Assembly: GCF_018709685.1 (NCBI RefSeq)
Contig: NZ_JABDHQ010000005.1
Coordinates: 1 to 64,000 of the forward strand
Origin: Akkermansia muciniphila
Lineage (GTDB): Bacteria; Verrucomicrobiota; Verrucomicrobiia; Verrucomicrobiales; Akkermansiaceae
Length of the DNA stretch: 64,000 bases
Reading direction: 5' to 3'
Position 1 is the stretch's first letter. Each line of letters opens with the position of its first letter. The notes beneath the pieces were generated by a model. The model saw nothing but the letters and a program-made list of their open reading frames with translations, ran no database searches and was not told the origin of the DNA. Of the stretch, positions 1-64,000 are shown one piece after another. Position numbers and translations under genes: made by a program.

Positions 1-87
1 GGATATTTTAAACTGGACGGCGAAGAATTGAATAACATGTCTTTTTATAATAGAAAGAACGTTGAATTAACTTATTCAGTAAGATAA
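1..87 (+). CDS. C-terminal end of an unidentified protein (partial)
   Basis: The first reading frame is open from base 1 to a TAA at 85-87 and encodes 28 residues that end NVELTYSVR. The start lies outside the window. The alternating polar/hydrophobic last strand resembles the terminal beta strand of outer-membrane barrels such as TonB-dependent receptors, but these usually end in an aromatic residue, which is missing. Function cannot be assigned from this fragment. Confidence 0.45.
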   Translation, partial: GYFKLDGEELNNMSFYNRKNVELTYSVR

Positions 88-331
88 GAGAACGGAATTG
101 GGTATTGCTGTGCTTGTATTGGTTTGCGGGGGGATGGCGGCGTTTGTACAGGTAAGGGAAGGAGTATGCACGGAGCCGTCAGCAGGGGGGACGGGGGAGG
201 GGGGGCTCTGATTTTTTTCTCTCCCTGGGCTCTGTTTTTTGCCGCATTCAGGTGAATTCTTCTCCTCACGGCCTCCGCCTTTTGTTTAGCCTTGAGTTGC
301 GCGCGCGGAGTTGTTAAGATGAAAGGCAGGT

Positions 332-2854
332 ATGGCATTGGATGTGCAGGAGCATCATGCATTTGAGCATGAAGAGGAGCGCCCCCCGGTTTGGATAGGA
401 ATGGTGTGGGGTGTCGTGTCCCTGCTGGGCGGCGCGGCGCTGCTGGCGGCCATGCTGACGTTTGACGTGCGGGAAATAGGCTGGAGTTATTTAAACAAGT
501 CCGGGCACGTGGTTCCCGAAACGTCCAATGTGCTGGGGCTGGCAGGGCTGTATGCCGCGGGAATTCTTTACTGGGTGCTGGGCGGCATGGCCTGGATGCT
601 TGTCATTCTGCTGGAATGGTGGGGCTTTTACCGTCTGGCGCATCGCGGCAGACTGCCCCGCGGCGTGGTGTACGGAGGCCTGTTCCTGCTGCTGTGCGGG
701 TGCCTGTTCCTGACGGCCGGGCATGTGCCGGGAGCGGAGTGGGTGGCGCGCCACCAGGTGCAGGGTTCCGGCGGCCTGGCAGGCCATTTGCTGGGGACGC
801 TCCTGCTGCTTCCCCTGGCGGGAGCTTCTGCCGTGCTGGTGCTTTCCGGCCTGGGTTATCTGGCGGCCCTGGTTTACGCCGCGGGCATGCACCCCCGCCC
901 GTTGTTCCGCGCCGTGCTGCGTGAATGGCGCGCCTGGCGCATGAACCGGAAAGAGAAAAAGATGAAGCGGCGGTCCGACCAGCTTGCCAGGGAGGCGGCC
1001 CGCGTAAGGGCCAGCATGGAGGACGCCGCCCTGTCCGCCCCCAGGCCGGACCGGAAGAGCAGGGCTTCCTCCTCCCCCCGCCTTCAGCGCACCGGGGATG
1101 ATCTGGAGGGTTTATATAGTGAAGTCACCGCGGCTCCCCCCGTGAAGCCAGCCGCCGCGCCCGCCCGGGCCACGCGCACGCAGGGCCGCCTTCCCCTGAC
1201 GCCCAAGCCCAGGATTACCGTGGCGGAACCGGCGGAAATCAAGCCCGCGCCCAAGGAGCAGCCTTTCTCCAAACTCTCCACGCCGCCCACGGAGGAATTC
1301 CGCAATTACGAGCTTCCTCCCTTTGAACTGCTGCATTATGAGGAAAAACCGGACGGCCCCACGGAGGAAGACAAGGATGAAATGCTGGAAATCCAGCAGA
1401 AGATCATTGATACGCTGACGACATTCCGCGTGGACGTGACGCCGGGGGACATCACCCGCGGCCCGACCATCACCCGCTATGAAGTTTATCCCGCGCGCGG
1501 CGTGCGCGTGAACACCTTTGACCAGTATGCCAAGGACATTGCGCTGGCGACGAAGGCGGAAAGCGTGAACATCGTGGCGCCCATACCGGGCAAGGACACG
1601 GTGGGCATTGAAATTGTGAACCGGAAGAAGGTGGCCGTGCCCCTGCGGGAACTGCTCCAGGACCCCGGCTTCTGCTCTCCCAAGAAGAAAATACCGCTGG
1701 CTCTGGGGAAAGACGTGTACGGCCGCACCGTGATCGGGGACCTGGCCTCCATGCCCCACCTGCTGGTGGCCGGGGCCACCGGGTCCGGCAAATCCGTCTG
1801 CATCAACAGCATTATCTCCTCCATGCTCCTGAAATTCCGCCCGGATGAACTGAGGCTCATTCTGGTGGACCCCAAGGTGGTGGAAATGCAGCCTTATTCC
1901 AAGCTGCCGCACTTGATTGTGCCCGTGGTGACGGACCCCAAAAAGGTGCCCAATGCCCTGCGCTGGTGCGTGAATGAAATGGAGCACCGCTACCACTGCT
2001 TCGCCAAGGTGGGCGTGCGCAACTTTGAAGCCTTCAACAAGCGTCCGCCGGACGCGCCTGCGGAAGAACCTGAAGAGCCGGAAAACGGGGAGGGGGACGA
2101 AGCGCTGGCGGAGGCCGTCGCCCGCGAATTTGAATCCCAGGGCGAATGGCCGGCGGAAGAAGATGATGAACTGGACCTGGATGACGACGGCGTCATCCCT
2201 GAACGCTTCCCCTACATCGTCATCATCATTGACGAACTTGCGGACCTGATGCAGACGGTGGGGGCGGACATTGAAACCAACATCGGCCGCCTGACCCAGA
2301 AGGCCCGCGCCGCGGGCATCCACCTCATTGTAGCCACGCAGACTCCCAGAAGGCAGGTGGTCACCGGAACCATCAAGGCCAACATACCCACGCGCATCGC
2401 CTTCCAGGTGGCCAGCGGCACGGACAGCCGCGTGATTCTGGACAGGCAGGGCGCGGAAAAACTGGTGGGCAAGGGGGACCTGCTTTACCTGCCGCCGGGT
2501 TCCGCCCAGGTGGAGCGGGCGCAGGGCGCCTTCATTTCTGATGATGAGGTGGAAGCCCTGGTGGCCCACTGCGCCTCCCAGGCCAGGCAGAAATTCCATG
2601 AAGAGGTGCAGAAATCCCTGGAAGAGCCTTCCCACGGAGGGGCGGACAGCCCGCTGGATGACGCGGAGGAGGAATGCTACTCCAAATGCCTGGAAGTGGC
2701 CCTCATTGAGCGCAAGGTGAGCACGTCCCTGCTCCAGCGGCGCTTGAGCATCGGGTACGGGCGTGCGGCCCGCATGATGGATTTGCTGGAATCACGTGGA
2801 ATCATTGCGCCTGCGGACAACACCAACCGTCCGCGCAAGGTGCTGGTGGAATAA
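332..2854 (+). CDS. ftsK: DNA translocase FtsK/SpoIIIE
   Basis: Septum-located DNA pump that clears chromosome ends during division and assists dimer resolution. The 840 residues show an N-terminal membrane domain with several hydrophobic helices (about 20-185), a basic and proline-rich linker (about 200-330), then the RecA-like motor. Walker A GATGSGKS is at 481-488 and the Walker B strand YIVIIIDELADLM is near 628. The last 70 residues form the gamma winged-helix domain (CLEVALIERKVSTSLLQRR). Between the Walker motifs is a very acidic insertion of about 45 residues (near 575-620). Length is typical for short-linker FtsK. A purine-rich GAAAGGCAGG precedes the chosen ATG. Confidence 0.97.
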   Translation: MALDVQEHHAFEHEEERPPVWIGMVWGVVSLLGGAALLAAMLTFDVREIGWSYLNKSGHVVPETSNVLGLAGLYAAGILYWVLGGMAWMLVILLEWWGFYRLAHRGRLPRGVVYGGLFLLLCGCLFLTAGHVPGAEWVARHQVQGSGGLAGHLLGTLLLLPLAGASAVLVLSGLGYLAALVYAAGMHPRPLFRAVLREWRAWRMNRKEKKMKRRSDQLAREAARVRASMEDAALSAPRPDRKSRASSSPRLQRTGDDLEGLYSEVTAAPPVKPAAAPARATRTQGRLPLTPKPRITVAEPAEIKPAPKEQPFSKLSTPPTEEFRNYELPPFELLHYEEKPDGPTEEDKDEMLEIQQKIIDTLTTFRVDVTPGDITRGPTITRYEVYPARGVRVNTFDQYAKDIALATKAESVNIVAPIPGKDTVGIEIVNRKKVAVPLRELLQDPGFCSPKKKIPLALGKDVYGRTVIGDLASMPHLLVAGATGSGKSVCINSIISSMLLKFRPDELRLILVDPKVVEMQPYSKLPHLIVPVVTDPKKVPNALRWCVNEMEHRYHCFAKVGVRNFEAFNKRPPDAPAEEPEEPENGEGDEALAEAVAREFESQGEWPAEEDDELDLDDDGVIPERFPYIVIIIDELADLMQTVGADIETNIGRLTQKARAAGIHLIVATQTPRRQVVTGTIKANIPTRIAFQVASGTDSRVILDRQGAEKLVGKGDLLYLPPGSAQVERAQGAFISDDEVEALVAHCASQARQKFHEEVQKSLEEPSHGGADSPLDDAEEECYSKCLEVALIERKVSTSLLQRRLSIGYGRAARMMDLLESRGIIAPADNTNRPRKVLVE

Positions 2855-2877
2855 ATGATAAAAAGCTGCCCCCTCCC

Positions 2878-3504
2878 ATGAAACGCTTCCTTTCCCTGCC
2901 GGTCCTGGCGGCGTGCGCTCTGCTGGCCGCCTCCTGCTCCCAGCAGGTACAGCCTGTCAAAAAGGCTCCCCGGCCCCCGGTGTACGTGGGGAAGGTGGAG
3001 CAGGTGTACCGCAGCCATAACTATGTGCTGATTGCGCTGGCCGGGAAGATTTATGAGCCGGGCACCGTGCTGATCTCCCAGTCTCCGGGCCTGGAGGAAA
3101 ACCGGAGGGTGGCCAACCTGGTCGTGACGGAGGAACGGCTGGGCCGGGCGCGCATTCCGGCGGACATACGCAGCGGCGCCGTGGAGGCGGGGGACCTGGT
3201 GTTTCTGTACCGCAACCTGGCCGCTCCGGAAAGCTCCGGAAAGAAGGATGACCAGGACCCGGACCATCCGGCCCCCAAACCGGATGAAGACAACAGGGAC
3301 ATTACCCTTCCGATTACCCCGGACAGCGGCAAGACGCCGGACGGCCTGCTGCCCATGCCCGGAGAGGAACCCGCGCCTGACTCCGCGGAGCAGGAGCGCA
3401 TTTCCCGGGAACGGGAAAAAATCCTGCGGGAGCTGGACAACATCCCGGGCAGGCTGGATGACCCGTGGCGCGAGGCTTTTTCCGGAAAATCGGCAGGAAA
3501 ATGA
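2878..3504 (+). CDS. Predicted lipoprotein, unknown function
   Basis: This 208-residue protein starts 23 bases after ftsK. The N terminus is a lipoprotein signal with lipobox LLAASC, the acylated Cys being residue 20. Residues 36-115 form a small beta-rich domain (VYVGKVEQVYRSHNYVLI... GDLVFLYR) resembling the C-terminal domain of FlgT-like proteins. The second half is proline- and acid-rich, ends in a charged helical stretch and is probably disordered. It may be cotranscribed with ftsK. No specific function can be given. Confidence 0.8.
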   Translation: MKRFLSLPVLAACALLAASCSQQVQPVKKAPRPPVYVGKVEQVYRSHNYVLIALAGKIYEPGTVLISQSPGLEENRRVANLVVTEERLGRARIPADIRSGAVEAGDLVFLYRNLAAPESSGKKDDQDPDHPAPKPDEDNRDITLPITPDSGKTPDGLLPMPGEEPAPDSAEQERISREREKILRELDNIPGRLDDPWREAFSGKSAGK

Positions 3505-3588
3505 TTTTTTAGATTCATTCAATAAAAGCTTGTTTTTCGGCAAGTCCCCATTAGGATAATCCCGCTTACGCAACCAGATGACTAATTT

Positions 3589-4164
3589 ATGAAATCCATC
3601 AAAGGCACAGAAACAGAAAAGAATCTCCTCAAGGCGTTTGCCGGGGAATCCGAAGCGCGCAACCGTTACACCTACTTTGCCGGTGTAGCCAAGAAGGCAG
3701 GCTACGAGCAGATTGCGGCCATCTTCCTGGAAACGGCTGACAATGAAAAGGAACATGCCAAGGTGTTTTTCAAACTGCTTAAGGACGCCTGCATTGAAGT
3801 GACCCACACCGTCTGCACGGCTCCCCTGGAATCCACGGAGGAATGCCTGCTGGCCGCCGCGGCCGGAGAGCGCGACGAATGGTCCGAAATGTACCCCACG
3901 TTTGCCGAAGTGGCGGACAGGGAAGGCTTCCCGGCCATTGCGGAAACCTTCCGCAAGATTGCCACCGTGGAACAGCACCATGAAGCCCGCTACCTGAAGC
4001 TGGCTGAAAACGTGCGCGACGGCAAGGTATTTGCCAAGGAAAAGGAAATCCAGTGGAAGTGCCGCAACTGCGGTTACGTGCACACCGGAGCCACCGCCCC
4101 CAAGGTATGCCCGGCCTGCGTGCATCCCCAGGCGTACTTTGAAGAACTGGCGGATAACTTCTAA
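3589..4164 (+). CDS. rbr: Rubrerythrin
   Basis: Non-haem di-iron peroxidase that reduces hydrogen peroxide in anaerobes. The 191 residues contain an N-terminal ferritin-like four-helix domain with the di-iron Glu/His ligands (ESEARNRY, ETADNEKEH, VEQHHEARY). The C-terminal rubredoxin-like domain has two Cys pairs (CRNC and CPAC) that bind the Fe(SCys)4 site. Length is normal for the family. It stands alone between two terminator-like regions and is probably transcribed separately. With katE and the Bat operon in this window it points to oxidant defence in an anaerobe. Confidence 0.96.
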   Translation: MKSIKGTETEKNLLKAFAGESEARNRYTYFAGVAKKAGYEQIAAIFLETADNEKEHAKVFFKLLKDACIEVTHTVCTAPLESTEECLLAAAAGERDEWSEMYPTFAEVADREGFPAIAETFRKIATVEQHHEARYLKLAENVRDGKVFAKEKEIQWKCRNCGYVHTGATAPKVCPACVHPQAYFEELADNF

Positions 4165-4189
4165 TCCTCCTTTCTCCAAGAACTTGATT

Positions 4190-4234
4190 GGGGCCGGTTT
4201 CACGAGCTGATCGTGTGATCGGTCCCGCTTTTTT
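4190..4234 (+). terminator. Rho-independent terminator after rubrerythrin
   Basis: GGGGCCG pairs with CGGTCCC (one G-U), and inside it CACGA pairs with TCGTG around a 5-base loop. The hairpin is followed by a run of six T. It lies between the rubrerythrin stop and the ccsBA start. Confidence 0.8.
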
Positions 4235-4255
4235 ACATACGGACGCATTACACTG

Positions 4256-6907
4256 ATGGACGGGAAGCACACGGATACGAAATGGAGGGACTATGGCCGG
4301 CGGCTCTGGAAATTTGCCGGAAGCTACGGGCTGGGCATCGCCCTGATGCTGATACTGCTGGTGCTTACGTTTGCCGGCACGCTGCATCAGGTGCGCCTGT
4401 CCTCCTCCATGGGATCGGAAGCCGCCATAGAATCCTTCTTCGGCGCGCCGTATGTGCTGATTCCCCTGGGCGGGGAGCACTCCCTCATCTCCCTCCCGCT
4501 GCCCGGCATGGGCGTCACGTGCACCCTTCTGTTCATTAACCTGCTCATAGGCGGCATGTTCCGCGTCAGGTGGACGTGGAAGCACGCGGGCATTCTGGTG
4601 GCCCATGGCGGCATTTTGCTGCTGCTGGCCGGCATCATGCTTGGCAATAAAATGACGGTGGCCGTGGACCAGGTGGAACTGCCCCAGGGGGACCGCGTGC
4701 ATGAGCAGGCCCTGCCGTTTGACCTGCGCCTGAACCGCTTTGTGCCGGAATTCTATCCCGGCACCTCCAAGCCCAAATCCTATGAATCCCAGGTAACCGT
4801 CTTTCCGGAATCCGGAGGCCAGTATGACGCCGTCATCCGCATGAATGAGCCGCTGCGCCTCTCCGGCTGGACGCTGTACCAGATGAGCTGGGGGCAGGAC
4901 TCCCTGCACCCCGGCAGGCTCATCTCCATTCTCCGCGCCTCGCACAACCCTCTGGAGCAAATGCCCAAATGGTCCTCCTACATTATTGCGGCGGGGTTGC
5001 TGTGGCATTTTAGCTTCGTCTTCGGAAGATACCTGCGCCGCAAGCCGGGGCAGGTTCCCGCAGGGACGGAGGCAGCCGGGGAACAGCCGGAACCGCCCGT
5101 TCCCGGCGGAAGACGCCGCCTGCGGCTGGTAGGCGTTTGCGTGCTGGTGGCCGCCATCTTCGGAATCGGCATGCTGGCGGCCAGGCCTGCCGCCCATCCG
5201 GTTGAAGTGAAGAACTATGCGCCCTGGTCCTCCTTCCTGGTGGAACGCGCCGGGGGAATGGCCGTGCAGGACGGAGGCCGGCTGAAGCCCGTCTCCACGT
5301 ATGCGGGCTTCCATCTGCTCCGGACGCTGGGCAAAAGAAGCTTCTCCATCAATACGCCGGAGGGGAAAAAGAAGCTCTCCCCGGTGGAATGGATGCTGGA
5401 CTGCATGTTCCGCCCGGAACTGGCGGAGCAGTACCCCGTTTTTCTGGTTAACCGGGAAGAGGTGGTCACGCAGCTGCACCTGCCTGGCCAGGCGGACAAG
5501 CGTAAAAAATACTCCTACGCGCAGATTGCGGAACGCTGGCAGGAAATGACCCGTGCCGTCCGGGAAATCCGGATGCTGGGGGAAGGAAACCTCACGGAGG
5601 CCCAGAAGGAAATCCTGGCCCTTTCCCGCAACTTTGACGTGGTGCGGGGGTGGATGCTCGGCTCACGGATCATGCTGGAAGACCCCGCTGCCATGGAGCG
5701 GATGGAATTCCCCCGCTGGTTCCCCGCCGGAAACCACGATGGGGAACGCCTGTGGACGGCTGCCCCGGACAAATCCACCGGGGCCTTTCTGGCCATGGCC
5801 TCCCTGCTGGAGCGCAAGGCCATGGGCATGGAAGGGAAGGAAGCGTCAGGACTGAGGATGAAGGCGGAAGGGCTGCTGCTGGAAAAACTGGCGCAGCCCA
5901 ATGAAGCCGCCTCCGCCGGGGAGCGGCACAGCCTGGAAAGGGAAATCTTCTACTACCGCCTGGACCCGCTTTACGTCTCCCTGGCCGTCTTTGTGGCGGC
6001 GTTCGTGTGCCTGCTGGTCTGCGCCCTTTTCCGGCCTTCCGCCGGCGCTCCGCTCTGGCGGCGCTTCCTGCGGCCCAGCGGGTTCAGCCTGGCGTGGCTG
6101 CTGGGAGCGGCGGGAACCGGCGTGCTGGCGGCGGGCCTGGCCATCCGCGTGATGATCACCATGAGATCCCCGGTGGGCAACACGTATGAAACCATCGCCT
6201 TCATCGCCTGCATGGGCGTGCTCTGCGCCCTGGTGGCGGAGCTGTTCAGCAAAAAGGGCATCGTGCTGGCGGCGGGGCTGCTGCTGGGGGCGCTCTCCTG
6301 CCAGATGGGCATTCTGTATGAATCCTCCCAGGCGGTGGACCACATGGACCCGCTGGTAGCTATCTTGCGCTCCAACTTCCTGCTCTCCACCCATGTTATC
6401 ACCATTGTGCTGGGGTATGCGGCGGGACTGCTGGCGGCGGTGCTCTCCCATGTGTACCTGCTGGCCTCCCCCCTGCGCCTGATCGGCAGGAAAACGGAAC
6501 TGTCCCTGGACCGCATGGCTTACGGCATCCTGTGCTTCTCCCTGGTATTCACGCTGGTGGGAACGGTTTTCGGCGGCATCTGGGGCAATGAATCCTGGGG
6601 GCGCTTCTGGGGATGGGACCCCAAGGAAAACGGGGCGCTGATGATTGTGCTGTGGCAATTGATCGTGCTGCATGCGCGCAAGGCCGGGTGGCTCTCCCCC
6701 TGGCTGCTCCACTTCAGCAACGTGGTGGGCGGCGTCATCATCGCCTTTGCCTGGTGGGGCGTCAACATGCTGGGCGTGGGGCTGCACTCCTACGGCTTCA
6801 CCTCCGGGCGGGACGCCCTGGACGTCTTCTACTGGTCTGAGGCCGTCCTGTGCGTTCTCTTCATCATCCTGCACTACCGCGCGCTCCGGCGCGTGGAAAT
6901 CAGGTAA
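4256..6907 (+). CDS. ccsBA: Cytochrome c biogenesis protein, ResB-CcsA (CcsBA) fusion
   Basis: System II cytochrome c synthase: it exports haem across the inner membrane and attaches it to CxxCH apocytochromes. The 883 residues hold a ResB/Ccs1-like N-terminal half (membrane helices near 15-40, 80-100, 105-125 and 240-260), a long periplasmic section (about 320-560), and a CcsA half with about eight helices. The haem-handling WWD motif (WGNESWGRFWGWDPKE) is near residue 776. The flanking periplasmic His residues sit in STHVITIV (near 711) and in LHSYGF (near 843). Fused CcsBA proteins of this size are known in epsilonproteobacteria and Bacteroidota. The start has no obvious Shine-Dalgarno. 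Confidence 0.93.
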   Translation: MDGKHTDTKWRDYGRRLWKFAGSYGLGIALMLILLVLTFAGTLHQVRLSSSMGSEAAIESFFGAPYVLIPLGGEHSLISLPLPGMGVTCTLLFINLLIGGMFRVRWTWKHAGILVAHGGILLLLAGIMLGNKMTVAVDQVELPQGDRVHEQALPFDLRLNRFVPEFYPGTSKPKSYESQVTVFPESGGQYDAVIRMNEPLRLSGWTLYQMSWGQDSLHPGRLISILRASHNPLEQMPKWSSYIIAAGLLWHFSFVFGRYLRRKPGQVPAGTEAAGEQPEPPVPGGRRRLRLVGVCVLVAAIFGIGMLAARPAAHPVEVKNYAPWSSFLVERAGGMAVQDGGRLKPVSTYAGFHLLRTLGKRSFSINTPEGKKKLSPVEWMLDCMFRPELAEQYPVFLVNREEVVTQLHLPGQADKRKKYSYAQIAERWQEMTRAVREIRMLGEGNLTEAQKEILALSRNFDVVRGWMLGSRIMLEDPAAMERMEFPRWFPAGNHDGERLWTAAPDKSTGAFLAMASLLERKAMGMEGKEASGLRMKAEGLLLEKLAQPNEAASAGERHSLEREIFYYRLDPLYVSLAVFVAAFVCLLVCALFRPSAGAPLWRRFLRPSGFSLAWLLGAAGTGVLAAGLAIRVMITMRSPVGNTYETIAFIACMGVLCALVAELFSKKGIVLAAGLLLGALSCQMGILYESSQAVDHMDPLVAILRSNFLLSTHVITIVLGYAAGLLAAVLSHVYLLASPLRLIGRKTELSLDRMAYGILCFSLVFTLVGTVFGGIWGNESWGRFWGWDPKENGALMIVLWQLIVLHARKAGWLSPWLLHFSNVVGGVIIAFAWWGVNMLGVGLHSYGFTSGRDALDVFYWSEAVLCVLFIILHYRALRRVEIR

Positions 6908-7102
6908 GAGGCGCGGAAAAGCCGGAAATGATCTGGAAATAACCCGGGGGCACGGGCAGCGAACAGGGCCCATGCCCGTTGCCTGTTCCGGGAATCTTCC
7001 GGGTCAGGCCGGATGGGGCATGTGGGGAGGGGAAGGGAACGCACTTTTCTCATTTTCTCCTTGCCGTTCCCGGTTCCCCGGTATATATTCCCGCTACCTC
7101 AT

Positions 7103-7177
7103 GCACGGATAGCTCAGTGGTAGAGCGGCTGTTTTACACGCAGTTGGTCGGGGGTTCGAATCCCTCTCCGTGTACCA
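7103..7177 (+). tRNA. tRNA-Val (UAC)
   Basis: Acceptor GCACGGA pairs with TCCGTGT (first pair G-U), followed by A and an encoded CCA. The D arm is GCTC-AGTGGTA-GAGC and the T loop is TTCGAAT. The seven-base anticodon loop TTTACAC gives anticodon TAC (valine). It borders the AT-rich island that begins at about 7.2 kb. Confidence 0.95.
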
Positions 7178-7182
7178 CTAAT

Positions 7183-7220
7183 AAACCCCGCAAGCTTAAC
7201 GGCTTGCGGGGTTTTCTTTT
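7183..7220. terminator. Strong hairpin terminator after tRNA-Val
   Basis: A 13-bp perfect stem (AAACCCCGCAAGC with GCTTGCGGGGTTT) around a 6-base loop is followed by TTTTCTTTT. A-rich sequence on the other side means it could also work for the opposite strand. Confidence 0.85.
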
Positions 7221-7477
7221 GTGGGTGGTTTAATAAATATATGAATACTTTCGGTGTGCTAATATTAAGAAACGGGGTTTCAAGTTGATATTCAAAATAT
7301 ACGGTTTGTAATAATTAGTCCCTTTTCCACATCAGAAAACAGGGACTAGTATAGCTTGGCTATAAGCTTCCATCTAATACGTGTACTTTGTATTAATGCT
7401 TCAAAGATAGAACTACATCTACCTTTGTTGGATTGTTTTGTTACCATGTGAGTATGCCGTTTATTTATAATGGTAGT

Positions 7478-9169
7478 TCATGATGCCTTTTGCGTAATTT
7501 TAATGATTTTGGAAGCTCGCCGGTTGCTTAGTCCTGTTAGTACATAACACCAACGTTCCTTCCCAGTTTCGTTCGGATCAACAATAATATCTCTGGGACC
7601 ACTGTTGTCTTTATGTACAGAGAATTGTGATAGGTGAACCCATTCTGCAAGACTGATAATCGCGCCACCCCAGCCATAATCCAAACGATTCTCTCCATCG
7701 CAATTAACATCCCCTGTGATTGTTCCACCCGCCGGTTCGATATTATAAGCGGTTTCAAAACTATCCTCCCAATTGGAAGGTTCCACCCTCTTTAAATTGT
7801 ACATTTTACACAATATAGCCTCCTCAAAGGTTGATTCTTCAGTGTTTACGTGTCCGGAATGTGTTCGGATAATAGCTTTAGATGTTATACCATCAACAGC
7901 GGCAGTAGTTGAACCTCCTCCGTACATATAAGGTTTACCGAGACAGTGTACGTCAGCATATCCTAATAGGTTGTACTCCTTAGAAGCAGGTAATGCGAGA
8001 CTGACGCTATAACGCCAACGATAAGGGATAATATCACTTCCATAATCAGGATCATGATCTGGTGTATCATGGATGCCCCATGTGGTATGCAATGGAAAAT
8101 AAGTTCTGTCCCAAAGTATCGCGGCAAGTACAGGTTTATGGACAGTTACGTTATAGGCGATTAGCACCGGAAGATTATTGCCACAGTAGTTTTTCCCGAT
8201 CAGCGTCCAGATACATGAATTATGAGCATACCCAATACCCCATCCATTAACGTCAGGAATTGATAAATGCAAAGCCCAGGGAGCCTCGTCCCACGTACTT
8301 GGAGTTCCGGATGCACCGCCTTGAATAATGGAGGACGAATTGCTAGACCCAAAGTGTACAACACACTTAGCGGGACATTCGACGTGAATCCAATGAGAGT
8401 TGCTCCCATCATCTTTATGTCCTTCCCCATTGATTTGCGTCAAAACTCCTTTTTGAGGAATGGCAGACGCATTTGTCCAACAGCCTCCTACGTGATAATC
8501 TGCTTGAGAGGAGGACCCAAAAAAAGAGTCGTAAACCGACTGCATGCGGATAATGGCTTGGGTACTTCTCAACGTTTGTAACGATGTATCAGCACTTTCA
8601 AGTGTGGTTTTCTGTGTTGAACCGCTAATCATGAGAGAACCTTTGAATGTTTCGGTTCCCGCGTGGGTGTTCCCGCCCGTGAAATTGTTGTTACCATTAA
8701 TAGTAGCAAGATTGGCTGGAGCGGTCGTATTCCACCTATTCCTTTCCTGAGCAGTGATATGAACCGTAGAGTCGTTTTTATGAGTATTGAAGGTGTCTGT
8801 ACTCACCTTGGAACTAAGTTCAGAAGAATCGACTTTCGCATTCCAGGTGATACGTTCTTCTTCCGTGATGTGCACAGTCGTGTTCTCCGTATGCTCGTCG
8901 AGTCCATCCTGCGTAGCCGCCACCACACCCTTCGTGGTACGGGCGTTCCATTTCTCGCGCTCTTCTTGTGACACATGAACTGTAGGGTCGGTTTCATGGG
9001 CCGTGAACGTGCCCGTATCCACCTTGCCGGCAAGAGCAGAAGCATCCGCCTTGGCGTTCCAGGTGTTACGTTCCTCCTCCGTAAGATGCACTGTCGCATT
9101 TTCGGAGTGTTCGGTTACTTCATCACGGGATGCCAGAGTGACCCCGTTGAGAATATTAGTAGTATTCAT
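7478..9169 (-). CDS. Tail-fibre-like His-repeat protein B
   Basis: The 563-residue protein begins MNTTNILNGVTLASR and has four tandem copies, about 37-40 residues apart, of a motif with consensus H-x4-T-V-H-[ILV]-T-x-x-E-R-x-x-W-N in residues 20-165. The rest is Gly/Asn/Trp-rich and beta-like, as in phage tail fibres and receptor-binding tips. It has no signal peptide. The starts MNTTNILNG, MNKITSING (380-residue gene at 9597-10739) and MNKITTVNG (gene at 42868) show the three are paralogues. Base composition is clearly more AT-rich than neighbouring genes. The tail-fibre role is inferred from architecture; there are no structural phage genes here. Confidence 0.75.
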   Translation of the reverse strand: MNTTNILNGVTLASRDEVTEHSENATVHLTEEERNTWNAKADASALAGKVDTGTFTAHETDPTVHVSQEEREKWNARTTKGVVAATQDGLDEHTENTTVHITEEERITWNAKVDSSELSSKVSTDTFNTHKNDSTVHITAQERNRWNTTAPANLATINGNNNFTGGNTHAGTETFKGSLMISGSTQKTTLESADTSLQTLRSTQAIIRMQSVYDSFFGSSSQADYHVGGCWTNASAIPQKGVLTQINGEGHKDDGSNSHWIHVECPAKCVVHFGSSNSSSIIQGGASGTPSTWDEAPWALHLSIPDVNGWGIGYAHNSCIWTLIGKNYCGNNLPVLIAYNVTVHKPVLAAILWDRTYFPLHTTWGIHDTPDHDPDYGSDIIPYRWRYSVSLALPASKEYNLLGYADVHCLGKPYMYGGGSTTAAVDGITSKAIIRTHSGHVNTEESTFEEAILCKMYNLKRVEPSNWEDSFETAYNIEPAGGTITGDVNCDGENRLDYGWGGAIISLAEWVHLSQFSVHKDNSGPRDIIVDPNETGKERWCYVLTGLSNRRASKIIKITQKAS

Positions 9170-9174
9170 GATTA

Positions 9175-9597
9175 TTATTGATTGCTAGTGTTTGTTATGA
9201 AGTAGTTGAAAAACGCCACTGCCGCCTCGTCCATCATCGTGAACTCCGAATAATCCTGACTGGTGAAAAGCCTGCGTCCTCCCCGGGCATTGACCGCCTC
9301 CACGGTTAAAACGACCGCATCCTTGGATTCCGGGGATACTTCTGCTTCCTCCGGGAGTAGGTTGACGATGACCTGGTCCAGCTGCGCCCGGACTTGGAGC
9401 GCCTTCCATTCGTCGGATAAAACGGCAACGCGTGTTACCACTTCATGGAAAGTTTCCGCCTGTGCTCCGGGAATATCATCCTGTGTGAAGCGTCGGGATT
9501 GAATGAAGCCATTCTTGTCCGGGAATACGGCCGTCAGGATAAACTTTCCCCAGTTGCCGGGTTCGGGAAACTGAAATTGTAATTGTGCTTTCATCAT
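9175..9597 (-). CDS. Island-linked 140-residue protein, unknown
   Basis: A 140-residue soluble protein lies between the two His-repeat genes. Its start overlaps the upstream stop by one base (TAATG), and it ends 5 bases before the next start, so the three are one transcription unit. It contains GFIQSRRFTQDDIPG and ends MDEAAVAFFNYFITNTSNQ. A shortened relative lies in front of the third His-repeat gene at 42723, so the pairing of this family with the tail-like proteins is conserved. A tail-assembly or chaperone-like partner role is only a guess. Confidence 0.7.
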   Translation of the reverse strand: MMKAQLQFQFPEPGNWGKFILTAVFPDKNGFIQSRRFTQDDIPGAQAETFHEVVTRVAVLSDEWKALQVRAQLDQVIVNLLPEEAEVSPESKDAVVLTVEAVNARGGRRLFTSQDYSEFTMMDEAAVAFFNYFITNTSNQ

Positions 9598-10739
9598 TAT
9601 TTAACCTCCATCATTTCACACCATTCCGCCACTACGGATTTTTGTCCGTAAAGCCCTGTGTAAGTTTTTAGCGGCTTGACTCCTACATCCAACGCTTCTC
9701 TATTGCATAACACTCTTATATTTTGCATGTTGACAGAATTATGATAAGAAGAGGTGAACCAGGTTTTTTCACAAATGCGGTAGGCCTCCAGTCTGCCTCC
9801 TGTTGTCTCATTTACTCCAACAACCCAAATCCCCCCATGGTCATGTTCATTTCCCCATGCTATCGCAATCCCCCGTAACCGGAAATTTGCAGGTAACAGC
9901 GCCGTTTTGCTAAATAGCTCCACCTTCCCGGTATTGTGGTTGAATCGGCAAAATCGCCCGCGCGCGGGAATCTTGTTGTCCTGGTCCGTGAGCTGGTCCC
10001 CAAAGTAAACATCCCACCACATGGCAACGCCATTTGCAGGTTCGGAGAAAGGATAATCGTCAGGGGCGGCCCACGCTTCATTAAGCATTACATCAAATAG
10101 TCCCCCGGCAACAACCTGGAACATGCGCTGATAGCCAAGACCGGTGTATAAGGGTAGAAAGATGCCGGTTGCCGCGGTATAGGAACCGCCCCGGTCACTG
10201 TCCTGCCCCACAGGCACGCATTGGAAATTAAAATCCACCCATCCATTTTCCGTTGCCGGTTTGGGCCAATAGGTAGCCAGCCAGGAAAATGGCGATAACA
10301 ATTTACCGAATGGGGGCGGGGAAAAATTGAAATAGTTTTGTCCTGCTCCATTGGTAATCTCATTGAGCACCCGTACCTCATGGTAGCGGGCGGCATCCGT
10401 ATCCGTTACAGGATCAACTGGAATATTAATGCCGCCGTTGGCGTTATAGGCTCCTGCCGTCGTCAGACTTCCGGCAAGCGTCATATTGCCGCTTTCGTCC
10501 ACTTCGGGAGCAGCATTCCACCGGTTACGTTCTTCTTCCGTGATGTGGGCCGTGGCGTTCGTTTTGTGGGCTTCGAATGCTTCCGTGCTGACTTTGGAAT
10601 TGACGTCAGATGCTTCAGCCTTGGCGTTCCAGGCCGTTCGTTCGTCCTCCGTGACGTGAACGGAACTGTTTTTCTCGTGCTGATAAAAATCATTCTGAGA
10701 TGATAGTAGAATTCCGTTGATAGAGGTAATTTTATTCAT
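9597..10739 (-). CDS. Tail-fibre-like His-repeat protein A
   Basis: A 380-residue paralogue of the 563-residue gene downstream. I start it at MNKITSINGILLSSQ, because the same N terminus begins both other family members; an in-frame extension of 45 residues upstream looks non-coding. Two copies of the H-x4-[ST]-[VA]-H-[IV]-T-x-x-E-R-x-x-W-N repeat lie in the first 80 residues, then a Gly-rich region and a globular C-terminal domain with many Trp and Tyr. It is first in the leftward three-gene cassette. Base composition is intermediate. Confidence 0.75.
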   Translation of the reverse strand: MNKITSINGILLSSQNDFYQHEKNSSVHVTEDERTAWNAKAEASDVNSKVSTEAFEAHKTNATAHITEEERNRWNAAPEVDESGNMTLAGSLTTAGAYNANGGINIPVDPVTDTDAARYHEVRVLNEITNGAGQNYFNFSPPPFGKLLSPFSWLATYWPKPATENGWVDFNFQCVPVGQDSDRGGSYTAATGIFLPLYTGLGYQRMFQVVAGGLFDVMLNEAWAAPDDYPFSEPANGVAMWWDVYFGDQLTDQDNKIPARGRFCRFNHNTGKVELFSKTALLPANFRLRGIAIAWGNEHDHGGIWVVGVNETTGGRLEAYRICEKTWFTSSYHNSVNMQNIRVLCNREALDVGVKPLKTYTGLYGQKSVVAEWCEMMEVK

Positions 10740-10954
10740 GGTTTTTTGTTTGCGGGTATCGTTTGTAGTGAGGTAGTTGATCAACTTATTCTCCTTCTTT
10801 CTATGTATGTTGATGAATTCCGTATCGTCCTTGCAGGGAAAGCTTGCTCTCTTCCTGTGGATTGATTTCTCCAACGGTCAAAGCAACTCCGGATGCTGAA
10901 GTTGGATTCAGTGGTAAATTTGATGTAATATTTTTACTTTCAAAGGATAAATAG

Positions 10955-11104
10955 ATGAGGTTGAAAACTGCTTCGGAAAAAATTACGGCTGTTCCGGAGA
11001 AAAATCATCATGCGCAAAACGTTCAGGACTGCATGAACGTTGTACCCCGGTTTTCCGCTCCTGATTCCCGTGAAGCATGGGTGGGCTGCCCGGCATTGGT
11101 ATAA
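10955..11104 (+). CDS. Possible small protein of 49 residues
   Basis: An ATG is preceded at 7-base spacing by AAAGGA, a good Shine-Dalgarno, and opens a 49-codon frame (begins MRLKTASEKITAV, ends CPALV). Its TAA lies right at the hairpin at 11103-11140. It has no signal peptide or recognised motif. The ribosome site is the only positive evidence; it may be a remnant at the island edge. Confidence 0.3.
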   Translation: MRLKTASEKITAVPEKNHHAQNVQDCMNVVPRFSAPDSREAWVGCPALV

Positions 11105-11140
11105 AAAAGGGCTGCCCCACCAGAAGGTGAGGCAGCCCTT
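11103..11140 (-). terminator. Terminator of katE
   Basis: AAGGGCTGCC pairs with GGCAGCCCTT, with an inner CACC/GGTG stem and loop AGAA. Read leftward it ends in six U. It lies 42 bases beyond the katE stop. Confidence 0.85.
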
Positions 11141-11181
11141 GCTTGATCATGCGGCTGAACCGGGGCCTGAATGGGAAGAAA

Positions 11182-13437
11182 TCAGGCTCCGAAGTCCAGC
11201 GCCTTGGGTTCGCGGGCCCAGACGCGGTGCTGTTTCATGGCCGTGATGAAGGGTTTCATCAGCGCCTTGGTGTCCTTCGGCGTAAGCAGGCCGGGATCGT
11301 CCATGTCCTGGGGCAGGTCCGCTGCTTCCTGCATTTCACTGGCGTCACCGGGCAGGCCGATGGCCTTCAGGTGCCGGTATGCCTGGCGCAGGTGGTATTT
11401 GGCGTCTCCGTTCATCATCAGCGTCTGAATGCTCTTCGCTCCTTCCGGGACGATGACGGCGTCAAACAGCACGGCCAGATTACCGGACAGGGTTCCGTCC
11501 ACGTGGAGGTCTTCCCCGTCCTCCGTCTTGACGGAGCCCATGTGGGGGGCGAGCACCTGGGGATGCACTCCCTCCTTGTTCAGGGCATCGCAGATTTCAT
11601 CCACGGACTTCAGGTTCACTCCGTCTGCTACGAGCAGGGAAACGCGCATGCCCTTGAGGTTGCCGTCCGGCTTGGCGTACAGGCTCAGGGTGGGGTCTTT
11701 TTCCAGGCCGCATACCGGCTTGGGAAGTTCCCGGTTAAGCTGTTCCTTTGTCAGTTCGATGCCCAGGTTCCTGGCTACCCCGGCGGCCAGGTCCGGATCA
11801 ATGCGCGTCAGCAGGTCCACCACCCGTTCCCGGATGTACGGGCGCGTCACCTTGCCTACTTCAAAGCTGAAGGCGTCAATGATGTGCCTTTGCTCCACGG
11901 GAGTCTGGCTCATCCAGAACAGGCGGGGCTGGGCATAGTATTCCGCAAAGGAGGGGCTCCGGAGGCGTTCTTTGATGCCCGTCACCGGCTGGGGGCTGGT
12001 GGCAAAGCCGCCGTCTTCCGGCGGCGTTTCACGCGGCCAGTTGTCCCCGATGGAGTTGGGGTCATAGTTGGCCGGGGCGGTGTCTATCTGCATGCGGTGG
12101 AAGCCGTCCCGCTGGTTGTTGTGGAAGGGGCAGATGGGCCGGTTGATGGGAATCTCCGTAAAGTTGGCTCCGCCCAGGCGGTGCCGCTGGGTGTCGCTGT
12201 AGGAAAAGATGCGGCCCTGGAGGAGCGGATCGTCGGAAAAGTCAATGCCCGGCACGATGTTGGCGGGGCAGAAGGCGACCTGTTCCGTTTCCGCGAAGAA
12301 GTTGTCCGGGTTGCGGTCCAGCACCATCTTGCCGACGATTTCCACGGGGACCAGCGCTTCCGGGATGAGCTTGGTGGCGTCCAGGATGTCAAAGTCGAAT
12401 TTATCCACGTCCTCTTCCGGGATAATCTGCAAGCCGAGCTCGAATTCCGGATAGTCTCCGCCTTCAATGGATTGCCAGAGGTCCTTGCGGTGGAAGTCCG
12501 GGTCCCGTCCGGTAAGGTCCTGGGCCTCATCCCAGATCAGGGATTTCTTGCCATATGCCGGCTTCCAGTGGAAGCGGACGAAGGTGCTTTTTCCTTCCGC
12601 ATTGACCAGCTTGTACGTGTGGATGCCGAAGCCTTCAATGGTACGGTAGCTCCGGGGGATGCCCCGGTCGGACATGAGCCACATGACGTTGTGCAGGGTT
12701 TCCGGCTGGAGGGAAACATAGTCCCAGAAGGAATCGTGGGCCGTCTGCCCCTGCGGCATTTCATTATGGGGTTCCGGCTTCACGGCATGGATGAAGTCCG
12801 GGAATTTGATGGCGTCCTGGATGAAGAAGACCGGCGTGTCGTTGCCCACCAGGTCATAGTTGCCTTCCTTGGTATAGAATTTGGTGGCGAAGCCGCGGAT
12901 GTCCCTCACCGTATCCGGAGATCCTCTGAAGCCCTGCACGTTGGAAAAACGCACAAAGACCGGAGTCTTTTCTCCCGGATCCTGCAGAAAGCCCGCCTTG
13001 GTGTACTTGGAAAGGGATTTGTATACCTGAAAATAGCCATGTGCCCCGGAACCTCTTGCGTGAACCACGCGTTCCGGTATCCGCTCCTGGTCAAAATGAG
13101 CCATTTTTTCCAGAAAGTGGAAGTCTTCAAGCAGAGAGGGGCCCCTGCTTCCGGCTTTAAGTGTGTTTTGGTCATCGGCTATTTTAATTCCCAGGTTGCT
13201 TGTAAGGGCTTGTCCCATGCCGTTGGAGCGCATGGTGTCCAGGTCCTTGATTTTTTCCGTAGTGTTGTCCGGCGTCTTCATGGAGCCGGGGGCGGAGGGT
13301 TCCGCGTTGGGCGGCGTAGGCTTGGGGGTGGGCTTGATCAGCTCCGGGTCAATAGTATCTGTATAGTGGGGTTCCGCTTCCGTTCCATCCGGAAAGGGGG
13401 CGTAGCGTTCTTCCATTTGCTGGGTCTTTTTTTTCAT
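11182..13437 (-). CDS. katE: Large-subunit catalase, KatE/HPII type
   Basis: Haem catalase that converts hydrogen peroxide to water and oxygen. The 751 residues match large-subunit clade 2 enzymes. The catalytic His is in [12 protein letters not shown] (about residue 126), and the proximal haem Tyr is in [14 protein letters not shown] (about 413). A flavodoxin/DJ-1-like C-terminal domain (about 600-751) is typical of HPII. I start at MKKKTQQ because AAGGGA sits 8 bases upstream; a longer frame from 13500 adds 21 unconvincing residues. The gene is monocistronic with a clear terminator. The opposite strand holds a long spurious open frame. Confidence 0.96.
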
Positions 13438-13811
13438 TGGCTTGTCCCTTGATGTGTTTGAATTTTTACATGGGTTGAAGCTTGGACTCTGTTTTTCCAC
13501 GGGATGTTCCGGCCGGTTTTGTCAGTCCGGTACGGAAAAGATGATGGAGAATCCGGAAAAAGCGCTTGAAGGGAATGATTTAAGTTGCGGAGAACGGAAG
13601 GCGCGGATCACTCCTGTTTTATTGGCATGCGTTCCTGCCTGTGGCTTATTCTCTAAACTCGGTTTTCTTTTTTATCTGCCGCAAAGGCTTGCGGCATTGC
13701 TTCAGGTTTTACGTGGCTGCGGCTCTTTCCGGCAGGGACTGTTTTCAACCGCGGAAGTCCGGGTGCGATTCTCCGGAATGAACTCGACTTGAACAAGTAG
13801 TATGCTAAAAA
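13438..13811. other. Intergenic region between divergent katE and 13812 gene
   Basis: About 370 bases with no convincing gene. It must carry the katE promoter and that of the rightward secreted-protein gene. I could not identify a clear -35/-10 pair or an OxyR/PerR-like operator by eye. Confidence 0.4.
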
Positions 13812-14561
13812 ATGAGCTTCATGAACAAAGCGTGTTTCATTGGACTCGTGTTCCTGCCTGTGATGGGAGCGGCTCAGGAGGCCGGGAACAACCGGGATGT
13901 GGCCGTGGAGGTTCAGGCGGCGTTTGGCAAGCCGCCGCGTGCCCTGCATCTGGAGCCGGTGGAGAGTCTCGTTCTTCCGCAGTACCCGGACGCCCCTTCC
14001 GGGCTGGTCAGCCGGGTGCATCTGTATGTGGACAAGACACATGGGTCGGGTGAAAATTCCCTCTATCTGGTGGCGGAAATGAATTACCGCGGAGAGGATG
14101 AGGACCAGCCCCATATTGTCGGGATATTTGCCGGCTCCAGGGTGGGGGATGGCCCTGCTCTGCGGCTGTCTGATCTGGACGGGGACGGCATGCCGGAGCT
14201 GGTGCTGGCCCATGAGGCCGGAGCCGGGGCCTTTCATTTGCGCGTGTTCCGCATTTCACGGAAGGCGCATGTGGGGGATTACGGGAGCTGCATCACGGCC
14301 TCCCCCATGCTGAAGCAGGTCGGGTGCATCGTCGCCTCACTGGGTACCGTTGCCGTGGAGGAGGGCGGCGCCGTGGTGTCCCGGTGTTATACGGATGAAT
14401 CCCGCAGCCGGCTCATGGTGCGGAAGTACCGTTTGAACAAGGGGGAGGATGAAATAAAGCCGGAGGGACCGGAGGAGGTGGAAGCCGCGGGAGTCCTCAA
14501 AAGCGGCGCCGGTATTCTCCTGAACACGGGAATGGATAAAATCCCCTGCATACGTAAATGA
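13812..14561 (+). CDS. Secreted protein of unknown function with DxDGDG-type loop
   Basis: The 249 residues begin with a signal peptide (MSFMNKACFIGLVFLPVMGAAQ; cleavage likely near AAQ-EA). Residues 118-133 contain LRLSDLDGDGMPELVLAH, the DxDxDG calcium loop seen in FG-GAP/VCBS repeats, but only one copy is present. The rest is beta-rich. It is probably exported to periplasm or outside. No enzyme motif is visible. The ATG at 13821 is an equally possible start. Confidence 0.7.
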   Translation: MSFMNKACFIGLVFLPVMGAAQEAGNNRDVAVEVQAAFGKPPRALHLEPVESLVLPQYPDAPSGLVSRVHLYVDKTHGSGENSLYLVAEMNYRGEDEDQPHIVGIFAGSRVGDGPALRLSDLDGDGMPELVLAHEAGAGAFHLRVFRISRKAHVGDYGSCITASPMLKQVGCIVASLGTVAVEEGGAVVSRCYTDESRSRLMVRKYRLNKGEDEIKPEGPEEVEAAGVLKSGAGILLNTGMDKIPCIRK

Positions 14562-14704
14562 GGCGGAGCTTCCACAAATTTTCATAGACGCGGGGAATAA
14601 ATAGGTTATGATTTTTTTGTCAATGGGGTTACCGGAGAGGGCGTTCCTGCCGCGCGGCATGGACTTTTCCGGTACGGAACATTTTTATTAGTTGTTAACA
14701 GGTT

Positions 14705-15154
14705 ATGACGGTGCAAGAAATAGCTGAACAGAGTTTGAAGAGCCTTCTGGCTTCACTGGGTTTTTCCGCGGATATTGAAATAACGGAGACGGACGGCATT
14801 ATTTGCCTGAACATTTCCTCCCCGGATTGCCAGTATATCATTGGCGGAGACGGGGACAGGCTGGACGACCTCCAGTACCTGGTCAACCGGATGATTCAGC
14901 GGAAGATGGAGGAGGCCCCCCGCGTGAAGGTGGACTGTGACCATTACCGGGAACGCAACGAGGCCCGCCTCCTGGAGAAGGCCCGCTCCCTGGCGGAGCG
15001 CGTGCAGGAAAGCGGCAAGCCCATGAAGATGCAACCGCTGAACGCCTACCACCGCCGCCTGGTGCACAATGCCCTCCAATCCATGGAAGGCATCGCCACG
15101 GAGTCGGAGGAAGGTGACGGCCGCTACAAGCGCATCACCATCCGGCGTGCCTGA
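14705..15154 (+). CDS. KH-R3H RNA-binding protein (Jag/KhpB-like, no Jag-N)
   Basis: A 149-residue nucleic-acid-binding protein. Residues 30-80 form a KH domain with the GxxG loop in YIIGGDGDRLDDLQYLVNRM, followed by an R3H domain (about 80-148) with the R...H motif in RRLVHNAL. This order is that of Jag/KhpB/EloR, RNA-binding regulators of cell elongation, but the N-terminal Jag-N domain is absent, as in many non-Firmicute homologues. It is not beside yidC/rnpA as the Jag genes often are. Probably a post-transcriptional regulator. Confidence 0.85.
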   Translation: MTVQEIAEQSLKSLLASLGFSADIEITETDGIICLNISSPDCQYIIGGDGDRLDDLQYLVNRMIQRKMEEAPRVKVDCDHYRERNEARLLEKARSLAERVQESGKPMKMQPLNAYHRRLVHNALQSMEGIATESEEGDGRYKRITIRRA

Positions 15155-15169
15155 AGCCCGGTTACGTTC

Positions 15170-16159
15170 ATGAGGGCTGCAGCGGTAATGGCGTGCGCCT
15201 GTCTGGCGCTGGTGATGGCGGTTCCGGGCCGTGCTGAAACGGAGGATGCCTCTTCCACCTGCGCTGTGGTTTCCTTGCCGCCGCTCCCTGTGCTGGTGGT
15301 GTACGGTTCCGCGGAGCCCGGAGCGGCTGAAGCCCGCTGGGTGAAAGCGCTGCGCCCCGGAACGGCAGAACGCCGCGCGCTGGAGGGGAAGGTGCGTGAC
15401 GTGCAGTTTGTCACGGTGTCCAAACGTCCCGCCCTGAAGGACTGGGAAGAGGGCGGCAGCCTGTCCCGGGCGGCGCTGCATGGCGTGCGTGTGCTCCCCA
15501 CGGTGGTTTTTCTGGATACCAGGGGGCGCGTGTTTGATGTAATGGAAGGAGGGGCGGATGCCGCCTCCCTCCCGGGAAGGATGGCCCAGCTGGCGGAGAA
15601 GGCGCAGCACGTACGCCCCGTCACCGTGGTGAATGATGTCCCGAAGGGCGGAGACCCCGCGGAGGAAGCCGCCGCCATTTGCCGGGCTCTGGAGCAGGTC
15701 CCGGCGGAAGCCTGGTTCCGGGACTATCCGGGAACCATGAAACGCCTGGAAAAACTGGACTGTAAAGTTCCCGCCTTCCTGAACGCCCGCGCGGCGGCGC
15801 TCCGGCTGGAGAAAAACCGGGAAACGGCTGATCTGCTCTGTGAATCCTTCCGGGCCTGTGAAGCCCCGGCCATCCGGAAATGCCTGGAAACGTGGCGGAG
15901 CAGGGCGGCTGATCCTTCCCTGGCCGTGGAGGAACGGCAGCTGCTCCTGCTGGCCATGGTTCATCCCCTCTGGGTCCGGCTGGAGGAATCCCTGTACCGG
16001 GACGGCCACAATGCGGAAAGTGAGGAGGCCTTCAACCAGGCCATTGCCGTGCTGGAGGAAGTGCGGGACATGGACCGTTTCAGCGTTTGCGGCAGGCGTG
16101 CGCACCAGCTCCGGGAGGAGCTGAGAAGGGCTCGGCTGGCCGCTGCCCGGCATGATTGA
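15170..16159 (+). CDS. Secreted thioredoxin-fold protein lacking CxxC
   Basis: The 329 residues start with a signal peptide (MRAAAVMACACLALVMAVPGRA). Residues 35-140 look like a thioredoxin-like fold (LPVLVVYGS...; cis-Pro-like segment VLPTVVFLDTRG), but the redox CxxC is missing, so disulphide exchange is unlikely. The rest is helical and Arg/Glu-rich, possibly TPR-like. It starts 15 bases after the KH-R3H gene and may be cotranscribed. Function unknown. Confidence 0.7.
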   Translation: MRAAAVMACACLALVMAVPGRAETEDASSTCAVVSLPPLPVLVVYGSAEPGAAEARWVKALRPGTAERRALEGKVRDVQFVTVSKRPALKDWEEGGSLSRAALHGVRVLPTVVFLDTRGRVFDVMEGGADAASLPGRMAQLAEKAQHVRPVTVVNDVPKGGDPAEEAAAICRALEQVPAEAWFRDYPGTMKRLEKLDCKVPAFLNARAAALRLEKNRETADLLCESFRACEAPAIRKCLETWRSRAADPSLAVEERQLLLLAMVHPLWVRLEESLYRDGHNAESEEAFNQAIAVLEEVRDMDRFSVCGRRAHQLREELRRARLAAARHD

Positions 16160-16319
16160 ACCGGTTTTTCCATAACTCCCGGAAACGGACAGGAAGGGGC
16201 CCCGGCTCCCGCCGCGGAATCAAGGAATGCGTTTTTTCTTCCTGATTCTCCGCTCCACAGGAAGGGCCGGGCAAATTGGCTTGATTTTGCCCATGGCAGG
16301 GGCTAGTCTTCGGACCGTT

Positions 16320-19300
16320 ATGACAGATTCATCCATCCCGGACATGATGGCGGCGGCCAGCCGTGACAAGTGGACTGACCAGCAATTGGCCGCCAAGGCC
16401 GTGGAGCTGGCGGAATCCATTCTGAAACAATCCAATGCCGGGATGCGCAGGAAGGAAAAGAAGCAGGCGGAGCAGATGGAGCGCATGATGAATGATCCGG
16501 CGGGCAAGGCGTTTACGCTGGCGCTGGCGGACCGCGTCTTCCGCCCCTCCGCCTCCGCCCGCGGCGCGGAGCTGTTCAGGTACCTGCTGGACGGCTACGG
16601 CATCCCCAGGTACCTGTCCGCCACGGACCGCCTGGCCATGAAGCTGGGCGGCAGGCTTTCCGCACAGTTTCCGGGCGTGGTGATGCCCATGATCACCAGC
16701 CAGCTGAGGAAGGAAAGCTCCAACGTCATTCTCCCGGCGGAGGACGGGAAGCTGCATTCCCACCTGCGGCGCAGGCGCAAGGCCGGCATCCGGATGAACA
16801 TCAACCAGTTGGGAGAGGCCATTCTGGGTGAGAGCGAGGCCCATCACCGCCTTCAGCAGGTGGTGGACCGCCTGGGGGACAAGGACTGCGAATACATCTC
16901 CGTCAAGATTTCAGCCATTTTCAGCCAGATTCATCTGGTGGCCTTTGAGGAAACCGTCAAGCTCATCCAGGAGCGCCTGCGCATCCTGTACCGGGCGGCC
17001 ATTACGAATGCGGTGACTCTGCCGGACGGCTCCAAAAAGCCCAAGTTCGTGAACCTGGACATGGAGGAATACCGGGACCTTCACCTGACGGCGGAGGCGT
17101 TCAAGCGCACCCTGATGGAAGAGGAATTCATGCATCTGGAAGCCGGGATCGTCCTTCAGGCCTATCTGCCGGATTCCTGGGAGGAACAGATGAAGCTGTG
17201 CGCCTGGGCGAAGGAACGCGTGGAGCAGGGCGGCGCGCGCATCAAGATACGCCTGGTGAAAGGCGCCAACCTGGCGATGGAGAAGGTGGAGGCCTCCATG
17301 CATGACTGGGCGCAGGCGCCGTACGGCACGAAGGCCCAGGTGGACGCCAACTACAAGAGAATGCTCCATTACGGCTGCATGCCGGAGAACGCCAGGTACG
17401 TGCAGTTCGGCGTGGCTTCCCACAACCTCTTTGACTTGTGCTACGCCATGCTCCTGCGTGAACGGGAAGGCGTGCGGGATTACGTGGAATTTGAAATGCT
17501 GGAAGGCATGGCCAACCACCAGGCGCGCGTCATCCGCCAGGCGGCGGACGGCCTGCTGCTGTATGCCCCCGTGGTCCTGAAGGAAGACTTCCACAGCGCG
17601 ATTGCGTACCTGGTGCGGCGGCTGGATGAAAACACCAGTGAGGAGAACTTCCTGCATGACCTCTTCGGCATGACGCCGGGTTCCCGGAGCTGGGAAGCCC
17701 AGAAAAAGCGGTTTTTAAAAGCCTGCCAGGAAAAGGACGAGGTGAAGTACGGCCCCAACCGCACGCAGAACCGCGCCGCGGACCCCGTACAGCCCACGCA
17801 TTACCGGGACGCCTTTTCCAATGAGCGGGATACGGACTGGTCCCTCAGGCAGAATGCGGAATGGATCAACGGCCTGATTGCCGCGGAAAAGGAAAAATCC
17901 GGAGAAGAAATCCCCCTGGTCGTCAACGGGGAGGAAGTTACCACCAACCTGTGGGGCGTGGGGCGAGACCCGTCACGCCACAATGAAGTTTCCTACAAGT
18001 TCGCATATGCGGACTTTGACCAGATTGAACGCGCGCTGGATACGGCGGACAAGGCCCGTTCCTCCTGGGCGTCCAAAAGCGTCAGTGAGCGCGCTGAAAT
18101 CCTGCACCAGGCGGCGCAGGAACTGTCCAGAATCCGCGGCGAGGCCATTGCGGCCATGGTCCGGGACGCCGGAAAGGTGCCCACGGAGGCGGATGTGGAA
18201 GTGAGCGAGGCCATTGACTTCTGCCGCTATTACGCGGAAGGGCTGGACCGTGACGGCATGAATGACGGCGTGGAAATGACCCCGCTGGGCACCGTTTGCG
18301 TGATGTCGCCCTGGAACTTCCCCTTCGCCATTCCCACGGGGGGAATCGCTGCCGCTCTGATGGCGGGGAACACGGTGGTGTTCAAGCCGTCGGAGCTGGC
18401 CGTTTACACGGCCTGGCAGATTGCCCAGGCCTTCTGGCGCGCCGGGGTGCCCAGGAACGTGCTTCAGTTCATGCCCATGCCGCGCAATGAAATCTCCCAC
18501 AAATTCCTGATGGACCCGCGCCTGAACGGCGTAATCATGACGGGCTCCTACCGCACCGGGAAGATGCTGCGCGGCCTGCGCCCGGACCTGCGCGTGCTGG
18601 CGGAAACCAGCGGAAAGGACGCCATGGTCATTACCGCCACGGCGGACCCGGACCAGGCCGTGAAAGACCTGGTAAAAAGCGCCTTCGGCCACTCCGGGCA
18701 GAAATGCTCCGCCGCCAGCGTGGCCATTGTGGAAGCGTCCGTTTATGACAACCCGGCCTTTCTGCGCCAGTTGAAGGATGCCGCCGCCAGCCTGAAGGTG
18801 GGCGGCTCCTGGGAGGTCAACTCCGTAGTGACCCCGCTCATCAAGGAGCCGGAAGGCAACCTGCTCCGGGCGCTTACGCAGTTGGAGCCCGGGGAGGAAT
18901 GGCTGCTCAAGCCGGAACCCTCGGAAGACAACCCGTGCCTGTGGTCGCCCGGCATCCGGCTGGGCGTGAAGCCGGGAAGCTGGTTCCACCAGACGGAATG
19001 CTTCGGCCCGGTGCTGGGCATCATCCGCGCGGAAAACCTGGAAGAAGCCATTGACATCCAGAACGACTCCGAATTCGGCCTCACCGGAGGCCTCCAGTCC
19101 CTGGATGAACGGGAAATCGCCCTCTGGAAGAGCAAGGTGCAGGTGGGCAACGCCTACATCAACCGCGTCATTACCGGCGCCATCGTGCGCCGCCAGCCGT
19201 TCGGCGGGTGGAACCACTCCTCCATGGGGCCCGGCGCCAAGGCCGGAGGCCCCAACTACCTCACCATGCTGGGAAGCTGGGAGGAAAAAGCGCTCCCGCA

Positions 19301-19901
19301 GAAACTGCGCACGCCGGGGGAACGCATCACCGGGCTGGTGGAAAAACTGTGCTCCGAACTGCCGGACTGTGCCAAGCGCATCCGTTCCGCCGCGGGCTCC
19401 CAGGCCAAGTGGTGGATGGAGGAATTCGGCGTGGAGCATGACCCCTCCCGCATCTACGGGGAAAACAACACATTCCGTTACGTGCCTGTGAAGGGAATAC
19501 TGGCCCGTGTGGAAAACATGTCTGACGATGATGCCGCCATCCTGCTGCTGGGCGCAAAACTATGCGGAGCGGCTCTGCACCTGAGTGCGGAGGAAGGCCA
19601 TCCCTGGATTCAGAAAATGAACGGCTACTACGCCACCCTGACGGTGGAGACGGAAGCCGAACTCATCGACCGGATGCCGGAGGCGGCCCAGGGCGTGCAA
19701 TTCCTGCGCGGAACGGGCATTTCCGAGGCACTGGCGAACGCCGCCCGCGCCCGTGACGTGGAAGTCCTGGACCGCCCGGTGCTTGCCAACGGACGCCTGG
19801 AGCTGCTGGGCTACTTCCGGGAACAGGCCGTCTCCGAAACCGTCCACCGCTACGGCAACCTGATTCCGCCTCCCGGCAGTTTCAAGACGGCCGGGGCGTG
19901 A
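16320..19901 (+). CDS. putA: Bifunctional proline dehydrogenase / L-glutamate-gamma-semialdehyde dehydrogenase
   Basis: PutA oxidises proline to glutamate in two steps. I start at MTDSSIPDMMAAASRD (1193 residues); the open frame extends 31 residues further upstream with unlikely sequence. The PRODH barrel occupies about 60-470 (VKISAIFSQIH, RIKIRLVKGANLA, YVQFGVASHN). The aldehyde dehydrogenase domain spans about 560-1030, with catalytic Cys796 in GHSGQKCSAAS and Glu762 in LAETSGKDAM, 34 residues apart as expected. The N-terminal ribbon-helix-helix DNA-binding domain of the E. coli protein is absent, so it is not a self-repressor. Confidence 0.95.
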   Translation: MTDSSIPDMMAAASRDKWTDQQLAAKAVELAESILKQSNAGMRRKEKKQAEQMERMMNDPAGKAFTLALADRVFRPSASARGAELFRYLLDGYGIPRYLSATDRLAMKLGGRLSAQFPGVVMPMITSQLRKESSNVILPAEDGKLHSHLRRRRKAGIRMNINQLGEAILGESEAHHRLQQVVDRLGDKDCEYISVKISAIFSQIHLVAFEETVKLIQERLRILYRAAITNAVTLPDGSKKPKFVNLDMEEYRDLHLTAEAFKRTLMEEEFMHLEAGIVLQAYLPDSWEEQMKLCAWAKERVEQGGARIKIRLVKGANLAMEKVEASMHDWAQAPYGTKAQVDANYKRMLHYGCMPENARYVQFGVASHNLFDLCYAMLLREREGVRDYVEFEMLEGMANHQARVIRQAADGLLLYAPVVLKEDFHSAIAYLVRRLDENTSEENFLHDLFGMTPGSRSWEAQKKRFLKACQEKDEVKYGPNRTQNRAADPVQPTHYRDAFSNERDTDWSLRQNAEWINGLIAAEKEKSGEEIPLVVNGEEVTTNLWGVGRDPSRHNEVSYKFAYADFDQIERALDTADKARSSWASKSVSERAEILHQAAQELSRIRGEAIAAMVRDAGKVPTEADVEVSEAIDFCRYYAEGLDRDGMNDGVEMTPLGTVCVMSPWNFPFAIPTGGIAAALMAGNTVVFKPSELAVYTAWQIAQAFWRAGVPRNVLQFMPMPRNEISHKFLMDPRLNGVIMTGSYRTGKMLRGLRPDLRVLAETSGKDAMVITATADPDQAVKDLVKSAFGHSGQKCSAASVAIVEASVYDNPAFLRQLKDAAASLKVGGSWEVNSVVTPLIKEPEGNLLRALTQLEPGEEWLLKPEPSEDNPCLWSPGIRLGVKPGSWFHQTECFGPVLGIIRAENLEEAIDIQNDSEFGLTGGLQSLDEREIALWKSKVQVGNAYINRVITGAIVRRQPFGGWNHSSMGPGAKAGGPNYLTMLGSWEEKALPQKLRTPGERITGLVEKLCSELPDCAKRIRSAAGSQAKWWMEEFGVEHDPSRIYGENNTFRYVPVKGILARVENMSDDDAAILLLGAKLCGAALHLSAEEGHPWIQKMNGYYATLTVETEAELIDRMPEAAQGVQFLRGTGISEALANAARARDVEVLDRPVLANGRLELLGYFREQAVSETVHRYGNLIPPPGSFKTAGA

Positions 19902-20188
19902 GAAAATGTCCGGGAACGGGAAGAAAGAAAAACATCTGGGTGCCGCAGGTCCTGCGGCGCTCCTTGAGCCTGCTGGATGGGGAAAATCTTAAAACCAACG
20001 GGCCGTCCAGGCTTTCCTGTCCATTGTTCCACTCTTTTTTCTTTTCCCCCTGCTTTCGCCGCTTCCGGATGCCTGTTTTCGGGAACCTTTTGTTTCTTTT
20101 CCCCATTTTATGATAGAACGTTTCCGGGAAAAGGGTATATTTCCGGGAATGTCCGCAATGCTGCGGCGCTTCTTTCCACCACACCTCC

Positions 20189-21343
20189 ATGAGCACCAAC
20201 CAACCATTGAACCCACACGGCAGCCACATCGCATGGATTGACTTCCTGCGCATCCTGGCCTGTTTCCTCGTTGTCATGGCCCACTGCTGCGACCCGTTCG
20301 TAGGCAGTTTTGACGGTACGTTCAACTTCAAATCAGCCGTCTTCTGGGGCAGCCTCGTCCGTCCCTGCGTCCCGCTCTTCGCCATGATTTCCGGCGTGCT
20401 CCTCTTCCCCGTCACCATGGAAATGAGCGCTTTCTATGCCAGGCGTCTCAAAAGGGTGCTGATTCCCCTCATCGTGTGGTCTCTGCTGCTCCCCCTGTTC
20501 TACTTCGGCTACTTTGCTGCAGGCGTGCAGACGGCCAGCCCCAACATCGTGATGGACACCTACACCTGGAGCGCCACCGTTCAGAAACTGTACACCTTCC
20601 TCTTCAACTTCAACTATGACACCACCCCCCTGTGGTACGTATACATGCTGGTGGGCCTGTACCTCTTCATGCCCATCATGAGCGCCTGGCTGACGCAGGC
20701 CAAACGGAAAGACGTGAAAATCTTCCTGGGGATATGGATATTCAGCATGACCCTCCCCTACATCCAGATGCTGGCTCCGGCGCTGGGCTATGAAGGTAAT
20801 TACGGCAACATGGGCATCCTGGGCGTTTGCGACTGGAACCCGTACGGCATGTTCTATAACTTTTCCGGCTTCCTGGGTTACATGGTGCTGGCCCATTATC
20901 TGGTTAAATACCCCCTTGCCTGGAGCTGGAAAAAAATGTTCGCCATCACCGCTCCCCTCTTCCTGGTTGGTTTTGCCGTCACATTCTTCGGTTTCCTGGA
21001 AACTCAAAAGCACTTCCCCGGCCAGTACTCCAAGCTGGAAGTCCTCTGGTACTTCTCCGGCATCAACGTCTTCATGATGACCTTCGCCATCTTTGCCATG
21101 GTCAGCAGGCTCAGGATCAAGCCGCGTCCGTGGCTGAGCAGTCTGGCGGCGCTGACCTTCGGCGTATACCTGTGCCACTTCTTCTTTGTCCAGTGCTCCT
21201 ATGACTTCGTGAACTTCATCGGGCTGGGCGGTCTCCCCTCGGCAGTGAAAATTCCCCTGCTGGCCTGCATGGCCTCCGTCATCTCCGTGGTGCTGGTATG
21301 GCTGTTGAGCCTGAACAAGTGGACGCGCAAGAGCATCATGTAA
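20189..21343 (+). CDS. Acyltransferase 3 family membrane protein
   Basis: The 384-residue protein has about ten hydrophobic helices and the family start DFLRILACFLVVMAHCCDP, whose His is the conserved catalytic-type residue of acyltransferase-3 (OafA/WecH) proteins. These proteins move acetyl or other acyl groups onto exported sugars. No glycan cluster is next to it, so the substrate is open. It ends just before a strong terminator. A second family member is at 44411-45598. Confidence 0.88.
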   Translation: MSTNQPLNPHGSHIAWIDFLRILACFLVVMAHCCDPFVGSFDGTFNFKSAVFWGSLVRPCVPLFAMISGVLLFPVTMEMSAFYARRLKRVLIPLIVWSLLLPLFYFGYFAAGVQTASPNIVMDTYTWSATVQKLYTFLFNFNYDTTPLWYVYMLVGLYLFMPIMSAWLTQAKRKDVKIFLGIWIFSMTLPYIQMLAPALGYEGNYGNMGILGVCDWNPYGMFYNFSGFLGYMVLAHYLVKYPLAWSWKKMFAITAPLFLVGFAVTFFGFLETQKHFPGQYSKLEVLWYFSGINVFMMTFAIFAMVSRLRIKPRPWLSSLAALTFGVYLCHFFFVQCSYDFVNFIGLGGLPSAVKIPLLACMASVISVVLVWLLSLNKWTRKSIM

Positions 21344-21365
21344 AGCCCGGATATTTTTCCAAAAG

Positions 21366-21406
21366 GCGCTTCAGGACGGCAGCAATGCTCCTGAAGCGCT
21401 TTTTTT
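21366..21406 (+). terminator. Terminator after acyltransferase
   Basis: An 11-bp perfect stem (GCGCTTCAGGA with TCCTGAAGCGC), 12-base loop, then seven T. Confidence 0.88.
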
Positions 21407-21749
21407 GTCTGGCGGGGCGGGGAATAACGATATTCCCGGGAAAAGGGCTGTGCAAAGTTCTGGACGGAGGAAAGGGCGCGGGTTAGGATGTTCCTGCATC
21501 GTGCACAGGCCCAGGTTGCCGGAGGCGGCTGCTTTTTACAGGAGAAAAAGCATAGCGTCCGGTCTCCCTTGCGCCAACCCCAAGCTCACAGGAAATTCCC
21601 GGGACATCGGCGATTCCTGCAAGACGTTGGGAATCCTATCTTGACAACAATAATCTCTTCTTTACGGCCTGGAAACCATGCGGCGGCATGGGAGGTCGGC
21701 GCAAAACGCCCACGGCGTTATTGATGCTCAACCTGTAAGCCCTTAGGCC
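21407..21749 (+). other. Probable CRISPR leader region
   Basis: About 340 bases without a convincing gene lie upstream of the first repeat. A TTGACA at about 21641 followed by AT-rich AATAATCTCTTCTTT, within about 100 bases of repeat 1, would suit a leader promoter. Position on the side opposite the degenerate repeat supports a leader. No cas gene is present. Confidence 0.5.
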
Positions 21750-22754
21750 GTCGCACCCTCGCGGGTGCGTGGATTGAAACGCCCGCCTATCGACAACGGC
21801 AATTGGGGTCTTAGTCGCACCCTCGCGGGTGCGTGGATTGAAACTTTCAACTGGCGGAGTTTATTTTCTAATGTATTGGTCGCACCCTCGCGGGTGCGTG
21901 GATTGAAACGGAATAAAGGGCCCTGAGCTTATCCGTTTCGAGGTCGCACCCTCGCGGGTGCGTGGATTGAAACAAGTCCATGCTGATGGATTTTGCCCGG
22001 AATCCGGTCGCACCCTCGCGGGTGCGTGGATTGAAACATCTCTATGGGAGAACTGCCCCTTTCGTAAGCTGTCGCACCCTCGCGGGTGCGTGGATTGAAA
22101 CGGCCCCAGGCCAACTGACGGGCGCGGCTCTTGGCGTCGCACCCTCGCGGGTGCGTGGATTGAAACCCGCGCGGAGATTGAAACCGAACTGAAGGAACTG
22201 GTCGCACCCTCGCGGGTGCGTGGATTGAAACGGAATTCAACGACCAGGAAGGGGAAATCGGCACTGTCGCACCCTCACGGGTGCGTGGATTGAAACCAGA
22301 TGGCAGCGGTACAAGGCGGATTCAACAAGGGTCGCACCCTCACGGGTGCGTGGATTGAAACTGTGCATCAGCGTATTCCTCCGGAGTCAGCACGGGTCGC
22401 ACCCTCACGGGTGCGTGGATTGAAACCAGCGGCGCGCCCAGCTTTCCACGCCGTTTTGGAGTCGCACCCTCACGGGTGCGTGGATTGAAACCCACGAGCT
22501 TACGGGAGGCCAGGTCAACGGCAAGAAGTCGCACCCTCACGGGTGCGTGGATTGAAACCCGGTAAATAGAATTCAAGGCTTTGAATTCCAAGCGTCGCAC
22601 CCTCACGGGTGCGTGGATTGAAACCCTGCGCCGACTACCCCCGTCGTGCGCATCGTCAGTCGCACCCTCACGGGTGCGTGGATTGAAACCCATAAGTGGA
22701 ATACGCCTTTCGGGCTTTACAACGTCGCACCCTCACGGGTGCGTGGATTTAAAC
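21750..22754 (+). CRISPR. CRISPR array, 16 repeats and 15 spacers, subtype I-C-like repeat
   Basis: The 31-base repeats begin GTCGCACCCT and end GTGGATTGAAAC, the I-C (Dvulg) pattern, with a GCACCC/GGGTGC stem around a four-base loop. Spacers are 33-36 bases (mostly 34). Repeats 1-8 carry loop TCGC; repeats 9-16 carry TCAC. The last repeat (22724-22754) has GGATTTAAAC instead of GGATTGAAAC, marking the old, leader-distal end. New spacers are therefore added on the left. No cas1-cas8c genes occur in the window, so the interference proteins must be encoded elsewhere. Confidence 0.98.
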
Positions 22755-23043
22755 ACGCTGGAGGGAGACGGAACCGTGCGAAAAGCGAGGCCCTTATCAG
22801 CCAAAATGCATGCCCGGCGGCAGGTATGACAGCACGGCGGCGCGGAACTTTTTGCGGCGGCATGTTCCGCTTGGTTCTGTTTTGATATAAGTTTATTTTA
22901 TTATAAGCAAGTTGTGTAAAATTCCCGTGTACGTTATTTCACGCTGAAGCGGGGGCGCTGGGTAAGCCGGGGCCCGGATGAATGAGGGAAACGTCCTCAT
23001 TCTTGATCTTTTTTCTCTGAATGTTGTCAAAGGTTTATACAGT

Positions 23044-23907
23044 ATGAACGTGCACGATCAGGTAGAAAGAATACCGGCAATGGAACATTCAGTGATTTTT
23101 CCGGACCATCGGAAGGTTTGCGCCCTGGGGCAGGGAACCTGGAAGATGGGAAAGTCGGCGTTAAGGGAGGCCGAAGAGATCAAGGCGCTGCGCGCCGGCA
23201 TTGAGCTGGGCATGAGCGTGGTTGACACGGCTGAAATGTACGGAAACGAGGACTTGGTGGGTGCGGCGATCCGCGGATTGCGCGACCGCGTTTTCCTAGT
23301 GACCAAGGTGCTTCCGGGCAATGCCAGCAGAACCGGGACGAAGGCCGCCTGTGAGCGTAGCCTGAAGAAGCTGAAGACGGATTTCATAGATTTATATCTG
23401 CTTCACTGGGGCGGTCCCCATCCCATTGAAGATACGGTGGCCTCCATGCTGGAGTTGCAGCAGGAGGGTAAAATCAAATCATGGGGCGTCAGCAATATGG
23501 ATGTGGCGGAGATGGAACGGTTTTATGCCGTACCGGGAGGAAAGAGCTGCGCGGCCAACCAGATTCTTTATAATTTATCCCACCGCGGCGTGGAGTATGA
23601 CCTGCTGCCCTGGTGCCGGGAACGCCATATTCCCGTAATGGCCTATTCTCCGGCGGATGAAGGTCGTTTGTGCACCCATCCCGTTCTGGTGGAGCTGGCC
23701 CTGAAGCATGAGGCCACCCCGGTGCAGATCGCGCTGGCCTGGATTATGCGGATGCCCGGAATGATTGCCATTCCCAAGGCCGGTTCCGTCACGCATGTGC
23801 AGGAGAATTACCACAGCCTGTCCGTTAAGTTGACGGCGGGGGATGTGGAGCTGCTGGACGAGGCTTTTCCGCCTCCGGGCAGGAAAGTGCATCTGGATTC
23901 CTGGTAA
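23044..23907 (+). CDS. Aldo/keto reductase
   Basis: NAD(P)H-dependent reductase of aldehydes and ketones. With the start chosen at MNVHDQVERI (287 residues; AAAGG lies 10 bases upstream) the catalytic tetrad is D61, Y66 (VVDTAEMYGNED), K88 (LVTKVLPG) and H121 (LLHWGG). An ATG at 23080 would also leave the fold intact, and an in-frame ATG at 22978 adds 22 residues. AT-rich sequence just upstream (22890-22930) probably holds the promoter. It lies alone after the CRISPR array. Similar enzymes reduce methylglyoxal-like aldehydes; the substrate here is unknown. Confidence 0.9.
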   Translation: MNVHDQVERIPAMEHSVIFPDHRKVCALGQGTWKMGKSALREAEEIKALRAGIELGMSVVDTAEMYGNEDLVGAAIRGLRDRVFLVTKVLPGNASRTGTKAACERSLKKLKTDFIDLYLLHWGGPHPIEDTVASMLELQQEGKIKSWGVSNMDVAEMERFYAVPGGKSCAANQILYNLSHRGVEYDLLPWCRERHIPVMAYSPADEGRLCTHPVLVELALKHEATPVQIALAWIMRMPGMIAIPKAGSVTHVQENYHSLSVKLTAGDVELLDEAFPPPGRKVHLDSW

Positions 23908-24249
23908 ACCATGCCGCCGCACGGTTGCGAGTGAAGCGGGACAGGCCGGGTTTACCCGTCAGTTCCCCTTCACTTTTTTTGTTTAAAGCAGGTGGATTTC
24001 CGGCATTCCCGGATTTTTTCTCCGGATGTTTCCGCCTTGTTTTCTTCCATCCGCCCGGAAATGGGGGAGGAGAAAAAGATGGAAATTCCCGTGAAAGCGG
24101 TTCCTGGGCATCGGGACATGGCCCGGTTCTTCAAAGCGCCGTTGCCGTGTGCCTGCGTAGCTCCGTTCAGGCATGGACAGGGGCCGTTCTTCCGGAAAGC
24201 CGGGGTCCGGGAGAACGGCCCTTTGCAAGGGGGGAAAGTGCGGCCGGCT

Positions 24250-26664
24250 TTACAGCGGCTGGGCGTCCGTCCTGGGTATCCAGACGGGCGTGTTCTGGAA
24301 GGTGCTGGCGTAGTACCAGGAGCCGCGTTCCGCGCGCAGGATGAGCGGGGTGGATTCCGGAAGGGTGATAATGGCCGGGCTGGCCAGGTCAGCCGCATGC
24401 CTGCCGGGCGTCTTTTGCGTGACGACAAGAAGGCGGTCCGCGGGGACGGATTCCGGCGTTTCCGGGTACATGATGTAGTTCATGACAGCCGCCACGGTGA
24501 CCAGGCCGCTGAGGGTGGCCAGGATGGTCAGCAGCGCGCCGTGCCTGCGGGTGACGGTCAGGAGGGCCAGGAAGGTGAGCATGACCGCTCCGGAGAGGAT
24601 GGAGACCGGGCCCAGCGCATCATGGCTGAGGTAGGTGAGCCACTGGTTTTCCGTGGTGTCCGGCGGCAGGATGGCGCCTTCCTTGCGTTCAATGAATTCC
24701 AGGTTGTATCTGGCCTCCGTGAAGTAGGGGGATAGCTCCAGCGCGCGGCGGTAGTTGAGAGCCGCCAGTCCGGGCTTGTTCATGCGGTAGTAGGCGTTGC
24801 CGGTGACGAAGCAGGCATAGGCGCGTTCCGCCCTGGAGAGGTCCGGGTTGGCGCTTTCCTTGCTGAAGTAGTCCGCGGCTTTTGCGTATTCCCCCTGCTC
24901 GTAGGCCTGTACGCCCAGGTTGTCCGCTTCCTCCGCGTTTACGGCTGTTCCGGCCAGGGACACCGCCAGGACGGCGGCCATGATGACCACGGGAAGCTTG
25001 GCAATGGCTTTTTTAATGGCTTGCAGCATGTGCTGGCGTTCCGCATGGGGCAGTTCGTCCGCGGAGCCGGAGGGTTTGAACGCCGTGTCATCCCGGAGCT
25101 GAAGGATCGTTTTCATTTCTTCATTCTGTTTGGTGGGCGGGATGTAGCTTTCAATGAAGTTGCCTGCGGCGCGCAGGAATTCCGTGGAGCTGGCGTGGCG
25201 CGGGGTGGAGGCGAGCCTCCTGAAGGAACGCATGCGCTCCCTGGCCGTGAAGCTTTCCTTCTGGACTTTCCGGATGTAGCGGATGAGAGCCATGCCCAGC
25301 AGGACGACGGCGGGGATGTAAGCCAGGAAGTACCATCCCCAGTGGGCCGGGGCGGTCAGGGCGTTCATGACGGAGGCGGGCATGAGGCCATAGATGTCCG
25401 TCATGTCCGCTACCGGGATGGTGCCCGCGGGGGGAGGTGTGGCGGGCGCAGCGGCTCCGGCCGCCGCTCCGGTGATGGCGGAGGCCTTCCATTCCAGCGG
25501 AATGGGGGCGGTGGTCACGGTTTTGTACTGTTGCGTGCTGGGGTCAAAGAAAGTGAGTTCAAAGGGGGGGATGGCATCCGTCTGGGCAATGGGGCGCAGC
25601 ATTTGCTGGAATTCCACGGTTCCCTGGATGGTGCGGGTGTTCTGGCCCGGGTCCAGCTTGTTGGGCGGGTAGAGCTTCCAGTTGGAGGCGTCCGTGAGGG
25701 CCGGGCAGGCAATGCTGTGGATGTTGCCCGTGCCTGTCACTTTGATCTTGACGGTGATGGGTTCATTGGCGCTGAGGTCCCGTGCATCCGTGCTGGAAGA
25801 GATGCGGAATTCCCCTACGGCGTTGGTGAAGGAGGCGGGCGCTCCCTCCGGGAGTTCCTGCGCCGTGATTTTTACTTCCGGGATGGACATTTCCACCAGC
25901 ACTTCCGAGCGGATGAAGTTGGCGATGAGGGGATCCGCCTCCGGCAGCGTGGCGCGGGCCGTAACGGTGCCCGCGGCGGTGACTTCCCCGGCGCGCAGCG
26001 GGAACAGGGTACTCTGGAAGGTCATGACGTTCCAGTTTACGCCTTTATAGAGGACGGAACCGCGGGGCTGTCCGCGGAGCAGTTCCACCAGCGTGGGTTC
26101 AAAGCGCCAGGTGGCCAGGTTGGAGGTGGTGATGGTGGGGGCCGTGTATTCCAGGATGTATTCCGGAGCGTATATTTTCAGTTCGCAGCGGTCCGGCTGG
26201 TGCACGTAGGGCCTCTGGTTGTCCACATGCCACAGCATGCCGTACGGCACGGTGGTTCCGTTCATGTTCAGCGTGTTCCACTTGATGGCGCTGTACGGAT
26301 AAACGGTCAGCGTCTGGGGAAGCGTGGTATAGGTGCGCCCGTTGTTGGCCTGGAGGGTGAGGGAGGGGATTTCCACGGTGCCCACTTCATCCGGCGTGAC
26401 TTCAATGGCCATCAGGAAGGCGGACTGGTTGGGGGACCCGGGCCAGCGGATGTAGTTGCCCTGGCTGACCCAGCGCAGGCTGGCGCCTTTCACCCTGGGG
26501 AGCGGGTCCTGGCGGGCGATGCTGCCGTCCGTCAGGATGATGAACAGGCGGGTCTGTTCTCCCGGCACCACGGCGTCAGACAGCCAGGTGGTGACCACCT
26601 GCTGCGCCATGGCCGTGATGGCCATGCAGAAGAAGAGTGAAAGAATGGCGAACAATTTTTTCAT
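24250..26664 (-). CDS. batD: BatD-BatE-like fusion, aerotolerance operon
   Basis: The 804-residue protein starts at MKKLFAILSLFFC, a signal peptide. Residues 20-430 are BatD-like beta-sandwich domains (PRVKGASLRWVSQG, ITVKIKVTGTGN), followed by a membrane helix (WGWYFLAYIPAVVLLGMAL). A second hydrophobic segment precedes TPR repeats (NLGVQAYEQGEYAKAADYF, ALNYRRALELSPYFTEARYNLEF), two more helices and a C-terminal SH3-like domain, an arrangement that corresponds to BatE. BatD and BatE are separate in Bacteroides and Leptospira. It is the last gene of the leftward Bat operon. Role: cell-envelope complex linked to oxygen tolerance; mechanism unknown. Confidence 0.85.
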   Translation of the reverse strand: MKKLFAILSLFFCMAITAMAQQVVTTWLSDAVVPGEQTRLFIILTDGSIARQDPLPRVKGASLRWVSQGNYIRWPGSPNQSAFLMAIEVTPDEVGTVEIPSLTLQANNGRTYTTLPQTLTVYPYSAIKWNTLNMNGTTVPYGMLWHVDNQRPYVHQPDRCELKIYAPEYILEYTAPTITTSNLATWRFEPTLVELLRGQPRGSVLYKGVNWNVMTFQSTLFPLRAGEVTAAGTVTARATLPEADPLIANFIRSEVLVEMSIPEVKITAQELPEGAPASFTNAVGEFRISSSTDARDLSANEPITVKIKVTGTGNIHSIACPALTDASNWKLYPPNKLDPGQNTRTIQGTVEFQQMLRPIAQTDAIPPFELTFFDPSTQQYKTVTTAPIPLEWKASAITGAAAGAAAPATPPPAGTIPVADMTDIYGLMPASVMNALTAPAHWGWYFLAYIPAVVLLGMALIRYIRKVQKESFTARERMRSFRRLASTPRHASSTEFLRAAGNFIESYIPPTKQNEEMKTILQLRDDTAFKPSGSADELPHAERQHMLQAIKKAIAKLPVVIMAAVLAVSLAGTAVNAEEADNLGVQAYEQGEYAKAADYFSKESANPDLSRAERAYACFVTGNAYYRMNKPGLAALNYRRALELSPYFTEARYNLEFIERKEGAILPPDTTENQWLTYLSHDALGPVSILSGAVMLTFLALLTVTRRHGALLTILATLSGLVTVAAVMNYIMYPETPESVPADRLLVVTQKTPGRHAADLASPAIITLPESTPLILRAERGSWYYASTFQNTPVWIPRTDAQPL

Positions 26665-26711
26665 GATGTTGCGGTGTGGTTTGAAGGGGTTAATAATGAA
26701 AGGGGTGAAGG

Positions 26712-29027
26712 TTAATAGTCCTTGTCCGGGGGAATTTCCGGGGAGCGCTGGGGAACGGGGCACCCTGGTTCAATATCCCTGCGTTCCATCAGGATGGCCC
26801 TGGCTTCACGGCGTTCCTTTTCCTCCTTGCTTTCCTTTTGCGTGGCTACCGGTACGGGCTTGTCCCCTTCCGGGCGCGGCTGGGGCTGCGGTTGCTCCGC
26901 TCCCGGCGTTTCCGGCAGCTTGTCTTTTTCCGGAGAGGAAGGGAGCTGGGCGTTTTTCATCTCATTCCGGTCTTCCCGGTCCTGGGCGTTATCCTTGTTT
27001 TGCTGATCCTTGTCCTGCTGGTCCTTGTCCTGCTGGTCCTTGTCCTGCTGGTCCTTGTCCTGCTGGTCCTTGTCCTGCTGGTCCTTGTCTTGCTGGTCCT
27101 TGTCTTGCTGGTCCTTGTTTTGCTGGTCCTTGTTTTGCTGGTCCTTGTTTTGCTGGTCCTTGTTTTGCTGGTCCTTGTTTTGCTGGTCCTTGTTTTGCTG
27201 ATCCTTGTTTTGCTGATCCTTGTTTTGCTGGTCCTTGTTTTGCTGGTCCTTGTTTTGCTGGTCCTTGTTTTGCTGATCCTTGTTTTGCTGATCCTTGTTT
27301 TGCTGATCCTTGTTTTGCTGATCCTTGTTTTGCTGATCCTTGTTCTGCTGATCCTTGTTCTGCTGATCCTTGTTCTGCTGATCTTGTTGTTTTTTCTTTT
27401 CCTCTTCCAATTTCTTCTTTAGTTCCTCAAGCTGTTTGCGGTATTCGTCCAGCTCCTTGTCGTAACGGAGCATGTCTTCCCTGTTGGCAGCGGCTCCTTC
27501 ATGGGAACGGTAGGCATTAATGGCATCGTCAAAGCGCTTGACGGCCTCCTTGACGTGTTCTTTTGCCACGGGAATTTTTGCCAGCCGGGCATCTATTTCC
27601 TTGATCTGGTCATCAATGGAGGAGGGTCGGGACTGAGGCTGTTCCTCGTCCGGCCTGGAGAAGGTCATGGTTTTTCGTGCCTGGGCGGCTTCCAGGTTGC
27701 CAAGGTTGAAGTGGGAGTCCGCCTGAAGGCTGGCTTTGGGAGAAAGGAGCGCCCGGGAGAAGGCTTCCGCGGCTTCCTTGGCGTTGCCTTCCTTCTGTTC
27801 CAGCCAGCCTTTGGCGAATTCCAGCGCCTGGCGCGTTTCTTGAGCCAGGTCCGGCGCGGAAAGCATCTCGTCAATGGACTTGACGGCCTCCTCCGTTTTT
27901 CCCGTGCGGAGCAGGTCCGTGACATTGTCCAGGGCGCCCGTGTCCGCTCGCGCCTCCGTGCCCAGCAGTCCGGCGGAAAGCAGGAGCATGGCTCCCAGGG
28001 CGGCCATGCCGCGGCGTCCGGAACGGCGGAAGGAGCGCCAGCGGGTGCCGGCAAGAAGGGTGAGGATCAGGCAGATCAGGGCCGGAACGGCAAAGATGAC
28101 GTAGCGGTCGTTCGGCACGCGGCGCACTTCCTCCTTTCCTTCCGTGACGTCCAGGCGGTCCGCAATGTCCTTGACAAAGCGGTTGAGCGCAGCTCCGTCA
28201 GAGAGCTGCACATACTGGCCGTCCGTCTGCCGGGCCAGGTATTGCAGGCTTTCCGGGTTGAGCTTGGAAACGACATGCTGGCCGCGGCGGTCCCGGTACA
28301 GGCCGGAAGGGGATTGTTCATCCGGAATGGTGGTGCCGATGGTGGTGCCGATGCCCGCCGTGACGATGATGAGTTCATGCTGCCGGGCGGCTTCCGCCGT
28401 CTTGTAGGTGATGTTGACGGTGTCTTCCCCGTCGCTCAGGATGACCAGGGCGTTTCTGGCGTCCGCCTCCTTGTCCCGCTTGAAGGTCTGGAGGGCCAGC
28501 CGCACGACGTTTTCCAGGTTGGTTCCCCCCTGGGATACCCAGCCGAATTGAAGCTGTTCAATGGTTTCCTTCAGCGCATTGTGGTCATGGGTGAGGGGCA
28601 TGAGCAGGACGGCATCCCCGGAGAAGATGATGATGCCGAAGTTGTCCCCCGGCAGGGCGTCCAGCAGGTCGTAGGCGGCGGTTTTAGCTCTTCCCAGGCG
28701 CGTGGGGGAGGCGTCCTTGCTGAGCATGGAGCGGGAGCAGTCAATGGCGATGAGGATATTGCGGGATTTGGGGATTTCCCTTACCTCCGTATAGCCGTCC
28801 ACCGGGCGGGCTACGGAGAGGATGGCGAAGATGGACGCCAGCACGGCAAAGATGACGGGGAGCACCCGGTGCCAGGTGGCCGGAGCGTGGACCAGCTCCT
28901 GCCGGTATTCCGGTGAGACGAGCACTTCCCATTTTCTGGAACGGCGGCGCCACAGCCACCAGGCCGCCGCCGCGAGCAGGGCCGGGAGGATGAGCGCGTA
29001 CAGAACGTAGGGATAAAGGAAGGTCAT
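26712..29027 (-). CDS. batB: BatB-BatC-like fusion: VWA domain, TPRs and long KDQQN repeat
   Basis: The 771-residue protein has two N-terminal helices, then a von Willebrand A domain with an intact MIDAS motif (DCSRSM near residue 95, later LILSDGED-like strand VILSDGEDT). A third helix (about 310-330) and a second signal-like segment lead into TPR-like helices (about 360-520), as in BatC. Residues about 551-675 consist of 25 copies of a five-residue unit, [ND]-K-D-Q-Q, encoded by 15-bp tandem repeats. The tail is Pro/Glu-rich and ends ERRDIEPGCPVPQ. The VWA part fits BatB; the rest is BatC. It probably sits in the inner membrane with its long hydrophilic tail in the periplasm. Confidence 0.88.
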   Translation of the reverse strand: MTFLYPYVLYALILPALLAAAAWWLWRRRSRKWEVLVSPEYRQELVHAPATWHRVLPVIFAVLASIFAILSVARPVDGYTEVREIPKSRNILIAIDCSRSMLSKDASPTRLGRAKTAAYDLLDALPGDNFGIIIFSGDAVLLMPLTHDHNALKETIEQLQFGWVSQGGTNLENVVRLALQTFKRDKEADARNALVILSDGEDTVNITYKTAEAARQHELIIVTAGIGTTIGTTIPDEQSPSGLYRDRRGQHVVSKLNPESLQYLARQTDGQYVQLSDGAALNRFVKDIADRLDVTEGKEEVRRVPNDRYVIFAVPALICLILTLLAGTRWRSFRRSGRRGMAALGAMLLLSAGLLGTEARADTGALDNVTDLLRTGKTEEAVKSIDEMLSAPDLAQETRQALEFAKGWLEQKEGNAKEAAEAFSRALLSPKASLQADSHFNLGNLEAAQARKTMTFSRPDEEQPQSRPSSIDDQIKEIDARLAKIPVAKEHVKEAVKRFDDAINAYRSHEGAAANREDMLRYDKELDEYRKQLEELKKKLEEEKKKQQDQQNKDQQNKDQQNKDQQNKDQQNKDQQNKDQQNKDQQNKDQQNKDQQNKDQQNKDQQNKDQQNKDQQNKDQQNKDQQNKDQQNKDQQNKDQQDKDQQDKDQQDKDQQDKDQQDKDQQDKDQQDKDQQNKDNAQDREDRNEMKNAQLPSSPEKDKLPETPGAEQPQPQPRPEGDKPVPVATQKESKEEKERREARAILMERRDIEPGCPVPQRSPEIPPDKDY
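27001..27375. repeat. 25 tandem 15-bp repeats inside batB/batC fusion gene
   Basis: Exactly 25 in-frame 15-bp units of the form TGCTG[AG]TCCTTGT[TC][TCC] follow one another without interruption, with a partial unit on each side. Variants lie in blocks: units ending GTCC at the left, GTTT in the middle, GTTC at the right, and GATCC/GGTCC versions clustered. This is the pattern expected of recent slippage or unequal recombination. Length changes would keep the frame, since the unit is five codons. Confidence 0.97.
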
Positions 29028-29045
29028 GGCGGGGAAGGGATGGTG

Positions 29046-30032
29046 TTACGGGGCCGGGGCGGGTTTGAGCACTTGCAGGGAGAGGCCCAGAAGAGTCAGC
29101 GCGGCGCCCGTGACAAGGAAGTACATGAAGTATTCCTCAATGTGGCGGACGGTCTGCACCTTGGCCTCGCTTTTTTCCAGCTTGCCGATGGAGGTGAACG
29201 CCTTGTTGAAGGAGGCCATGTTCGTGGCCCGGAAGTGTTCCCCGCCCGTAATCTGGGCTATTTTCCGCAGGGTGGGTTCGTCAAATTCGCTTTGCACCAC
29301 CATTCCGTTCGCCAGGGTGCCTTCTTCCGTGCCCACGGCAATGGTGTAAATCTTGATGCCCAGCTTGGCTGCGTTTTCCGCCGCCACCAGCGGGGATATC
29401 TGGCCAGAGTTGGAGGCGCCGTCCGTTACCAGGATGATGATTTTTGATTTGGTGTCCTTGCGGTCGTCCAGCCGGGTGGCTGCCGCCGCGATGGCGGAGC
29501 CGATGGCCGTTCCGTCTGCCTGGATCATGCGCAGGTGGAAGTCACGGATAATGCTGTTTACCAGGGCGTGGTCCAGCGTGAGGGGGCAGAAGGATTTGGT
29601 CTTTCCGGCAAAGCCCACCACGCCGATGCGGTCGTCCGGGCGGCTGTCCACGAACTGGGTGATGACGTGCTTGGCCGCCACCAGGCGGTTGATGGGCATG
29701 CGGTTGAGGACCATGTCCGGCGTCTCCATGGAGTAGGAGAGGTCAAAGGCGATCATGATGTCAATGCCGTTGACGGTGCGGAAGGTTTTATCTTCCACGT
29801 TTTGGGGGCGCGCCAGCGCGATGGCGATGGCTGCCGCCGCGAGCACGAAGCAAATGGCCCCTATTTTCCCGGCCAGGGATTGGGGATTGCGGGCCAGGGA
29901 GGCGATGAAGCGCACGGTGGGGTAGGTGATGGAGCCTTCCGCTCCCCGCCTGCGGCGGAGGATAATGAGGCACAAGATGAAGGGAAGGACGTAGAGCCAT
30001 TCAGGTTGTGCGAATTGGAAGTGTTCCGTCAT
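29046..30032 (-). CDS. batA: BatA-like VWA-domain membrane protein
   Basis: The 328 residues have two N-terminal helices, a VWA domain with intact MIDAS residues (DLSYSM near residue 96; T at DGTAIG; D in VTDGASNSG) and a C-terminal membrane helix (EEYFMYFLVTGAALTLLGLS). This is the standard BatA layout. It lies 6 bases after the DUF4381-like gene and 18 bases before batB/batC, so all are one operon. BatA and BatB are thought to form a membrane complex that responds to oxidative stress. Confidence 0.92.
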   Translation of the reverse strand: MTEHFQFAQPEWLYVLPFILCLIILRRRRGAEGSITYPTVRFIASLARNPQSLAGKIGAICFVLAAAAIAIALARPQNVEDKTFRTVNGIDIMIAFDLSYSMETPDMVLNRMPINRLVAAKHVITQFVDSRPDDRIGVVGFAGKTKSFCPLTLDHALVNSIIRDFHLRMIQADGTAIGSAIAAAATRLDDRKDTKSKIIILVTDGASNSGQISPLVAAENAAKLGIKIYTIAVGTEEGTLANGMVVQSEFDEPTLRKIAQITGGEHFRATNMASFNKAFTSIGKLEKSEAKVQTVRHIEEYFMYFLVTGAALTLLGLSLQVLKPAPAP

Positions 30033-30038
30033 GGTGTG

Positions 30039-30653
30039 CTAGCGTTGGTTGGAGCGGGGGGAAGGTTTTTTAACGACAAGGTCCGTTTCCTCTTTCGTGC
30101 GGCGGGCGTCGTTTTCTATGTCATTGATAAGTTGGACTGTGTCGTCCGCCAGTTCGTTGACCAGGGAGTCGTTTTCCGGGGTGTCCGGCTCATATTTCAG
30201 GGAGGCCATGCGGTCCAGCAGGTCGCGTGTGGGGCCCTGGAGTTCGGAGGGGAGCGCGGTGAGCGCGTCCGCCCGGCGGTTGAATTCCTGCTGGGTTTCA
30301 TACAGCGCCGGGTCTTTGGTTTCCCCCACCAGGTATTTGCGGAGAAGAAGGGAGAATTCCACGGCAGCCTGCCTGAGGGAGGGATGCGTTTCCCGGAGCA
30401 CCGTGATGTCCCGGATGGCGGTTTCCGCCGGGCTGAGCGGAGCGGGGGGAGTCTGCCCCTTCCTGCGGATGAGTACGATAACGGCGATGGCGACAGCCAG
30501 CAGGATGGCAGCGAGCATGATCCAGATGCCCCACGTATCCCAGAAGCCCGCTTGAAGGTAGGCGTCCGGGGATTGCGTTTCCATCAGCGTGGGAAAGGCC
30601 GGCGGTTCCGGAATGGCCGTGGGGGGAGTCTGGAAGGTGGCGGGTGCTGGCAT
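30039..30653 (-). CDS. DUF4381-like single-helix membrane protein
   Basis: A 204-residue protein with a Pro-rich N terminus, one membrane helix (WGIWIMLAAILLAVAIAVIVLI, about 42-63) and a cytoplasmic helical domain. This size and position between the DUF58 and BatA genes match the DUF4381/BatA-accessory family of MoxR operons. It has no catalytic motif. Confidence 0.75.
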   Translation of the reverse strand: MPAPATFQTPPTAIPEPPAFPTLMETQSPDAYLQAGFWDTWGIWIMLAAILLAVAIAVIVLIRRKGQTPPAPLSPAETAIRDITVLRETHPSLRQAAVEFSLLLRKYLVGETKDPALYETQQEFNRRADALTALPSELQGPTRDLLDRMASLKYEPDTPENDSLVNELADDTVQLINDIENDARRTKEETDLVVKKPSPRSNQR

Positions 30654-30670
30654 GGCTGGCGGGGAGGGGG

Positions 30671-31561
30671 TTAGCGTGAGAATTTGCGGGACCTTCTGGA
30701 AAAGAGGGCCTGGAGGGGCGGCATGAAGTTGTCCGTGGTTTGAAGGTCCAGGAAGTCAATGCCCAGGCGGCGGAAATCCTGCGTCCATTTTTCACGGTGC
30801 AGGTGCACGACGTTGGCGTGGGCTTCACGGACGTCCTGGCGGGAGAGGTTCAGGAACATGCTCCGGCCGGTTTCCGTGTCTTTCAAGATAACGCGCCCGG
30901 CGTCCGGAAGGTGGAGTTCCATGGGATCCGCCACACGGATGGGGATGAAGTCATGCTTGAAGTTGAGCTGGCCCAGGGCGGCCTTGTTGTGCTCGCTCCA
31001 GAAGTCGCTGATCATGATCACCATGGCCGCCTTCTTCTGGGAAAGGACGAGCTGGCGCGCTACGTCCGAGATGCTTTGGTCCGTCCCGTCGTTTTTACTG
31101 GCTACTATTTCGCGCACGATGCGCAGGGTTTGCTTGATGCCCTTGGCCGGGGGGATGTACCGGGAATGGCTGTTCCCGTAAATGAGCAGGCCGCACTTGT
31201 CCCCGCTCTGGGCCGCGCTGAAGGCGAGCACCGCCGCCACTTCCGCCGCGTAATCCAGCTTGGAGGCGCGGGCCGCGGAGGAGGCGTAGTGCATGGAGCC
31301 GCTGACGTCCACCGCCAGAATGACGGCTTGCTCCCGTTCCTCCCGGAAGCGGCGCACGAAGGGGGAGTTCATCCTGGCCGTCACCTTCCAGTCAATGAAG
31401 CGGGGGTCGTCCCCCGGCATGTATTCCCGGAAGTCGTCAAAGTCCAGCCCCTGGCCGCGGAAGCCGGACTGGTATTGCCCGGCAAAGTTTTCCGTGGCCA
31501 GATGCCTGGCGCGCAGTTCAATGCGGCGCACGCGCTTGAGAATGTCTGAGGCTTTATCCAT
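30671..31561 (-). CDS. DUF58 (VWA-like) protein
   Basis: The 296 residues show the DUF58 signature (GLDFDDFREYMPGDDPRFIDWKVTA) followed by a VWA-like strand with DVSGSM at about residue 88, so the metal-binding DxSxS pattern is present. It is typically encoded directly after a MoxR ATPase, as here, and is a likely MoxR partner. No membrane segment. It is 94 bases downstream of moxR. Confidence 0.92.
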   Translation of the reverse strand: MDKASDILKRVRRIELRARHLATENFAGQYQSGFRGQGLDFDDFREYMPGDDPRFIDWKVTARMNSPFVRRFREEREQAVILAVDVSGSMHYASSAARASKLDYAAEVAAVLAFSAAQSGDKCGLLIYGNSHSRYIPPAKGIKQTLRIVREIVASKNDGTDQSISDVARQLVLSQKKAAMVIMISDFWSEHNKAALGQLNFKHDFIPIRVADPMELHLPDAGRVILKDTETGRSMFLNLSRQDVREAHANVVHLHREKWTQDFRRLGIDFLDLQTTDNFMPPLQALFSRRSRKFSR

Positions 31562-31655
31562 GAATTAATCCTCCCTGTTTGAGTTCAATCAGGTTTTCAT
31601 GAGGCGCCCCGCAGGGCCTGAAGGATAAGGCGGACGGGGGAACCGTCTCCTGGCG

Positions 31656-32639
31656 TCACGGCACGGGGACCTTCGTCAGGATGTGGTCAATGACGTCGTC
31701 CGTGGTGATGTTTTCCGCTTCCGCCTCATAAGAGAGCAGGATGCGGTGGCGCAGGATGTCATGGGCCAGGTCCTTGATGTCCTGTGGGGTGACGAAGGAG
31801 CGGTGGTGCATGAAGGCGTTGGCGCGGGAGGCCAGGGCCAGGTTGATGGTGGCGCGGGGGGACGCGCCCGCGCGGATAAGGCCGCGCAGCTTTACGTCCA
31901 CCGTTTCCGGGAAGCGGGTGGCCCGCACCAGGTCCACGATGTAGCCGCGCACGGCGTCGTCAATGTAAATCTGGTTGACCAGATCGCGGGAGGCCGCCAC
32001 CTGTTCCGGTGTGGTGACCGGGGAGGTTTCCGGCGGCTTGGCGGAGCTTGCCATCAGGTCCAGCACCTGGAGTTCCTCCTCCCGCGTGGGGTAGGTGACC
32101 AGCACCTTGAAGAGGAAGCGGTCAAGCTGGGCTTCCGGGAGCTGGTAGGTGCCTTCCTGGTCAATGGGGTTCTGCGTAGCCAGCACCAGGAAGGGGTCCG
32201 GCAGGCGGTAGGTGGTTTCACCCAGCGTCACCTGGCGTTCCTGCATGGCTTCCAGCAGGGCGGACTGGACCTTGGCCGGGGCGCGGTTGATTTCGTCCGC
32301 CAGGATAAGGTTGGCGAAGATCGGGCCTTTCTTGGCTGTGAACTGCCTTTCCTCCGGATTATAAATCATGGTGCCCAGCAGGTCCGCCGGCAGAAGGTCC
32401 GGCGTGAACTGGATGCGGGCGAACTGCGCGTGCAGCGTGCCCGCCATGGCTTTAACGGAGAGCGTCTTGGCAAGGCCGGGCACGCCTTCCAGAAGAACGT
32501 GCCCCTTGCATAGGAGGCTGAGGATCAACCTGTCTACCAGCGCCTGCTGGCCGATGACCACCTTGCCAACCTCCGTTCTGAGAGCAGAAATCCACGATGA
32601 GTTCGCGGCGATAATTTCGTTGAATTCTCGGGTGTCCAT
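31656..32639 (-). CDS. moxR: MoxR-family AAA+ ATPase
   Basis: A 327-residue AAA+ protein thought to act as a chaperone for VWA-domain proteins. Walker A GVPGLAKT is at 52-59, Walker B LILADEIN at about 111-118, and sensor/arginine-finger segments follow (ATQNPIDQEGTYQLPEAQLDRF). The start is set at MDTREFNEIIAANS; the frame extends 24 residues upstream into the end of gatA. The gatA stop lies 55 bases upstream, suggesting cotranscription of translation and stress genes. Confidence 0.94.
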   Translation of the reverse strand: MDTREFNEIIAANSSWISALRTEVGKVVIGQQALVDRLILSLLCKGHVLLEGVPGLAKTLSVKAMAGTLHAQFARIQFTPDLLPADLLGTMIYNPEERQFTAKKGPIFANLILADEINRAPAKVQSALLEAMQERQVTLGETTYRLPDPFLVLATQNPIDQEGTYQLPEAQLDRFLFKVLVTYPTREEELQVLDLMASSAKPPETSPVTTPEQVAASRDLVNQIYIDDAVRGYIVDLVRATRFPETVDVKLRGLIRAGASPRATINLALASRANAFMHHRSFVTPQDIKDLAHDILRHRILLSYEAEAENITTDDVIDHILTKVPVP

Positions 32640-32694
32640 GATTGTTGATAGCGGGTGAGACAGTCTGCCGTGCGCCGGCGTTGAAAAATTCCGA

Positions 32695-34107
32695 TTATTT
32701 CCCAAGGGCAAATCCGGTTTTTAACAGAAGGTCTTCCCGGAAATGGGGAGCGATCATCTGGAAGCCGACCGGAAGTTCCAGGTCCCCTTCCTTCACCGCC
32801 CCGCAGGGGATGGAGATGGCGGGAAGCCCTGCCAGGTTGGCGGGGATGGTGTAAATGTCCGCCAGGTAGGTCTGGAGGTGGTCCAGGGCGGAATCCCCTA
32901 TTTTGGGCGCGGGGGCGGGGGAGGTAGGGCCCACGATGATATCCGCCCTGGAGAAGGCTTCCGCAAAGTCTTTGGCAACCAGGGAGCGGACTTTCTGCGC
33001 GCGGGAGTAGTAGGCATCATAGTAGCCGGAGCTGAGTACGTACGTTCCCAGGATGATGCGGCGCTTCACTTCCGGGCCGAAACCCTCTTCACGGGTGCGG
33101 GAAAAGAGCTCCACCAGGCCGTTGGCGTCTTCCGCCCGCTTGCCGTAGCGCACGCCGTCAAAGCGGGAGAGGTTGGAGGAGGCCTCCGCGCAGGCGATGA
33201 TATAATACGCGGCCACCACGGCGTCCGCATGGGGAAGGCTGATCTCCACCAGTTCCGCGCCCAGGCTTTCCAGTTGCTTCACGGTGTTCTGCACGGCCTC
33301 GGAAATGCCCGGATGGTTGCCGGAGGTGAAGTATTCCGCGGGGATGCCCACCTTCAGTCCCTTCACGTCACGGCCCAGCGCGGCTTCAAAGTCCGGCACG
33401 GGCTGGTCTGCGGACGTGGAGTCCTTCGGGTCATGCCCGGAAATGGCCTGGAGCAGGATGGCGGCGTCTTCCACCGTCCGGGTCATGGGACCAATTTGGT
33501 CCAGGGAGGAGGCGAAGGCCACCAGGCCGTAGCGGGAAACGCGCCCGTAGGTGGGCTTGAGCCCCACGATGCCGCAGTGCCCGGCGGGCTGGCGGATGGA
33601 GCCGCCCGTATCCGAGCCAAGCGCGGCGATGGCGGTGGCGGAGGCTACGGCGGCGGCGGAGCCGCTGGAGGAGCCGCCGGGGATGTGGTCCGGAGCGTTC
33701 GGGTTGCGCGTGACGCCGTAAGCGGAGTTTTCACCGCTGGCGCCCATGGCGAATTCATCCATGTTCGTCCGGCCCAGGGGGATGCCGCCCGCCGCCTTCA
33801 GCAGGCGGATGGAGGTGGCGTCATAGGGAGAGGCATAGGGGGCCAGCAGGCGGGAGGCGCAGCGCGTCGGCTGGCCCAGGACGTTGATGTTGTCCTTCAC
33901 GGCGATGGGGATGCCGGCCAGGGGGCTGGAGATATCCGCGGCGGCGGCGGCACGGAGGGCGGCCTCGCGGTCAAAGGAGATGTAGGCGTTGGTGGTCCGG
34001 TCCGCCTCCATGGCGTCCGCGGTCAGATTGACCAGTTCGGCGGGGGAAAGTTCCTTGCGGCGCAGGCGGTCGCGCCACTGGGCCAGGGTGCCTTGAATGC
34101 TTGACAT
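32695..34107 (-). CDS. gatA: Aspartyl/glutamyl-tRNA amidotransferase subunit A
   Basis: Glutaminase subunit of the GatCAB complex that converts Glu-tRNA(Gln) or Asp-tRNA(Asn) to the amidated form. The 470 residues carry the amidase signature with the Ser-cisSer-Lys triad: K71 (AVKDNIN), S146 (PGGSSSGS) and S170 (GSDTGGSIR). Spacings of 75 and 24 residues match characterised GatA. gatC lies immediately upstream; gatB is not in the window. Confidence 0.97.
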   Translation of the reverse strand: MSSIQGTLAQWRDRLRRKELSPAELVNLTADAMEADRTTNAYISFDREAALRAAAAADISSPLAGIPIAVKDNINVLGQPTRCASRLLAPYASPYDATSIRLLKAAGGIPLGRTNMDEFAMGASGENSAYGVTRNPNAPDHIPGGSSSGSAAAVASATAIAALGSDTGGSIRQPAGHCGIVGLKPTYGRVSRYGLVAFASSLDQIGPMTRTVEDAAILLQAISGHDPKDSTSADQPVPDFEAALGRDVKGLKVGIPAEYFTSGNHPGISEAVQNTVKQLESLGAELVEISLPHADAVVAAYYIIACAEASSNLSRFDGVRYGKRAEDANGLVELFSRTREEGFGPEVKRRIILGTYVLSSGYYDAYYSRAQKVRSLVAKDFAEAFSRADIIVGPTSPAPAPKIGDSALDHLQTYLADIYTIPANLAGLPAISIPCGAVKEGDLELPVGFQMIAPHFREDLLLKTGFALGK

Positions 34108-34163
34108 GAAAAAGGAAGGGGTAAGAACGGTTGAAGCGTGAAGAGGGAAAGACGGGGAGGAGG

Positions 34164-34457
34164 TCAGGCGGATTCCACCACCTTGGGCGTGCGGAACTGC
34201 CCCTGGGACTGCTGGGGGGCGTTGGAAAGGGCTTCCTCCTGGGAGAGGCCGGGCTCCGGAACGTCCTTGCGCATCACATCCATCGTGGGCAGGGGATGGT
34301 TCATGGGGGCGATGCCCGTGACGTCGTAGGATTCCAGCTTGGTAATATAAGCCAGGACTTTGTCCAGGTCTTTGGAGAAGAGGGCGGCCTCTTCCTCCGT
34401 CAGGTCAATGCGGGCCAGTTTGGCAATGTAGGCTACGTCAATTTGGGGCGTGCTCAT
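34164..34457 (-). CDS. gatC: Aspartyl/glutamyl-tRNA amidotransferase subunit C
   Basis: A 97-residue GatC. I start at MSTPQIDVAYIAKLARIDLTEEE, the usual GatC N terminus; the upstream frame overlaps the preceding gene and is low-complexity. The C-terminal half has the conserved segment MNHPLPTMDVMRKD and ends near QGQFRTPKVVE, as typical GatC. It binds between GatA and GatB and stabilises the complex. It lies 56 bases upstream of gatA. Confidence 0.95.
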   Translation of the reverse strand: MSTPQIDVAYIAKLARIDLTEEEAALFSKDLDKVLAYITKLESYDVTGIAPMNHPLPTMDVMRKDVPEPGLSQEEALSNAPQQSQGQFRTPKVVESA

Positions 34458-34500
34458 GATGGGAACGTGCGTCATGTGGGAGAAAGGAAAAGGGGAAGGA

Positions 34501-34833
34501 CTACTGCTGCTCCAGCAGGCGGACAATCCAGCAGAAGGAGGCGGCGATGGCGCAAACCAGCAGGCCCAGCAGCATGAAGTTTTCACGCAGCTCCCGCCTC
34601 ATGTTGGTGGCGCGGCCGTCGCGGGCCACCACGGCGCGCAGGGCGCGGTTCTGGGTGCCTTCCCGCACGCGGTCCGGCGGAGGCATGGTATTGCGGTCCA
34701 GGCGCATGCGGGTCTGCTGCGCGGGGCGTTTGAGAGAGGCTTCCAATTCCTGGATGCGGTTCTCAATTTCCCGTGAGGCGCGGTCCAGTTCTGCCAGTTC
34801 TGAGGAACGGCGTTTGGCTTTTCTTTTAATCAT
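34501..34833 (-). CDS. Small coiled-coil membrane protein
   Basis: A 110-residue protein starting MIKRKAKRRSSELAELDRAS, with a short coiled coil (about 10-35), an Arg-rich middle and a C-terminal membrane helix (FMLLGLLVCAIAASFCWIVRLL). Its ATG overlaps the upstream stop (ATGA), so it is translationally coupled to the 205-residue gene. The membrane topology suggests a tail-anchored protein with a cytoplasmic coil. Function unknown. Confidence 0.75.
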   Translation of the reverse strand: MIKRKAKRRSSELAELDRASREIENRIQELEASLKRPAQQTRMRLDRNTMPPPDRVREGTQNRALRAVVARDGRATNMRRELRENFMLLGLLVCAIAASFCWIVRLLEQQ

Positions 34834-35447
34834 GATGCGGAGGGGCTGAAAATCCAGATGAAGAAGAGGATAATGAGAGCAATCAGGAGCAGGGGAAGAT
34901 GGAAGGAAAGGCCCTGGAGGAACTGGGTCATGAATTCGCGGGAGCTGATGCGCACCTTGCTGGAACGGCGCACGCCCGTGAGCACCTTGGTGTGCTGCAT
35001 GCGGGCGCACTGCTGGACGGCGTCCGCAAATTCCTCCTCGCAGCGGTCAATGACCTGCTGGCCCTGGCTGATCAGGTTGTCCGTATTTTCAATGGGCCAT
35101 TCATCCGGGCGCACGGTGCTGAGCATCTTCAGGCTGCGCGTCAGGGTCATATGAATCTGTTCCAGCTCGTTGCTCTCCTGCCGGAGGCTTTCCACCTCTC
35201 TGGAAATAAGGTCCGCGGCGTTCACCATGCGGTCCCCCAGTTCGTTCTGCTGGTCCATGAAGCGGGCCTTGCGCAGATGGCTTTCCTCCAGACGGCGGCG
35301 GGAGCTCTCCACCTCCTCCTTTTCCTTCCGCAGTTGTTCCAGCCTAAGCTGGGCCTGTTCCATGTCGGAATCCACCTGGTCGTCTGCCTGGGGATTGAAA
35401 CCGGGATCGGCGTCCATGCGGCGGTATTGGGGATTGCTTGGTCTCAT
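34830..35447 (-). CDS. Tail-anchored coiled-coil protein
   Basis: The 205 residues are mostly long amphipathic helix (about 28-105, many Glu/Arg/Leu heptads), then a helical segment, and a C-terminal membrane helix (LLLIALIILFFIWIF). It resembles small membrane-anchored coiled-coil scaffolds but matches no family that I can name. It is the first gene of the leftward run that continues through gatCA and the Bat genes. Confidence 0.75.
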   Translation of the reverse strand: MRPSNPQYRRMDADPGFNPQADDQVDSDMEQAQLRLEQLRKEKEEVESSRRRLEESHLRKARFMDQQNELGDRMVNAADLISREVESLRQESNELEQIHMTLTRSLKMLSTVRPDEWPIENTDNLISQGQQVIDRCEEEFADAVQQCARMQHTKVLTGVRRSSKVRISSREFMTQFLQGLSFHLPLLLIALIILFFIWIFSPSAS

Positions 35448-35756
35448 ATGCGGTAAAATGATGCGTGCCGGGATACGGGAATGCAGCGGATTACGGCGTT
35501 TCCGGGCAAAATGGGCCCGTCAGGCAATCCCTGCGCGTGTTATTATTTAACTTTCACAAAATAAATCAAGCCAAGAAGAAGGTAAAAAGTGATTTTCCAG
35601 GTACATCCCCGGAACGGAATGCAGGGGCGTTTTATTCCCCTCCGCCGCATGTCCGGACCCGCCGCCGGGAAGGAATCCGCCCCTCTTTCCCGCAAAGGCG
35701 GGTGACGTGCGCTTTTTTTATGGTCAAGGGCATGGCATTGTTGGTATGTAAGGAAC
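35448..35756. other. Intergenic region between two divergent operons
   Basis: About 310 bases with no convincing gene. AT-rich stretches at about 35538-35590 (TTATTATTTAACTTTCACAAAATAAATC) make this the likely site of promoters for the leftward and rightward operons. Confidence 0.4.
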
Positions 35757-36602
35757 ATGCAGTCTGACACGGTAGAATGTAAGCCGACCATGTGGTTCAC
35801 CGGCAGGGCGGTTCTCATGGCTCTCATGTTCCTGGGGTTCGGAGTGTACTTTTATTATGATGCTTCCACCGGGTATCCTCAAAAAAACCTGGAATTCTTC
35901 ATGCACAAGGCGTTTGTGGATGCCGGCGCCCTCTTTGACCGTGAAGTGAGCGGAAACGGCGCGTCCCGGGATGAATGGGAGCGTACCGTCATGGCGCGCA
36001 CCGTGGAATTCCCGGAGGGGTACAAGATACCTTCCGGCGTGGACAGGACCGGAACGGCATGGCCCGCCGTGCTGGCGGATTATGGGCTGATGTCCGCCCC
36101 CGGAAAGGGGTGGAGCGCCGCATGGCAGTCCTATTCCGGAGAAATGCGCTACCCCATCAAGCCGGAGGACCATCCGTATGACGCCTCCAAGATTTTTGAA
36201 CAATGGGTGGCCGGAAGCGTCTGCATGGTGCTGGCCATGGTGGCCCTGTTTTTCCTAGTCAGGACGCGCGGCAGGAAAATGGCCCTCAGCGAAGGGCAGG
36301 TGACGGCTGCCGGCAAAACCTTCCGCGTGGAGGACATTGCCCGTCTTGATTTGCGCCGGTGGAAGCAGAAGGGGCTGGCCCTTGCGACGCTGAAACCGGA
36401 ATGCGGGGGAAACCGCATCAGGCTGGACGGGCTGACCTACGGGGGCTTCCGCAAGGAGGACTCCCCCAACAACGCGGAGGATTTCATGAAGGCCCTTCTG
36501 TCCCTTTACCGGGGAGAGGTAGTTGATTATGAAGAAGCTCCGGATGCGGACGCCCCGTCTGCCCGGAAGGATGGCGGGGAACATGCGGAGCATGGCATAT
36601 GA
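35757..36602 (+). CDS. Two-helix membrane protein, unknown function
   Basis: The 281 residues include helices near 17-35 (VLMALMFLGFGVYFYY) and 150-168 (SVCMVLAMVALFFLV), with an extracytoplasmic domain between them and a cytoplasmic C terminus. The last part (TFRVEDIARLDLRRWKQKGLALATLK) resembles the PH-like fold of small membrane regulators. Its stop overlaps the next start (ATGA), so it belongs to a four-gene operon. No family recognised. Confidence 0.7.
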   Translation: MQSDTVECKPTMWFTGRAVLMALMFLGFGVYFYYDASTGYPQKNLEFFMHKAFVDAGALFDREVSGNGASRDEWERTVMARTVEFPEGYKIPSGVDRTGTAWPAVLADYGLMSAPGKGWSAAWQSYSGEMRYPIKPEDHPYDASKIFEQWVAGSVCMVLAMVALFFLVRTRGRKMALSEGQVTAAGKTFRVEDIARLDLRRWKQKGLALATLKPECGGNRIRLDGLTYGGFRKEDSPNNAEDFMKALLSLYRGEVVDYEEAPDADAPSARKDGGEHAEHGI

Positions 36603-37807
36603 GCGAGTCCCCCATACCGGAAAAAAACGCCCGTGACCGTGCGTTTGGCATTGCCTGCTGGACGCTGGGCGCGCTGGCCTTCATCCTGCTCCTGATGGTG
36701 GGCGTCTCCTTCAGCCTGTCCGCCCGTACCGTGGTGGTGGAAAAAATGGTGGAAATTCCCGTGGCCGTGGCGGCGGAAGCCGACCCGCAGGCCCCGTCTG
36801 CCCCTATTGAAGACGAGGAACCCGCGGAGGCGCCCCCCGTACCGGGAACGTCCTCTGAAAAACCCCGTTCCGTGGAGGAAATGCTTCGGGATGCTGACCT
36901 GTCCGACCCGGCCGACGATCCGGCCCCCGCCGCCGTGGCGGCTGCCGTGCCGGGGGGGGAAGATGTTTCCGCCCAGGCCCCCCGGGCGCCGGAGGACCCG
37001 GCTGAAGCCATGCCGCCCATGACGGAGGAAGTGGCGGAACTTGTCAAGGCGGCGCGGTATGCCCAGATTGACGGAGACCTTAAAGTGGCGGTGGTGAAGC
37101 TGGAGCAGGCCATGAGGCTGGAGCCGGACAATCCGGTGGTGCTTTACTATTACGGCCTCACGTATGAATGGCTGAGAAATGCGGATAAATCCCGGGAGTT
37201 TTTCCTGAAGGTATACACCCAGCGGGAAAAGGCGGGGAAATACTTTGCGCGCGCGGCGAAGCACCTCCAGGCCGGTTTTTCCAGCCCGGCGGACCTGCGG
37301 GGGGATATGTCCTTCGGCACCATTCTGGAATACCGGGATCCGGAATGCCCCGCCGGGGAGCGCGTCAAGCTCATCGTTCCCATTCTGATGAAGGATGGAT
37401 TGAATGTCAGGCCGGAGGACCTGCGCGTCATTGTCCAGTTCTTTGACAAGGTCAACGGAAAAAAGGTGGAAAAGACGCACGCTCCGGAACCCTCCTCACG
37501 GTGCGTCACGGAACCGGCGGACTGGGCGGACGGGGAGGAAATCATGGAGGTGACCTACTACATGCCCCCCCTGACGGAGGAAGAGACGATCGCCTACGGA
37601 AGCCTCAAGTATTACGGATATACCGCCAAATTATACTATAAGGGTGAACCGATGGATTGCCATGCCTCCCCCCCCGTGCTATTCTTGCTGGAACAGATGA
37701 ACCAGAGTTCCCCTTCCGGCATGCCTGAAATTTACGACGGCGGCCTGCTGCCCCCGGTGGAGGCGGCTCCGGTTTCCGACTCCTATGACTCCCTTCTGCC
37801 TCCCTGA
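36599..37807 (+). CDS. Membrane-anchored TPR-like protein
   Basis: The 402 residues start with one membrane helix (FGIACWTLGALAFILLLMVGVSF), then an Ala/Pro/Glu-rich linker (about 60-145), a TPR-like pair (LVKAARYAQIDGDLKVAVVKLEQAM and VLYYYGLTYEWLRNADKSREFF), and a C-terminal beta domain. The periplasmic domains suggest a protein-interaction role. The gene overlaps both neighbours by a few bases (ATGA before, TGATG after), so it works with the pseudokinase downstream. Confidence 0.75.
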   Translation: MSESPIPEKNARDRAFGIACWTLGALAFILLLMVGVSFSLSARTVVVEKMVEIPVAVAAEADPQAPSAPIEDEEPAEAPPVPGTSSEKPRSVEEMLRDADLSDPADDPAPAAVAAAVPGGEDVSAQAPRAPEDPAEAMPPMTEEVAELVKAARYAQIDGDLKVAVVKLEQAMRLEPDNPVVLYYYGLTYEWLRNADKSREFFLKVYTQREKAGKYFARAAKHLQAGFSSPADLRGDMSFGTILEYRDPECPAGERVKLIVPILMKDGLNVRPEDLRVIVQFFDKVNGKKVEKTHAPEPSSRCVTEPADWADGEEIMEVTYYMPPLTEEETIAYGSLKYYGYTAKLYYKGEPMDCHASPPVLFLLEQMNQSSPSGMPEIYDGGLLPPVEAAPVSDSYDSLLPP

Positions 37808-39342
37808 TGCCTGACTTGCCCATGTTCGACCTTCCCCACAACTTTGGCGACTACACGCTGGTGGCGTTCATCGGCCGCACGCGGGGAGGGATTCTCTACC
37901 AGGCCATCCAGCAGGGCATGGACCGTTCCGTATTCCTGGAACTGCTGGACCCGGACAACGCGGAGGGCGTGAGCGTGGAGGACTTCCTGATGAAAGCCCG
38001 CACGCGGGCGGCTCTCACCGCCCCGGTGCTGGGCACTGTTTACGAGGCGTCCCAGGCGCAGGGGTACTGGTTCGTCACCAGTGAACAACTGGGGGGCTCC
38101 TCCCTCCAGTCCATGCTGGACCGCGGGCAGACTCTGCCCATGAAGGACCTGCTGAAAATAATTGAAACGGTTGGCGGCATGTGCGGCAGGTATGAACGCC
38201 TGCAAATCGCCTTCAACGTCATGGAGCCGCGCCACATCTTCCTGGATGACAAGTCCGCCGTGCGGCTGATGAATACGGCCATGCCCGGTGACTTTCATGA
38301 AGAAATATCCCGCGCGCAGATGAAGCGCCTGGGGGCCGACCTTCTGCCCTTGGTCACGCCGGACGTGCCCGGGACCACCCGCATGCGCACCCTGCTGGAG
38401 TGGATGCAGGAGGGCCAGAATGGCAAGCCGATGCATTGGGACCAGGTCATGGAGCTGATTGCCGCGGTGCGCGAACAACTGGGAATCTCCCCGCGTGCCA
38501 CCACCCACCGCTATACCGTTCCCGTGGAACCCCGCAGAAAACGCGGGGCATGGATGCTCTGGGCCGGAGCGGGCCTGCTGGGCGCAGGAATAGCCGCCGG
38601 TGCCGTGCTCCTTTTACTCCCCCGGGAGGAAGTCTCCGGGCCTGCTCCGCCTCCGGCTCCGAAACACTATCCGGATTTCTCCGCCAGCGACCATACGGAA
38701 GTCCGCGTAACCCTTCCCGGCGGCGGGGAATTGATGGTGGGAGCCCATGAAATCACCATGGAATCCTACCGCCTGTTTCTGGACCAGTGGGCGCGCCTTA
38801 CCCCGGAACTGAGGGAGGAATACTCCCATCCGGACCAGCCGGACAAGCAGACCGCCACCCACGTTCCCGCGGACTGGGAAGCCATGTGGACGGCGGCCAA
38901 TACTCCGGGGGGGAAATGGAAGGGCAGGAAAATCACGCCCCGTTCCCCGGTGGTCAACGTCAGCTTCTGGGATGCCTGGGCGTATGCAAGCTGGAAACCC
39001 GTTGCGCCGGGAGAGCCGCGCTACCGGCTGCCTGCGCGCCGGGAATGGATGGCCCTGGGCGCCATGCTGGACACGGGGGAAAAGGGGGACAAAACCCTGG
39101 TGATTGACCGGTACAGCAATGACTATGATTTAAAAACGGGCGTGTGCGGCATGGCCTCCGGCGTGATGGAGTGGACCTCCTCCATGGAAAAGGACCCCGC
39201 GCGCGTGAAAGAGCCGCCGGGGCCTGTGGCCTGCGGCGGGGACTGGAAGCACCCCGGCATCACCAACAGGGTGGAGTACCTGCGCTCCCGTGATGAATGC
39301 CGGGACAACCTGGGCTTCAGAATTGTGCGGGACGTCCGCTGA
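37807..39342 (+). CDS. Pseudokinase - transmembrane - sulfatase-modifying-factor (FGE-like) fusion
   Basis: The 511 residues start with a protein-kinase-like domain (about 12-230; glycine-loop segment IGRTRGGILYQA), but the ATP-binding Lys is missing (RSVFLELLD), and the region NVMEPRHIFLDD replaces the catalytic HRD loop. Thus it is probably a pseudokinase. A membrane helix follows (WMLWAGAGLLGAGIAAGAVLLLL, about 245-265). The periplasmic C-terminal domain (about 290-511) has the FGE/SUMF1 signature (VVNVSFWDAWAYASW, YRLPARREWMALG, DNLGFRIVRD). Chlamydial Pkn1 and several PVC proteins have the same kinase-FGE order. Formylglycine formation is doubtful, because I do not see the paired active-site Cys near the C terminus. 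Confidence 0.82.
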   Translation: MPDLPMFDLPHNFGDYTLVAFIGRTRGGILYQAIQQGMDRSVFLELLDPDNAEGVSVEDFLMKARTRAALTAPVLGTVYEASQAQGYWFVTSEQLGGSSLQSMLDRGQTLPMKDLLKIIETVGGMCGRYERLQIAFNVMEPRHIFLDDKSAVRLMNTAMPGDFHEEISRAQMKRLGADLLPLVTPDVPGTTRMRTLLEWMQEGQNGKPMHWDQVMELIAAVREQLGISPRATTHRYTVPVEPRRKRGAWMLWAGAGLLGAGIAAGAVLLLLPREEVSGPAPPPAPKHYPDFSASDHTEVRVTLPGGGELMVGAHEITMESYRLFLDQWARLTPELREEYSHPDQPDKQTATHVPADWEAMWTAANTPGGKWKGRKITPRSPVVNVSFWDAWAYASWKPVAPGEPRYRLPARREWMALGAMLDTGEKGDKTLVIDRYSNDYDLKTGVCGMASGVMEWTSSMEKDPARVKEPPGPVACGGDWKHPGITNRVEYLRSRDECRDNLGFRIVRDVR

Positions 39343-39378
39343 CCTATTTAAAAAACACCTACTCGATATACCAATACC

Positions 39379-40224
39379 ATGAAACACATCCTTGCAATGC
39401 TGCTGCTGGCCCTGATGGGGACGTCCGGTGCCCTGGCCCAGATCTACGTGAAAGTCGTTCCGGAAAAGAAAACCTTCCTGAGCGGGGAGGCCATGTACAT
39501 GAGGCTGACCATCACCAACAACTCCGGCGTGCCCGTGGAACTGAAGAGCCAGGAATACTCCTCCTGGCTGGACATCCATGTGGAGCACTCCACCGCGGGA
39601 GCGGAACTCCCGCAGTCCAAATTTGCCATGTTCCCGCCGCTCAAGGTTCCCGCCGGCATGAGCGTATCCCGGAAAATTGACCTGCGGCACTTCTATGACC
39701 TCTCCCGGGAAGGGAACTACCATGTGCAGGCGGTGGTGAAAATGCCCAACCAGAAGGACATGTTCGCCTCCCAGAAATCCCTCTTCGCCGTCCGTACCGG
39801 CACCCCCATGTGGTCCCAAACCGTAGCCATTCCGGGCAGCGCCAAGCGGTGCACCTTCTCCATCTGCACCATTGCCGTGCGCGGAATCCAGAAACTGTAC
39901 GTGCAGACGAAGGACCCGGACACGGGCGTGGCCTACAATGCCGTGTGCATCGGAGACTGGCTGGGCACCACGCGGCCGCAGTGCATGGTGGACGGCAAGG
40001 CGAACGTGCACGTCTTCTTCCCCACCACTCCCCTGCTGGGCGCGTACTCCCGCATCAACTGCCGCGGAACCATGGAAAAGCTCCAGTACTACAAAAAAGT
40101 GATGGGCTCCCCCTCCATGGTCTTTCTGCCGGACGGCAGCGTGCGCGTGACCGGGGCCGTCCACTATGACCCCACCGTGCAGCCCAAGACGGTGCCGGAT
40201 GCCGCGGACGTGCCGGGCATGTAG
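39379..40224 (+). CDS. Secreted beta-sandwich protein, unknown
   Basis: 281 residues with signal peptide MKHILAMLLLALMGTSGALA-QIY. The N-terminal half has an Ig-like/intracellular-proteinase-inhibitor-like pattern (FLSGEAMYMRLTITNNSGVPVEL... REGNYHVQAVV), seen in proteins that present a hydrophobic groove on the periplasmic side. It starts 36 bases after the pseudokinase gene and is probably the last gene of that operon. Confidence 0.7.
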   Translation: MKHILAMLLLALMGTSGALAQIYVKVVPEKKTFLSGEAMYMRLTITNNSGVPVELKSQEYSSWLDIHVEHSTAGAELPQSKFAMFPPLKVPAGMSVSRKIDLRHFYDLSREGNYHVQAVVKMPNQKDMFASQKSLFAVRTGTPMWSQTVAIPGSAKRCTFSICTIAVRGIQKLYVQTKDPDTGVAYNAVCIGDWLGTTRPQCMVDGKANVHVFFPTTPLLGAYSRINCRGTMEKLQYYKKVMGSPSMVFLPDGSVRVTGAVHYDPTVQPKTVPDAADVPGM

Positions 40225-40246
40225 CCGGACTTGTTTTTCCAGAATC

Positions 40247-40282
40247 CGCGCGGGGGAAGGCAACTGCTCCCGCGCGTTTTTT
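40247..40282 (+). terminator. Terminator of the pseudokinase operon
   Basis: CGCGCGGGGG pairs with CTCCCGCGCG (one G-U) around a 10-base loop, then TTTTTT. It lies 23 bases beyond the last stop. Confidence 0.85.
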
Positions 40283-40306
40283 ATGCCGGAGAAAGCGGGG
40301 AATGGT

Positions 40307-41344
40307 TCAGGAATCTTCCTGGAGCTTCTTCTCCTGCTGCTGGGCTTTTTCCAGAATGCGCTTCACGCTCTCCTGCACCACGCTGATGGGAAGGGCGTAA
40401 TTCTCCGCCCGGTTCACTCTGGCGATGTTCATGCCGATGAGCTCTCCTTTCAGGTTGAGCAGCGGGCCGCCCATCAGCGTATACCGGGAAGGGGTGTCAT
40501 GCTGGAGCACCATGGGAAAATCATCCCGGCGCTTGCTGAAGCCTCCGCTGATGAGGTCATTGGAATTCTGGGGCGTATCTTCACCCAGAGCCTTCCGCCG
40601 GGAACCCAGCGTGATGGCGTAGGAAACCTTGTTGCCCTTGCGGCTGACCTTCAGCGTCACCTTCTCCCCGATCTCCTTCTTGGACAAAATGGGGTAAATG
40701 GCTTCCAGCGTGGTAACAGGGGCGCCGTCCACCGCCAGAATCTCATCCCCGGCCATGGCTCCTGCCTTGTCGGCGGGGCCATCCTTGACGACCTCCTGAA
40801 TGGAGCACGGAGCAGCGAAAACCACGCCCATGTAAGCCGTATCACCGTTCGGAATGGGGCGCTGCGCCGCGCTGAGGGTGCCGAGCTGGGCCCGTCTGGA
40901 ACTGCGGGTGGTGGAGCCGTTGCTGACCACCAGCATGCCCATGGGAGCCTCATGGCTGACGGGGCCGGGGGCGGAAAGGTTGGAGGCGTCCACCTTCACC
41001 ACGGCGATGTCCGTGGCCGGGTCCGTGCCGATCTCCTTGAAATGGCTGTACTTGGCGGCCCCTATACGGATCACCGGATTCTGGTGGGCGTGAAGTTCGG
41101 AAGCCTTGGTGGCGATGTAGCCGTCCGGACTCAGGACGATGCCGTAAACCATCACGTCATGGCCGGAAAAGAAAACGGCGCTCAATTCCTGGAGGCGTTC
41201 GCGCACGGGTTCAATGGTCTTCAAAACCGTCTTTCCATTGATGCGCTGTTCAAAATCCAGGCTCCCGTTATAACCTTCCGCCACGGCGGAGGGCAGCAGG
41301 GAACAGGCCACGGGAAGCAGATACGCGCAGGAGGGAAGTTTCAT
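40307..41344 (-). CDS. Inactive trypsin-like/PDZ protein (HtrA-like pseudoprotease)
   Basis: The 345 residues have a signal peptide (MKLPSCAYLLPVACSLLPSAVA), an HtrA-like protease fold (VYGIVLSPDGYIATKASEL) and a PDZ domain (GVVFAAPCSIQEVVKDGPADKAG...). The catalytic His position is filled by A-S (ATKASEL instead of TNxHV), the Asp remains (PATDIAVVKVD), and the nucleophile motif GNSGGPL reads LMGGPLLN, so Ser is replaced by Met. It therefore should not cut peptides. It directly follows the active protease gene, 20 bases apart. Likely periplasmic, with a binding or regulatory role. Confidence 0.85.
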   Translation of the reverse strand: MKLPSCAYLLPVACSLLPSAVAEGYNGSLDFEQRINGKTVLKTIEPVRERLQELSAVFFSGHDVMVYGIVLSPDGYIATKASELHAHQNPVIRIGAAKYSHFKEIGTDPATDIAVVKVDASNLSAPGPVSHEAPMGMLVVSNGSTTRSSRRAQLGTLSAAQRPIPNGDTAYMGVVFAAPCSIQEVVKDGPADKAGAMAGDEILAVDGAPVTTLEAIYPILSKKEIGEKVTLKVSRKGNKVSYAITLGSRRKALGEDTPQNSNDLISGGFSKRRDDFPMVLQHDTPSRYTLMGGPLLNLKGELIGMNIARVNRAENYALPISVVQESVKRILEKAQQQEKKLQEDS

Positions 41345-41364
41345 GAGCGGCAGGAATAAATGGT

Positions 41365-42114
41365 TTAGCCGTCCTGTTCCGGTGACGGGGGGAGGGGCGC
41401 TTTTCCTCCGGGGGGAGGTTCCGTCAGGGCGTCGAAATCCTTCATGGGAACGTGAAGGTTGTCTTCAAGCCCGGAACCCACCCGGCTGTGAATGCCGATC
41501 AACTCTCCATTCAGGTTGAACAGAGGGCCGCCGGAATCCCCGCGGATCAGCTTGCAATCCGTCTGGATGACGCCATTCTTGAGGGAAACCACACGGCCCA
41601 GGCGCACCATCGGGCCGCGTTTCTGGTCCAGTCCGCCTCCGTGGCCCAGCGCGAACACCCAGTCTCCCACGCGGGGCAGTTTCTCTGTCTGCTGCACACG
41701 GGGAAGGCCCTTGTTCAGCACGGTGGTGATTTCAGCCAGCCCGGCGTCGGACTCGCTGTTCTGCGCCGTGGTCTTTCCGGGCAGGCGCGTACCGTCCGGC
41801 ATGATGATCTTGAGCACGGTGCCCTGCTTGTCAACGACGTGGGCCGCTGAAAAAACCAGCCCTTTTTCCGAGACCAGGATGCCGGAGCCGCTCCCGTTAT
41901 TCACCTCAATGCAGACTAGGGCTGGAAGCACCCTGGGAAGCACCTGCTGAAGCTGGTGTTCAATGCGCTGAAGATCCTCCACGGACTGCGGCGTGGTGGA
42001 GAGGATTCCTGCGCTGTCCGCAGACTGCGCCAGAACCTGCGGCAAAGAAGCCAGCAGGGCCGTGCCGCAGAAAATGGCGGAAAAACAGGGTTTCCGGAAA
42101 GCCGTTTTCATCAT
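41365..42114 (-). CDS. Trypsin-like periplasmic serine protease
   Basis: The 249 residues have a signal peptide and a complete HtrA/trypsin-type triad: His in FSAAHVVD, Asp in SESDAGLAEI, and Ser in IRGDSGGPLFN. No PDZ domain follows; the C-terminal tail is Pro/Gly-rich. It lies upstream of the inactive PDZ homologue (40307-41344), which may have arisen by duplication and may supply the PDZ function. Its start is 9 bases after the small membrane peptide gene. Confidence 0.9.
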   Translation of the reverse strand: MMKTAFRKPCFSAIFCGTALLASLPQVLAQSADSAGILSTTPQSVEDLQRIEHQLQQVLPRVLPALVCIEVNNGSGSGILVSEKGLVFSAAHVVDKQGTVLKIIMPDGTRLPGKTTAQNSESDAGLAEITTVLNKGLPRVQQTEKLPRVGDWVFALGHGGGLDQKRGPMVRLGRVVSLKNGVIQTDCKLIRGDSGGPLFNLNGELIGIHSRVGSGLEDNLHVPMKDFDALTEPPPGGKAPLPPSPEQDG

Positions 42115-42123
42115 GGCCGGGGG

Positions 42124-42252
42124 CTATTGGGCGGAAGCGGGAGCTTCCGTCTTCTGCTGGTCCGCCTGTCCATCCCCCACAAGGGAATCATGGTAATGCA
42201 TGCCGATGAACAGGCCTGCCAGCGTAATAAGGGTAATGAGCAATTCTTTCAT
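42124..42252 (-). CDS. Small membrane peptide (42 residues) upstream of the protease pair
   Basis: A frame of 42 codons starts MKELLITLITLAGLFIGMHYHD and ends KTEAPASAQ with TAG. The first half is a membrane helix, the rest polar. The stop lies 9 bases before the protease start, suggesting translation in one operon. The initiation region has no strong Shine-Dalgarno. Supported by its operon position and clear membrane-protein sequence; function unknown. Confidence 0.55.
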   Translation of the reverse strand: MKELLITLITLAGLFIGMHYHDSLVGDGQADQQKTEAPASAQ

Positions 42253-42438
42253 GCCGCCACAGCATAGAATGTGTCTCTCCGCCTGACGAGAGAATTTCAT
42301 TTATAAGCCACACTTTGATACAGTTCGGCAGAAAGGGAAGGGGCGCGGGACGGGAAAATCCCAAAATAAAGGTTGCTTTTTTCCGACACAGGCGTATAAA
42401 CCCTCCAGCGGCCAGTTCCGGTCCGCTGACCCATCCAA

Positions 42439-42513
42439 GCGGATGTAGCTCAGGGGTAGAGCGCAACCTTGCCAAGGTTGATGTCGTGGGTTCGAATCCC
42501 ATCATCCGCTCCA
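42439..42513 (+). tRNA. tRNA-Gly (GCC)
   Basis: Acceptor GCGGATG pairs with CATCCGC, discriminator T, and CCA is encoded. The anticodon arm CAACCTTGCCAAGGTTG carries anticodon GCC, and the T loop is TTCGAAT. A second island with a His-repeat gene lies just downstream. Confidence 0.96.
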
Positions 42514-42520
42514 TTTTTCT

Positions 42521-42546
42521 ACTTCCTGATTTAGGAAGTTTTTTTG
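42521..42546 (+). terminator. Terminator after tRNA-Gly
   Basis: ACTTCCT pairs with AGGAAGT around a 6-base loop, then seven T. Confidence 0.8.
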
Positions 42547-42722
42547 TTTTAGGGCATTGACGAACTAATGTCATATTAAAATGGCAAGGAATTCTTCCTT
42601 TAGTTTCATTTGGTTTCTTTTCTTGTGAAGACTCATCCACTCATTGACGTTGAGCCAATGACTATTGGCACGCACAAATACAGATCGGATGCCCGAATCT
42701 GTGAGTGGAGACAAATTTTCGA

Positions 42723-42875
42723 ATGCGGGCCGGGTTTATCCAGTTCAGACGTTTCACACGTGATGATTTTTCCGGGGACCAGGTAGATGCTTTCAACGAA
42801 GTGGTACGAGTGGACAAGGTGGCAGTGGAGTTATTCAGCCACCTCACAACAACCAGAAAGAATAATCATGAATAA
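42723..42875 (+). pseudogene. Internally deleted copy of the island 140-residue protein
   Basis: A 50-codon frame beginning at ATG contains GFIQFRRFTRDDFSGDQ and VDAFNEVVRV, aligning with GFIQSRRFTQDDIPGAQ and ETFHEVVTRV of the protein at 9175-9597. It then jumps to DKVAVELFSHLTTTRKNN, which aligns with its last 18 residues (DEAAVAFFNYFITNTSN). About 55 residues in between and the first 30 residues are missing. The stop overlaps the start of the next gene (ATGAATAA), as would be expected of a formerly coupled gene. Lines of identity were compared by eye. Confidence 0.65.
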
Positions 42876-44091
42876 AATTACTACAGTCAATGGAATCTTC
42901 ATGGCCTCTCAGGCTGAACTGCATGAGCACGTGGAGAATGGAACTGCACATATTACGGCGGAAGAACGCCTATGCTGGAACGCCGCTCCGAAACTGAATA
43001 CCGCCGGTAATATGGTACTGGATGGGGAACTTACGGCTACGACGGTAGCCAGCACTACCGGCGCATATATCACGCCAATGGGTGTGCCGATCAACATCGG
43101 GGCTTATGTTGACAATCCCACCATTGCTGACAATGGTAAACGATGGTTTTCCATTGGCAACCAGCATGGCGGTTTGTACTTGCAAACCTACGGCATTGTT
43201 GATGGGCGGACTACACCGCTTCCCCTAAATTTGGCATGCACCCATTTTACTGACGGGTTTTCTTCAACTGGCGGGGCTACGATAGACGGACCCGTCACCG
43301 CCAACGGGGGCATCAATGCCGCATCCGCGCTTGAGCCCGGACTTCCCAAGACCGGACTCAATGCAGGTGCCGCCGCCGTCATGTCCGTTCTGGAGAATGT
43401 ATACCACCTGGACCACGTCAACGGTACCGTGACTACGCTTGAGGGCCACAACGTCAAGATTGAGCGGTCTTTGTCCGGGTGGTGCGGCCTGTCCTGGATA
43501 GGAACGAACGCCGCTCATAAATGCATCTTGGTCAAATCCGCCGTTCCCAACACCAACTACGGCGGCGCCGTCAGTCCTGCGGGACCCGGTAACTACGTTC
43601 TGGTGATGTCCCTGTTAAGCGGTGTCAATATGGGAAATACATCCACCAAATTCGGCTGGACCGGTTATTACAGCAATGTGACAGCATCGGCCATTGAGGA
43701 TATACCGGGACCGTCCTTTTACGTGGATTGTGCAGATAAGAAAGTTGTCGCTAAAAATGCGGCCGGAGAACTTACGGAGCTGCCGTGGCCCGGTATCAGC
43801 CTGGACCAAGTCTCCCGGCTGGACTTGATGGTGGTTCCGTCCTCATGGAACTCCAGCAAGATTTATCTGGGGAGACACGCAGGCGTGAGAGTGGATGATA
43901 ATTACAACAGTTTTAACCGCCGTTATCTGACTCCCCAGGTATACTATCTTGGAGAGGTTCCTCTTGGGTTAGTCAGCAATGACTGTCATTATGCCATCGT
44001 GGATACCTGTTCGGAGCAAATGGCTCACTTTCGAGTAAGTGTTATCCAGGGTATCAATCCGGCTGATTATCTTAATGTAGAAAATATTTAA
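42868..44091 (+). CDS. Tail-fibre-like His-repeat protein C
   Basis: The 407 residues start MNKITTVNGIFMASQ, nearly the same as the two proteins at 7.5-10.7 kb. One copy of the repeat (HVENGTAHITAEERLCWNA) occurs at about 21-39. The rest is Gly/Asn/Tyr-rich and beta-like. The sequence before ATG, AATAATC, is identical to that before the 563-residue paralogue. Base composition is lower in GC than neighbours. It follows tRNA-Gly and the decayed partner gene. Surface- or receptor-binding function is an inference from the architecture. Confidence 0.75.
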   Translation: MNKITTVNGIFMASQAELHEHVENGTAHITAEERLCWNAAPKLNTAGNMVLDGELTATTVASTTGAYITPMGVPINIGAYVDNPTIADNGKRWFSIGNQHGGLYLQTYGIVDGRTTPLPLNLACTHFTDGFSSTGGATIDGPVTANGGINAASALEPGLPKTGLNAGAAAVMSVLENVYHLDHVNGTVTTLEGHNVKIERSLSGWCGLSWIGTNAAHKCILVKSAVPNTNYGGAVSPAGPGNYVLVMSLLSGVNMGNTSTKFGWTGYYSNVTASAIEDIPGPSFYVDCADKKVVAKNAAGELTELPWPGISLDQVSRLDLMVVPSSWNSSKIYLGRHAGVRVDDNYNSFNRRYLTPQVYYLGEVPLGLVSNDCHYAIVDTCSEQMAHFRVSVIQGINPADYLNVENI

Positions 44092-44398
44092 CGATGAGAA
44101 AACTGCAATTTTATTTCCATAGTCCTCCCTGAGGGAAGGGGGGTATTCAGAACTGGCGTTATAAGGCGGTGACCTGGCCCCGGAACAATTGGGGGTCAAG
44201 TGATGTGCGCCAGTGTTTTTTAATTTACAAACGTAATAACGTGAACATCAATTATTGGATGGGACCGTAGGCAGAGTGGGCTGTGGAGAATTGAGTCACG
44301 TATATGGCCGGCGATTTATCCACCGCTGGCTGCATCATCTACTGCGACGGAAAAGTTCTTTGCAGCGTAATTCTGTATAGGGATGTGGTGCGAATTCA
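44092..44398 (+). other. Region with possible decayed coding sequence
   Basis: About 300 bases without a full gene. One frame reads GGIQNWRYKAVTWPRNNWG... up to MGP and a TAG at about 44268. Another opens at ATG 44304 for 36 codons (MAGDLSTAGCIIYCDGKVLC...). Their Trp/Tyr/Cys content is more protein-like than random frames, so they may be remains of island genes. Neither has a ribosome site. Confidence 0.3.
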
Positions 44399-44430
44399 GA
44401 CGGGCGGCTTTTAGCCGTCCGTCTTTTTTT
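44399..44430 (+). terminator. Terminator at island end, overlapping acyltransferase 3' end
   Basis: GACGGGCGGC pairs with GCCGTCCGTC (one G-U) around TTTTA (with part of the loop), then seven T. It suits rightward transcripts and includes the last codons of the leftward acyltransferase gene. Confidence 0.8.
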
Positions 44431-45598
44431 GGAGTACGGAAGATGAAGGCTCAAGGCTGCGGTTATTTTTCCGCTTTAAAAAGTGCTTCGCCAGGAAGCT
44501 CCGGACGGGTTCATCATAGAACTTCAGGCACAGCCAGGCCAGCAGGATGCTTCCGATGACGACGGCCAGGGCGCCGGGGAGGGATTCAGAGAAGGAGAGG
44601 TCTCCGTTTTTCACCCACGCATAGTACAGGTAGATGAACGGGTAATGCACCATGTACAGGGGGTAGGAGATTCTGCCCAGGAACCGGCATATTTTATCCG
44701 TGTAGGGATCAGTGATTTTACCGGAAGCGCCAAAGAGGAGGATGAGGGGGAAAAAGACGGCGAAGCACACCGTTTCATAGAGGCTGTTCATCCAGAAGGC
44801 GTCTTCTCCCCCCAGCCGGGGAACGGCCAGCAGGATGGCGAGGGAGATGCCGCACAGCCAGAAGGAGCCCTTGATGTTGACGGGCTTGAACAGGCGGAAC
44901 AGAAGCAGCCCGGCGGAGAAGGAGTACAGCAGGCGCAGGGAGCCGCCTGTCCATTCCGTCCCGGTCATGGCGAAGCCGGAGCAGATGTCTCCATTGGGCC
45001 CCCAGAAGCTGAAGGAAGCCAGGCCGCATCCGGCCAGGATAACCAGTACCGCCAGGGAGCGGGTGGAGAGTTTCCGGATGAACAGCGCATATAGGAGGTT
45101 GCCGATGTATTCAAAGAACAGGGACCAGCTTGGTCCGTTGAGCGGGTACATTTCCCCCAGGCCCCGGATTTCAAGGCCGGGAGGCGACGGAATCAGCAGG
45201 ACATTGACGAAGGTGGCGACCAGAAGGGAGATGACCGCCACCTGGGATACATCCCATACGGAGCAGCCCTGAAAATAAAAGATAAGCGCGCCGATGACCG
45301 CTCCTATCGCCACCATGGGCTGCAGGCGTATGAGGCGGCGCTTGATGAATTCCCCGGTGGTCATCGTCTTCCAGCGGTTGTCGTAGGCGTAGCCGATGAC
45401 GAACCCGGACAGCATGAAGAAAAAGTCGACGGCCAGGTAGCCGTGGTTGATGATCTGGTCCACATGGCTGGTGGCGTAGGCTTCAAAGATGTGGAACCAT
45501 ACGACGACGATAGCGGCCACCCCGCGCAGGCCGTCAAGAATGTGGTAGTGATGTTTTTCACTTCCAGGCGCAATGGGAGAATTCTGCGTGTTGGACAT
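44411..45598 (-). CDS. Acyltransferase 3 family membrane protein
   Basis: The 395-residue protein has the OafA-type start YHILDGLRGVAAIVVVWFHIFEAY with the conserved His, about ten helices and a charged C-terminal tail. The second motif (VDFFFMLSGFVIGYAY) is clear. These proteins acetylate or otherwise acylate lipopolysaccharide, capsule or peptidoglycan sugars. It resembles the OafA/YrhL branch more than the 20189-21343 protein. It is transcribed toward the island and is apparently monocistronic. Confidence 0.92.
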   Translation of the reverse strand: MSNTQNSPIAPGSEKHHYHILDGLRGVAAIVVVWFHIFEAYATSHVDQIINHGYLAVDFFFMLSGFVIGYAYDNRWKTMTTGEFIKRRLIRLQPMVAIGAVIGALIFYFQGCSVWDVSQVAVISLLVATFVNVLLIPSPPGLEIRGLGEMYPLNGPSWSLFFEYIGNLLYALFIRKLSTRSLAVLVILAGCGLASFSFWGPNGDICSGFAMTGTEWTGGSLRLLYSFSAGLLLFRLFKPVNIKGSFWLCGISLAILLAVPRLGGEDAFWMNSLYETVCFAVFFPLILLFGASGKITDPYTDKICRFLGRISYPLYMVHYPFIYLYYAWVKNGDLSFSESLPGALAVVIGSILLAWLCLKFYDEPVRSFLAKHFLKRKNNRSLEPSSSVLQKKTDG

Positions 45599-45826
45599 GG
45601 TAGAGAGCAGGCTTTAAATTCCGGGTTCAGTTCAATGGGAGAGAGTATTTTCCGCACCGCCGATTCGCACCACAGGGCGGCAGCCGTCCGGAAGCGCGGT
45701 TTCCGCGTTACCTAATCAAATACCATCACCCCCTGCAAGTTCTTTCATCCATGGCCCTTATTCATTACGGACAAGGAATGAAATGGAAAAGAGCCGGGGA
45801 ACGGACTTTTCCCCGTGAGGTATGAA

Positions 45827-46633
45827 CTACCCTTTGCGGTAGTTTACGAGCGTTTCCACGTATACCCCGGAGATGCTGCCTCCCTCCATGGGGGCAATAT
45901 CCTTGAACGCGGGGTTGATGGGCTGCAGCGCATGTTCCATTTTTCCCGTTTCCGCATTTTTCTTCCGGATCAGTTTTTTCAGGGTCACGCCGCGGCCGTC
46001 GTTGTATTCCACAATGGTGCCCGGTTTGGGGATGGGCGGAGCGGTATGGCGCCGCATGACTACCAGCGCGCCGTCCGGGATGAGAGGTTCCATGGATTTT
46101 CCTTCCACGCGGACCACGTATTCATTTTTGCCCAGGGGTCTTTCCATGTAAATGGTGGACGGGACGGTATCGCTTTCCGCAAGGGAGCCGGCGGCGATGT
46201 TGCCGACGATCTGCGTGCTGTATTCGCGCCTGACGTGTGCACCAGGGGAAGGGAATTGTTCCGCCAGCGGAACGAAGGTGGGGCGTTCCGGCCGGAGCTG
46301 GCGCGCGTCCGCCGCTTGGTCTGCCAGTTCCGTCAGCCACTGGCGCAGGGGCACTCCCCGTTCAGAGGCGGCCCTTTCATAGTTCCGCATGCGTTCTTCC
46401 GTGATTTCCAGCACCAGGCGGTTGGTCTGAATGGGCGCATTTTCCGGCGCAACCGGTCCGTATTGGGACATCAGGGAATGAATTTTCAAAATGGCGTTGG
46501 AGGGGAAGGGGCCGGAGGGGGAAAGCCAGTTGTTGACCGTTCCTTTCTCCGTGCCGCATTTCCTGGCGAGCCAGTCACGGTCCTTTCCAATGGCTTTCAG
46601 CCAGCTTTTCACGTCCCCTTTTGTCGGTGTCAT
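45827..46633 (-). CDS. LexA/CI-like repressor with S24 self-cleavage domain
   Basis: The 268 residues have an N-terminal helix-turn-helix (DWLARKCGTEKGTVNNWLSPSG, about 20-42) and a C-terminal S24 peptidase domain. The cleavage pair Ala-Gly is in NIAAGSLAES, the catalytic Ser in VEGKSMEPLIPDG (31 residues after the Gly) and the Lys in RGVTLKKL. It should therefore cut itself when RecA is activated. I choose ATG 46633 rather than GTG 46648, because a promoter places +1 at that ATG. It acts on the palindromes in the divergent intergenic region. It could be a host LexA-type regulator or a phage relic. Confidence 0.85.
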   Translation of the reverse strand: MTPTKGDVKSWLKAIGKDRDWLARKCGTEKGTVNNWLSPSGPFPSNAILKIHSLMSQYGPVAPENAPIQTNRLVLEITEERMRNYERAASERGVPLRQWLTELADQAADARQLRPERPTFVPLAEQFPSPGAHVRREYSTQIVGNIAAGSLAESDTVPSTIYMERPLGKNEYVVRVEGKSMEPLIPDGALVVMRRHTAPPIPKPGTIVEYNDGRGVTLKKLIRKKNAETGKMEHALQPINPAFKDIAPMEGGSISGVYVETLVNYRKG

Positions 46634-46639
46634 GGCTTG

Positions 46640-46667
46640 ATCATACACGATTTTCGTGAATTGTCGA
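46640..46667 (-). promoter_or_regulatory. Promoter of the S24 repressor, apparently leaderless
   Basis: Read leftward: TCGACA (46667-46662), 16-base spacer, TATGAT (46645-46640), then CAAGCC and ATG. The sixth base after the -10 box precedes the A of ATG, so transcription would start at the start codon. The spacer contains the palindrome CACGA-N3-TCGTG. Confidence 0.55.
46646..46658. promoter_or_regulatory. Repressor operator 1
   Basis: CACGATTTTCGTG, a perfect 5-3-5 inverted repeat, lies between the -35 and -10 boxes of the repressor promoter. It shares the ACGA-N3-TCGT core with operator 2. Confidence 0.6.
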
Positions 46668-46709
46668 TAGAAAGAAGTAAATTGAATTCGTGAAAAATAT
46701 ATTGACTGA

Positions 46710-46726
46710 TTAACGAATATCGTTAA
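46710..46726. promoter_or_regulatory. Repressor operator 2
   Basis: TTAACGAATATCGTTAA, a perfect 7-3-7 inverted repeat, lies directly before the ribosome site of the rightward membrane-protein gene. A half-like site TTCGTGAA is at about 46687-46694. Confidence 0.6.
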
Positions 46727-46735
46727 AAAGAGGTC

Positions 46736-47062
46736 ATGAAGTACATGCCTTTAGACCTTTCCATGATGAAGCCGGAGCCGTTCCCTTATCCTGTGATGAT
46801 GAGGTCCGCCCTGCATCCCAAAAGTCAACCATCCCGGGAAGAAGGGTGGTGCGGGCGCCTCGGTTCAGTCTGCGGCGCGCTGCAAACGCTGGTCCGCCAA
46901 TGCAGGGAAAAGGCGGAACGGCAGAAGATGGTGATGACCGTTCTTTCCGTAGCGGGGGCGTGCGCTTTCGGCCTGGTGGCCGTCGGCGTGTTCTGGCTGG
47001 CCGTGGAGATGGATAATTCCGATTTGCAGGCTTCCAAGTCATCCTGTTCCATCAGGCCGTAA
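46736..47062 (+). CDS. Small membrane protein controlled by the S24 repressor
   Basis: 108 residues with one membrane helix (VMTVLSVAGACAFGLVAVGVFWLAVEM, about 66-91), an N-terminal Met/Pro-rich part and a short polar tail. A ribosome site AAAAAGAGG lies just upstream, behind the operator at 46710. Small membrane proteins beside LexA-like repressors are often division inhibitors or stress proteins (SidA or DidA in Caulobacter), but I see no sequence identity to those. Function inferred only from context. Confidence 0.7.
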   Translation: MKYMPLDLSMMKPEPFPYPVMMRSALHPKSQPSREEGWCGRLGSVCGALQTLVRQCREKAERQKMVMTVLSVAGACAFGLVAVGVFWLAVEMDNSDLQASKSSCSIRP

Positions 47063-47483
47063 ACCGGGCCTTGCGCGGGGGCCCGGCACGCTTTTCCTGC
47101 GCCGCCGCGCCCGTAAATAACCGGGACCGCGTTTGATGAGACCGGACTTGTTTTCCCCGGTTGAAACGGCTTGCAGAGGAAGAAAAGGTCCCGGCTGGGA
47201 GCCGGAGCGCGGTTGAACTCCCGTGTTTGCGGATGTTCTCCGGTACAGCGGGCGGGATGAATGGAAAGTGTGAATTTTTTGAGGGATAAACGGAAGGGAT
47301 GGTTTATTTTTTGCGCCTGAAATATTTGATGATGAATTGTTTGAAATGATTTTGAAATTATTTTCAAGATTTTTCTTTCCTTAGAGTAAGTGTAACCATT
47401 TAGATGATAGGTAATGCGCTGCTTTCCGTTTCCGTCCGGATGTTCCGGGGGCCGGAAAGCAGCCGTCAAACGAACCTGTCATC
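47063..47483. other. Intergenic region with MerR-type promoter
   Basis: About 420 bases with no convincing gene. The AT-rich right half contains a TTGAAA-N4-TTTCAA palindrome (about 47352-47367) and, at 47381, the MerR-type dyad that probably controls the Fe-alcohol dehydrogenase operon. Confidence 0.45.
47375..47405 (+). promoter_or_regulatory. MerR-type promoter of the Fe-ADH operon
   Basis: The dyad TTAGAGTAAGTGTAA (47381-47395) sits between CTTTCC (47375-47380) and TTAGAT (47400-47405). The 19-base spacing is the long spacer of MerR-activated promoters. Confidence 0.55.
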
Positions 47484-48671
47484 ATGCCAGACCATACCAA
47501 TTCCACATTCATCGTGCATGTGCCCACCCGGCTTCTTTTCGGGGCCGGGCAACTGGAAAACCTGCACCGGGAGACCATGCCGGGCCGCAAGGCCATGATT
47601 GTTATTTCCAACGGGAAGTCCACGCGGGCCAACGGTTATCTGGACCGCCTCACCGGACAGCTTGAGAAGACCGGCGTTGAATACGCCGTTTTTGACCGGG
47701 TGGAGCCCAATCCCCTGAAGTCCACCGTGAACGCCGGTGGCCGGTTTGCCCGCGAACACGGCTGTGATTTCATCATCGCCCTGGGCGGCGGAAGCTGCAT
47801 GGATGCCGCCAAGTCCATGGCGCTCATGGCGGTGAACAGCGGCGATTACTGGGATTACATCCCGTCCGGTACCAGGAAGGGGCGTCCCGTTGCCAACAGG
47901 CCTCTTCCGCTCGTCGCCATTACCACCACCGCCGGAACCGGATCGGAAGCGGATGCGGGCACCGTGGTCACGAATGAGGAAGCGCATGAAAAAACGGGGT
48001 TTGTCCATCCGGACCTGTTTCCGGCGCTTTCCATCGTGGACCCCGGACTGATGCTTACCGTTCCTCCCCTTTTTACGGCCTTTCAGGGATTTGACGCCCT
48101 GTTCCACAGCGTGGAGGGCTACGTTTCCAATGGCACGAACCTGATGAGTGACATGTACGCCCTGACGGCCATGGAGCATATCAGCCGTTACCTGCCCAGG
48201 GCGGTGGCTGACGGGTCCGACCTGGAGGCCCGTACGCATGTGGCCTTCGGCAATACCCTGTCCGGTTACGTGATGTGCGTGGGCCGCTGCACCAGCGAGC
48301 ATTCCCTGGAGCATGCCTTGTCCGCCTACCATCAGGTGCTGCCCCACGGAGCAGGCCTCATCATGATCAGCAAGGCGTATTTCACGCACCTGATTGAACG
48401 GCATGTGGCGGATGAACGCTTTGTCCGCATGGCGCAGGCCATGGGGATGCCGGACGCCGCGGCCCCCATGGATTTCTTCACTATGCTGGACAGGCTGCAA
48501 ACGGCCTGCGGAGTCAGCGGCCTGTGCATGAGCGACTACGGCATCACGCCGGAAGAGTTCGGGAAGATGGCGGCCAACGCCAGGGAAACCATGGGGTTCC
48601 TGTTCCAGTGCGACCGCGTGGAACTGTCCCTGGAGGATTGCGTTTCCATTTACCGGGAGTCCTATCGTTAA
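47484..48671 (+). CDS. Iron-containing alcohol dehydrogenase
   Basis: NAD(P)H-dependent reductase of aldehydes (YqhD/BdhA type). The 395 residues have the nucleotide-binding GGGS motif (ALGGGSCMDAAKS, about 99-111) and TTTAGTGSE. Metal ligands are D204 and H208 (FDALFHSVE) plus the His cluster at 273-288 (EHSLEHAL...VLPHG). The family's length is matched. It is followed after 18 bases by a FMN-reductase gene with which it is probably cotranscribed. Its MerR-type promoter suggests induction by aldehydes. Confidence 0.93.
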   Translation: MPDHTNSTFIVHVPTRLLFGAGQLENLHRETMPGRKAMIVISNGKSTRANGYLDRLTGQLEKTGVEYAVFDRVEPNPLKSTVNAGGRFAREHGCDFIIALGGGSCMDAAKSMALMAVNSGDYWDYIPSGTRKGRPVANRPLPLVAITTTAGTGSEADAGTVVTNEEAHEKTGFVHPDLFPALSIVDPGLMLTVPPLFTAFQGFDALFHSVEGYVSNGTNLMSDMYALTAMEHISRYLPRAVADGSDLEARTHVAFGNTLSGYVMCVGRCTSEHSLEHALSAYHQVLPHGAGLIMISKAYFTHLIERHVADERFVRMAQAMGMPDAAAPMDFFTMLDRLQTACGVSGLCMSDYGITPEEFGKMAANARETMGFLFQCDRVELSLEDCVSIYRESYR

Positions 48672-48689
48672 ATCCGGGAGGCTTTTACC

Positions 48690-49226
48690 ATGAGCAAAAA
48701 GATTCTGATTATTTCCTCAAGCCCGCGCAAGGGCGGCAATTCCGACCTTCTGTGTGATGAGTTCTTGAAGGGCGCCCGGGGCGCAGGCCATGAAGTGGAG
48801 AAGGTGCGCCTGGCGGAGAAGCGCATCGGCTATTGCCGCGGCTGCGGCGTGTGCCATGACGCCCACGCCTGCCTCCAGAAGGACGATATGGCGGAACTGC
48901 TGGACAAACTGGTGGCGGCGGACGTCATCGTACTGGCCACCCCCGTGTATTTTTACACGCTGTGCGGCCAGATGAAGACGTTCATCGACCGCACGGTGCC
49001 CCGCTACCAAGAGATGCGGGACAAGGAGTTTTACTTCATTCTGGCCGCGGCGGAGGATAACCGGGCCGGCATGGAGCGCACCGTGGAGTGCTTCCGCGGT
49101 TTTCTGGACTGCCTGGAAGGGGCGGTGGAGAAGGGCGTGGTTTACGGCGCCGGAGCCTGGAAGATGGGGGACATCAAGGGCAATCCGGCCATGAAGCAGG
49201 CCAGAATCATGGGGATAGGAGTTTAG
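48690..49226 (+). CDS. NADPH-dependent FMN reductase / flavodoxin-fold oxidoreductase
   Basis: 178 residues of flavodoxin fold. The FMN phosphate-binding loop is ISSSPRKGGNSDLL (about 8-21) and the second FMN segment is ATPVYFYTLCGQMKTFIDR (about 84-102). Two Cys pairs, CRGCGVC and later C, sit on the face near the active site. Similar proteins reduce iron, quinones or azo and nitro compounds. A GGGAGG ribosome site is 9 bases before ATG. Confidence 0.88.
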   Translation: MSKKILIISSSPRKGGNSDLLCDEFLKGARGAGHEVEKVRLAEKRIGYCRGCGVCHDAHACLQKDDMAELLDKLVAADVIVLATPVYFYTLCGQMKTFIDRTVPRYQEMRDKEFYFILAAAEDNRAGMERTVECFRGFLDCLEGAVEKGVVYGAGAWKMGDIKGNPAMKQARIMGIGV

Positions 49227-49438
49227 GGAACGCCTCTCATGAAGGAATCCGGAATACAGGGAAGAGATGAATAAAGATTTTTGCGCACAGTGAGGATAGG
49301 TGAGCGCTTCCCGCGGCGTCCGGGTTTCCGGATACGGGATGAGGATGCCGCGGGAAGACAGCCTCCCGTTCTCTTTTTTCCACGGGGAGGCCCGGCCCCG
49401 TTTCCATGCCGGGCAGCCAGTTCCATTAAACACAGGCC

Positions 49439-49888
49439 ATGAAAAGAATATTACTGTATTTGCATGCCGCAGGGGCTTTGCTTGCCCCCTGCTGCTCCGC
49501 GGAGCCGGAGGCTCCGTCACCATCTCCAAGCACCATGAATATTACGATTAAAGCAGGGGAACGGGAAGTTGCCGCCACTCTCCAGGATAGCGACGCCGCC
49601 AGGGATTTCATGTCCCTGCTGCCTCTGACGCTGGTTCTGGAAGATTACGGGGATACCGAGAAGATCAGCCCCTTGCCCGGAAAACTGTCCGCCGCCGGGG
49701 CGCCGTCCGTGGGGAAACCCTTCCGGGGGGCCATCGCCTACTACGCCCCATGGGGCAATTTATGCATTTTCAGGAAGGATTTCAGACCGTCCGGCGGCCT
49801 GGTCATTCTGGGGAGCCTGGACGGGGATGGCCTGAAGGCCCTGGATGTTCCCGGAAAGCTCCGCGTGACCATTGACGTGAAACGCTGA
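49439..49888 (+). CDS. Secreted cyclophilin-like fold protein
   Basis: A 149-residue exported protein with a short signal peptide (MKRILLYLHAAGALLAPCCSA; the Cys pair also fits a lipobox). The mature part (MNITIKAGEREVAATLQDSDAARDFMSLLPLTL... DYGDTEKISPLP... YAPWGNLCIF) is the cyclophilin-like fold found beside flavodoxins and aldo/keto reductases in Bacteroides and Proteobacteria. It is not a true PPIase. It lies 212 bases after the FMN reductase. Confidence 0.82.
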   Translation: MKRILLYLHAAGALLAPCCSAEPEAPSPSPSTMNITIKAGEREVAATLQDSDAARDFMSLLPLTLVLEDYGDTEKISPLPGKLSAAGAPSVGKPFRGAIAYYAPWGNLCIFRKDFRPSGGLVILGSLDGDGLKALDVPGKLRVTIDVKR

Positions 49889-50101
49889 TTCCGGGGCTTT
49901 TCCGGGTTGCGCCGGAACCGGATTCATTCCTTGCTGTTGGAACCGGGAGAAAACCGTTTTCCGGTTGCAGGGGGGGCCTGGCGCCTCATTGTTGGAGAAG
50001 ACGGTGGTAATGACATGAAACAATTATTTATAAGAAGATGAAATTAATACGTTTATTGAATCAGGGCGCCGATGCGTCCTGCGGCTGGAAAGGAGGGAAG
50101 A

Positions 50102-51379
50102 ATGCCTCCCGCTGAACAATTGAACCCCGTCAGTCCGCGGGAGCGTTCCGTGGTTCTGGATGCCCTGCGGGGGCTGGCGCTTCTGGGCATCTGCCTTGCC
50201 AATTTCCCGGAGTTTTCCCTGTACACGTTCCAGAGTCAGGAAGTTGTTTCCGCCATGCCCACGGCCGGAATCGACCGCGTGGTCCGGTTTCTTCAGTATG
50301 TTTTCATTGACGGCAAGTTTTATAGTTTGTTTTCCCTGCTGTTCGGCATCGGTTTTTCCATCATCATGGCTCATTCCATGGAGAAGGGGAGGAACGGCCT
50401 GGCCGTTTTTTACCGCAGAATGGGCCTTCTGGCCCTGATCGGGCTGCTGCACCTGATGCTTCTGTGGAGCGGGGATATCCTGCTCCTGTACGCGCTGACC
50501 GGCATGCTGCTGCCGCTGTTCCGGAACGTGCCGGACAGGAAGCTGCTTGCCGCTGCTGCCGTGCTCGTTTTCTGTCCCGTCCTGATGGACATTCTGAAGA
50601 TACTGCCGGGCCTCCGGCTGGACCTGGCCGCCTCCGTGGAGGGCGCGGTCCAGTATTTCAACGGGCACAGCGGGATTACGGAGGACAATTTCAGCAGGTG
50701 GCTGGTGGATGGGGAGCATTATTCCGACGTGCTGAAGTTCACGCTGTCCGGGGCATTCATCCGCGTTCAGGAACTGCTGGAAAGCAACCGGGTGTTCAAG
50801 GTTCTGGCCCTGTTCCTGCTGGGCCTGTATGTGGGGAGAAAGGGCATTTACGCGAATTTGAAGATCCACCGGGAGCTTTTGAAGAAGGTGTGCCGTTACG
50901 GTTTTCTGGCGGGGCTTCCCCTGTCCTTCCTTTATGCCGCCCATGCGCTTCATCTGCTGGGCGGGGGGCCCGTGGCGGGCGCCTGCCTGTATGCCCTCAG
51001 CGTCATTCCGCTGAGCCTGGCGTATGCGTCCGTTTTCTGCCTGTGGTTCCTGCGCCGGCAGCAGGCTCCCCTGTTCCGCGCCCTGGCAGCTCCCGGGAGG
51101 ATGGCGCTGACCAACTACATCGGCCAGTCCGTCCTGGGCATGGTCCTGTTTTACGGCATAGGCTTCCGCCTGGGCGCGCGGATGGGGCTGGCGCAGGTGG
51201 AATTGACTGCCGCCGCCGTTTTCCTGTTCCAGGTTTTGTTCAGCCATGCGTGGCTGAAATTCTGCCTGTTCGGCCCCTTGGAATGGGGGTGGCGCATGCT
51301 CACTTACGGAAAACGGCTTCCGTTGTTCCGGAAGCCTCCGCTTCTCCGCGGAGGGAAGGCGGCTCCTTTTCACAAATAA
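50102..51379 (+). CDS. DUF418 family membrane protein
   Basis: The 425 residues show a DUF418 pattern: RSVVLDALRGLALLGICLANF at the start, the segment LFGIGFSIIMAHS, and a C-terminal end with ALTNYIGQSVLGMVLFY. About ten helices. The start is fixed by AAGGAGG at good spacing before ATG 50102; an upstream ATG (50072) has no ribosome site. DUF418 proteins are sometimes called membrane transporters or acyltransferase-like, but no function has been established. Confidence 0.85.
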   Translation: MPPAEQLNPVSPRERSVVLDALRGLALLGICLANFPEFSLYTFQSQEVVSAMPTAGIDRVVRFLQYVFIDGKFYSLFSLLFGIGFSIIMAHSMEKGRNGLAVFYRRMGLLALIGLLHLMLLWSGDILLLYALTGMLLPLFRNVPDRKLLAAAAVLVFCPVLMDILKILPGLRLDLAASVEGAVQYFNGHSGITEDNFSRWLVDGEHYSDVLKFTLSGAFIRVQELLESNRVFKVLALFLLGLYVGRKGIYANLKIHRELLKKVCRYGFLAGLPLSFLYAAHALHLLGGGPVAGACLYALSVIPLSLAYASVFCLWFLRRQQAPLFRALAAPGRMALTNYIGQSVLGMVLFYGIGFRLGARMGLAQVELTAAAVFLFQVLFSHAWLKFCLFGPLEWGWRMLTYGKRLPLFRKPPLLRGGKAAPFHK

Positions 51380-51398
51380 ATGCCCGGGAGATTTTCCA

Positions 51399-52409
51399 AT
51401 GCCTGCCTATCCCATCACGGAACAACCGGGGCGCCCGGGAATCATCACCGCGTATTTCATGATTTACGTCGTCTGGGGGTCCACTTATTACTTCATCGGG
51501 AGGGCTCTGGAGGATTTCCCCCCGTTTTTGCTGGGCGGCCTGCGCTTCTGCGCCGCCGGGTTCCTTCTCCTGCTGGCGGCCCGCGCCCGGGGGGAGGGCG
51601 TTTTCCGGAGCGCCCTGGTCCGGAAGTCCGCCGTCAGCGGCGTCATCCTCCTTTTTGTGGACATGGCCGTGGTCATGCTGGCCCAGCGGTATTTGAGCAG
51701 CAGCCTGGTGGCTATCGTCGTCTCCTCCACGGCCATCTGGATCATGGCGCTGGACGCTCCCATGTGGCGCAGGAATTTCCGGAGCGTTTCCGCCCTGGCG
51801 GGCATGGGCGCCGGATTCCTGGGGGTGGGGCTTTTGTTCGCGGAGCAGGCGTTTCAGGAAGAGGGGGGCGGCCAGGGGGCGCAGGGAATTCTTCTGCTCG
51901 TCCTGGGCTGCGTCTCCTGGGCCATGGGCACGCTGTACGCCAAGTACCGTTCCTGCGCGGAGGAAGCGGTGAATAACGTGGGCGGAGCCGCGTGGCAGAT
52001 GCTGGCGGCGGGGGCCATGTTCTGGTGCTGGGCCCTGGCCCGGAGGGAGCCGGAGGAAATGAACTGGGCGGACGTTCCCGCGTCCGCGTGGCTGTCCCTG
52101 GCTTATCTGGTGCTGTTCGGTTCCATTCTGGCGTATACCAGTTATATCTGGCTGCTCAAGGTGCGGCCTGCGGCGGAGGTGGGCACGCACGCCTATGTCA
52201 ATCCGCTGGTGGCCGTGGTCCTGGGCTGCGCGGCCGGAGGGGAGGGAATGACGTGGGTGCGGATGGCCGGGCTGTGCATCATCCTGGGCAGCATCGCGCT
52301 GGTCAGGAGAACCCCGGCGGAAGCTCCATCCGGGGAGGAGAAGGGGCTTTTCCCGGACCGCCCCGTGGAGTACAGGAGGGAAGTAGCCTGCCGGGGAAGT
52401 GAAAAATGA
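51399..52409 (+). CDS. EamA family transporter (DMT superfamily)
   Basis: The 336-residue drug/metabolite exporter has ten helices arranged in two EamA repeats (start MIYVVWGSTYYFIGRAL; repeat 2 GCVSWAMGTLYAKY). It starts 19 bases after the DUF418 gene, so they are likely cotranscribed. Homologues such as YedA export amino acids or small metabolites. The substrate is unknown. Confidence 0.88.
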   Translation: MPAYPITEQPGRPGIITAYFMIYVVWGSTYYFIGRALEDFPPFLLGGLRFCAAGFLLLLAARARGEGVFRSALVRKSAVSGVILLFVDMAVVMLAQRYLSSSLVAIVVSSTAIWIMALDAPMWRRNFRSVSALAGMGAGFLGVGLLFAEQAFQEEGGGQGAQGILLLVLGCVSWAMGTLYAKYRSCAEEAVNNVGGAAWQMLAAGAMFWCWALARREPEEMNWADVPASAWLSLAYLVLFGSILAYTSYIWLLKVRPAAEVGTHAYVNPLVAVVLGCAAGGEGMTWVRMAGLCIILGSIALVRRTPAEAPSGEEKGLFPDRPVEYRREVACRGSEK

Positions 52410-52512
52410 ATGTTTTCACGAGTCCGTTTTTTATGAAATGAGTTTTATGACAGTTAATATCCATTGAATATAAATACATTAAAAATGATGAACCAGAAAA
52501 TGCTAAAAATGC

Positions 52513-52543
52513 TTTGCATTACAGTTACTATAATGAATAGCCT
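52513..52543 (+). promoter_or_regulatory. MerR-type promoter of the DUF3737 operon
   Basis: TTTGCA (52513-52518), dyad TTACAGTTACTATAA (52519-52533), and TAGCCT (52538-52543), again with 19 bases between hexamers. A TATAAT also lies within the dyad's right half. The ribosome site AGAGGAAGG follows shortly after. Confidence 0.55.
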
Positions 52544-52563
52544 GAAGGAAGAAAGAGGAAGGC

Positions 52564-53556
52564 ATGATTGGCGGCCAGCGCCGTTCCCATTTCTTTCCGC
52601 TCCCTCCCTTTGCCGGGAGTCCGTCACCGCCGCGTAAACGGCACGCCATGAATATCAGAAGAACATTTTACCAAACCATGACCATGACCAAGAGAATGAT
52701 TAAAAACACTTCCTACGAAGGGGAACGCCCCTTGTTTGCCTCCCATCATTTGAGACTGGAGGACGTCACGATTTATCCCGGAGAGTCCGCCCTAAAGGAG
52801 TGTTCCGACATTGAAGCCGTGCGGTGCGAGTTCCGGGGCAAGTACCCCTTCTGGCACAATGACGGCCTCCTGATCCAGGATTGCCTGTTCCGGGAAGGCG
52901 CCCGCGCCGCCATCTGGTATTCCCGGAACCTGCGCATGCAGGATACGCGGGTGGAGGCGCCCAAGATGTTCCGTGACATGGACGGAATGGTGCTGGAGAA
53001 CGTGGTCCTGACTGATGCCCTGGAGTGCTGCTGGCACTGCCGGAATGTGGAGCTCCGCAACGTGCAGGCGGACAAAGGCGATTACCTGTTCATGCACGGG
53101 GAGAATATAGACATTGACGGCTTCCGCCTGAACGGGAATTACTCCTTCCAGTATTGCAGGAACGTAGTGATCCGCCATGCGGAGATCCATTCCAAGGACG
53201 CCTTCTGGAATACGGAGGACGTGACGGTGTATGATTCCGTGGTGGACGGTGAGTATCTGGGCTGGCATTCCAAGAACCTCCGCCTGGTGAATTGCCGTAT
53301 TTCCGGCACGCAGGCGCTGTGCTACGCGGAGAACCTGGTGCTGGAGAACTGCACGTTCGGGGAGGATGCGGACCTTTGCTTTGAGTACTCCTCCGTCCGG
53401 GCGGAGATCAAGGGGCGCGTCCACAGCGTCAAGAATCCGCGCAGCGGCCGCATCGTGGCGGACAGTTACGGAGAGATCATTCTGGACGGGAACTGCAAGG
53501 CCCCGGCGGACTGCTCCGTTGAAACGGCGAAAACCCAGTCGGGAGAAGCGGCATGA
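52564..53556 (+). CDS. DUF3737 family beta-helix protein
   Basis: The 330 residues form a DUF3737 right-handed beta-helix with many NVxLxNC-like rungs (RNLRMQDTRV, RNVELRNVQ, ENLVLENCTF). The ATG at 52564 directly follows a strong ribosome site (AGAGGAAGG); the family core starts only at MIKNTSYEGERPLF, so the first 48 residues may be an extension. A start at 52648 is the alternative. It is coupled (ATGA) to the PatB gene. DUF3737 proteins often neighbour PatB/MalY-type enzymes and aldo/keto reductases; their substrate is unknown. Confidence 0.85.
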   Translation: MIGGQRRSHFFPLPPFAGSPSPPRKRHAMNIRRTFYQTMTMTKRMIKNTSYEGERPLFASHHLRLEDVTIYPGESALKECSDIEAVRCEFRGKYPFWHNDGLLIQDCLFREGARAAIWYSRNLRMQDTRVEAPKMFRDMDGMVLENVVLTDALECCWHCRNVELRNVQADKGDYLFMHGENIDIDGFRLNGNYSFQYCRNVVIRHAEIHSKDAFWNTEDVTVYDSVVDGEYLGWHSKNLRLVNCRISGTQALCYAENLVLENCTFGEDADLCFEYSSVRAEIKGRVHSVKNPRSGRIVADSYGEIILDGNCKAPADCSVETAKTQSGEAA

Positions 53557-54728
53557 AGTACGATTTTGACACAGTGGTTCCGCGCCGCGGCACGAATTCC
53601 TACAAGTGGGATTCCATGCCCGCGGGGGACATCCTCCCCATGTGGGTGGCGGACATGGATTTCCGCACGGCCCCGGCCGTGACGGAGGCCATCCGGAAGA
53701 GGGCGGAACACGGCATCTTCGGCTATACGCGGGTGCCGGATTCCTATTATGAGGCGGTGGTGAACTGGTTTGCGCGCCGCCACGGCTGGAAGATCAGGCC
53801 GGAGTGGATGATTTACACCACGGGGGTGGTTCCCGCCCTGTCCGCGATCATCCGGGCGCTGGCCTCTCCGGGGGACAAGGTGCTGGTGCAGACGCCGGTG
53901 TACAACTGCTTTTTCTCCTCCATCCGCAACAACGGCTGCGTGGTGGAGGAGAATCCGCTGAAGTATGAGGACGGGAAGTACACCCTTGATGTGGAGGACC
54001 TGAAACGGAAAGCGGCTGATCCCGCCGTCAAGCTCCTGCTCCTGTGCAATCCCCACAATCCCGCCGGGCGCGTGTGGACGAGGCTGGAGCTGGAGAAGAT
54101 CGCGGAGATCTGCCGGAGAAACGGCGTGCTGGTGGTGGCGGATGAGATTCATTGCGAGCTGGCGTATCCCGGCCATCCCTACACGCCCTTCGCCTCCCTG
54201 TCGGAGGAAGCCCTGCGCCATTCCGTCACCTGCATTTCCCCCAGCAAGGCCTTCAATCTGGCGGGCATCCAGATCGCCAACATCGTCGCGGCGGATGAGG
54301 AAATACGGCAGAAGATAGACAAGGCAATCAACATTAACGAGGTGTGCGACGTGAACTCCTTCACCGTGGACGCGCTGGAGGCAGCCTACAACAACGGGGA
54401 GGAATGGCTGGAGGAGCTGAAGCTCTACCTTTACCGGAATTATGAAACGGTCCGGGACGTGCTGGGCGGCCGCCTGCCACAGCTCCGCGTGCTGCCGCTG
54501 GAAGGCACGTACCTGGTCTGGATGGACTGTTCCGCGCTGGGGCTTCCCGAGGCGGAAATCGTCCGCCTGCTGGAGGAAGAAGGCCGCGTGATGGTGAACG
54601 GCGGGGAAATGTACGGGGAGACGCAGGGCTGCTTCATCCGCCTGAACATCGCCTGTCCCCGGAAATTGCTGCTTGAAGGGCTGGACAGAATCTGCCGGAC
54701 CCTGGATGGCCGCGTTTCCGGAACATGA
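53553..54728 (+). CDS. patB: PatB/MalY-type aminotransferase, probable cystathionine beta-lyase
   Basis: PLP enzyme of fold type I that cleaves C-S bonds of cystathionine or S-conjugates. The 391 residues have the family start DFDTVVPRRGTNSYKWD, the substrate-site motif PMWVADMDF, and the PLP Lys in SPSKAFNLAG (K232). The start overlaps the DUF3737 stop. It probably processes thiol conjugates or sulphur compounds in the same detoxification system. MalY-like regulation cannot be excluded. Confidence 0.93.
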   Translation: MKYDFDTVVPRRGTNSYKWDSMPAGDILPMWVADMDFRTAPAVTEAIRKRAEHGIFGYTRVPDSYYEAVVNWFARRHGWKIRPEWMIYTTGVVPALSAIIRALASPGDKVLVQTPVYNCFFSSIRNNGCVVEENPLKYEDGKYTLDVEDLKRKAADPAVKLLLLCNPHNPAGRVWTRLELEKIAEICRRNGVLVVADEIHCELAYPGHPYTPFASLSEEALRHSVTCISPSKAFNLAGIQIANIVAADEEIRQKIDKAININEVCDVNSFTVDALEAAYNNGEEWLEELKLYLYRNYETVRDVLGGRLPQLRVLPLEGTYLVWMDCSALGLPEAEIVRLLEEEGRVMVNGGEMYGETQGCFIRLNIACPRKLLLEGLDRICRTLDGRVSGT

Positions 54729-54796
54729 ACGAGCCCGGCATTCCCGGGCGGCCTCGCAGGAAAATAACAAACAATCAAGTTACCATGGGAAACAAC

Positions 54797-55792
54797 ATGA
54801 CAAGAAGAGCGTGGCTCCAGTCTTCCACAGCGGCCCTGGCGTCTCTGGCCTTGCCGGAATACGCGCTGGGGGCGGCAGCAGAAAGGAACGGGGCGTCCGG
54901 GGTATGGATGACGAAGGAGATTTCTCCGGAAGCGCTCGTAAGGATTTATGAGGCGCTGGGGCTCCCCGCTTCCGGCAGGGTGGCCGTCAAGATCAGCACC
55001 GGGGAGCCCGGAGGCCATAACTTCCTGAGCCCGGACCTGATCAGGGACCTGGTGCGCCGCGTGAACGGCACCATCGTAGAGTGCAATACGGCTTACGGCG
55101 GCAAGCGCTCCCGGACGGAGGACCATCTCAAGGCCGCGAAGGACCACGGCTTTTCCGACATTGCCAGGGTGGACATCATGGATGCGGAGGGAGAGTTCAC
55201 CATTCCGGTGAAAGACAGGAAGCACCTGGAATACGACATCGTGGGAAGCCATTTGAAGAATTATGATTTCATGATTAACCTGGCCCACTTCAAGGGGCAT
55301 GCCATGGGGGGCTTCGGCGGGGTGATCAAGAACCAGTCCATCGGCGTGGCGTCCGCAAGCGGCAAGGCGTACATCCATTCCGCAGGAAAAACGCGGGACG
55401 TTTCCGCCGTGTGGAACAATCTGGCCACGCAGGACGATTTCCTGGAATCCATGGCCGCCTCCGCGCAGGCCGTGGCGGACTATTTCCGGGACAGGATTCT
55501 TTACATCAACGTGATGAACAGGCTGTCCATTGACTGTGATTGCGACGCCCACCCCCATGACCCGGAAATGAAGGACATCGGTATTCTGGCCTCCACAGAC
55601 CCGGTCGCGCTGGACCAGGCGTGCCTGGACCTCGTTTATGCCGTCAAGCCTTCTCCGGGAGATAACAGCAGGCCGCTGATCGAGCGCATTGAAAGCCTCC
55701 ATGGGAGGCATACGGTGGATTACGCCGAGAAGATCGGCCTGGGGAGCAGAAACTATGAACTGAAGGAACTTCCGCCGCCGAGGGGCGTTTGA
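54797..55792 (+). CDS. DUF362 domain protein with Tat-type signal
   Basis: 331 residues from MTRRAWLQSSTAALASLA, a twin-arginine signal (TRRAWLQ) ending near ALGA. The rest matches DUF362 (VAVKISTGEPGGHNFLSPDL, GTIVECNTAYGGKRSRTEDHLKAAKDHGF, MINLAHFKGHAMGGFGGVIKNQSIG), a domain often fused to ferredoxins. No Fe-S Cys motif is obvious here except DCDCDAHPHD. ATG at 54785 is a second possible start. Export by Tat suggests that it carries a cofactor. It lies in the operon after PatB. Confidence 0.87.
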   Translation: MTRRAWLQSSTAALASLALPEYALGAAAERNGASGVWMTKEISPEALVRIYEALGLPASGRVAVKISTGEPGGHNFLSPDLIRDLVRRVNGTIVECNTAYGGKRSRTEDHLKAAKDHGFSDIARVDIMDAEGEFTIPVKDRKHLEYDIVGSHLKNYDFMINLAHFKGHAMGGFGGVIKNQSIGVASASGKAYIHSAGKTRDVSAVWNNLATQDDFLESMAASAQAVADYFRDRILYINVMNRLSIDCDCDAHPHDPEMKDIGILASTDPVALDQACLDLVYAVKPSPGDNSRPLIERIESLHGRHTVDYAEKIGLGSRNYELKELPPPRGV

Positions 55793-55836
55793 CAGGTCTT
55801 TTTTAATATCAATAAACAATACAAATAGAAACGATT

Positions 55837-56685
55837 ATGGAAGAAGTAACATTGAATAACGGAGTGGTCATGCCCATCCTGGGCTTTGGCGTTTTTCAGA
55901 TTCCGGACGCCGCGGAGTGCGAACGCTGCGTGCTGGACGCGATCAGTGTGGGCTACCGCTCCATTGACACGGCGCAGATTTACGGCAATGAAGAGGCCGT
56001 GGGCCGCGCGGCGGAGAAGAGCGGGGTGCCGCGCGAAGAATTGTTCCTCACCACCAAGGTGTGGATCACCAACGGCGGGTATGAAAAGGCGAAAGCCTCC
56101 ATTGACGAATCCCTGCGCAAGCTGCGCACGGATTACCTGGACCTGCTGCTCATCCACCAGCCTTTCAACGATTATTATGGCACCTACCGGGCCATGGAGG
56201 AGGCGAACCGGGCCGGGAAGGTCCGCGCCATCGGCGTGAGCAATTTTTATCCGGACCGCTTTGTGGACCTGGCGGAGTTCTGTGAAATCAAGCCCGCCGT
56301 CAACCAGGTGGAAACGCACGTGTTCAACCAGCAGGTGAAGGCCCGGGAGCTGATGGCAAAGTACGGCACGCGGGTGGAATCCTGGGGCCCCTTCGCGGAA
56401 GGCCGCAACGGGTTTTTCACGAACCCGGTCTTGAAAGACATCGGAGAGAAGTACGGCAAGACCCCGGCGCAGACGGCCCTGCGCTTCCTGATCCAGCGCG
56501 GGATCATCGTCATTCCCAAGACGACCCACCGGGAGAGGATGGAAGAGAATTTCAATGTCTTTGACTTTGAACTTACCCAGGAAGACATGGGCGCCATCGC
56601 CAGGCTGGACCGCGGGGAAAGCCTTTTCCTGTGCCATCAGGACCCGGAATCCGTCCTGTACCTGATCAATTACGGGAAGCAGTAA
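55837..56685 (+). CDS. Aldo/keto reductase (AKR5/2,5-diketogluconate reductase type)
   Basis: 282 residues of the aldo/keto reductase barrel. Catalytic tetrad D44, Y49 ([16 protein letters not shown]), K74 (LTTKVWI) and H107 (LLIHQPF). The cofactor region ([15 protein letters not shown]) is typical of NADPH enzymes. It follows the DUF362 gene by 44 bases. In such clusters the enzyme reduces reactive aldehydes such as methylglyoxal, fitting the alcohol dehydrogenase and other reductases nearby. Confidence 0.95.
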
Positions 56686-56706
56686 TTCACATGAAGTACC
56701 GGGAAG

Positions 56707-57786
56707 ATGACAGGACATTCATTTAAAAGGCTTTGCGTAGCTTTCTCCGCCTGCTTCTGCTGCGCGGGCGGCTTATCTGCCGAGAGTAATAACGCTAACA
56801 CTGACAGGATCATGAACGAAAAACTGAATTTAACGCAGGAATGGGACAAGGTGTTCCCGGAAAGCGGCAAGGTGGACCACCGTAAGGTGAGCTTCCGCAA
56901 CCGCTACGGCATTACGCTGGCGGCGGATTTGTACGTGCCCCGGAAGGCTGCCGGGAAGTTGCCGGCTATCGCCGTTTCCGGCCCCTTCGGAGCCGTGAAG
57001 GAACAATCTTCCGGACTTTATGCCCAGACGATGGCCGAGCGGGGTTTTCTGGCGATTGCGTTTGATCCCTCGTATACGGGAGAGAGCGGGGGAGAACCCC
57101 GTTACGTCGCCTCCCCGGACATCAACACGGAGGATTTCTCTGCAGCCGTCGATTACCTCTCCACCCGCGACGACGTGGACCCCGAACGCATCGGAATCAT
57201 CGGCATTTGCGGCTGGGGCGGCATGGCCTTGAACGCGGCGGCTATCGACACCCGCATCAAGGCGGCGGTAACTTCCACGATGTATGATATGAGCCGCGTG
57301 AACGCGAACGGCTATTTTGACGCGATGGATGCCGGCGCCCGTTATGAACTGCGCCAACGGCTGAATGCCCAGCGCACCGCCGATGCCAAAAACGGTTCCT
57401 ATGCGCTCGCCGGGGGCGTGCCCGATGCTCTGCCCGCGGATGCCCCCGCGTTCATGAAGGATTACTACAATTACTATAAGACGGAGCGCGGCTACCACAA
57501 GCGTTCGCTCAACTCAAACGGCGGATGGAATGTCACCTCCGCGCTCTCCTTCATGAATATGCCCCTGCTGGCGTACAGCGGGGAAATCCGCAGCGCCGTG
57601 CTCATGATTCACGGAGAAAAAGCCCACTCGCGCTATTTCAGCGAGGATGCCTTCAAGAAGCTGAAGGGGGATAACAAGGAGCTGATGATCATTCCCGGCG
57701 CAAGCCATGTGGATCTCTATGACAATCAGGCCGGGGTTATTCCTTTCAACAAAATAGAGCAGTTCTTTCAGGAGCATTTGAAATAG
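56707..57786 (+). CDS. Secreted alpha/beta hydrolase with Cys nucleophile
   Basis: The 359 residues start with a signal peptide (MTGHSFKRLCVAFSACFCCAGGLSA). The nucleophile elbow is GICGWGG, Cys in the place of Ser, as in dienelactone-hydrolase-like enzymes. The His is in GASHVDLYD and an acidic residue lies in IHGEKAHS. The helical cap (NANGYFDAMDAGARYELRQRL) matches the YafP/YcjY-like family seen beside aldo/keto reductases. It is the last gene in the operon of DUF3737, PatB, DUF362 and AKR. Confidence 0.88.
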   Translation: MTGHSFKRLCVAFSACFCCAGGLSAESNNANTDRIMNEKLNLTQEWDKVFPESGKVDHRKVSFRNRYGITLAADLYVPRKAAGKLPAIAVSGPFGAVKEQSSGLYAQTMAERGFLAIAFDPSYTGESGGEPRYVASPDINTEDFSAAVDYLSTRDDVDPERIGIIGICGWGGMALNAAAIDTRIKAAVTSTMYDMSRVNANGYFDAMDAGARYELRQRLNAQRTADAKNGSYALAGGVPDALPADAPAFMKDYYNYYKTERGYHKRSLNSNGGWNVTSALSFMNMPLLAYSGEIRSAVLMIHGEKAHSRYFSEDAFKKLKGDNKELMIIPGASHVDLYDNQAGVIPFNKIEQFFQEHLK

Positions 57787-57927
57787 GCGGTTCTGCGGCT
57801 GGCTCCCCAGGAACAGCGTTACGGTGAGTAACTTGAAATGGGAGTCATCCGCCGGTTTCCGGCAGGGGGGCAGGGCAGTTTTCTTTTCCGTCCCGCAGGA
57901 TTCAGGTAATTTTTAAGGAAGAGACAC

Positions 57928-59070
57928 ATGATACTGATTTTCGGAGCGTTGCTTGCGGTTTACGTTTTCTGCCGCGCCATCCTGCCGCTGAGGCTGAAAT
58001 GGGGCTGGAAGGTCCTGCTTGCCGTCCTTCTGGCGGTGGCGTCATTCAAATTCCACCTGCTGCATTTGTTTGGCGGCCCCATGTTTTTCTCCCCGGTTCT
58101 GCCGGAAGGAGTCCTGCTGGCGGCCGCGTGGCTGTTCTCCGTTCTTTTCCTGTTCTTTTTCCTGCTGCTGGCGGCGGACGTGGTGCGTCTGCTGTACCTG
58201 CTGGTTCTGTTCTGCCTGCGGAGGAAGAGGACGGAACAATTCCGCATCATTGGCAACCGGGTGAACCTTGTGCTGCTGGTTATGGCCGCCGCGCTGGCTA
58301 CGGTGGGGATGGTCGGCGGTACCGCGGTGCCGCGGGTGAGGGAGGAGGCGATTGCCGTGAATCATTTGCCGGAGGGTGCGGACGGCCTGACCGTCGCCGT
58401 GCTGGCGGACCTGCACGTGGACGGCATCACGCGGGCGGACCGCATCCGGAAGATCGTGGAGCGCACGAACGCCCTGAATCCGGACATCGTCATTATCGCC
58501 GGGGACTTTGTGGACGGGACGGTTCCCGTGCATGGGGATGATTTGAGGCCGCTTGCGGATTTGAAGGCCAGGTACGGGGTGTTCGGCGTGCCGGGCAATC
58601 ATGAGTATTATTCCGGTTATGAGGAGTGGATGGAGTTCCTGCCCACCCTGGGCATCCGGATGCTTTCCAACGGGCATGTGCTGACGGGAGAGGGAGGCGC
58701 AGTGGTGCTGGCCGGGGTGACGGACCCGGTGGCGGCCATTATGGGGAGGGAGGAGCCGGACATCCGCAAGGCGCTGGCGGGGGCTCCGGAAAAGGGAGTG
58801 CGCATCCTCGCCTCCCATCAGCCGCGGCTGGCCCCGGAAGCGGCGGAACACGGCGTGGACCTTCAGGTTTCCGGCCATACGCACGGCGGCATGATTGCCG
58901 GAATTGACCGGCTGGTGGCCCGGTTTAACGAGGGCTTCGTTTCCGGGCTGTATACGGTGGGGGATATGAAGCTGTACGTCTCCAACGGAGCCGGAATCTG
59001 GAACGGCTTTCCCATCCGCATCGGAGTTCCTTCGGAAATTATTCTTCTTCGACTAAGTAAGAAATGGTGA
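57928..59070 (+). CDS. Membrane metallophosphoesterase (YkuE/YaeI-like)
   Basis: The 380 residues begin with three or four membrane helices (to about 130), followed by a calcineurin-like phosphoesterase with all metal-binding motifs: VLADLHVDG, IIAGDFVDG, VPGNHEYYSGY, SHQPRLAPE and VSGHTHGGM. The segment continues to SNGAGIWNGFPIRIG, typical of this subgroup (UDP-2,3-diacylglucosamine pyrophosphohydrolase-like or YaeI). It probably acts on a lipid or nucleotide at the membrane. It is 142 bases after the hydrolase gene. Confidence 0.9.
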   Translation: MILIFGALLAVYVFCRAILPLRLKWGWKVLLAVLLAVASFKFHLLHLFGGPMFFSPVLPEGVLLAAAWLFSVLFLFFFLLLAADVVRLLYLLVLFCLRRKRTEQFRIIGNRVNLVLLVMAAALATVGMVGGTAVPRVREEAIAVNHLPEGADGLTVAVLADLHVDGITRADRIRKIVERTNALNPDIVIIAGDFVDGTVPVHGDDLRPLADLKARYGVFGVPGNHEYYSGYEEWMEFLPTLGIRMLSNGHVLTGEGGAVVLAGVTDPVAAIMGREEPDIRKALAGAPEKGVRILASHQPRLAPEAAEHGVDLQVSGHTHGGMIAGIDRLVARFNEGFVSGLYTVGDMKLYVSNGAGIWNGFPIRIGVPSEIILLRLSKKW

Positions 59071-59089
59071 GGTGTGTTGTTTCTATATA

Positions 59090-60826
59090 TCACTCTGTTG
59101 GACACTGAGTCGTTGAATTTGTTGTATTTGTAGGAGAAGTAATAATTTTTTTTAATGTATCATCGCCAATAAATTCGGTTAATTTAATTAGTTCCCCTTC
59201 TTTGACATGATACTCTTGGTGTAAAATTGACTTTATAGAACCTATCATAATGTGACCATTCAGACAGCACTGTTGATTGGCATTAAAATAATTAATAGCT
59301 TCTATTGACTCTGTTCCTCGTCCACCTGCTCTCATTGAATCTAATCTTCGATTCAAATATTTTTCTAATGATTGATGGTGGGCATATTCCGTGGCCCTAT
59401 CAACTATATTTTGGACCTTATCTAAATCAATAGGTATGCCTTGATCAGCGAGGATTTTTTGTATATGCTTCGAAGAGCAAAAATACATTTCCAAATCATT
59501 ATACTTAGTGACAAAGCAATGCAATTTTTTTTCTTGTTCTATTTTGTTTATAAAATCAGTTACCTCATCTATGGTCATACCGTCACGATCTCTATGAATA
59601 ATTATTTTTAAATCTTCTCTAAAATGTTTCAAACATTTTGATACATAAATAGCTGAATCAATTTTAGAACATCCTTCATATGGTAATATTACAAATGATT
59701 TGGTGTCAAATCCAGAACATTGCAATATAAGACTAAGCAGTTTGTGACTATTAGGACAAGCATCCTCAGTTGCAATGACATATTTAATATTTGGATCACG
59801 ATATACATCATATTCATCTAATGCACCAATTTCCATTAAAATATCATATTCAGAATAATTATGAGGTTGTGATGTTCCGTTCTTTAACAGTGTTACTTGA
59901 GCATTTTTCCTTAGTGCTCCCACCAGATGTCTGGAATGAGTGGAAATAATAATGTTTCTATTTTTTTGAGCTAATTGTAATATCATTTGAGCTAACATTT
60001 TCTGATTATTCGGATGCAAATGAGAATCTGGTTCATCCAATAATAATAATTGTGGTTCAAAATAATTCATATATGCGCATATTTGTATAGCTTGTAACAC
60101 GCCAGTTCCTGTCGCATCAATAGGTTTTGTGTATTTTGAATTATTGACCAGTACTTCGATCATACCATCATTCTCTAAGCGCGGATTAATTTCAATACTG
60201 ATGTCGGGAAATATGGAATTAAGGTCATTAAGAAAGTTTTTATATTTTTCAGTGTCTGTACTTAAGTTATATAAAACATTTCTAAGGACAGTATTGCAGT
60301 CACCTCTTGCTGCAGCTCTGCGTACAGCTCCAATAGAACGGTATTCTTCATAAAACGGTATCCCAGCTAATCCTGGAACATACATACTAAAAACTGGATT
60401 TAGATTAGCCATTTTTTGACATAATTCTTTGCCAGAATACGACACTACAATATTTTTATTACGTCCTTTTTTTATGATTATTTGTCCTTTGTTAATATTA
60501 TTTCCATTTTTTTCTTCTAATTCAATAGACATATCACACCCAGACCCCTCACGTAATGGCTCATTACCATGAAGTAGGGCATACACATTACTTATGGGAG
60601 AATAAATAATTCTTTCTGGAGAAAGCGATTTAGATTTTGGATTGTCATCATATTGCATTGAAGATTCTAATGCCATTGTTTGTAAAAGAGAAGCTGCAAA
60701 TTGTAATGCTTGTAGAGCACTGCTTTTTCCTGCGTTATTCCCTCCTATTAATACATCTACTCCATGCAAGATTAGCTCAAAACTTTCAATACTTTTAAAT
60801 CTTTCAATTTTAATTCTCGTTATCAT
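59090..60826 (-). CDS. OLD-family ATPase-TOPRIM nuclease, solitary, AT-rich
   Basis: The 578 residues have an ABC/RecF-like ATPase at the N terminus: Walker A GGNNAGKS (28-35), Walker B LLLLDEPDSHLHP, and the H-loop STHSRH. A TOPRIM nuclease follows, with the Glu in VIATEDACPN and the DxD in IHRDRDGMT. This is the OLD (overcoming lysogenization defect) layout, shared by GajA of Gabija and other phage-defence nucleases. No partner gene (UvrD-like helicase, retron or AriB) lies beside it. Its base composition is far more AT-rich than the neighbours, suggesting recent transfer into a spot between two native genes. Confidence 0.88.
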   Translation of the reverse strand: MITRIKIERFKSIESFELILHGVDVLIGGNNAGKSSALQALQFAASLLQTMALESSMQYDDNPKSKSLSPERIIYSPISNVYALLHGNEPLREGSGCDMSIELEEKNGNNINKGQIIIKKGRNKNIVVSYSGKELCQKMANLNPVFSMYVPGLAGIPFYEEYRSIGAVRRAAARGDCNTVLRNVLYNLSTDTEKYKNFLNDLNSIFPDISIEINPRLENDGMIEVLVNNSKYTKPIDATGTGVLQAIQICAYMNYFEPQLLLLDEPDSHLHPNNQKMLAQMILQLAQKNRNIIISTHSRHLVGALRKNAQVTLLKNGTSQPHNYSEYDILMEIGALDEYDVYRDPNIKYVIATEDACPNSHKLLSLILQCSGFDTKSFVILPYEGCSKIDSAIYVSKCLKHFREDLKIIIHRDRDGMTIDEVTDFINKIEQEKKLHCFVTKYNDLEMYFCSSKHIQKILADQGIPIDLDKVQNIVDRATEYAHHQSLEKYLNRRLDSMRAGGRGTESIEAINYFNANQQCCLNGHIMIGSIKSILHQEYHVKEGELIKLTEFIGDDTLKKIITSPTNTTNSTTQCPTE

Positions 60827-60976
60827 AGTATTTATTAATATTTATATTTATATATTTAGTAGTATTTTTTTATGTATCAAAAAATTAAAAATAATAATAA
60901 ATGAGTATAATAAAATATCAAGTGGAATAAAGGTTAGTGCCAAATTTTCATTAATAATATATAAATGAAAAACATG

Positions 60977-61006
60977 TTGACTTATAGTTGCTCTAACGTT
61001 TAGACA
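60977..61006 (+). promoter_or_regulatory. MerR-type promoter of the flavodoxin-CMD operon
   Basis: TTGACT (60977-60982), dyad TTATAGTTGCTCTAA (60982-60996), then TAGACA (61001-61006), spacer 18. This is the best-formed promoter of the set and lies about 100 bases before the flavodoxin gene. Confidence 0.6.
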
Positions 61007-61104
61007 GGGATAAGGAACAAGGTTCATGCACGGGGACTGCGGGATGAAGACGTTTTCATCCCAGGCTGTTTTCTGCGTGGCCTTCCAACCCAGACATTAA
61101 ATTT

Positions 61105-61683
61105 ATGAAAACAATATCAATGATATGCACGCTGGCGGCCGTCCTGATGACGGGGGCCGGATGCTCGGGACAGGAACAGCCGAAGGTTTCCGCGGAGCCT
61201 GCCAAAGTTCTTGTGGCCTACTATTCATGGGGCGGCAATACGAAGTACGCCGCCGCGCAGATTCAGAAGGCGACGGGCGGGACCCTGTTTGAGATCAAGC
61301 CGGCCAGGCCCTATCCCGCCGAGTACCGGGAATGCACCGTGCAGGCCAAGAAGGAGATTCAGGAAGGCTTCAGGCCGGAACTCGCCTCCAAGGTGGAGGA
61401 CATCGGCAAGTATGATGTGATTTTCATCGGCAGTCCCAACTGGTGGAGCACGATTGCGCCGCCGGTCGCCGCTTTCCTGGCAAGTTATGATCTTTCCGGA
61501 AAAACGGTGATTCCGTTTGTGACGCACGGAGGCGGCGGCATGGCGCGCTGTGGGGAAGAGGTGCGGAAGTTGTGCCCCAAGTCCACCGTTCTCAAGGGCG
61601 GAGCCTTTGCCGGAGAGGGCATCCGGACGTCCAGGGCCGCCCTGGTCAAATGGGTCAATGACACGATCACCATCAACAAATAA
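61105..61683 (+). CDS. Flavodoxin-like lipoprotein
   Basis: The 192 residues have a lipoprotein signal (lipobox TGAGC, Cys at 20) and a flavodoxin fold with the FMN loop in YYSWGGNTKYAAAQI and later SPNWWSTIAPPVAAFL. Exported flavodoxins in gut anaerobes often lie beside MerR, aldo/keto reductase and cupin genes, as here. It is coupled to the next gene by TAATG. Confidence 0.92.
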   Translation: MKTISMICTLAAVLMTGAGCSGQEQPKVSAEPAKVLVAYYSWGGNTKYAAAQIQKATGGTLFEIKPARPYPAEYRECTVQAKKEIQEGFRPELASKVEDIGKYDVIFIGSPNWWSTIAPPVAAFLASYDLSGKTVIPFVTHGGGGMARCGEEVRKLCPKSTVLKGGAFAGEGIRTSRAALVKWVNDTITINK

Positions 61684-62738
61684 TGCTCCTGATGAAACGA
61701 ACCCTTGCGGGAATGGCTTTTTCCCTCGCCTGCCTGATGAACCTTTCAGAAGCCAAAACCATGAATAACGATACAAGCGCCTTGTCGCCAAAAGAACAGC
61801 AGATTGCCGCCATCAGCGCCCATACGGCCCGGGGTGACATGCCCGGCCTCCGCAATGCCCTGGCCGCGGGGCTGGACGCCGGACTGACCCTGAACGAGCT
61901 CAAGGAGGTGCTGGTGCAGATGTACGCCTACTGCGGCTTCCCCCGCAGCCTGAATGCCCTCAATGAGTTGATGGTTCTGGCGAAGGAGCGGGCCGCGCGC
62001 GGCATTAATGATACGGCGGGTGCCGAAGCGGGAGCTCCGCCCGCCGGAAAGAGCATTGACTTTGGCACGGCCAATCAGACGAAGCTTTGCGGCGCTCCGG
62101 TGAAGGGGGACCTTTTCCTGTTCGCCCCGGCCATTGACGAGTTCCTGAAGGCGCATTTGTTCGGGGACATTTTCGGCCGCGACAACATGGACTGGAAGAC
62201 CCGGGAGCTCGCCACCATTGCGGCCCTGGCGGCCATGGAAGGCACGGAAAGCCAGTTGAATTCCCACATCCGTATCGGCAGGCACAATGGCTTGACTGAC
62301 GAGCAGGTGAAGGCCATTCTGGCCGTGTCTTCCGCCTCCGCAAAGAAGGACGCCTTCCCCACGGGGGAGCCGGCCCCGGCCAATTTTACCGGGAACGCCT
62401 GGGTAGCCATGCTGGTGGACAATAAGGATTACGACCTGTCCGCCTATAACGTCACCTTTGCCCCCGGCACGCGGAACAACTGGCACAGCCATTCCGTGGG
62501 GCAGGTGCTCCTCTGCACGGAAGGCGCGGGATATTACCAGGAGCGCGGCAAGGCCGCCCGGCGTCTGGCGCCCGGTTCCGTGGTGGAGATTCCGGCTGAC
62601 ACGGAGCACTGGCACGGCGCGGCTCCGGACAGCGGATTCGTCCACCTCGGCATCACGCCCAGGGCCGCTTCCAACAAGACAACGTGGGGAGGTCCCGTGA
62701 CTGACGCGGAGTATGCGGAGGCGACGGGAAGCAGATAA
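61683..62738 (+). CDS. Carboxymuconolactone decarboxylase-like/cupin fusion, secreted
   Basis: The 351 residues start with a signal peptide (MLLMKRTLAGMAFSLACLMNLSEA; ATG 61692 is also possible). Two CMD-type helical domains follow (LVQMYAYCGFPRSLNALNELM and ELATIAALAAMEGTESQLNSHIRIG), then a cupin (NNWHSHSVGQVLLCTEGAGYY... EHWHGAAPD) with metal-binding His. The CMD motif lacks the usual CxxxH pair in the second domain, so peroxidase function is uncertain. YdfG/AhpD-like enzymes and cupins of this type are found in aldehyde-stress operons, including the AdhR regulon of B. subtilis. Confidence 0.9.
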   Translation: MLLMKRTLAGMAFSLACLMNLSEAKTMNNDTSALSPKEQQIAAISAHTARGDMPGLRNALAAGLDAGLTLNELKEVLVQMYAYCGFPRSLNALNELMVLAKERAARGINDTAGAEAGAPPAGKSIDFGTANQTKLCGAPVKGDLFLFAPAIDEFLKAHLFGDIFGRDNMDWKTRELATIAALAAMEGTESQLNSHIRIGRHNGLTDEQVKAILAVSSASAKKDAFPTGEPAPANFTGNAWVAMLVDNKDYDLSAYNVTFAPGTRNNWHSHSVGQVLLCTEGAGYYQERGKAARRLAPGSVVEIPADTEHWHGAAPDSGFVHLGITPRAASNKTTWGGPVTDAEYAEATGSR

Positions 62739-62817
62739 AAACGCCGGGACAGCCCTGCGTTCCGTTCTTTCCCGGGGAGACGGAAAGGAGCGGGTTCTCC
62801 CTGAGCGGGAATACGGA

Positions 62818-62858
62818 AGGGCCGGGAATTCCAGCGGAATTCCCGGCCCTGCTTTTTA
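62818..62858. terminator. Bidirectional terminator between convergent CMD and merR genes
   Basis: A perfect 15-bp stem (AGGGCCGGGAATTCC with its complement) with a 3-base loop AGC. Downstream is GCTTTTTACG. It separates the rightward operon from the leftward regulator gene. Confidence 0.85.
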
Positions 62859-62877
62859 CGTTTTTTGAGGGAGCGGC

Positions 62878-63363
62878 CTATTCCTCCGGAGCAATGTTCG
62901 GTTCGCTCGCGCTGGCGTGGTTCAGCGGGTTGCAGCTGTCCGGCCTGTGGTTGTCCAGCAGGTCCTGGTAGAATTTCTTCTTGTATTTCAGGACCTCCAT
63001 CTGTTTTTTCAGGATGCGGAGCTGTTCCCGGAGGCTTTTCTCCTGCTTGAAAATCAGTTCCGCGCGTTCCGGAATGGTGGTGTCCCCCTCCTGGCACAGG
63101 TCAATGTAGTGCTTGACGCCTTCAATCGGGAGGCCCGTCATCCGGAGGCAGTGAACCAAGCGCAGCCAGCCCAGGGTGTAGTCTGAAAACATGCGGGCAT
63201 TCCCTCCGCTGCGGTCCACATCTGGAATCAGCCCGGCGTTTTCATAATACCGGATGGTGTAGGCGGACATCTCCATCATTTCCGCAACCTGTTTCACGGT
63301 ATATTTGGGGGTACGGTCATAGGAGGGCCGGTAGGCGCTGGATGGATTCTTTTGAGTGATCAT
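62878..63363 (-). CDS. MerR family transcriptional regulator
   Basis: 161 residues with the MerR winged helix-turn-helix (KYTVKQVAEMMEMSAYTIRYYENAGLIP, about 20-47), second wing GGNARMFSDYTLGWLRLVHCLRMTG, and a C-terminal dimerisation coiled coil (KSLREQLRILKKQMEVL). The length and the short C terminus fit the AdhR/NmlR/TipAN-like group that senses electrophiles. I see only Cys residues outside the helix-turn-helix (LVHCLRMTG, YIDLCQEG, DSCNPL). Its operator at 63379 recurs in front of three other operons in the window. Confidence 0.93.
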   Translation of the reverse strand: MITQKNPSSAYRPSYDRTPKYTVKQVAEMMEMSAYTIRYYENAGLIPDVDRSGGNARMFSDYTLGWLRLVHCLRMTGLPIEGVKHYIDLCQEGDTTIPERAELIFKQEKSLREQLRILKKQMEVLKYKKKFYQDLLDNHRPDSCNPLNHASASEPNIAPEE

Positions 63364-63706
63364 CGTGCGGTTGATAGCTTACAGTTACTCTAATATACTT
63401 ACTGGCGCGTAAAGACAAGCGTTTTGACGGGATTCAGGCTGGGAAGGCGCTGAAAACGCGTGGAAATCCATTAGTGAATAACATATTGATAACATGTGAA
63501 TAAACGAGAAGGGCTTTTTCAATCCCTGTTCCGGTGGAGAACGAGGCAAAGAACGCCGCAGTTTCTCGCGCCGGAAAAACGCGCCGCTTTTCATGCGCTC
63601 CCCCGCGGACCGCGCGGAAAAGGCGCAGGAACGGCGGAAAGGCCAAAGGGTTTGACGGCTGGCGGCGGCGCATTACAATGAAGGCCGTTCCAGAAAAGAA
63701 CCCGCC
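63364..63706. other. Intergenic region between merR and YhcH-like gene
   Basis: About 340 bases with no convincing gene apart from the promoter and operator described. The right half is GC-rich and I see no further signal. Confidence 0.4.
63379..63393. promoter_or_regulatory. MerR operator at merR and possible rightward promoter
   Basis: The dyad TTACAGTTACTCTAA lies 15 bases upstream of merR. On the plus strand TTGATA (63371-63376), 17 bases, and TATACT (63394-63399) form a good promoter that contains the dyad in its spacer. This would transcribe rightward, toward 63707, while MerR may also repress its own leftward gene. Confidence 0.55.
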
Positions 63707-64000
63707 ATGATTATCGCCCCCCTTTCCGACGCCGCCCGGTACGAGAACCTGAATCCGCTGTTCAAGCGTGCCTTTGATTTTGTGAGGGAGGCCGGTCCGG
63801 CCACCCTGGAACCGGGGCCCCATGTGCTGGTTCAGGATGCCTTGGTCGTCATGGTGAATGAACCTGTGATGAAGAAGCCGGAGAAGGCCCGCATGGAAGT
63901 GCACGACAGGTTCATAGACATCCACGTGCCCCTTTCACGGGAGGAAGGGTTTGCGTGGAAGGACCGTGCAGCCCTGGAAAAGCCTTCCGAACCGTTCAAT
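63707..64000 (+). CDS. YhcH/YjgK/YiaL family protein (NanQ-like), partial
   Basis: The first 98 codons are present; the gene runs off the right edge. It begins MIIAPLSDAARYENLNPLF and contains HDRFIDIHVPLSREEGFAWKD, the segment with metal-binding His/Glu of the DUF386 (YhcH) cupin-like family. The E. coli relative YhcH (NanQ) is an N-acetylneuraminate anomerase in sialic-acid use, which would suit a mucin degrader. The function here is inferred. Confidence 0.85.
   Translation, partial: MIIAPLSDAARYENLNPLFKRAFDFVREAGPATLEPGPHVLVQDALVVMVNEPVMKKPEKARMEVHDRFIDIHVPLSREEGFAWKDRAALEKPSEPFN

Follow-up and report, generated by a model that had tools for sequence, protein, structure and literature searches.

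A proposed NmlR/AdhR-type MerR regulon in Akkermansia muciniphila with dyads set in 18-bp promoter spacers

The stretch of Akkermansia muciniphila DNA analysed here (contig NZ_JABDHQ010000005.1, 64,000 nucleotides, hereafter the window) carries an imperfect 15-bp dyad with the consensus TTAnAGT-N-ACTnTAA, and sequence comparison strongly supports a local MerR regulon of the NmlR/AdhR type at this locus. A preliminary description of the window had proposed such an AdhR-like regulon, and the proposal is upheld by the NmlR cysteine of the regulator, by the co-occurrence of its orthologues with the exact dyad and by dyads that follow relocated genes. Dyads, promoter geometry, conservation, co-occurrence and cysteine can all be read directly from the sequences.

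The dyads and the genes behind them

Two dyads stand between a -35 and a -10 box, each preceding a set of genes on the plus strand.

52514..52519, +: TTGCAT, -35 box of the DUF3737 operon
52519..52533, +: dyad TTACAGTTACTATAA, DUF3737 operon promoter
52538..52543, +: TAGCCT, -10 box of the DUF3737 operon, spacer 18 bp
52564..53556, +: DUF3737 protein (Pfam 2.4e-126)
53553..54728, +: PatB family C-S lyase, its start overlapping the DUF3737 stop (TIGR04350 2.6e-135, above cut-off)
54725..55792, +: DUF362 protein (Pfam 3.5e-49)
55837..56685, +: aldo/keto reductase, AKR (Pfam 1.3e-52; DkgA model 2.6e-74, below cut-off)
56707..57786, +: alpha/beta hydrolase (Peptidase_S15 5.7e-13, DLH 8.5e-8)
57928..59070, +: metallophosphoesterase (Pfam 6.5e-18)
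60977..60982, +: TTGACT, -35 box of the flavodoxin promoter
60982..60996, +: dyad TTATAGTTGCTCTAA, flavodoxin-CMD/cupin promoter
61001..61006, +: TAGACA, -10 box of the flavodoxin promoter, spacer 18 bp
61105..61683, +: flavodoxin (Flavodoxin_4, Pfam 4.6e-33)
61683..62738, +: carboxymuconolactone decarboxylase (CMD)/cupin fusion (Pfam CMD 4e-25, Cupin_2 1e-8)

The metallophosphoesterase is possibly the last gene of the DUF3737 operon; in Victivallis vadensis its homologue has a dyad of its own.

All four positions at which dyads had been described (47381, 52519, 60982 and 63379) were recovered in the window sequence. A scan of the window with TTACAGTTACTCTAA, allowing up to three mismatches, returned 8 matches (shuffle mean 0.18; 0 of 100 shuffles reached 8), two of which read the same sites in reverse and two of which, at 44030 and, inside the hydrolase gene, at 57465, are not regulon sites. 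Within the 2.86-Mb genome the exact palindrome TTANAGTNACTNTAA is confined to the window, and the exact pattern TTANAGTNNCTNTAA occurs at three places, all of them in the window, against 0 and 1 for the reversed control pattern. At looser settings the bare number of matches is no argument, since the reversed control then outnumbers the motif (10 places against 5 with one mismatch, 35 + 29 against 9 + 8 with two); that the dyads are real follows instead from the exact matches, their clustering, their conservation and their promoter register. These same features speak against the idea that the four dyads are chance matches to a short motif, which the abundance of the control at one and two mismatches would otherwise favor, and we give that idea hardly any credence: chance is refuted for 52519, 60982 and 63379, while 47381, taken alone, is not protected from it.

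The preliminary description had looked to a genome-wide scan for sites at redox genes. Such sites were found, but in this species at one locus only; in some relatives they are dispersed and still stand at redox genes. Besides the four sites, the genome holds one further place with one mismatch (C10:27992) and seven with two. All eight were rejected as further regulon members in this genome, since TTG was found at the -35 place of none of them on either strand. On the minus strand of C10:27992, alone among these eight, a TAGGGT lies at 18 bp.

The fourth dyad precedes an alcohol dehydrogenase gene.

47381..47395, +: degenerate dyad TTAGAGTAAGTGTAA before the Fe-alcohol dehydrogenase (Fe-ADH), membership doubtful
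47484..48671, +: iron-containing alcohol dehydrogenase (Pfam 2.9e-52)
48690..49226, +: NADPH-dependent FMN reductase family protein (Pfam 8.5e-26)

Here the -35 box reads TTTCCT, no TA is found at 18 bp and one half-site is broken, and the orthologous sites in two other genomes (G047 and G107) read TTAGAGCAGGTGTAA, the intact dyad being absent from them as well. Judged by its sequence, the Fe-ADH site is a doubtful member of the regulon. The earlier statement that boxes 18-19 bp apart flank the dyad at all three structural sites thus stands for 52519 and 60982, where the spacing is exactly 18 bp, and fails for 47381.

The regulator and its own promoter

62878..63363, -: merR, NmlR-like MerR-family regulator, 161 aa (Pfam MerR_1 5e-16)
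63379..63393, -: merR dyad TTAGAGTAACTGTAA (read on the minus strand), overlapping the -10 box of merR's own promoter
63390..63395, -: TATTAG, proposed merR -10 box, overlapped by the dyad
63413..63418, -: TTGTCT, merR -35 box, 17 bp before TATTAG

By sequence comparison the window MerR stands near NmlR and AdhR and has kept their key cysteine. Its best NCBIfam model is NmlR (1.6e-25; 89.5 bits, below the equivalog cut-off of 175), which gives 78-85 bits with three clade B proteins, while the SoxR equivalog model reaches 24.1 bits with the window MerR and 34-43 bits with clade B proteins against a cut-off of 116.9. The PDB chains of HI_0186 match the protein with E about 1e-23 (phmmer, residues 20-134, gapless); it aligns gaplessly with the winged helix and coiled coil of Haemophilus influenzae NmlR, and Cys72 is aligned with Cys54 of that protein. 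According to PMC4776306, the formaldehyde response of NmlR and AdhR depends on this conserved cysteine (Cys54 in HiNmlR, Cys52 in AdhR). Cys72 is kept in 15/15 clade A and 9/9 clade B proteins aligned. In the tree clade A and clade B each form one clade (100/99 and 100/98), their mutual placement being weak, with long branches meeting; L224_out, with only 8 residues, was excluded from tree and counts.

Among 10 Akkermansia genomes, this one included, the merR dyad is exact in nine and has one mismatch in the tenth, and TTG of the -35 box is found at equal distance in all 10. A dyad overlapping a promoter of 17-bp spacing fits autorepression.

Conservation and a second operator word

Across 40 genomes of the genus, the exact dyad is present in 5/6 genomes with a close orthologue of the regulator (E < 1e-60) and in 0/34 without one (Fisher 9e-6). 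Dyads are also kept with genes that have moved: DUF3737 in G028 and G130, DUF362 in G130 and the hydrolase in G139. Conservation has its gaps: a deletion cuts the flavodoxin dyad in G047, two mismatches occur in 3/7 flavodoxin sites of other genomes, and in G139 and G092 the regulator is present and no dyad was found in the 90 bases before merR. An extra one-mismatch site in G055 (L025:7955) was rejected, with TTG and a neighboring regulon gene both absent.

The adjacent MerR protein is very probably the regulator cognate to the dyads. The genome encodes two MerR_1 proteins, the window MerR included, and the dyads could in principle belong to the other one or to a different regulator, the adjacency of merR being coincidental; we consider this very improbable given the co-occurrence of dyads and MerR orthologue, the dyad at merR itself and the half-site TTAGAGT, which is also found beside Neisseria nmlR.

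In sister Akkermansia species a different NmlR-like regulator is accompanied by another operator word, CTCAAGTNACTTGAG, at the equivalent genes, with the geometry unchanged. This second word, which presumably resembles the SoxR box, has 25 matches in nine genomes (reversed control 14), and in nine clade A genomes the motif has 1 match and the control 33; the pattern was derived from dyads in some of the same nine genomes, which are thus not an independent sample. Sister species that have swapped regulator and operator word in this way would be a natural experiment in operator evolution.

A short promoter geometry

The layout of the structural promoters is constant: TTGAC lies directly against the dyad, and the -10 box, starting with TA, comes after an 18-bp spacer in 39/41 sites. 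The pattern TAnnnT stands at 18 bp in 27 of the 41 and at no other spacing between 13 and 22 bp, and a bare TA is found at 19 bp in none, once at 14, four times at 16 and seven times at 20 bp. The two failures (L178_G131 and L183_G100) are not beside a regulon gene. These 41 sites were selected by dyad and TTG, so that 28/39 unassigned sites without TTG are left out; also omitted are L094_G148 (contig end, upstream flank missing) and the overlapping secondary matches L088:3476 and L099:3621, clade A sites with two mismatches were taken only beside a non-MerR homologue, and the cut flavodoxin site of G047 is in no count. TTG is missing in 5/28 structural clade A sites, and TTGAC stands at the -35 place in all 13 clade A flavodoxin sites tabulated. 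Across 288 genomes of the phylum, the pattern TTGACTTNNAGTN{1,3}ACTNNAA has 24 matches (reversed control 12). The centre is a single base in 23 of them, each of which carries TA at 18 bp; 13 of the matches are new sites (12 with a one-base centre), near-copies among them.

The hallmark of MerR-activated promoters, which the preliminary description had seen here, is therefore present in so far as the dyad fills the spacer at flavodoxin and DUF3737, and is missing from the Fe-ADH promoter. In its standard form, with the 19-20 bp spacer given as the rule for MerR promoters (PMC5045206, PMC9909328), it does not apply, as the spacer measures 18 bp and the dyad has a single-base centre. For the outgroup, 12 records were taken from the best 30 of 59 matching, and 14 loci were compared. 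An AGT-ACT dyad lies near merR in six of these loci, always with a two-base centre, and was not found near merR in the other eight. In five of the six, Neisseria nmlR among them, TTG is followed by TAnnnT at a spacing of 19 bp; the sixth, from Niallia, lacks TTG on both strands, with TATCTT at 18 bp on one of them. Compared with these sites, the dyad here is one base pair short at its centre. A change in regulator length was rejected as the cause of the short operator, residues 21-134 being mostly free of indels relative to the window protein (14/15 clade A, 8/9 clade B and 10/13 outgroup proteins; the one clade A protein that deviates, L115, is cut short by a stop).

We lean slightly towards a wider reading, in which a branch of MerR-type activators would use promoters exceeding the 17-bp optimum by one base pair, the operator lacking one central base pair and the protein core being unchanged in length, and in which Akkermansia would have exchanged regulator and operator word while keeping the geometry. 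Alternatively, the lineage's sigma-70 might prefer 16-bp spacers, which would make 18 bp the usual MerR design of two too long. Among 150 exact TTGACA-N-TATAAT matches listed for the genus, near-copies kept, the spacer is 16 bp in 82 and 17 bp in 32; yet G161, G118, G121 and G171, in which DUF3737 was not found, contribute the majority of the 16-bp matches, and G118 and G121 are without a close MerR orthologue. Looser TTG/TAnnnT pairs also run against it, with 17 bp ahead of 16 bp in the G000 sample (30 and 22, about 10 elsewhere), the V. vadensis sample (35 and 25) and the loci of operator-B species (25 and 4). A lineage-wide 16-bp optimum thus finds no support in the sampled regulon-bearing genomes, though the E. 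coli control is weak (14 pairs each at 17 and 20 bp, 12 at 16 bp) and power low, and we regard it as improbable.

Proposed mechanism

Most of the observations would be joined by an explanation that we consider likely: the adjacent NmlR/AdhR-like MerR would bind the 15-bp dyad, which at the flavodoxin-CMD/cupin and DUF3737-PatB-DUF362-AKR-hydrolase promoters fills the 18-bp spacer, the -35 box ending in the first base of the dyad and the -10 box being separated from it by four bases. An electrophile or aldehyde reacting with Cys72 would probably change the dimer such that the dyad centre is kinked and untwisted, which would probably bring the -35 and -10 boxes into phase and turn the detoxification genes on, while the dyad over the -10 box of the 17-bp merR promoter would probably mediate autorepression. 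Binding and activation, as opposed to repression, are what we infer from the features above, and an aldehyde or electrophile is suggested as the signal by homology.

An 18-bp spacer may not permit activation, since 18-bp derivatives of the mer promoter are reported to be constitutive and unresponsive to MerR, and binding was prevented by a deletion in the centre of the dyad (PMC11049809). MerR might instead be a plain repressor at near-optimal promoters, its dimer blocking polymerase until the cysteine is modified. The mer derivatives, described in the same source as strong, agree with this, as do generic promoter-like pairs, whose peak at 17 bp (G000 and V. vadensis samples) leaves 18 bp only one over. 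A steric block would not need an exact geometry, however, and this geometry is kept in 39/41 sites and across phyla; the -10 boxes in the window (TAGACA, TAGCCT) are moreover poor. We therefore hold plain repression to be unlikely, if a serious competitor to activation through the dyad.

Significance and comparison with known systems

In the MerR activation model the spacer is two base pairs too long and corrected by the protein, and a mer promoter whose spacer is cut to 18 bp loses its regulation (PMC11049809). An 18-bp class that is natural and widely conserved would offer a direct test of this model, because one base pair at one place separates it from five natural 19-bp relatives; if the wider reading is true, the rule that MerR promoters are two base pairs too long would not be general. 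The proposed NmlR/AdhR-type switch, with dyad and promoter one base pair shorter than in the textbook form, recurs in related bacteria, and for Akkermansia the locus provides a concrete, testable candidate electrophile-response regulon. Literature searches did not find NmlR and Akkermansia together, a MerR with an 18-bp spacer under that phrase, or the regulon by its gene names, and titles and abstract openings on Akkermansia, MerR and regulon do not mention such a regulon.

The window MerR is 37% identical to the gonococcal NmlR and shares its critical cysteine with the NmlR regulon of Neisseria gonorrhoeae and Haemophilus influenzae, and the half-site beside the gonococcal nmlR homologue is the same. 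The gonococcal site differs in its two-base centre and its TTGCCT-19-TAAACT promoter, and the NmlR targets adhC-estD (PMC4776306) are absent from this cluster. The AdhR regulon of Bacillus subtilis is alike in its MerR with Cys52 and in having an alcohol dehydrogenase and a CMD protein as targets, according to the same source; however, AdhA is a thiol-dependent formaldehyde dehydrogenase, whereas the dehydrogenase here is of the iron type and its site doubtful, and flavodoxin, PatB, DUF3737, DUF362 and AKR go beyond the AdhR content. Activators of the MerR, CueR and SoxR type likewise have the dyad at a fixed place between the -35 and -10 boxes, with spacers of 19-20 bp instead of 18. Also comparable is a cluster of Monoglobus pectinilyticus (plasmid record NZ_OY725739), where a MerR gene lies beside Fe-ADH, flavodoxin, cupin and AKR genes, but with the dyad TTAAAGT-TA-ACTTTAA in a TTGACT-19-TATAAT promoter.

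The dyad in the window and in the genome

The preliminary description had placed one imperfect dyad next to merR and before three gene sets. All four copies were confirmed at their positions and combine into one motif, TTAnAGT-N-ACTnTAA, whose 15 bp form a dyad around one central base. The features are:

62878..63363 (-), merR
63379, dyad of merR
47381, dyad of Fe-alcohol dehydrogenase (Fe-ADH)/FMN reductase
52519, dyad of DUF3737-PatB-DUF362-AKR-hydrolase
60982, dyad of flavodoxin-CMD/cupin
59090-60826 (-), AAA ATPase of the OLD/GajA/AriA kind, between a metallophosphoesterase gene and the flavodoxin promoter

The number of matches in the window was reached in none of 100 shuffles, and a scan of the whole 2.86-Mb genome, as the description had proposed, found the exact pattern confined to the window. 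At one or two mismatches the motif is not commoner in the genome than a control with the pattern reversed, and our case is therefore built on the exact matches and on how the sites cluster, are conserved and keep register with the promoters. Besides the four sites the genome has eight weaker matches; all of them lack TTG at the -35 place, and one has TAGGGT at 18 bp.

The regulator and its linkage to the sites

The regulator is a MerR protein of 161 aa; MerR_1 proteins above cut-off number two in the genome. Its named relatives (93-97% identical) come from records of Akkermansia muciniphila or of Akkermansia sp., so the window would derive from an Akkermansia species near A. muciniphila. The closest solved structures to the regulator are the HI_0186 chains of Haemophilus influenzae NmlR (E about 1e-23); the alignment has no gaps and puts Cys72 opposite the NmlR cysteine. 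NmlR is also its top NCBIfam model, with a score under the equivalog cut-off.

Among 40 genomes of the genus, exact dyads occur in 5/6 with a close orthologue versus 0/34 without (Fisher 9e-6). Loci were compared in nine fetched genomes, eight of which (one of the same species) have a regulator at least 87% identical. In these eight the dyad is found before merR in every case (one copy with one mismatch), before flavodoxin in seven (three with two mismatches) and before DUF3737 in 6/6 that keep this gene within the fetched stretch; the flavodoxin dyad of genome G047 is cut by a deletion. The dyad also accompanies relocated genes, namely DUF3737 (G028, G130), DUF362 (G130), hydrolase (G139) and, again in G139, a 4Fe-4S protein gene with a weak flavodoxin domain under the cut-off. 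No dyad was found upstream of merR itself for the diverged orthologues of G139 and G092.

The AAA ATPase gene of the window, beyond whose start the DNA is A+T-rich, gave no hit in the parts of nine other genomes that were fetched. Genome G148 has two DUF3737 genes (contigs C34 and C79), and an exact dyad was seen adjoining the C34 copy only. In G055, of the same species as the window's genome, a one-mismatch dyad (L025:7955) lies 11.7 kb from merR; it is without TTG and without a regulon gene, and has no match in the 20 kb beyond the window in the window's genome.

Orthologues 63-76% identical with nearby dyads were found in Victivallis vadensis DSM 14823, in two MAGs of Lentisphaeria and on a contig binned as Alphaproteobacteria. 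Dyads that combine TTG with TA at the 18-bp spacing stand there before flavodoxin (once with CMD/cupin behind), metallophosphoesterase, zinc-type alcohol dehydrogenase, polyferredoxin and an aldo/keto reductase with 4Fe-4S domains. The Alphaproteobacteria-binned contig (CALXYE010000101.1, locus L114) encodes the regulator at 66% together with homologues of FMN reductase, DUF362, CMD/cupin and DUF3737, reflecting either inter-phylum transfer or a binning error. Two plasmid-collection records of more than 2 Mb (NZ_CP119142.1, N. gonorrhoeae; NZ_CP084075.1, Fusobacterium) look like chromosomes under a plasmid label.

A second operator word in sister species

Nine sister genomes instead carry a MerR protein that keeps this cysteine at 30-37% identity (clade B; clade A being the window's regulator and its orthologues). 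For the three of these nine proteins tested, NmlR is the best model, below cut-off. The word CTYAAGTNACTTRAG occurs within one mismatch in 9/9 sister genomes (exactly in three) and in 1/9 window-clade genomes, there inside a repetitive stretch. Matches in G063 and G078 lie away from regulon genes, and several in G100 have no adjoining regulon gene.

Second-word sites before regulon genes, by genome
CMD/cupin: G143, G145
AKR: G100
FMN-reductase-like gene: G131, G100
Flavodoxin: G002, G100
Hydrolase: G145
DUF3737-PatB: G143

Except for the hydrolase case, these sites have TTGAC, TTGCC or TTGTC and TA at 18 bp. Position 35 of the recognition helix may be a specificity residue: it is Tyr in 15/15 proteins of clade A, and the nine clade B proteins have Pro, Ala or Ser there.

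Promoter geometry

Sites for the geometry counts were gathered by dyad and neighbouring gene. TTG occupies dyad positions -5 to -3 in 23/28 clade A structural sites and 7/8 clade B sites, which, with 11 of 39 unassigned sites also bearing TTG, make a set of 41. TA lies exactly 18 bp past the -35 hexamer in 39 of these; TAnnnT is found at this spacer in 27/41 and at no other from 13 to 22 bp, and, when the sites kept are under 75% alike, is present in 20/26. When 288 genomes of the phylum were scanned with dyad centres of one to three bases allowed, 24 matches resulted, versus 12 for the reversed control. The centre is one base in 23/24, and all 23 have TA at 18 bp (TAnnnT in 17). Of these matches 11 were already known and 13 were new, some of the latter nearly duplicating each other or a known site; 12 of the 13 have the one-base centre.

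At Fe-ADH the proposed dyad is in place, with one inner half-site mismatch; the MerR-type promoter also proposed there did not hold, TTTCC standing for TTGAC and TA being absent at 18 bp. The G047 and G107 orthologues have TTAGAGCAGGTGTAA in their promoters. A related MerR cluster of Monoglobus includes Fe-ADH. Membership of this site is doubtful, and it is not counted as established.

The merR promoter has TTG 25 bases upstream of the dyad in 10/10 genomes and reads TTGYCN-17-TATTRG. The dyad overlaps this -10 and contains its final bases, so that the conservation of the -10 is not independent. This layout would fit autorepression of merR.

The 18-bp spacer would be accounted for by a lineage-wide promoter optimum of 16 bp, and perfect consensus promoters of several Akkermansia species (including G161, G118, G121 and G171) do have a 16-bp mode (82/150 among the matches listed, near-copies included). 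In contrast, promoter-like pairs peak at 17 in samples of regulon-bearing genomes, V. vadensis and the window's genome among them, and such an optimum is not supported there. In G161 (C118:14645-16382), a promoter-like sequence recurs four times identically and once slightly changed, in steps of about 415-455 bases.

Mechanism and comparison with known systems

Thiol sensing of the NmlR/AdhR type with promoter realignment is the best model, and the strict promoter geometry argues for activation. According to PMC11049809, 18-bp mer promoters are constitutive and one of them, with a central deletion, loses MerR binding, both of which count against activation here. This regulator branch either manages a one-bp correction or represses. 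Our MerR/NmlR comparisons draw on PMC9909328, PMC5045206, PMC4776306 and PMC11049809; in the literature searched, we found no paper on NmlR together with Akkermansia, none on MerR with an 18-bp spacer and none on the regulon gene names.

Among loci of NmlR-type regulators read for comparison, the sites of gonococcal nmlR, Monoglobus, Selenomonas, Priestia and Clostridiaceae M8S5 differ in having a two-base centre, with TTG and TAnnnT at 19 bp; a sixth, that of Niallia, has a two-base centre without TTG. Since four bases separate dyad and -10 in those five sites as in Akkermansia, the missing base pair is located at the centre of the Akkermansia dyad.
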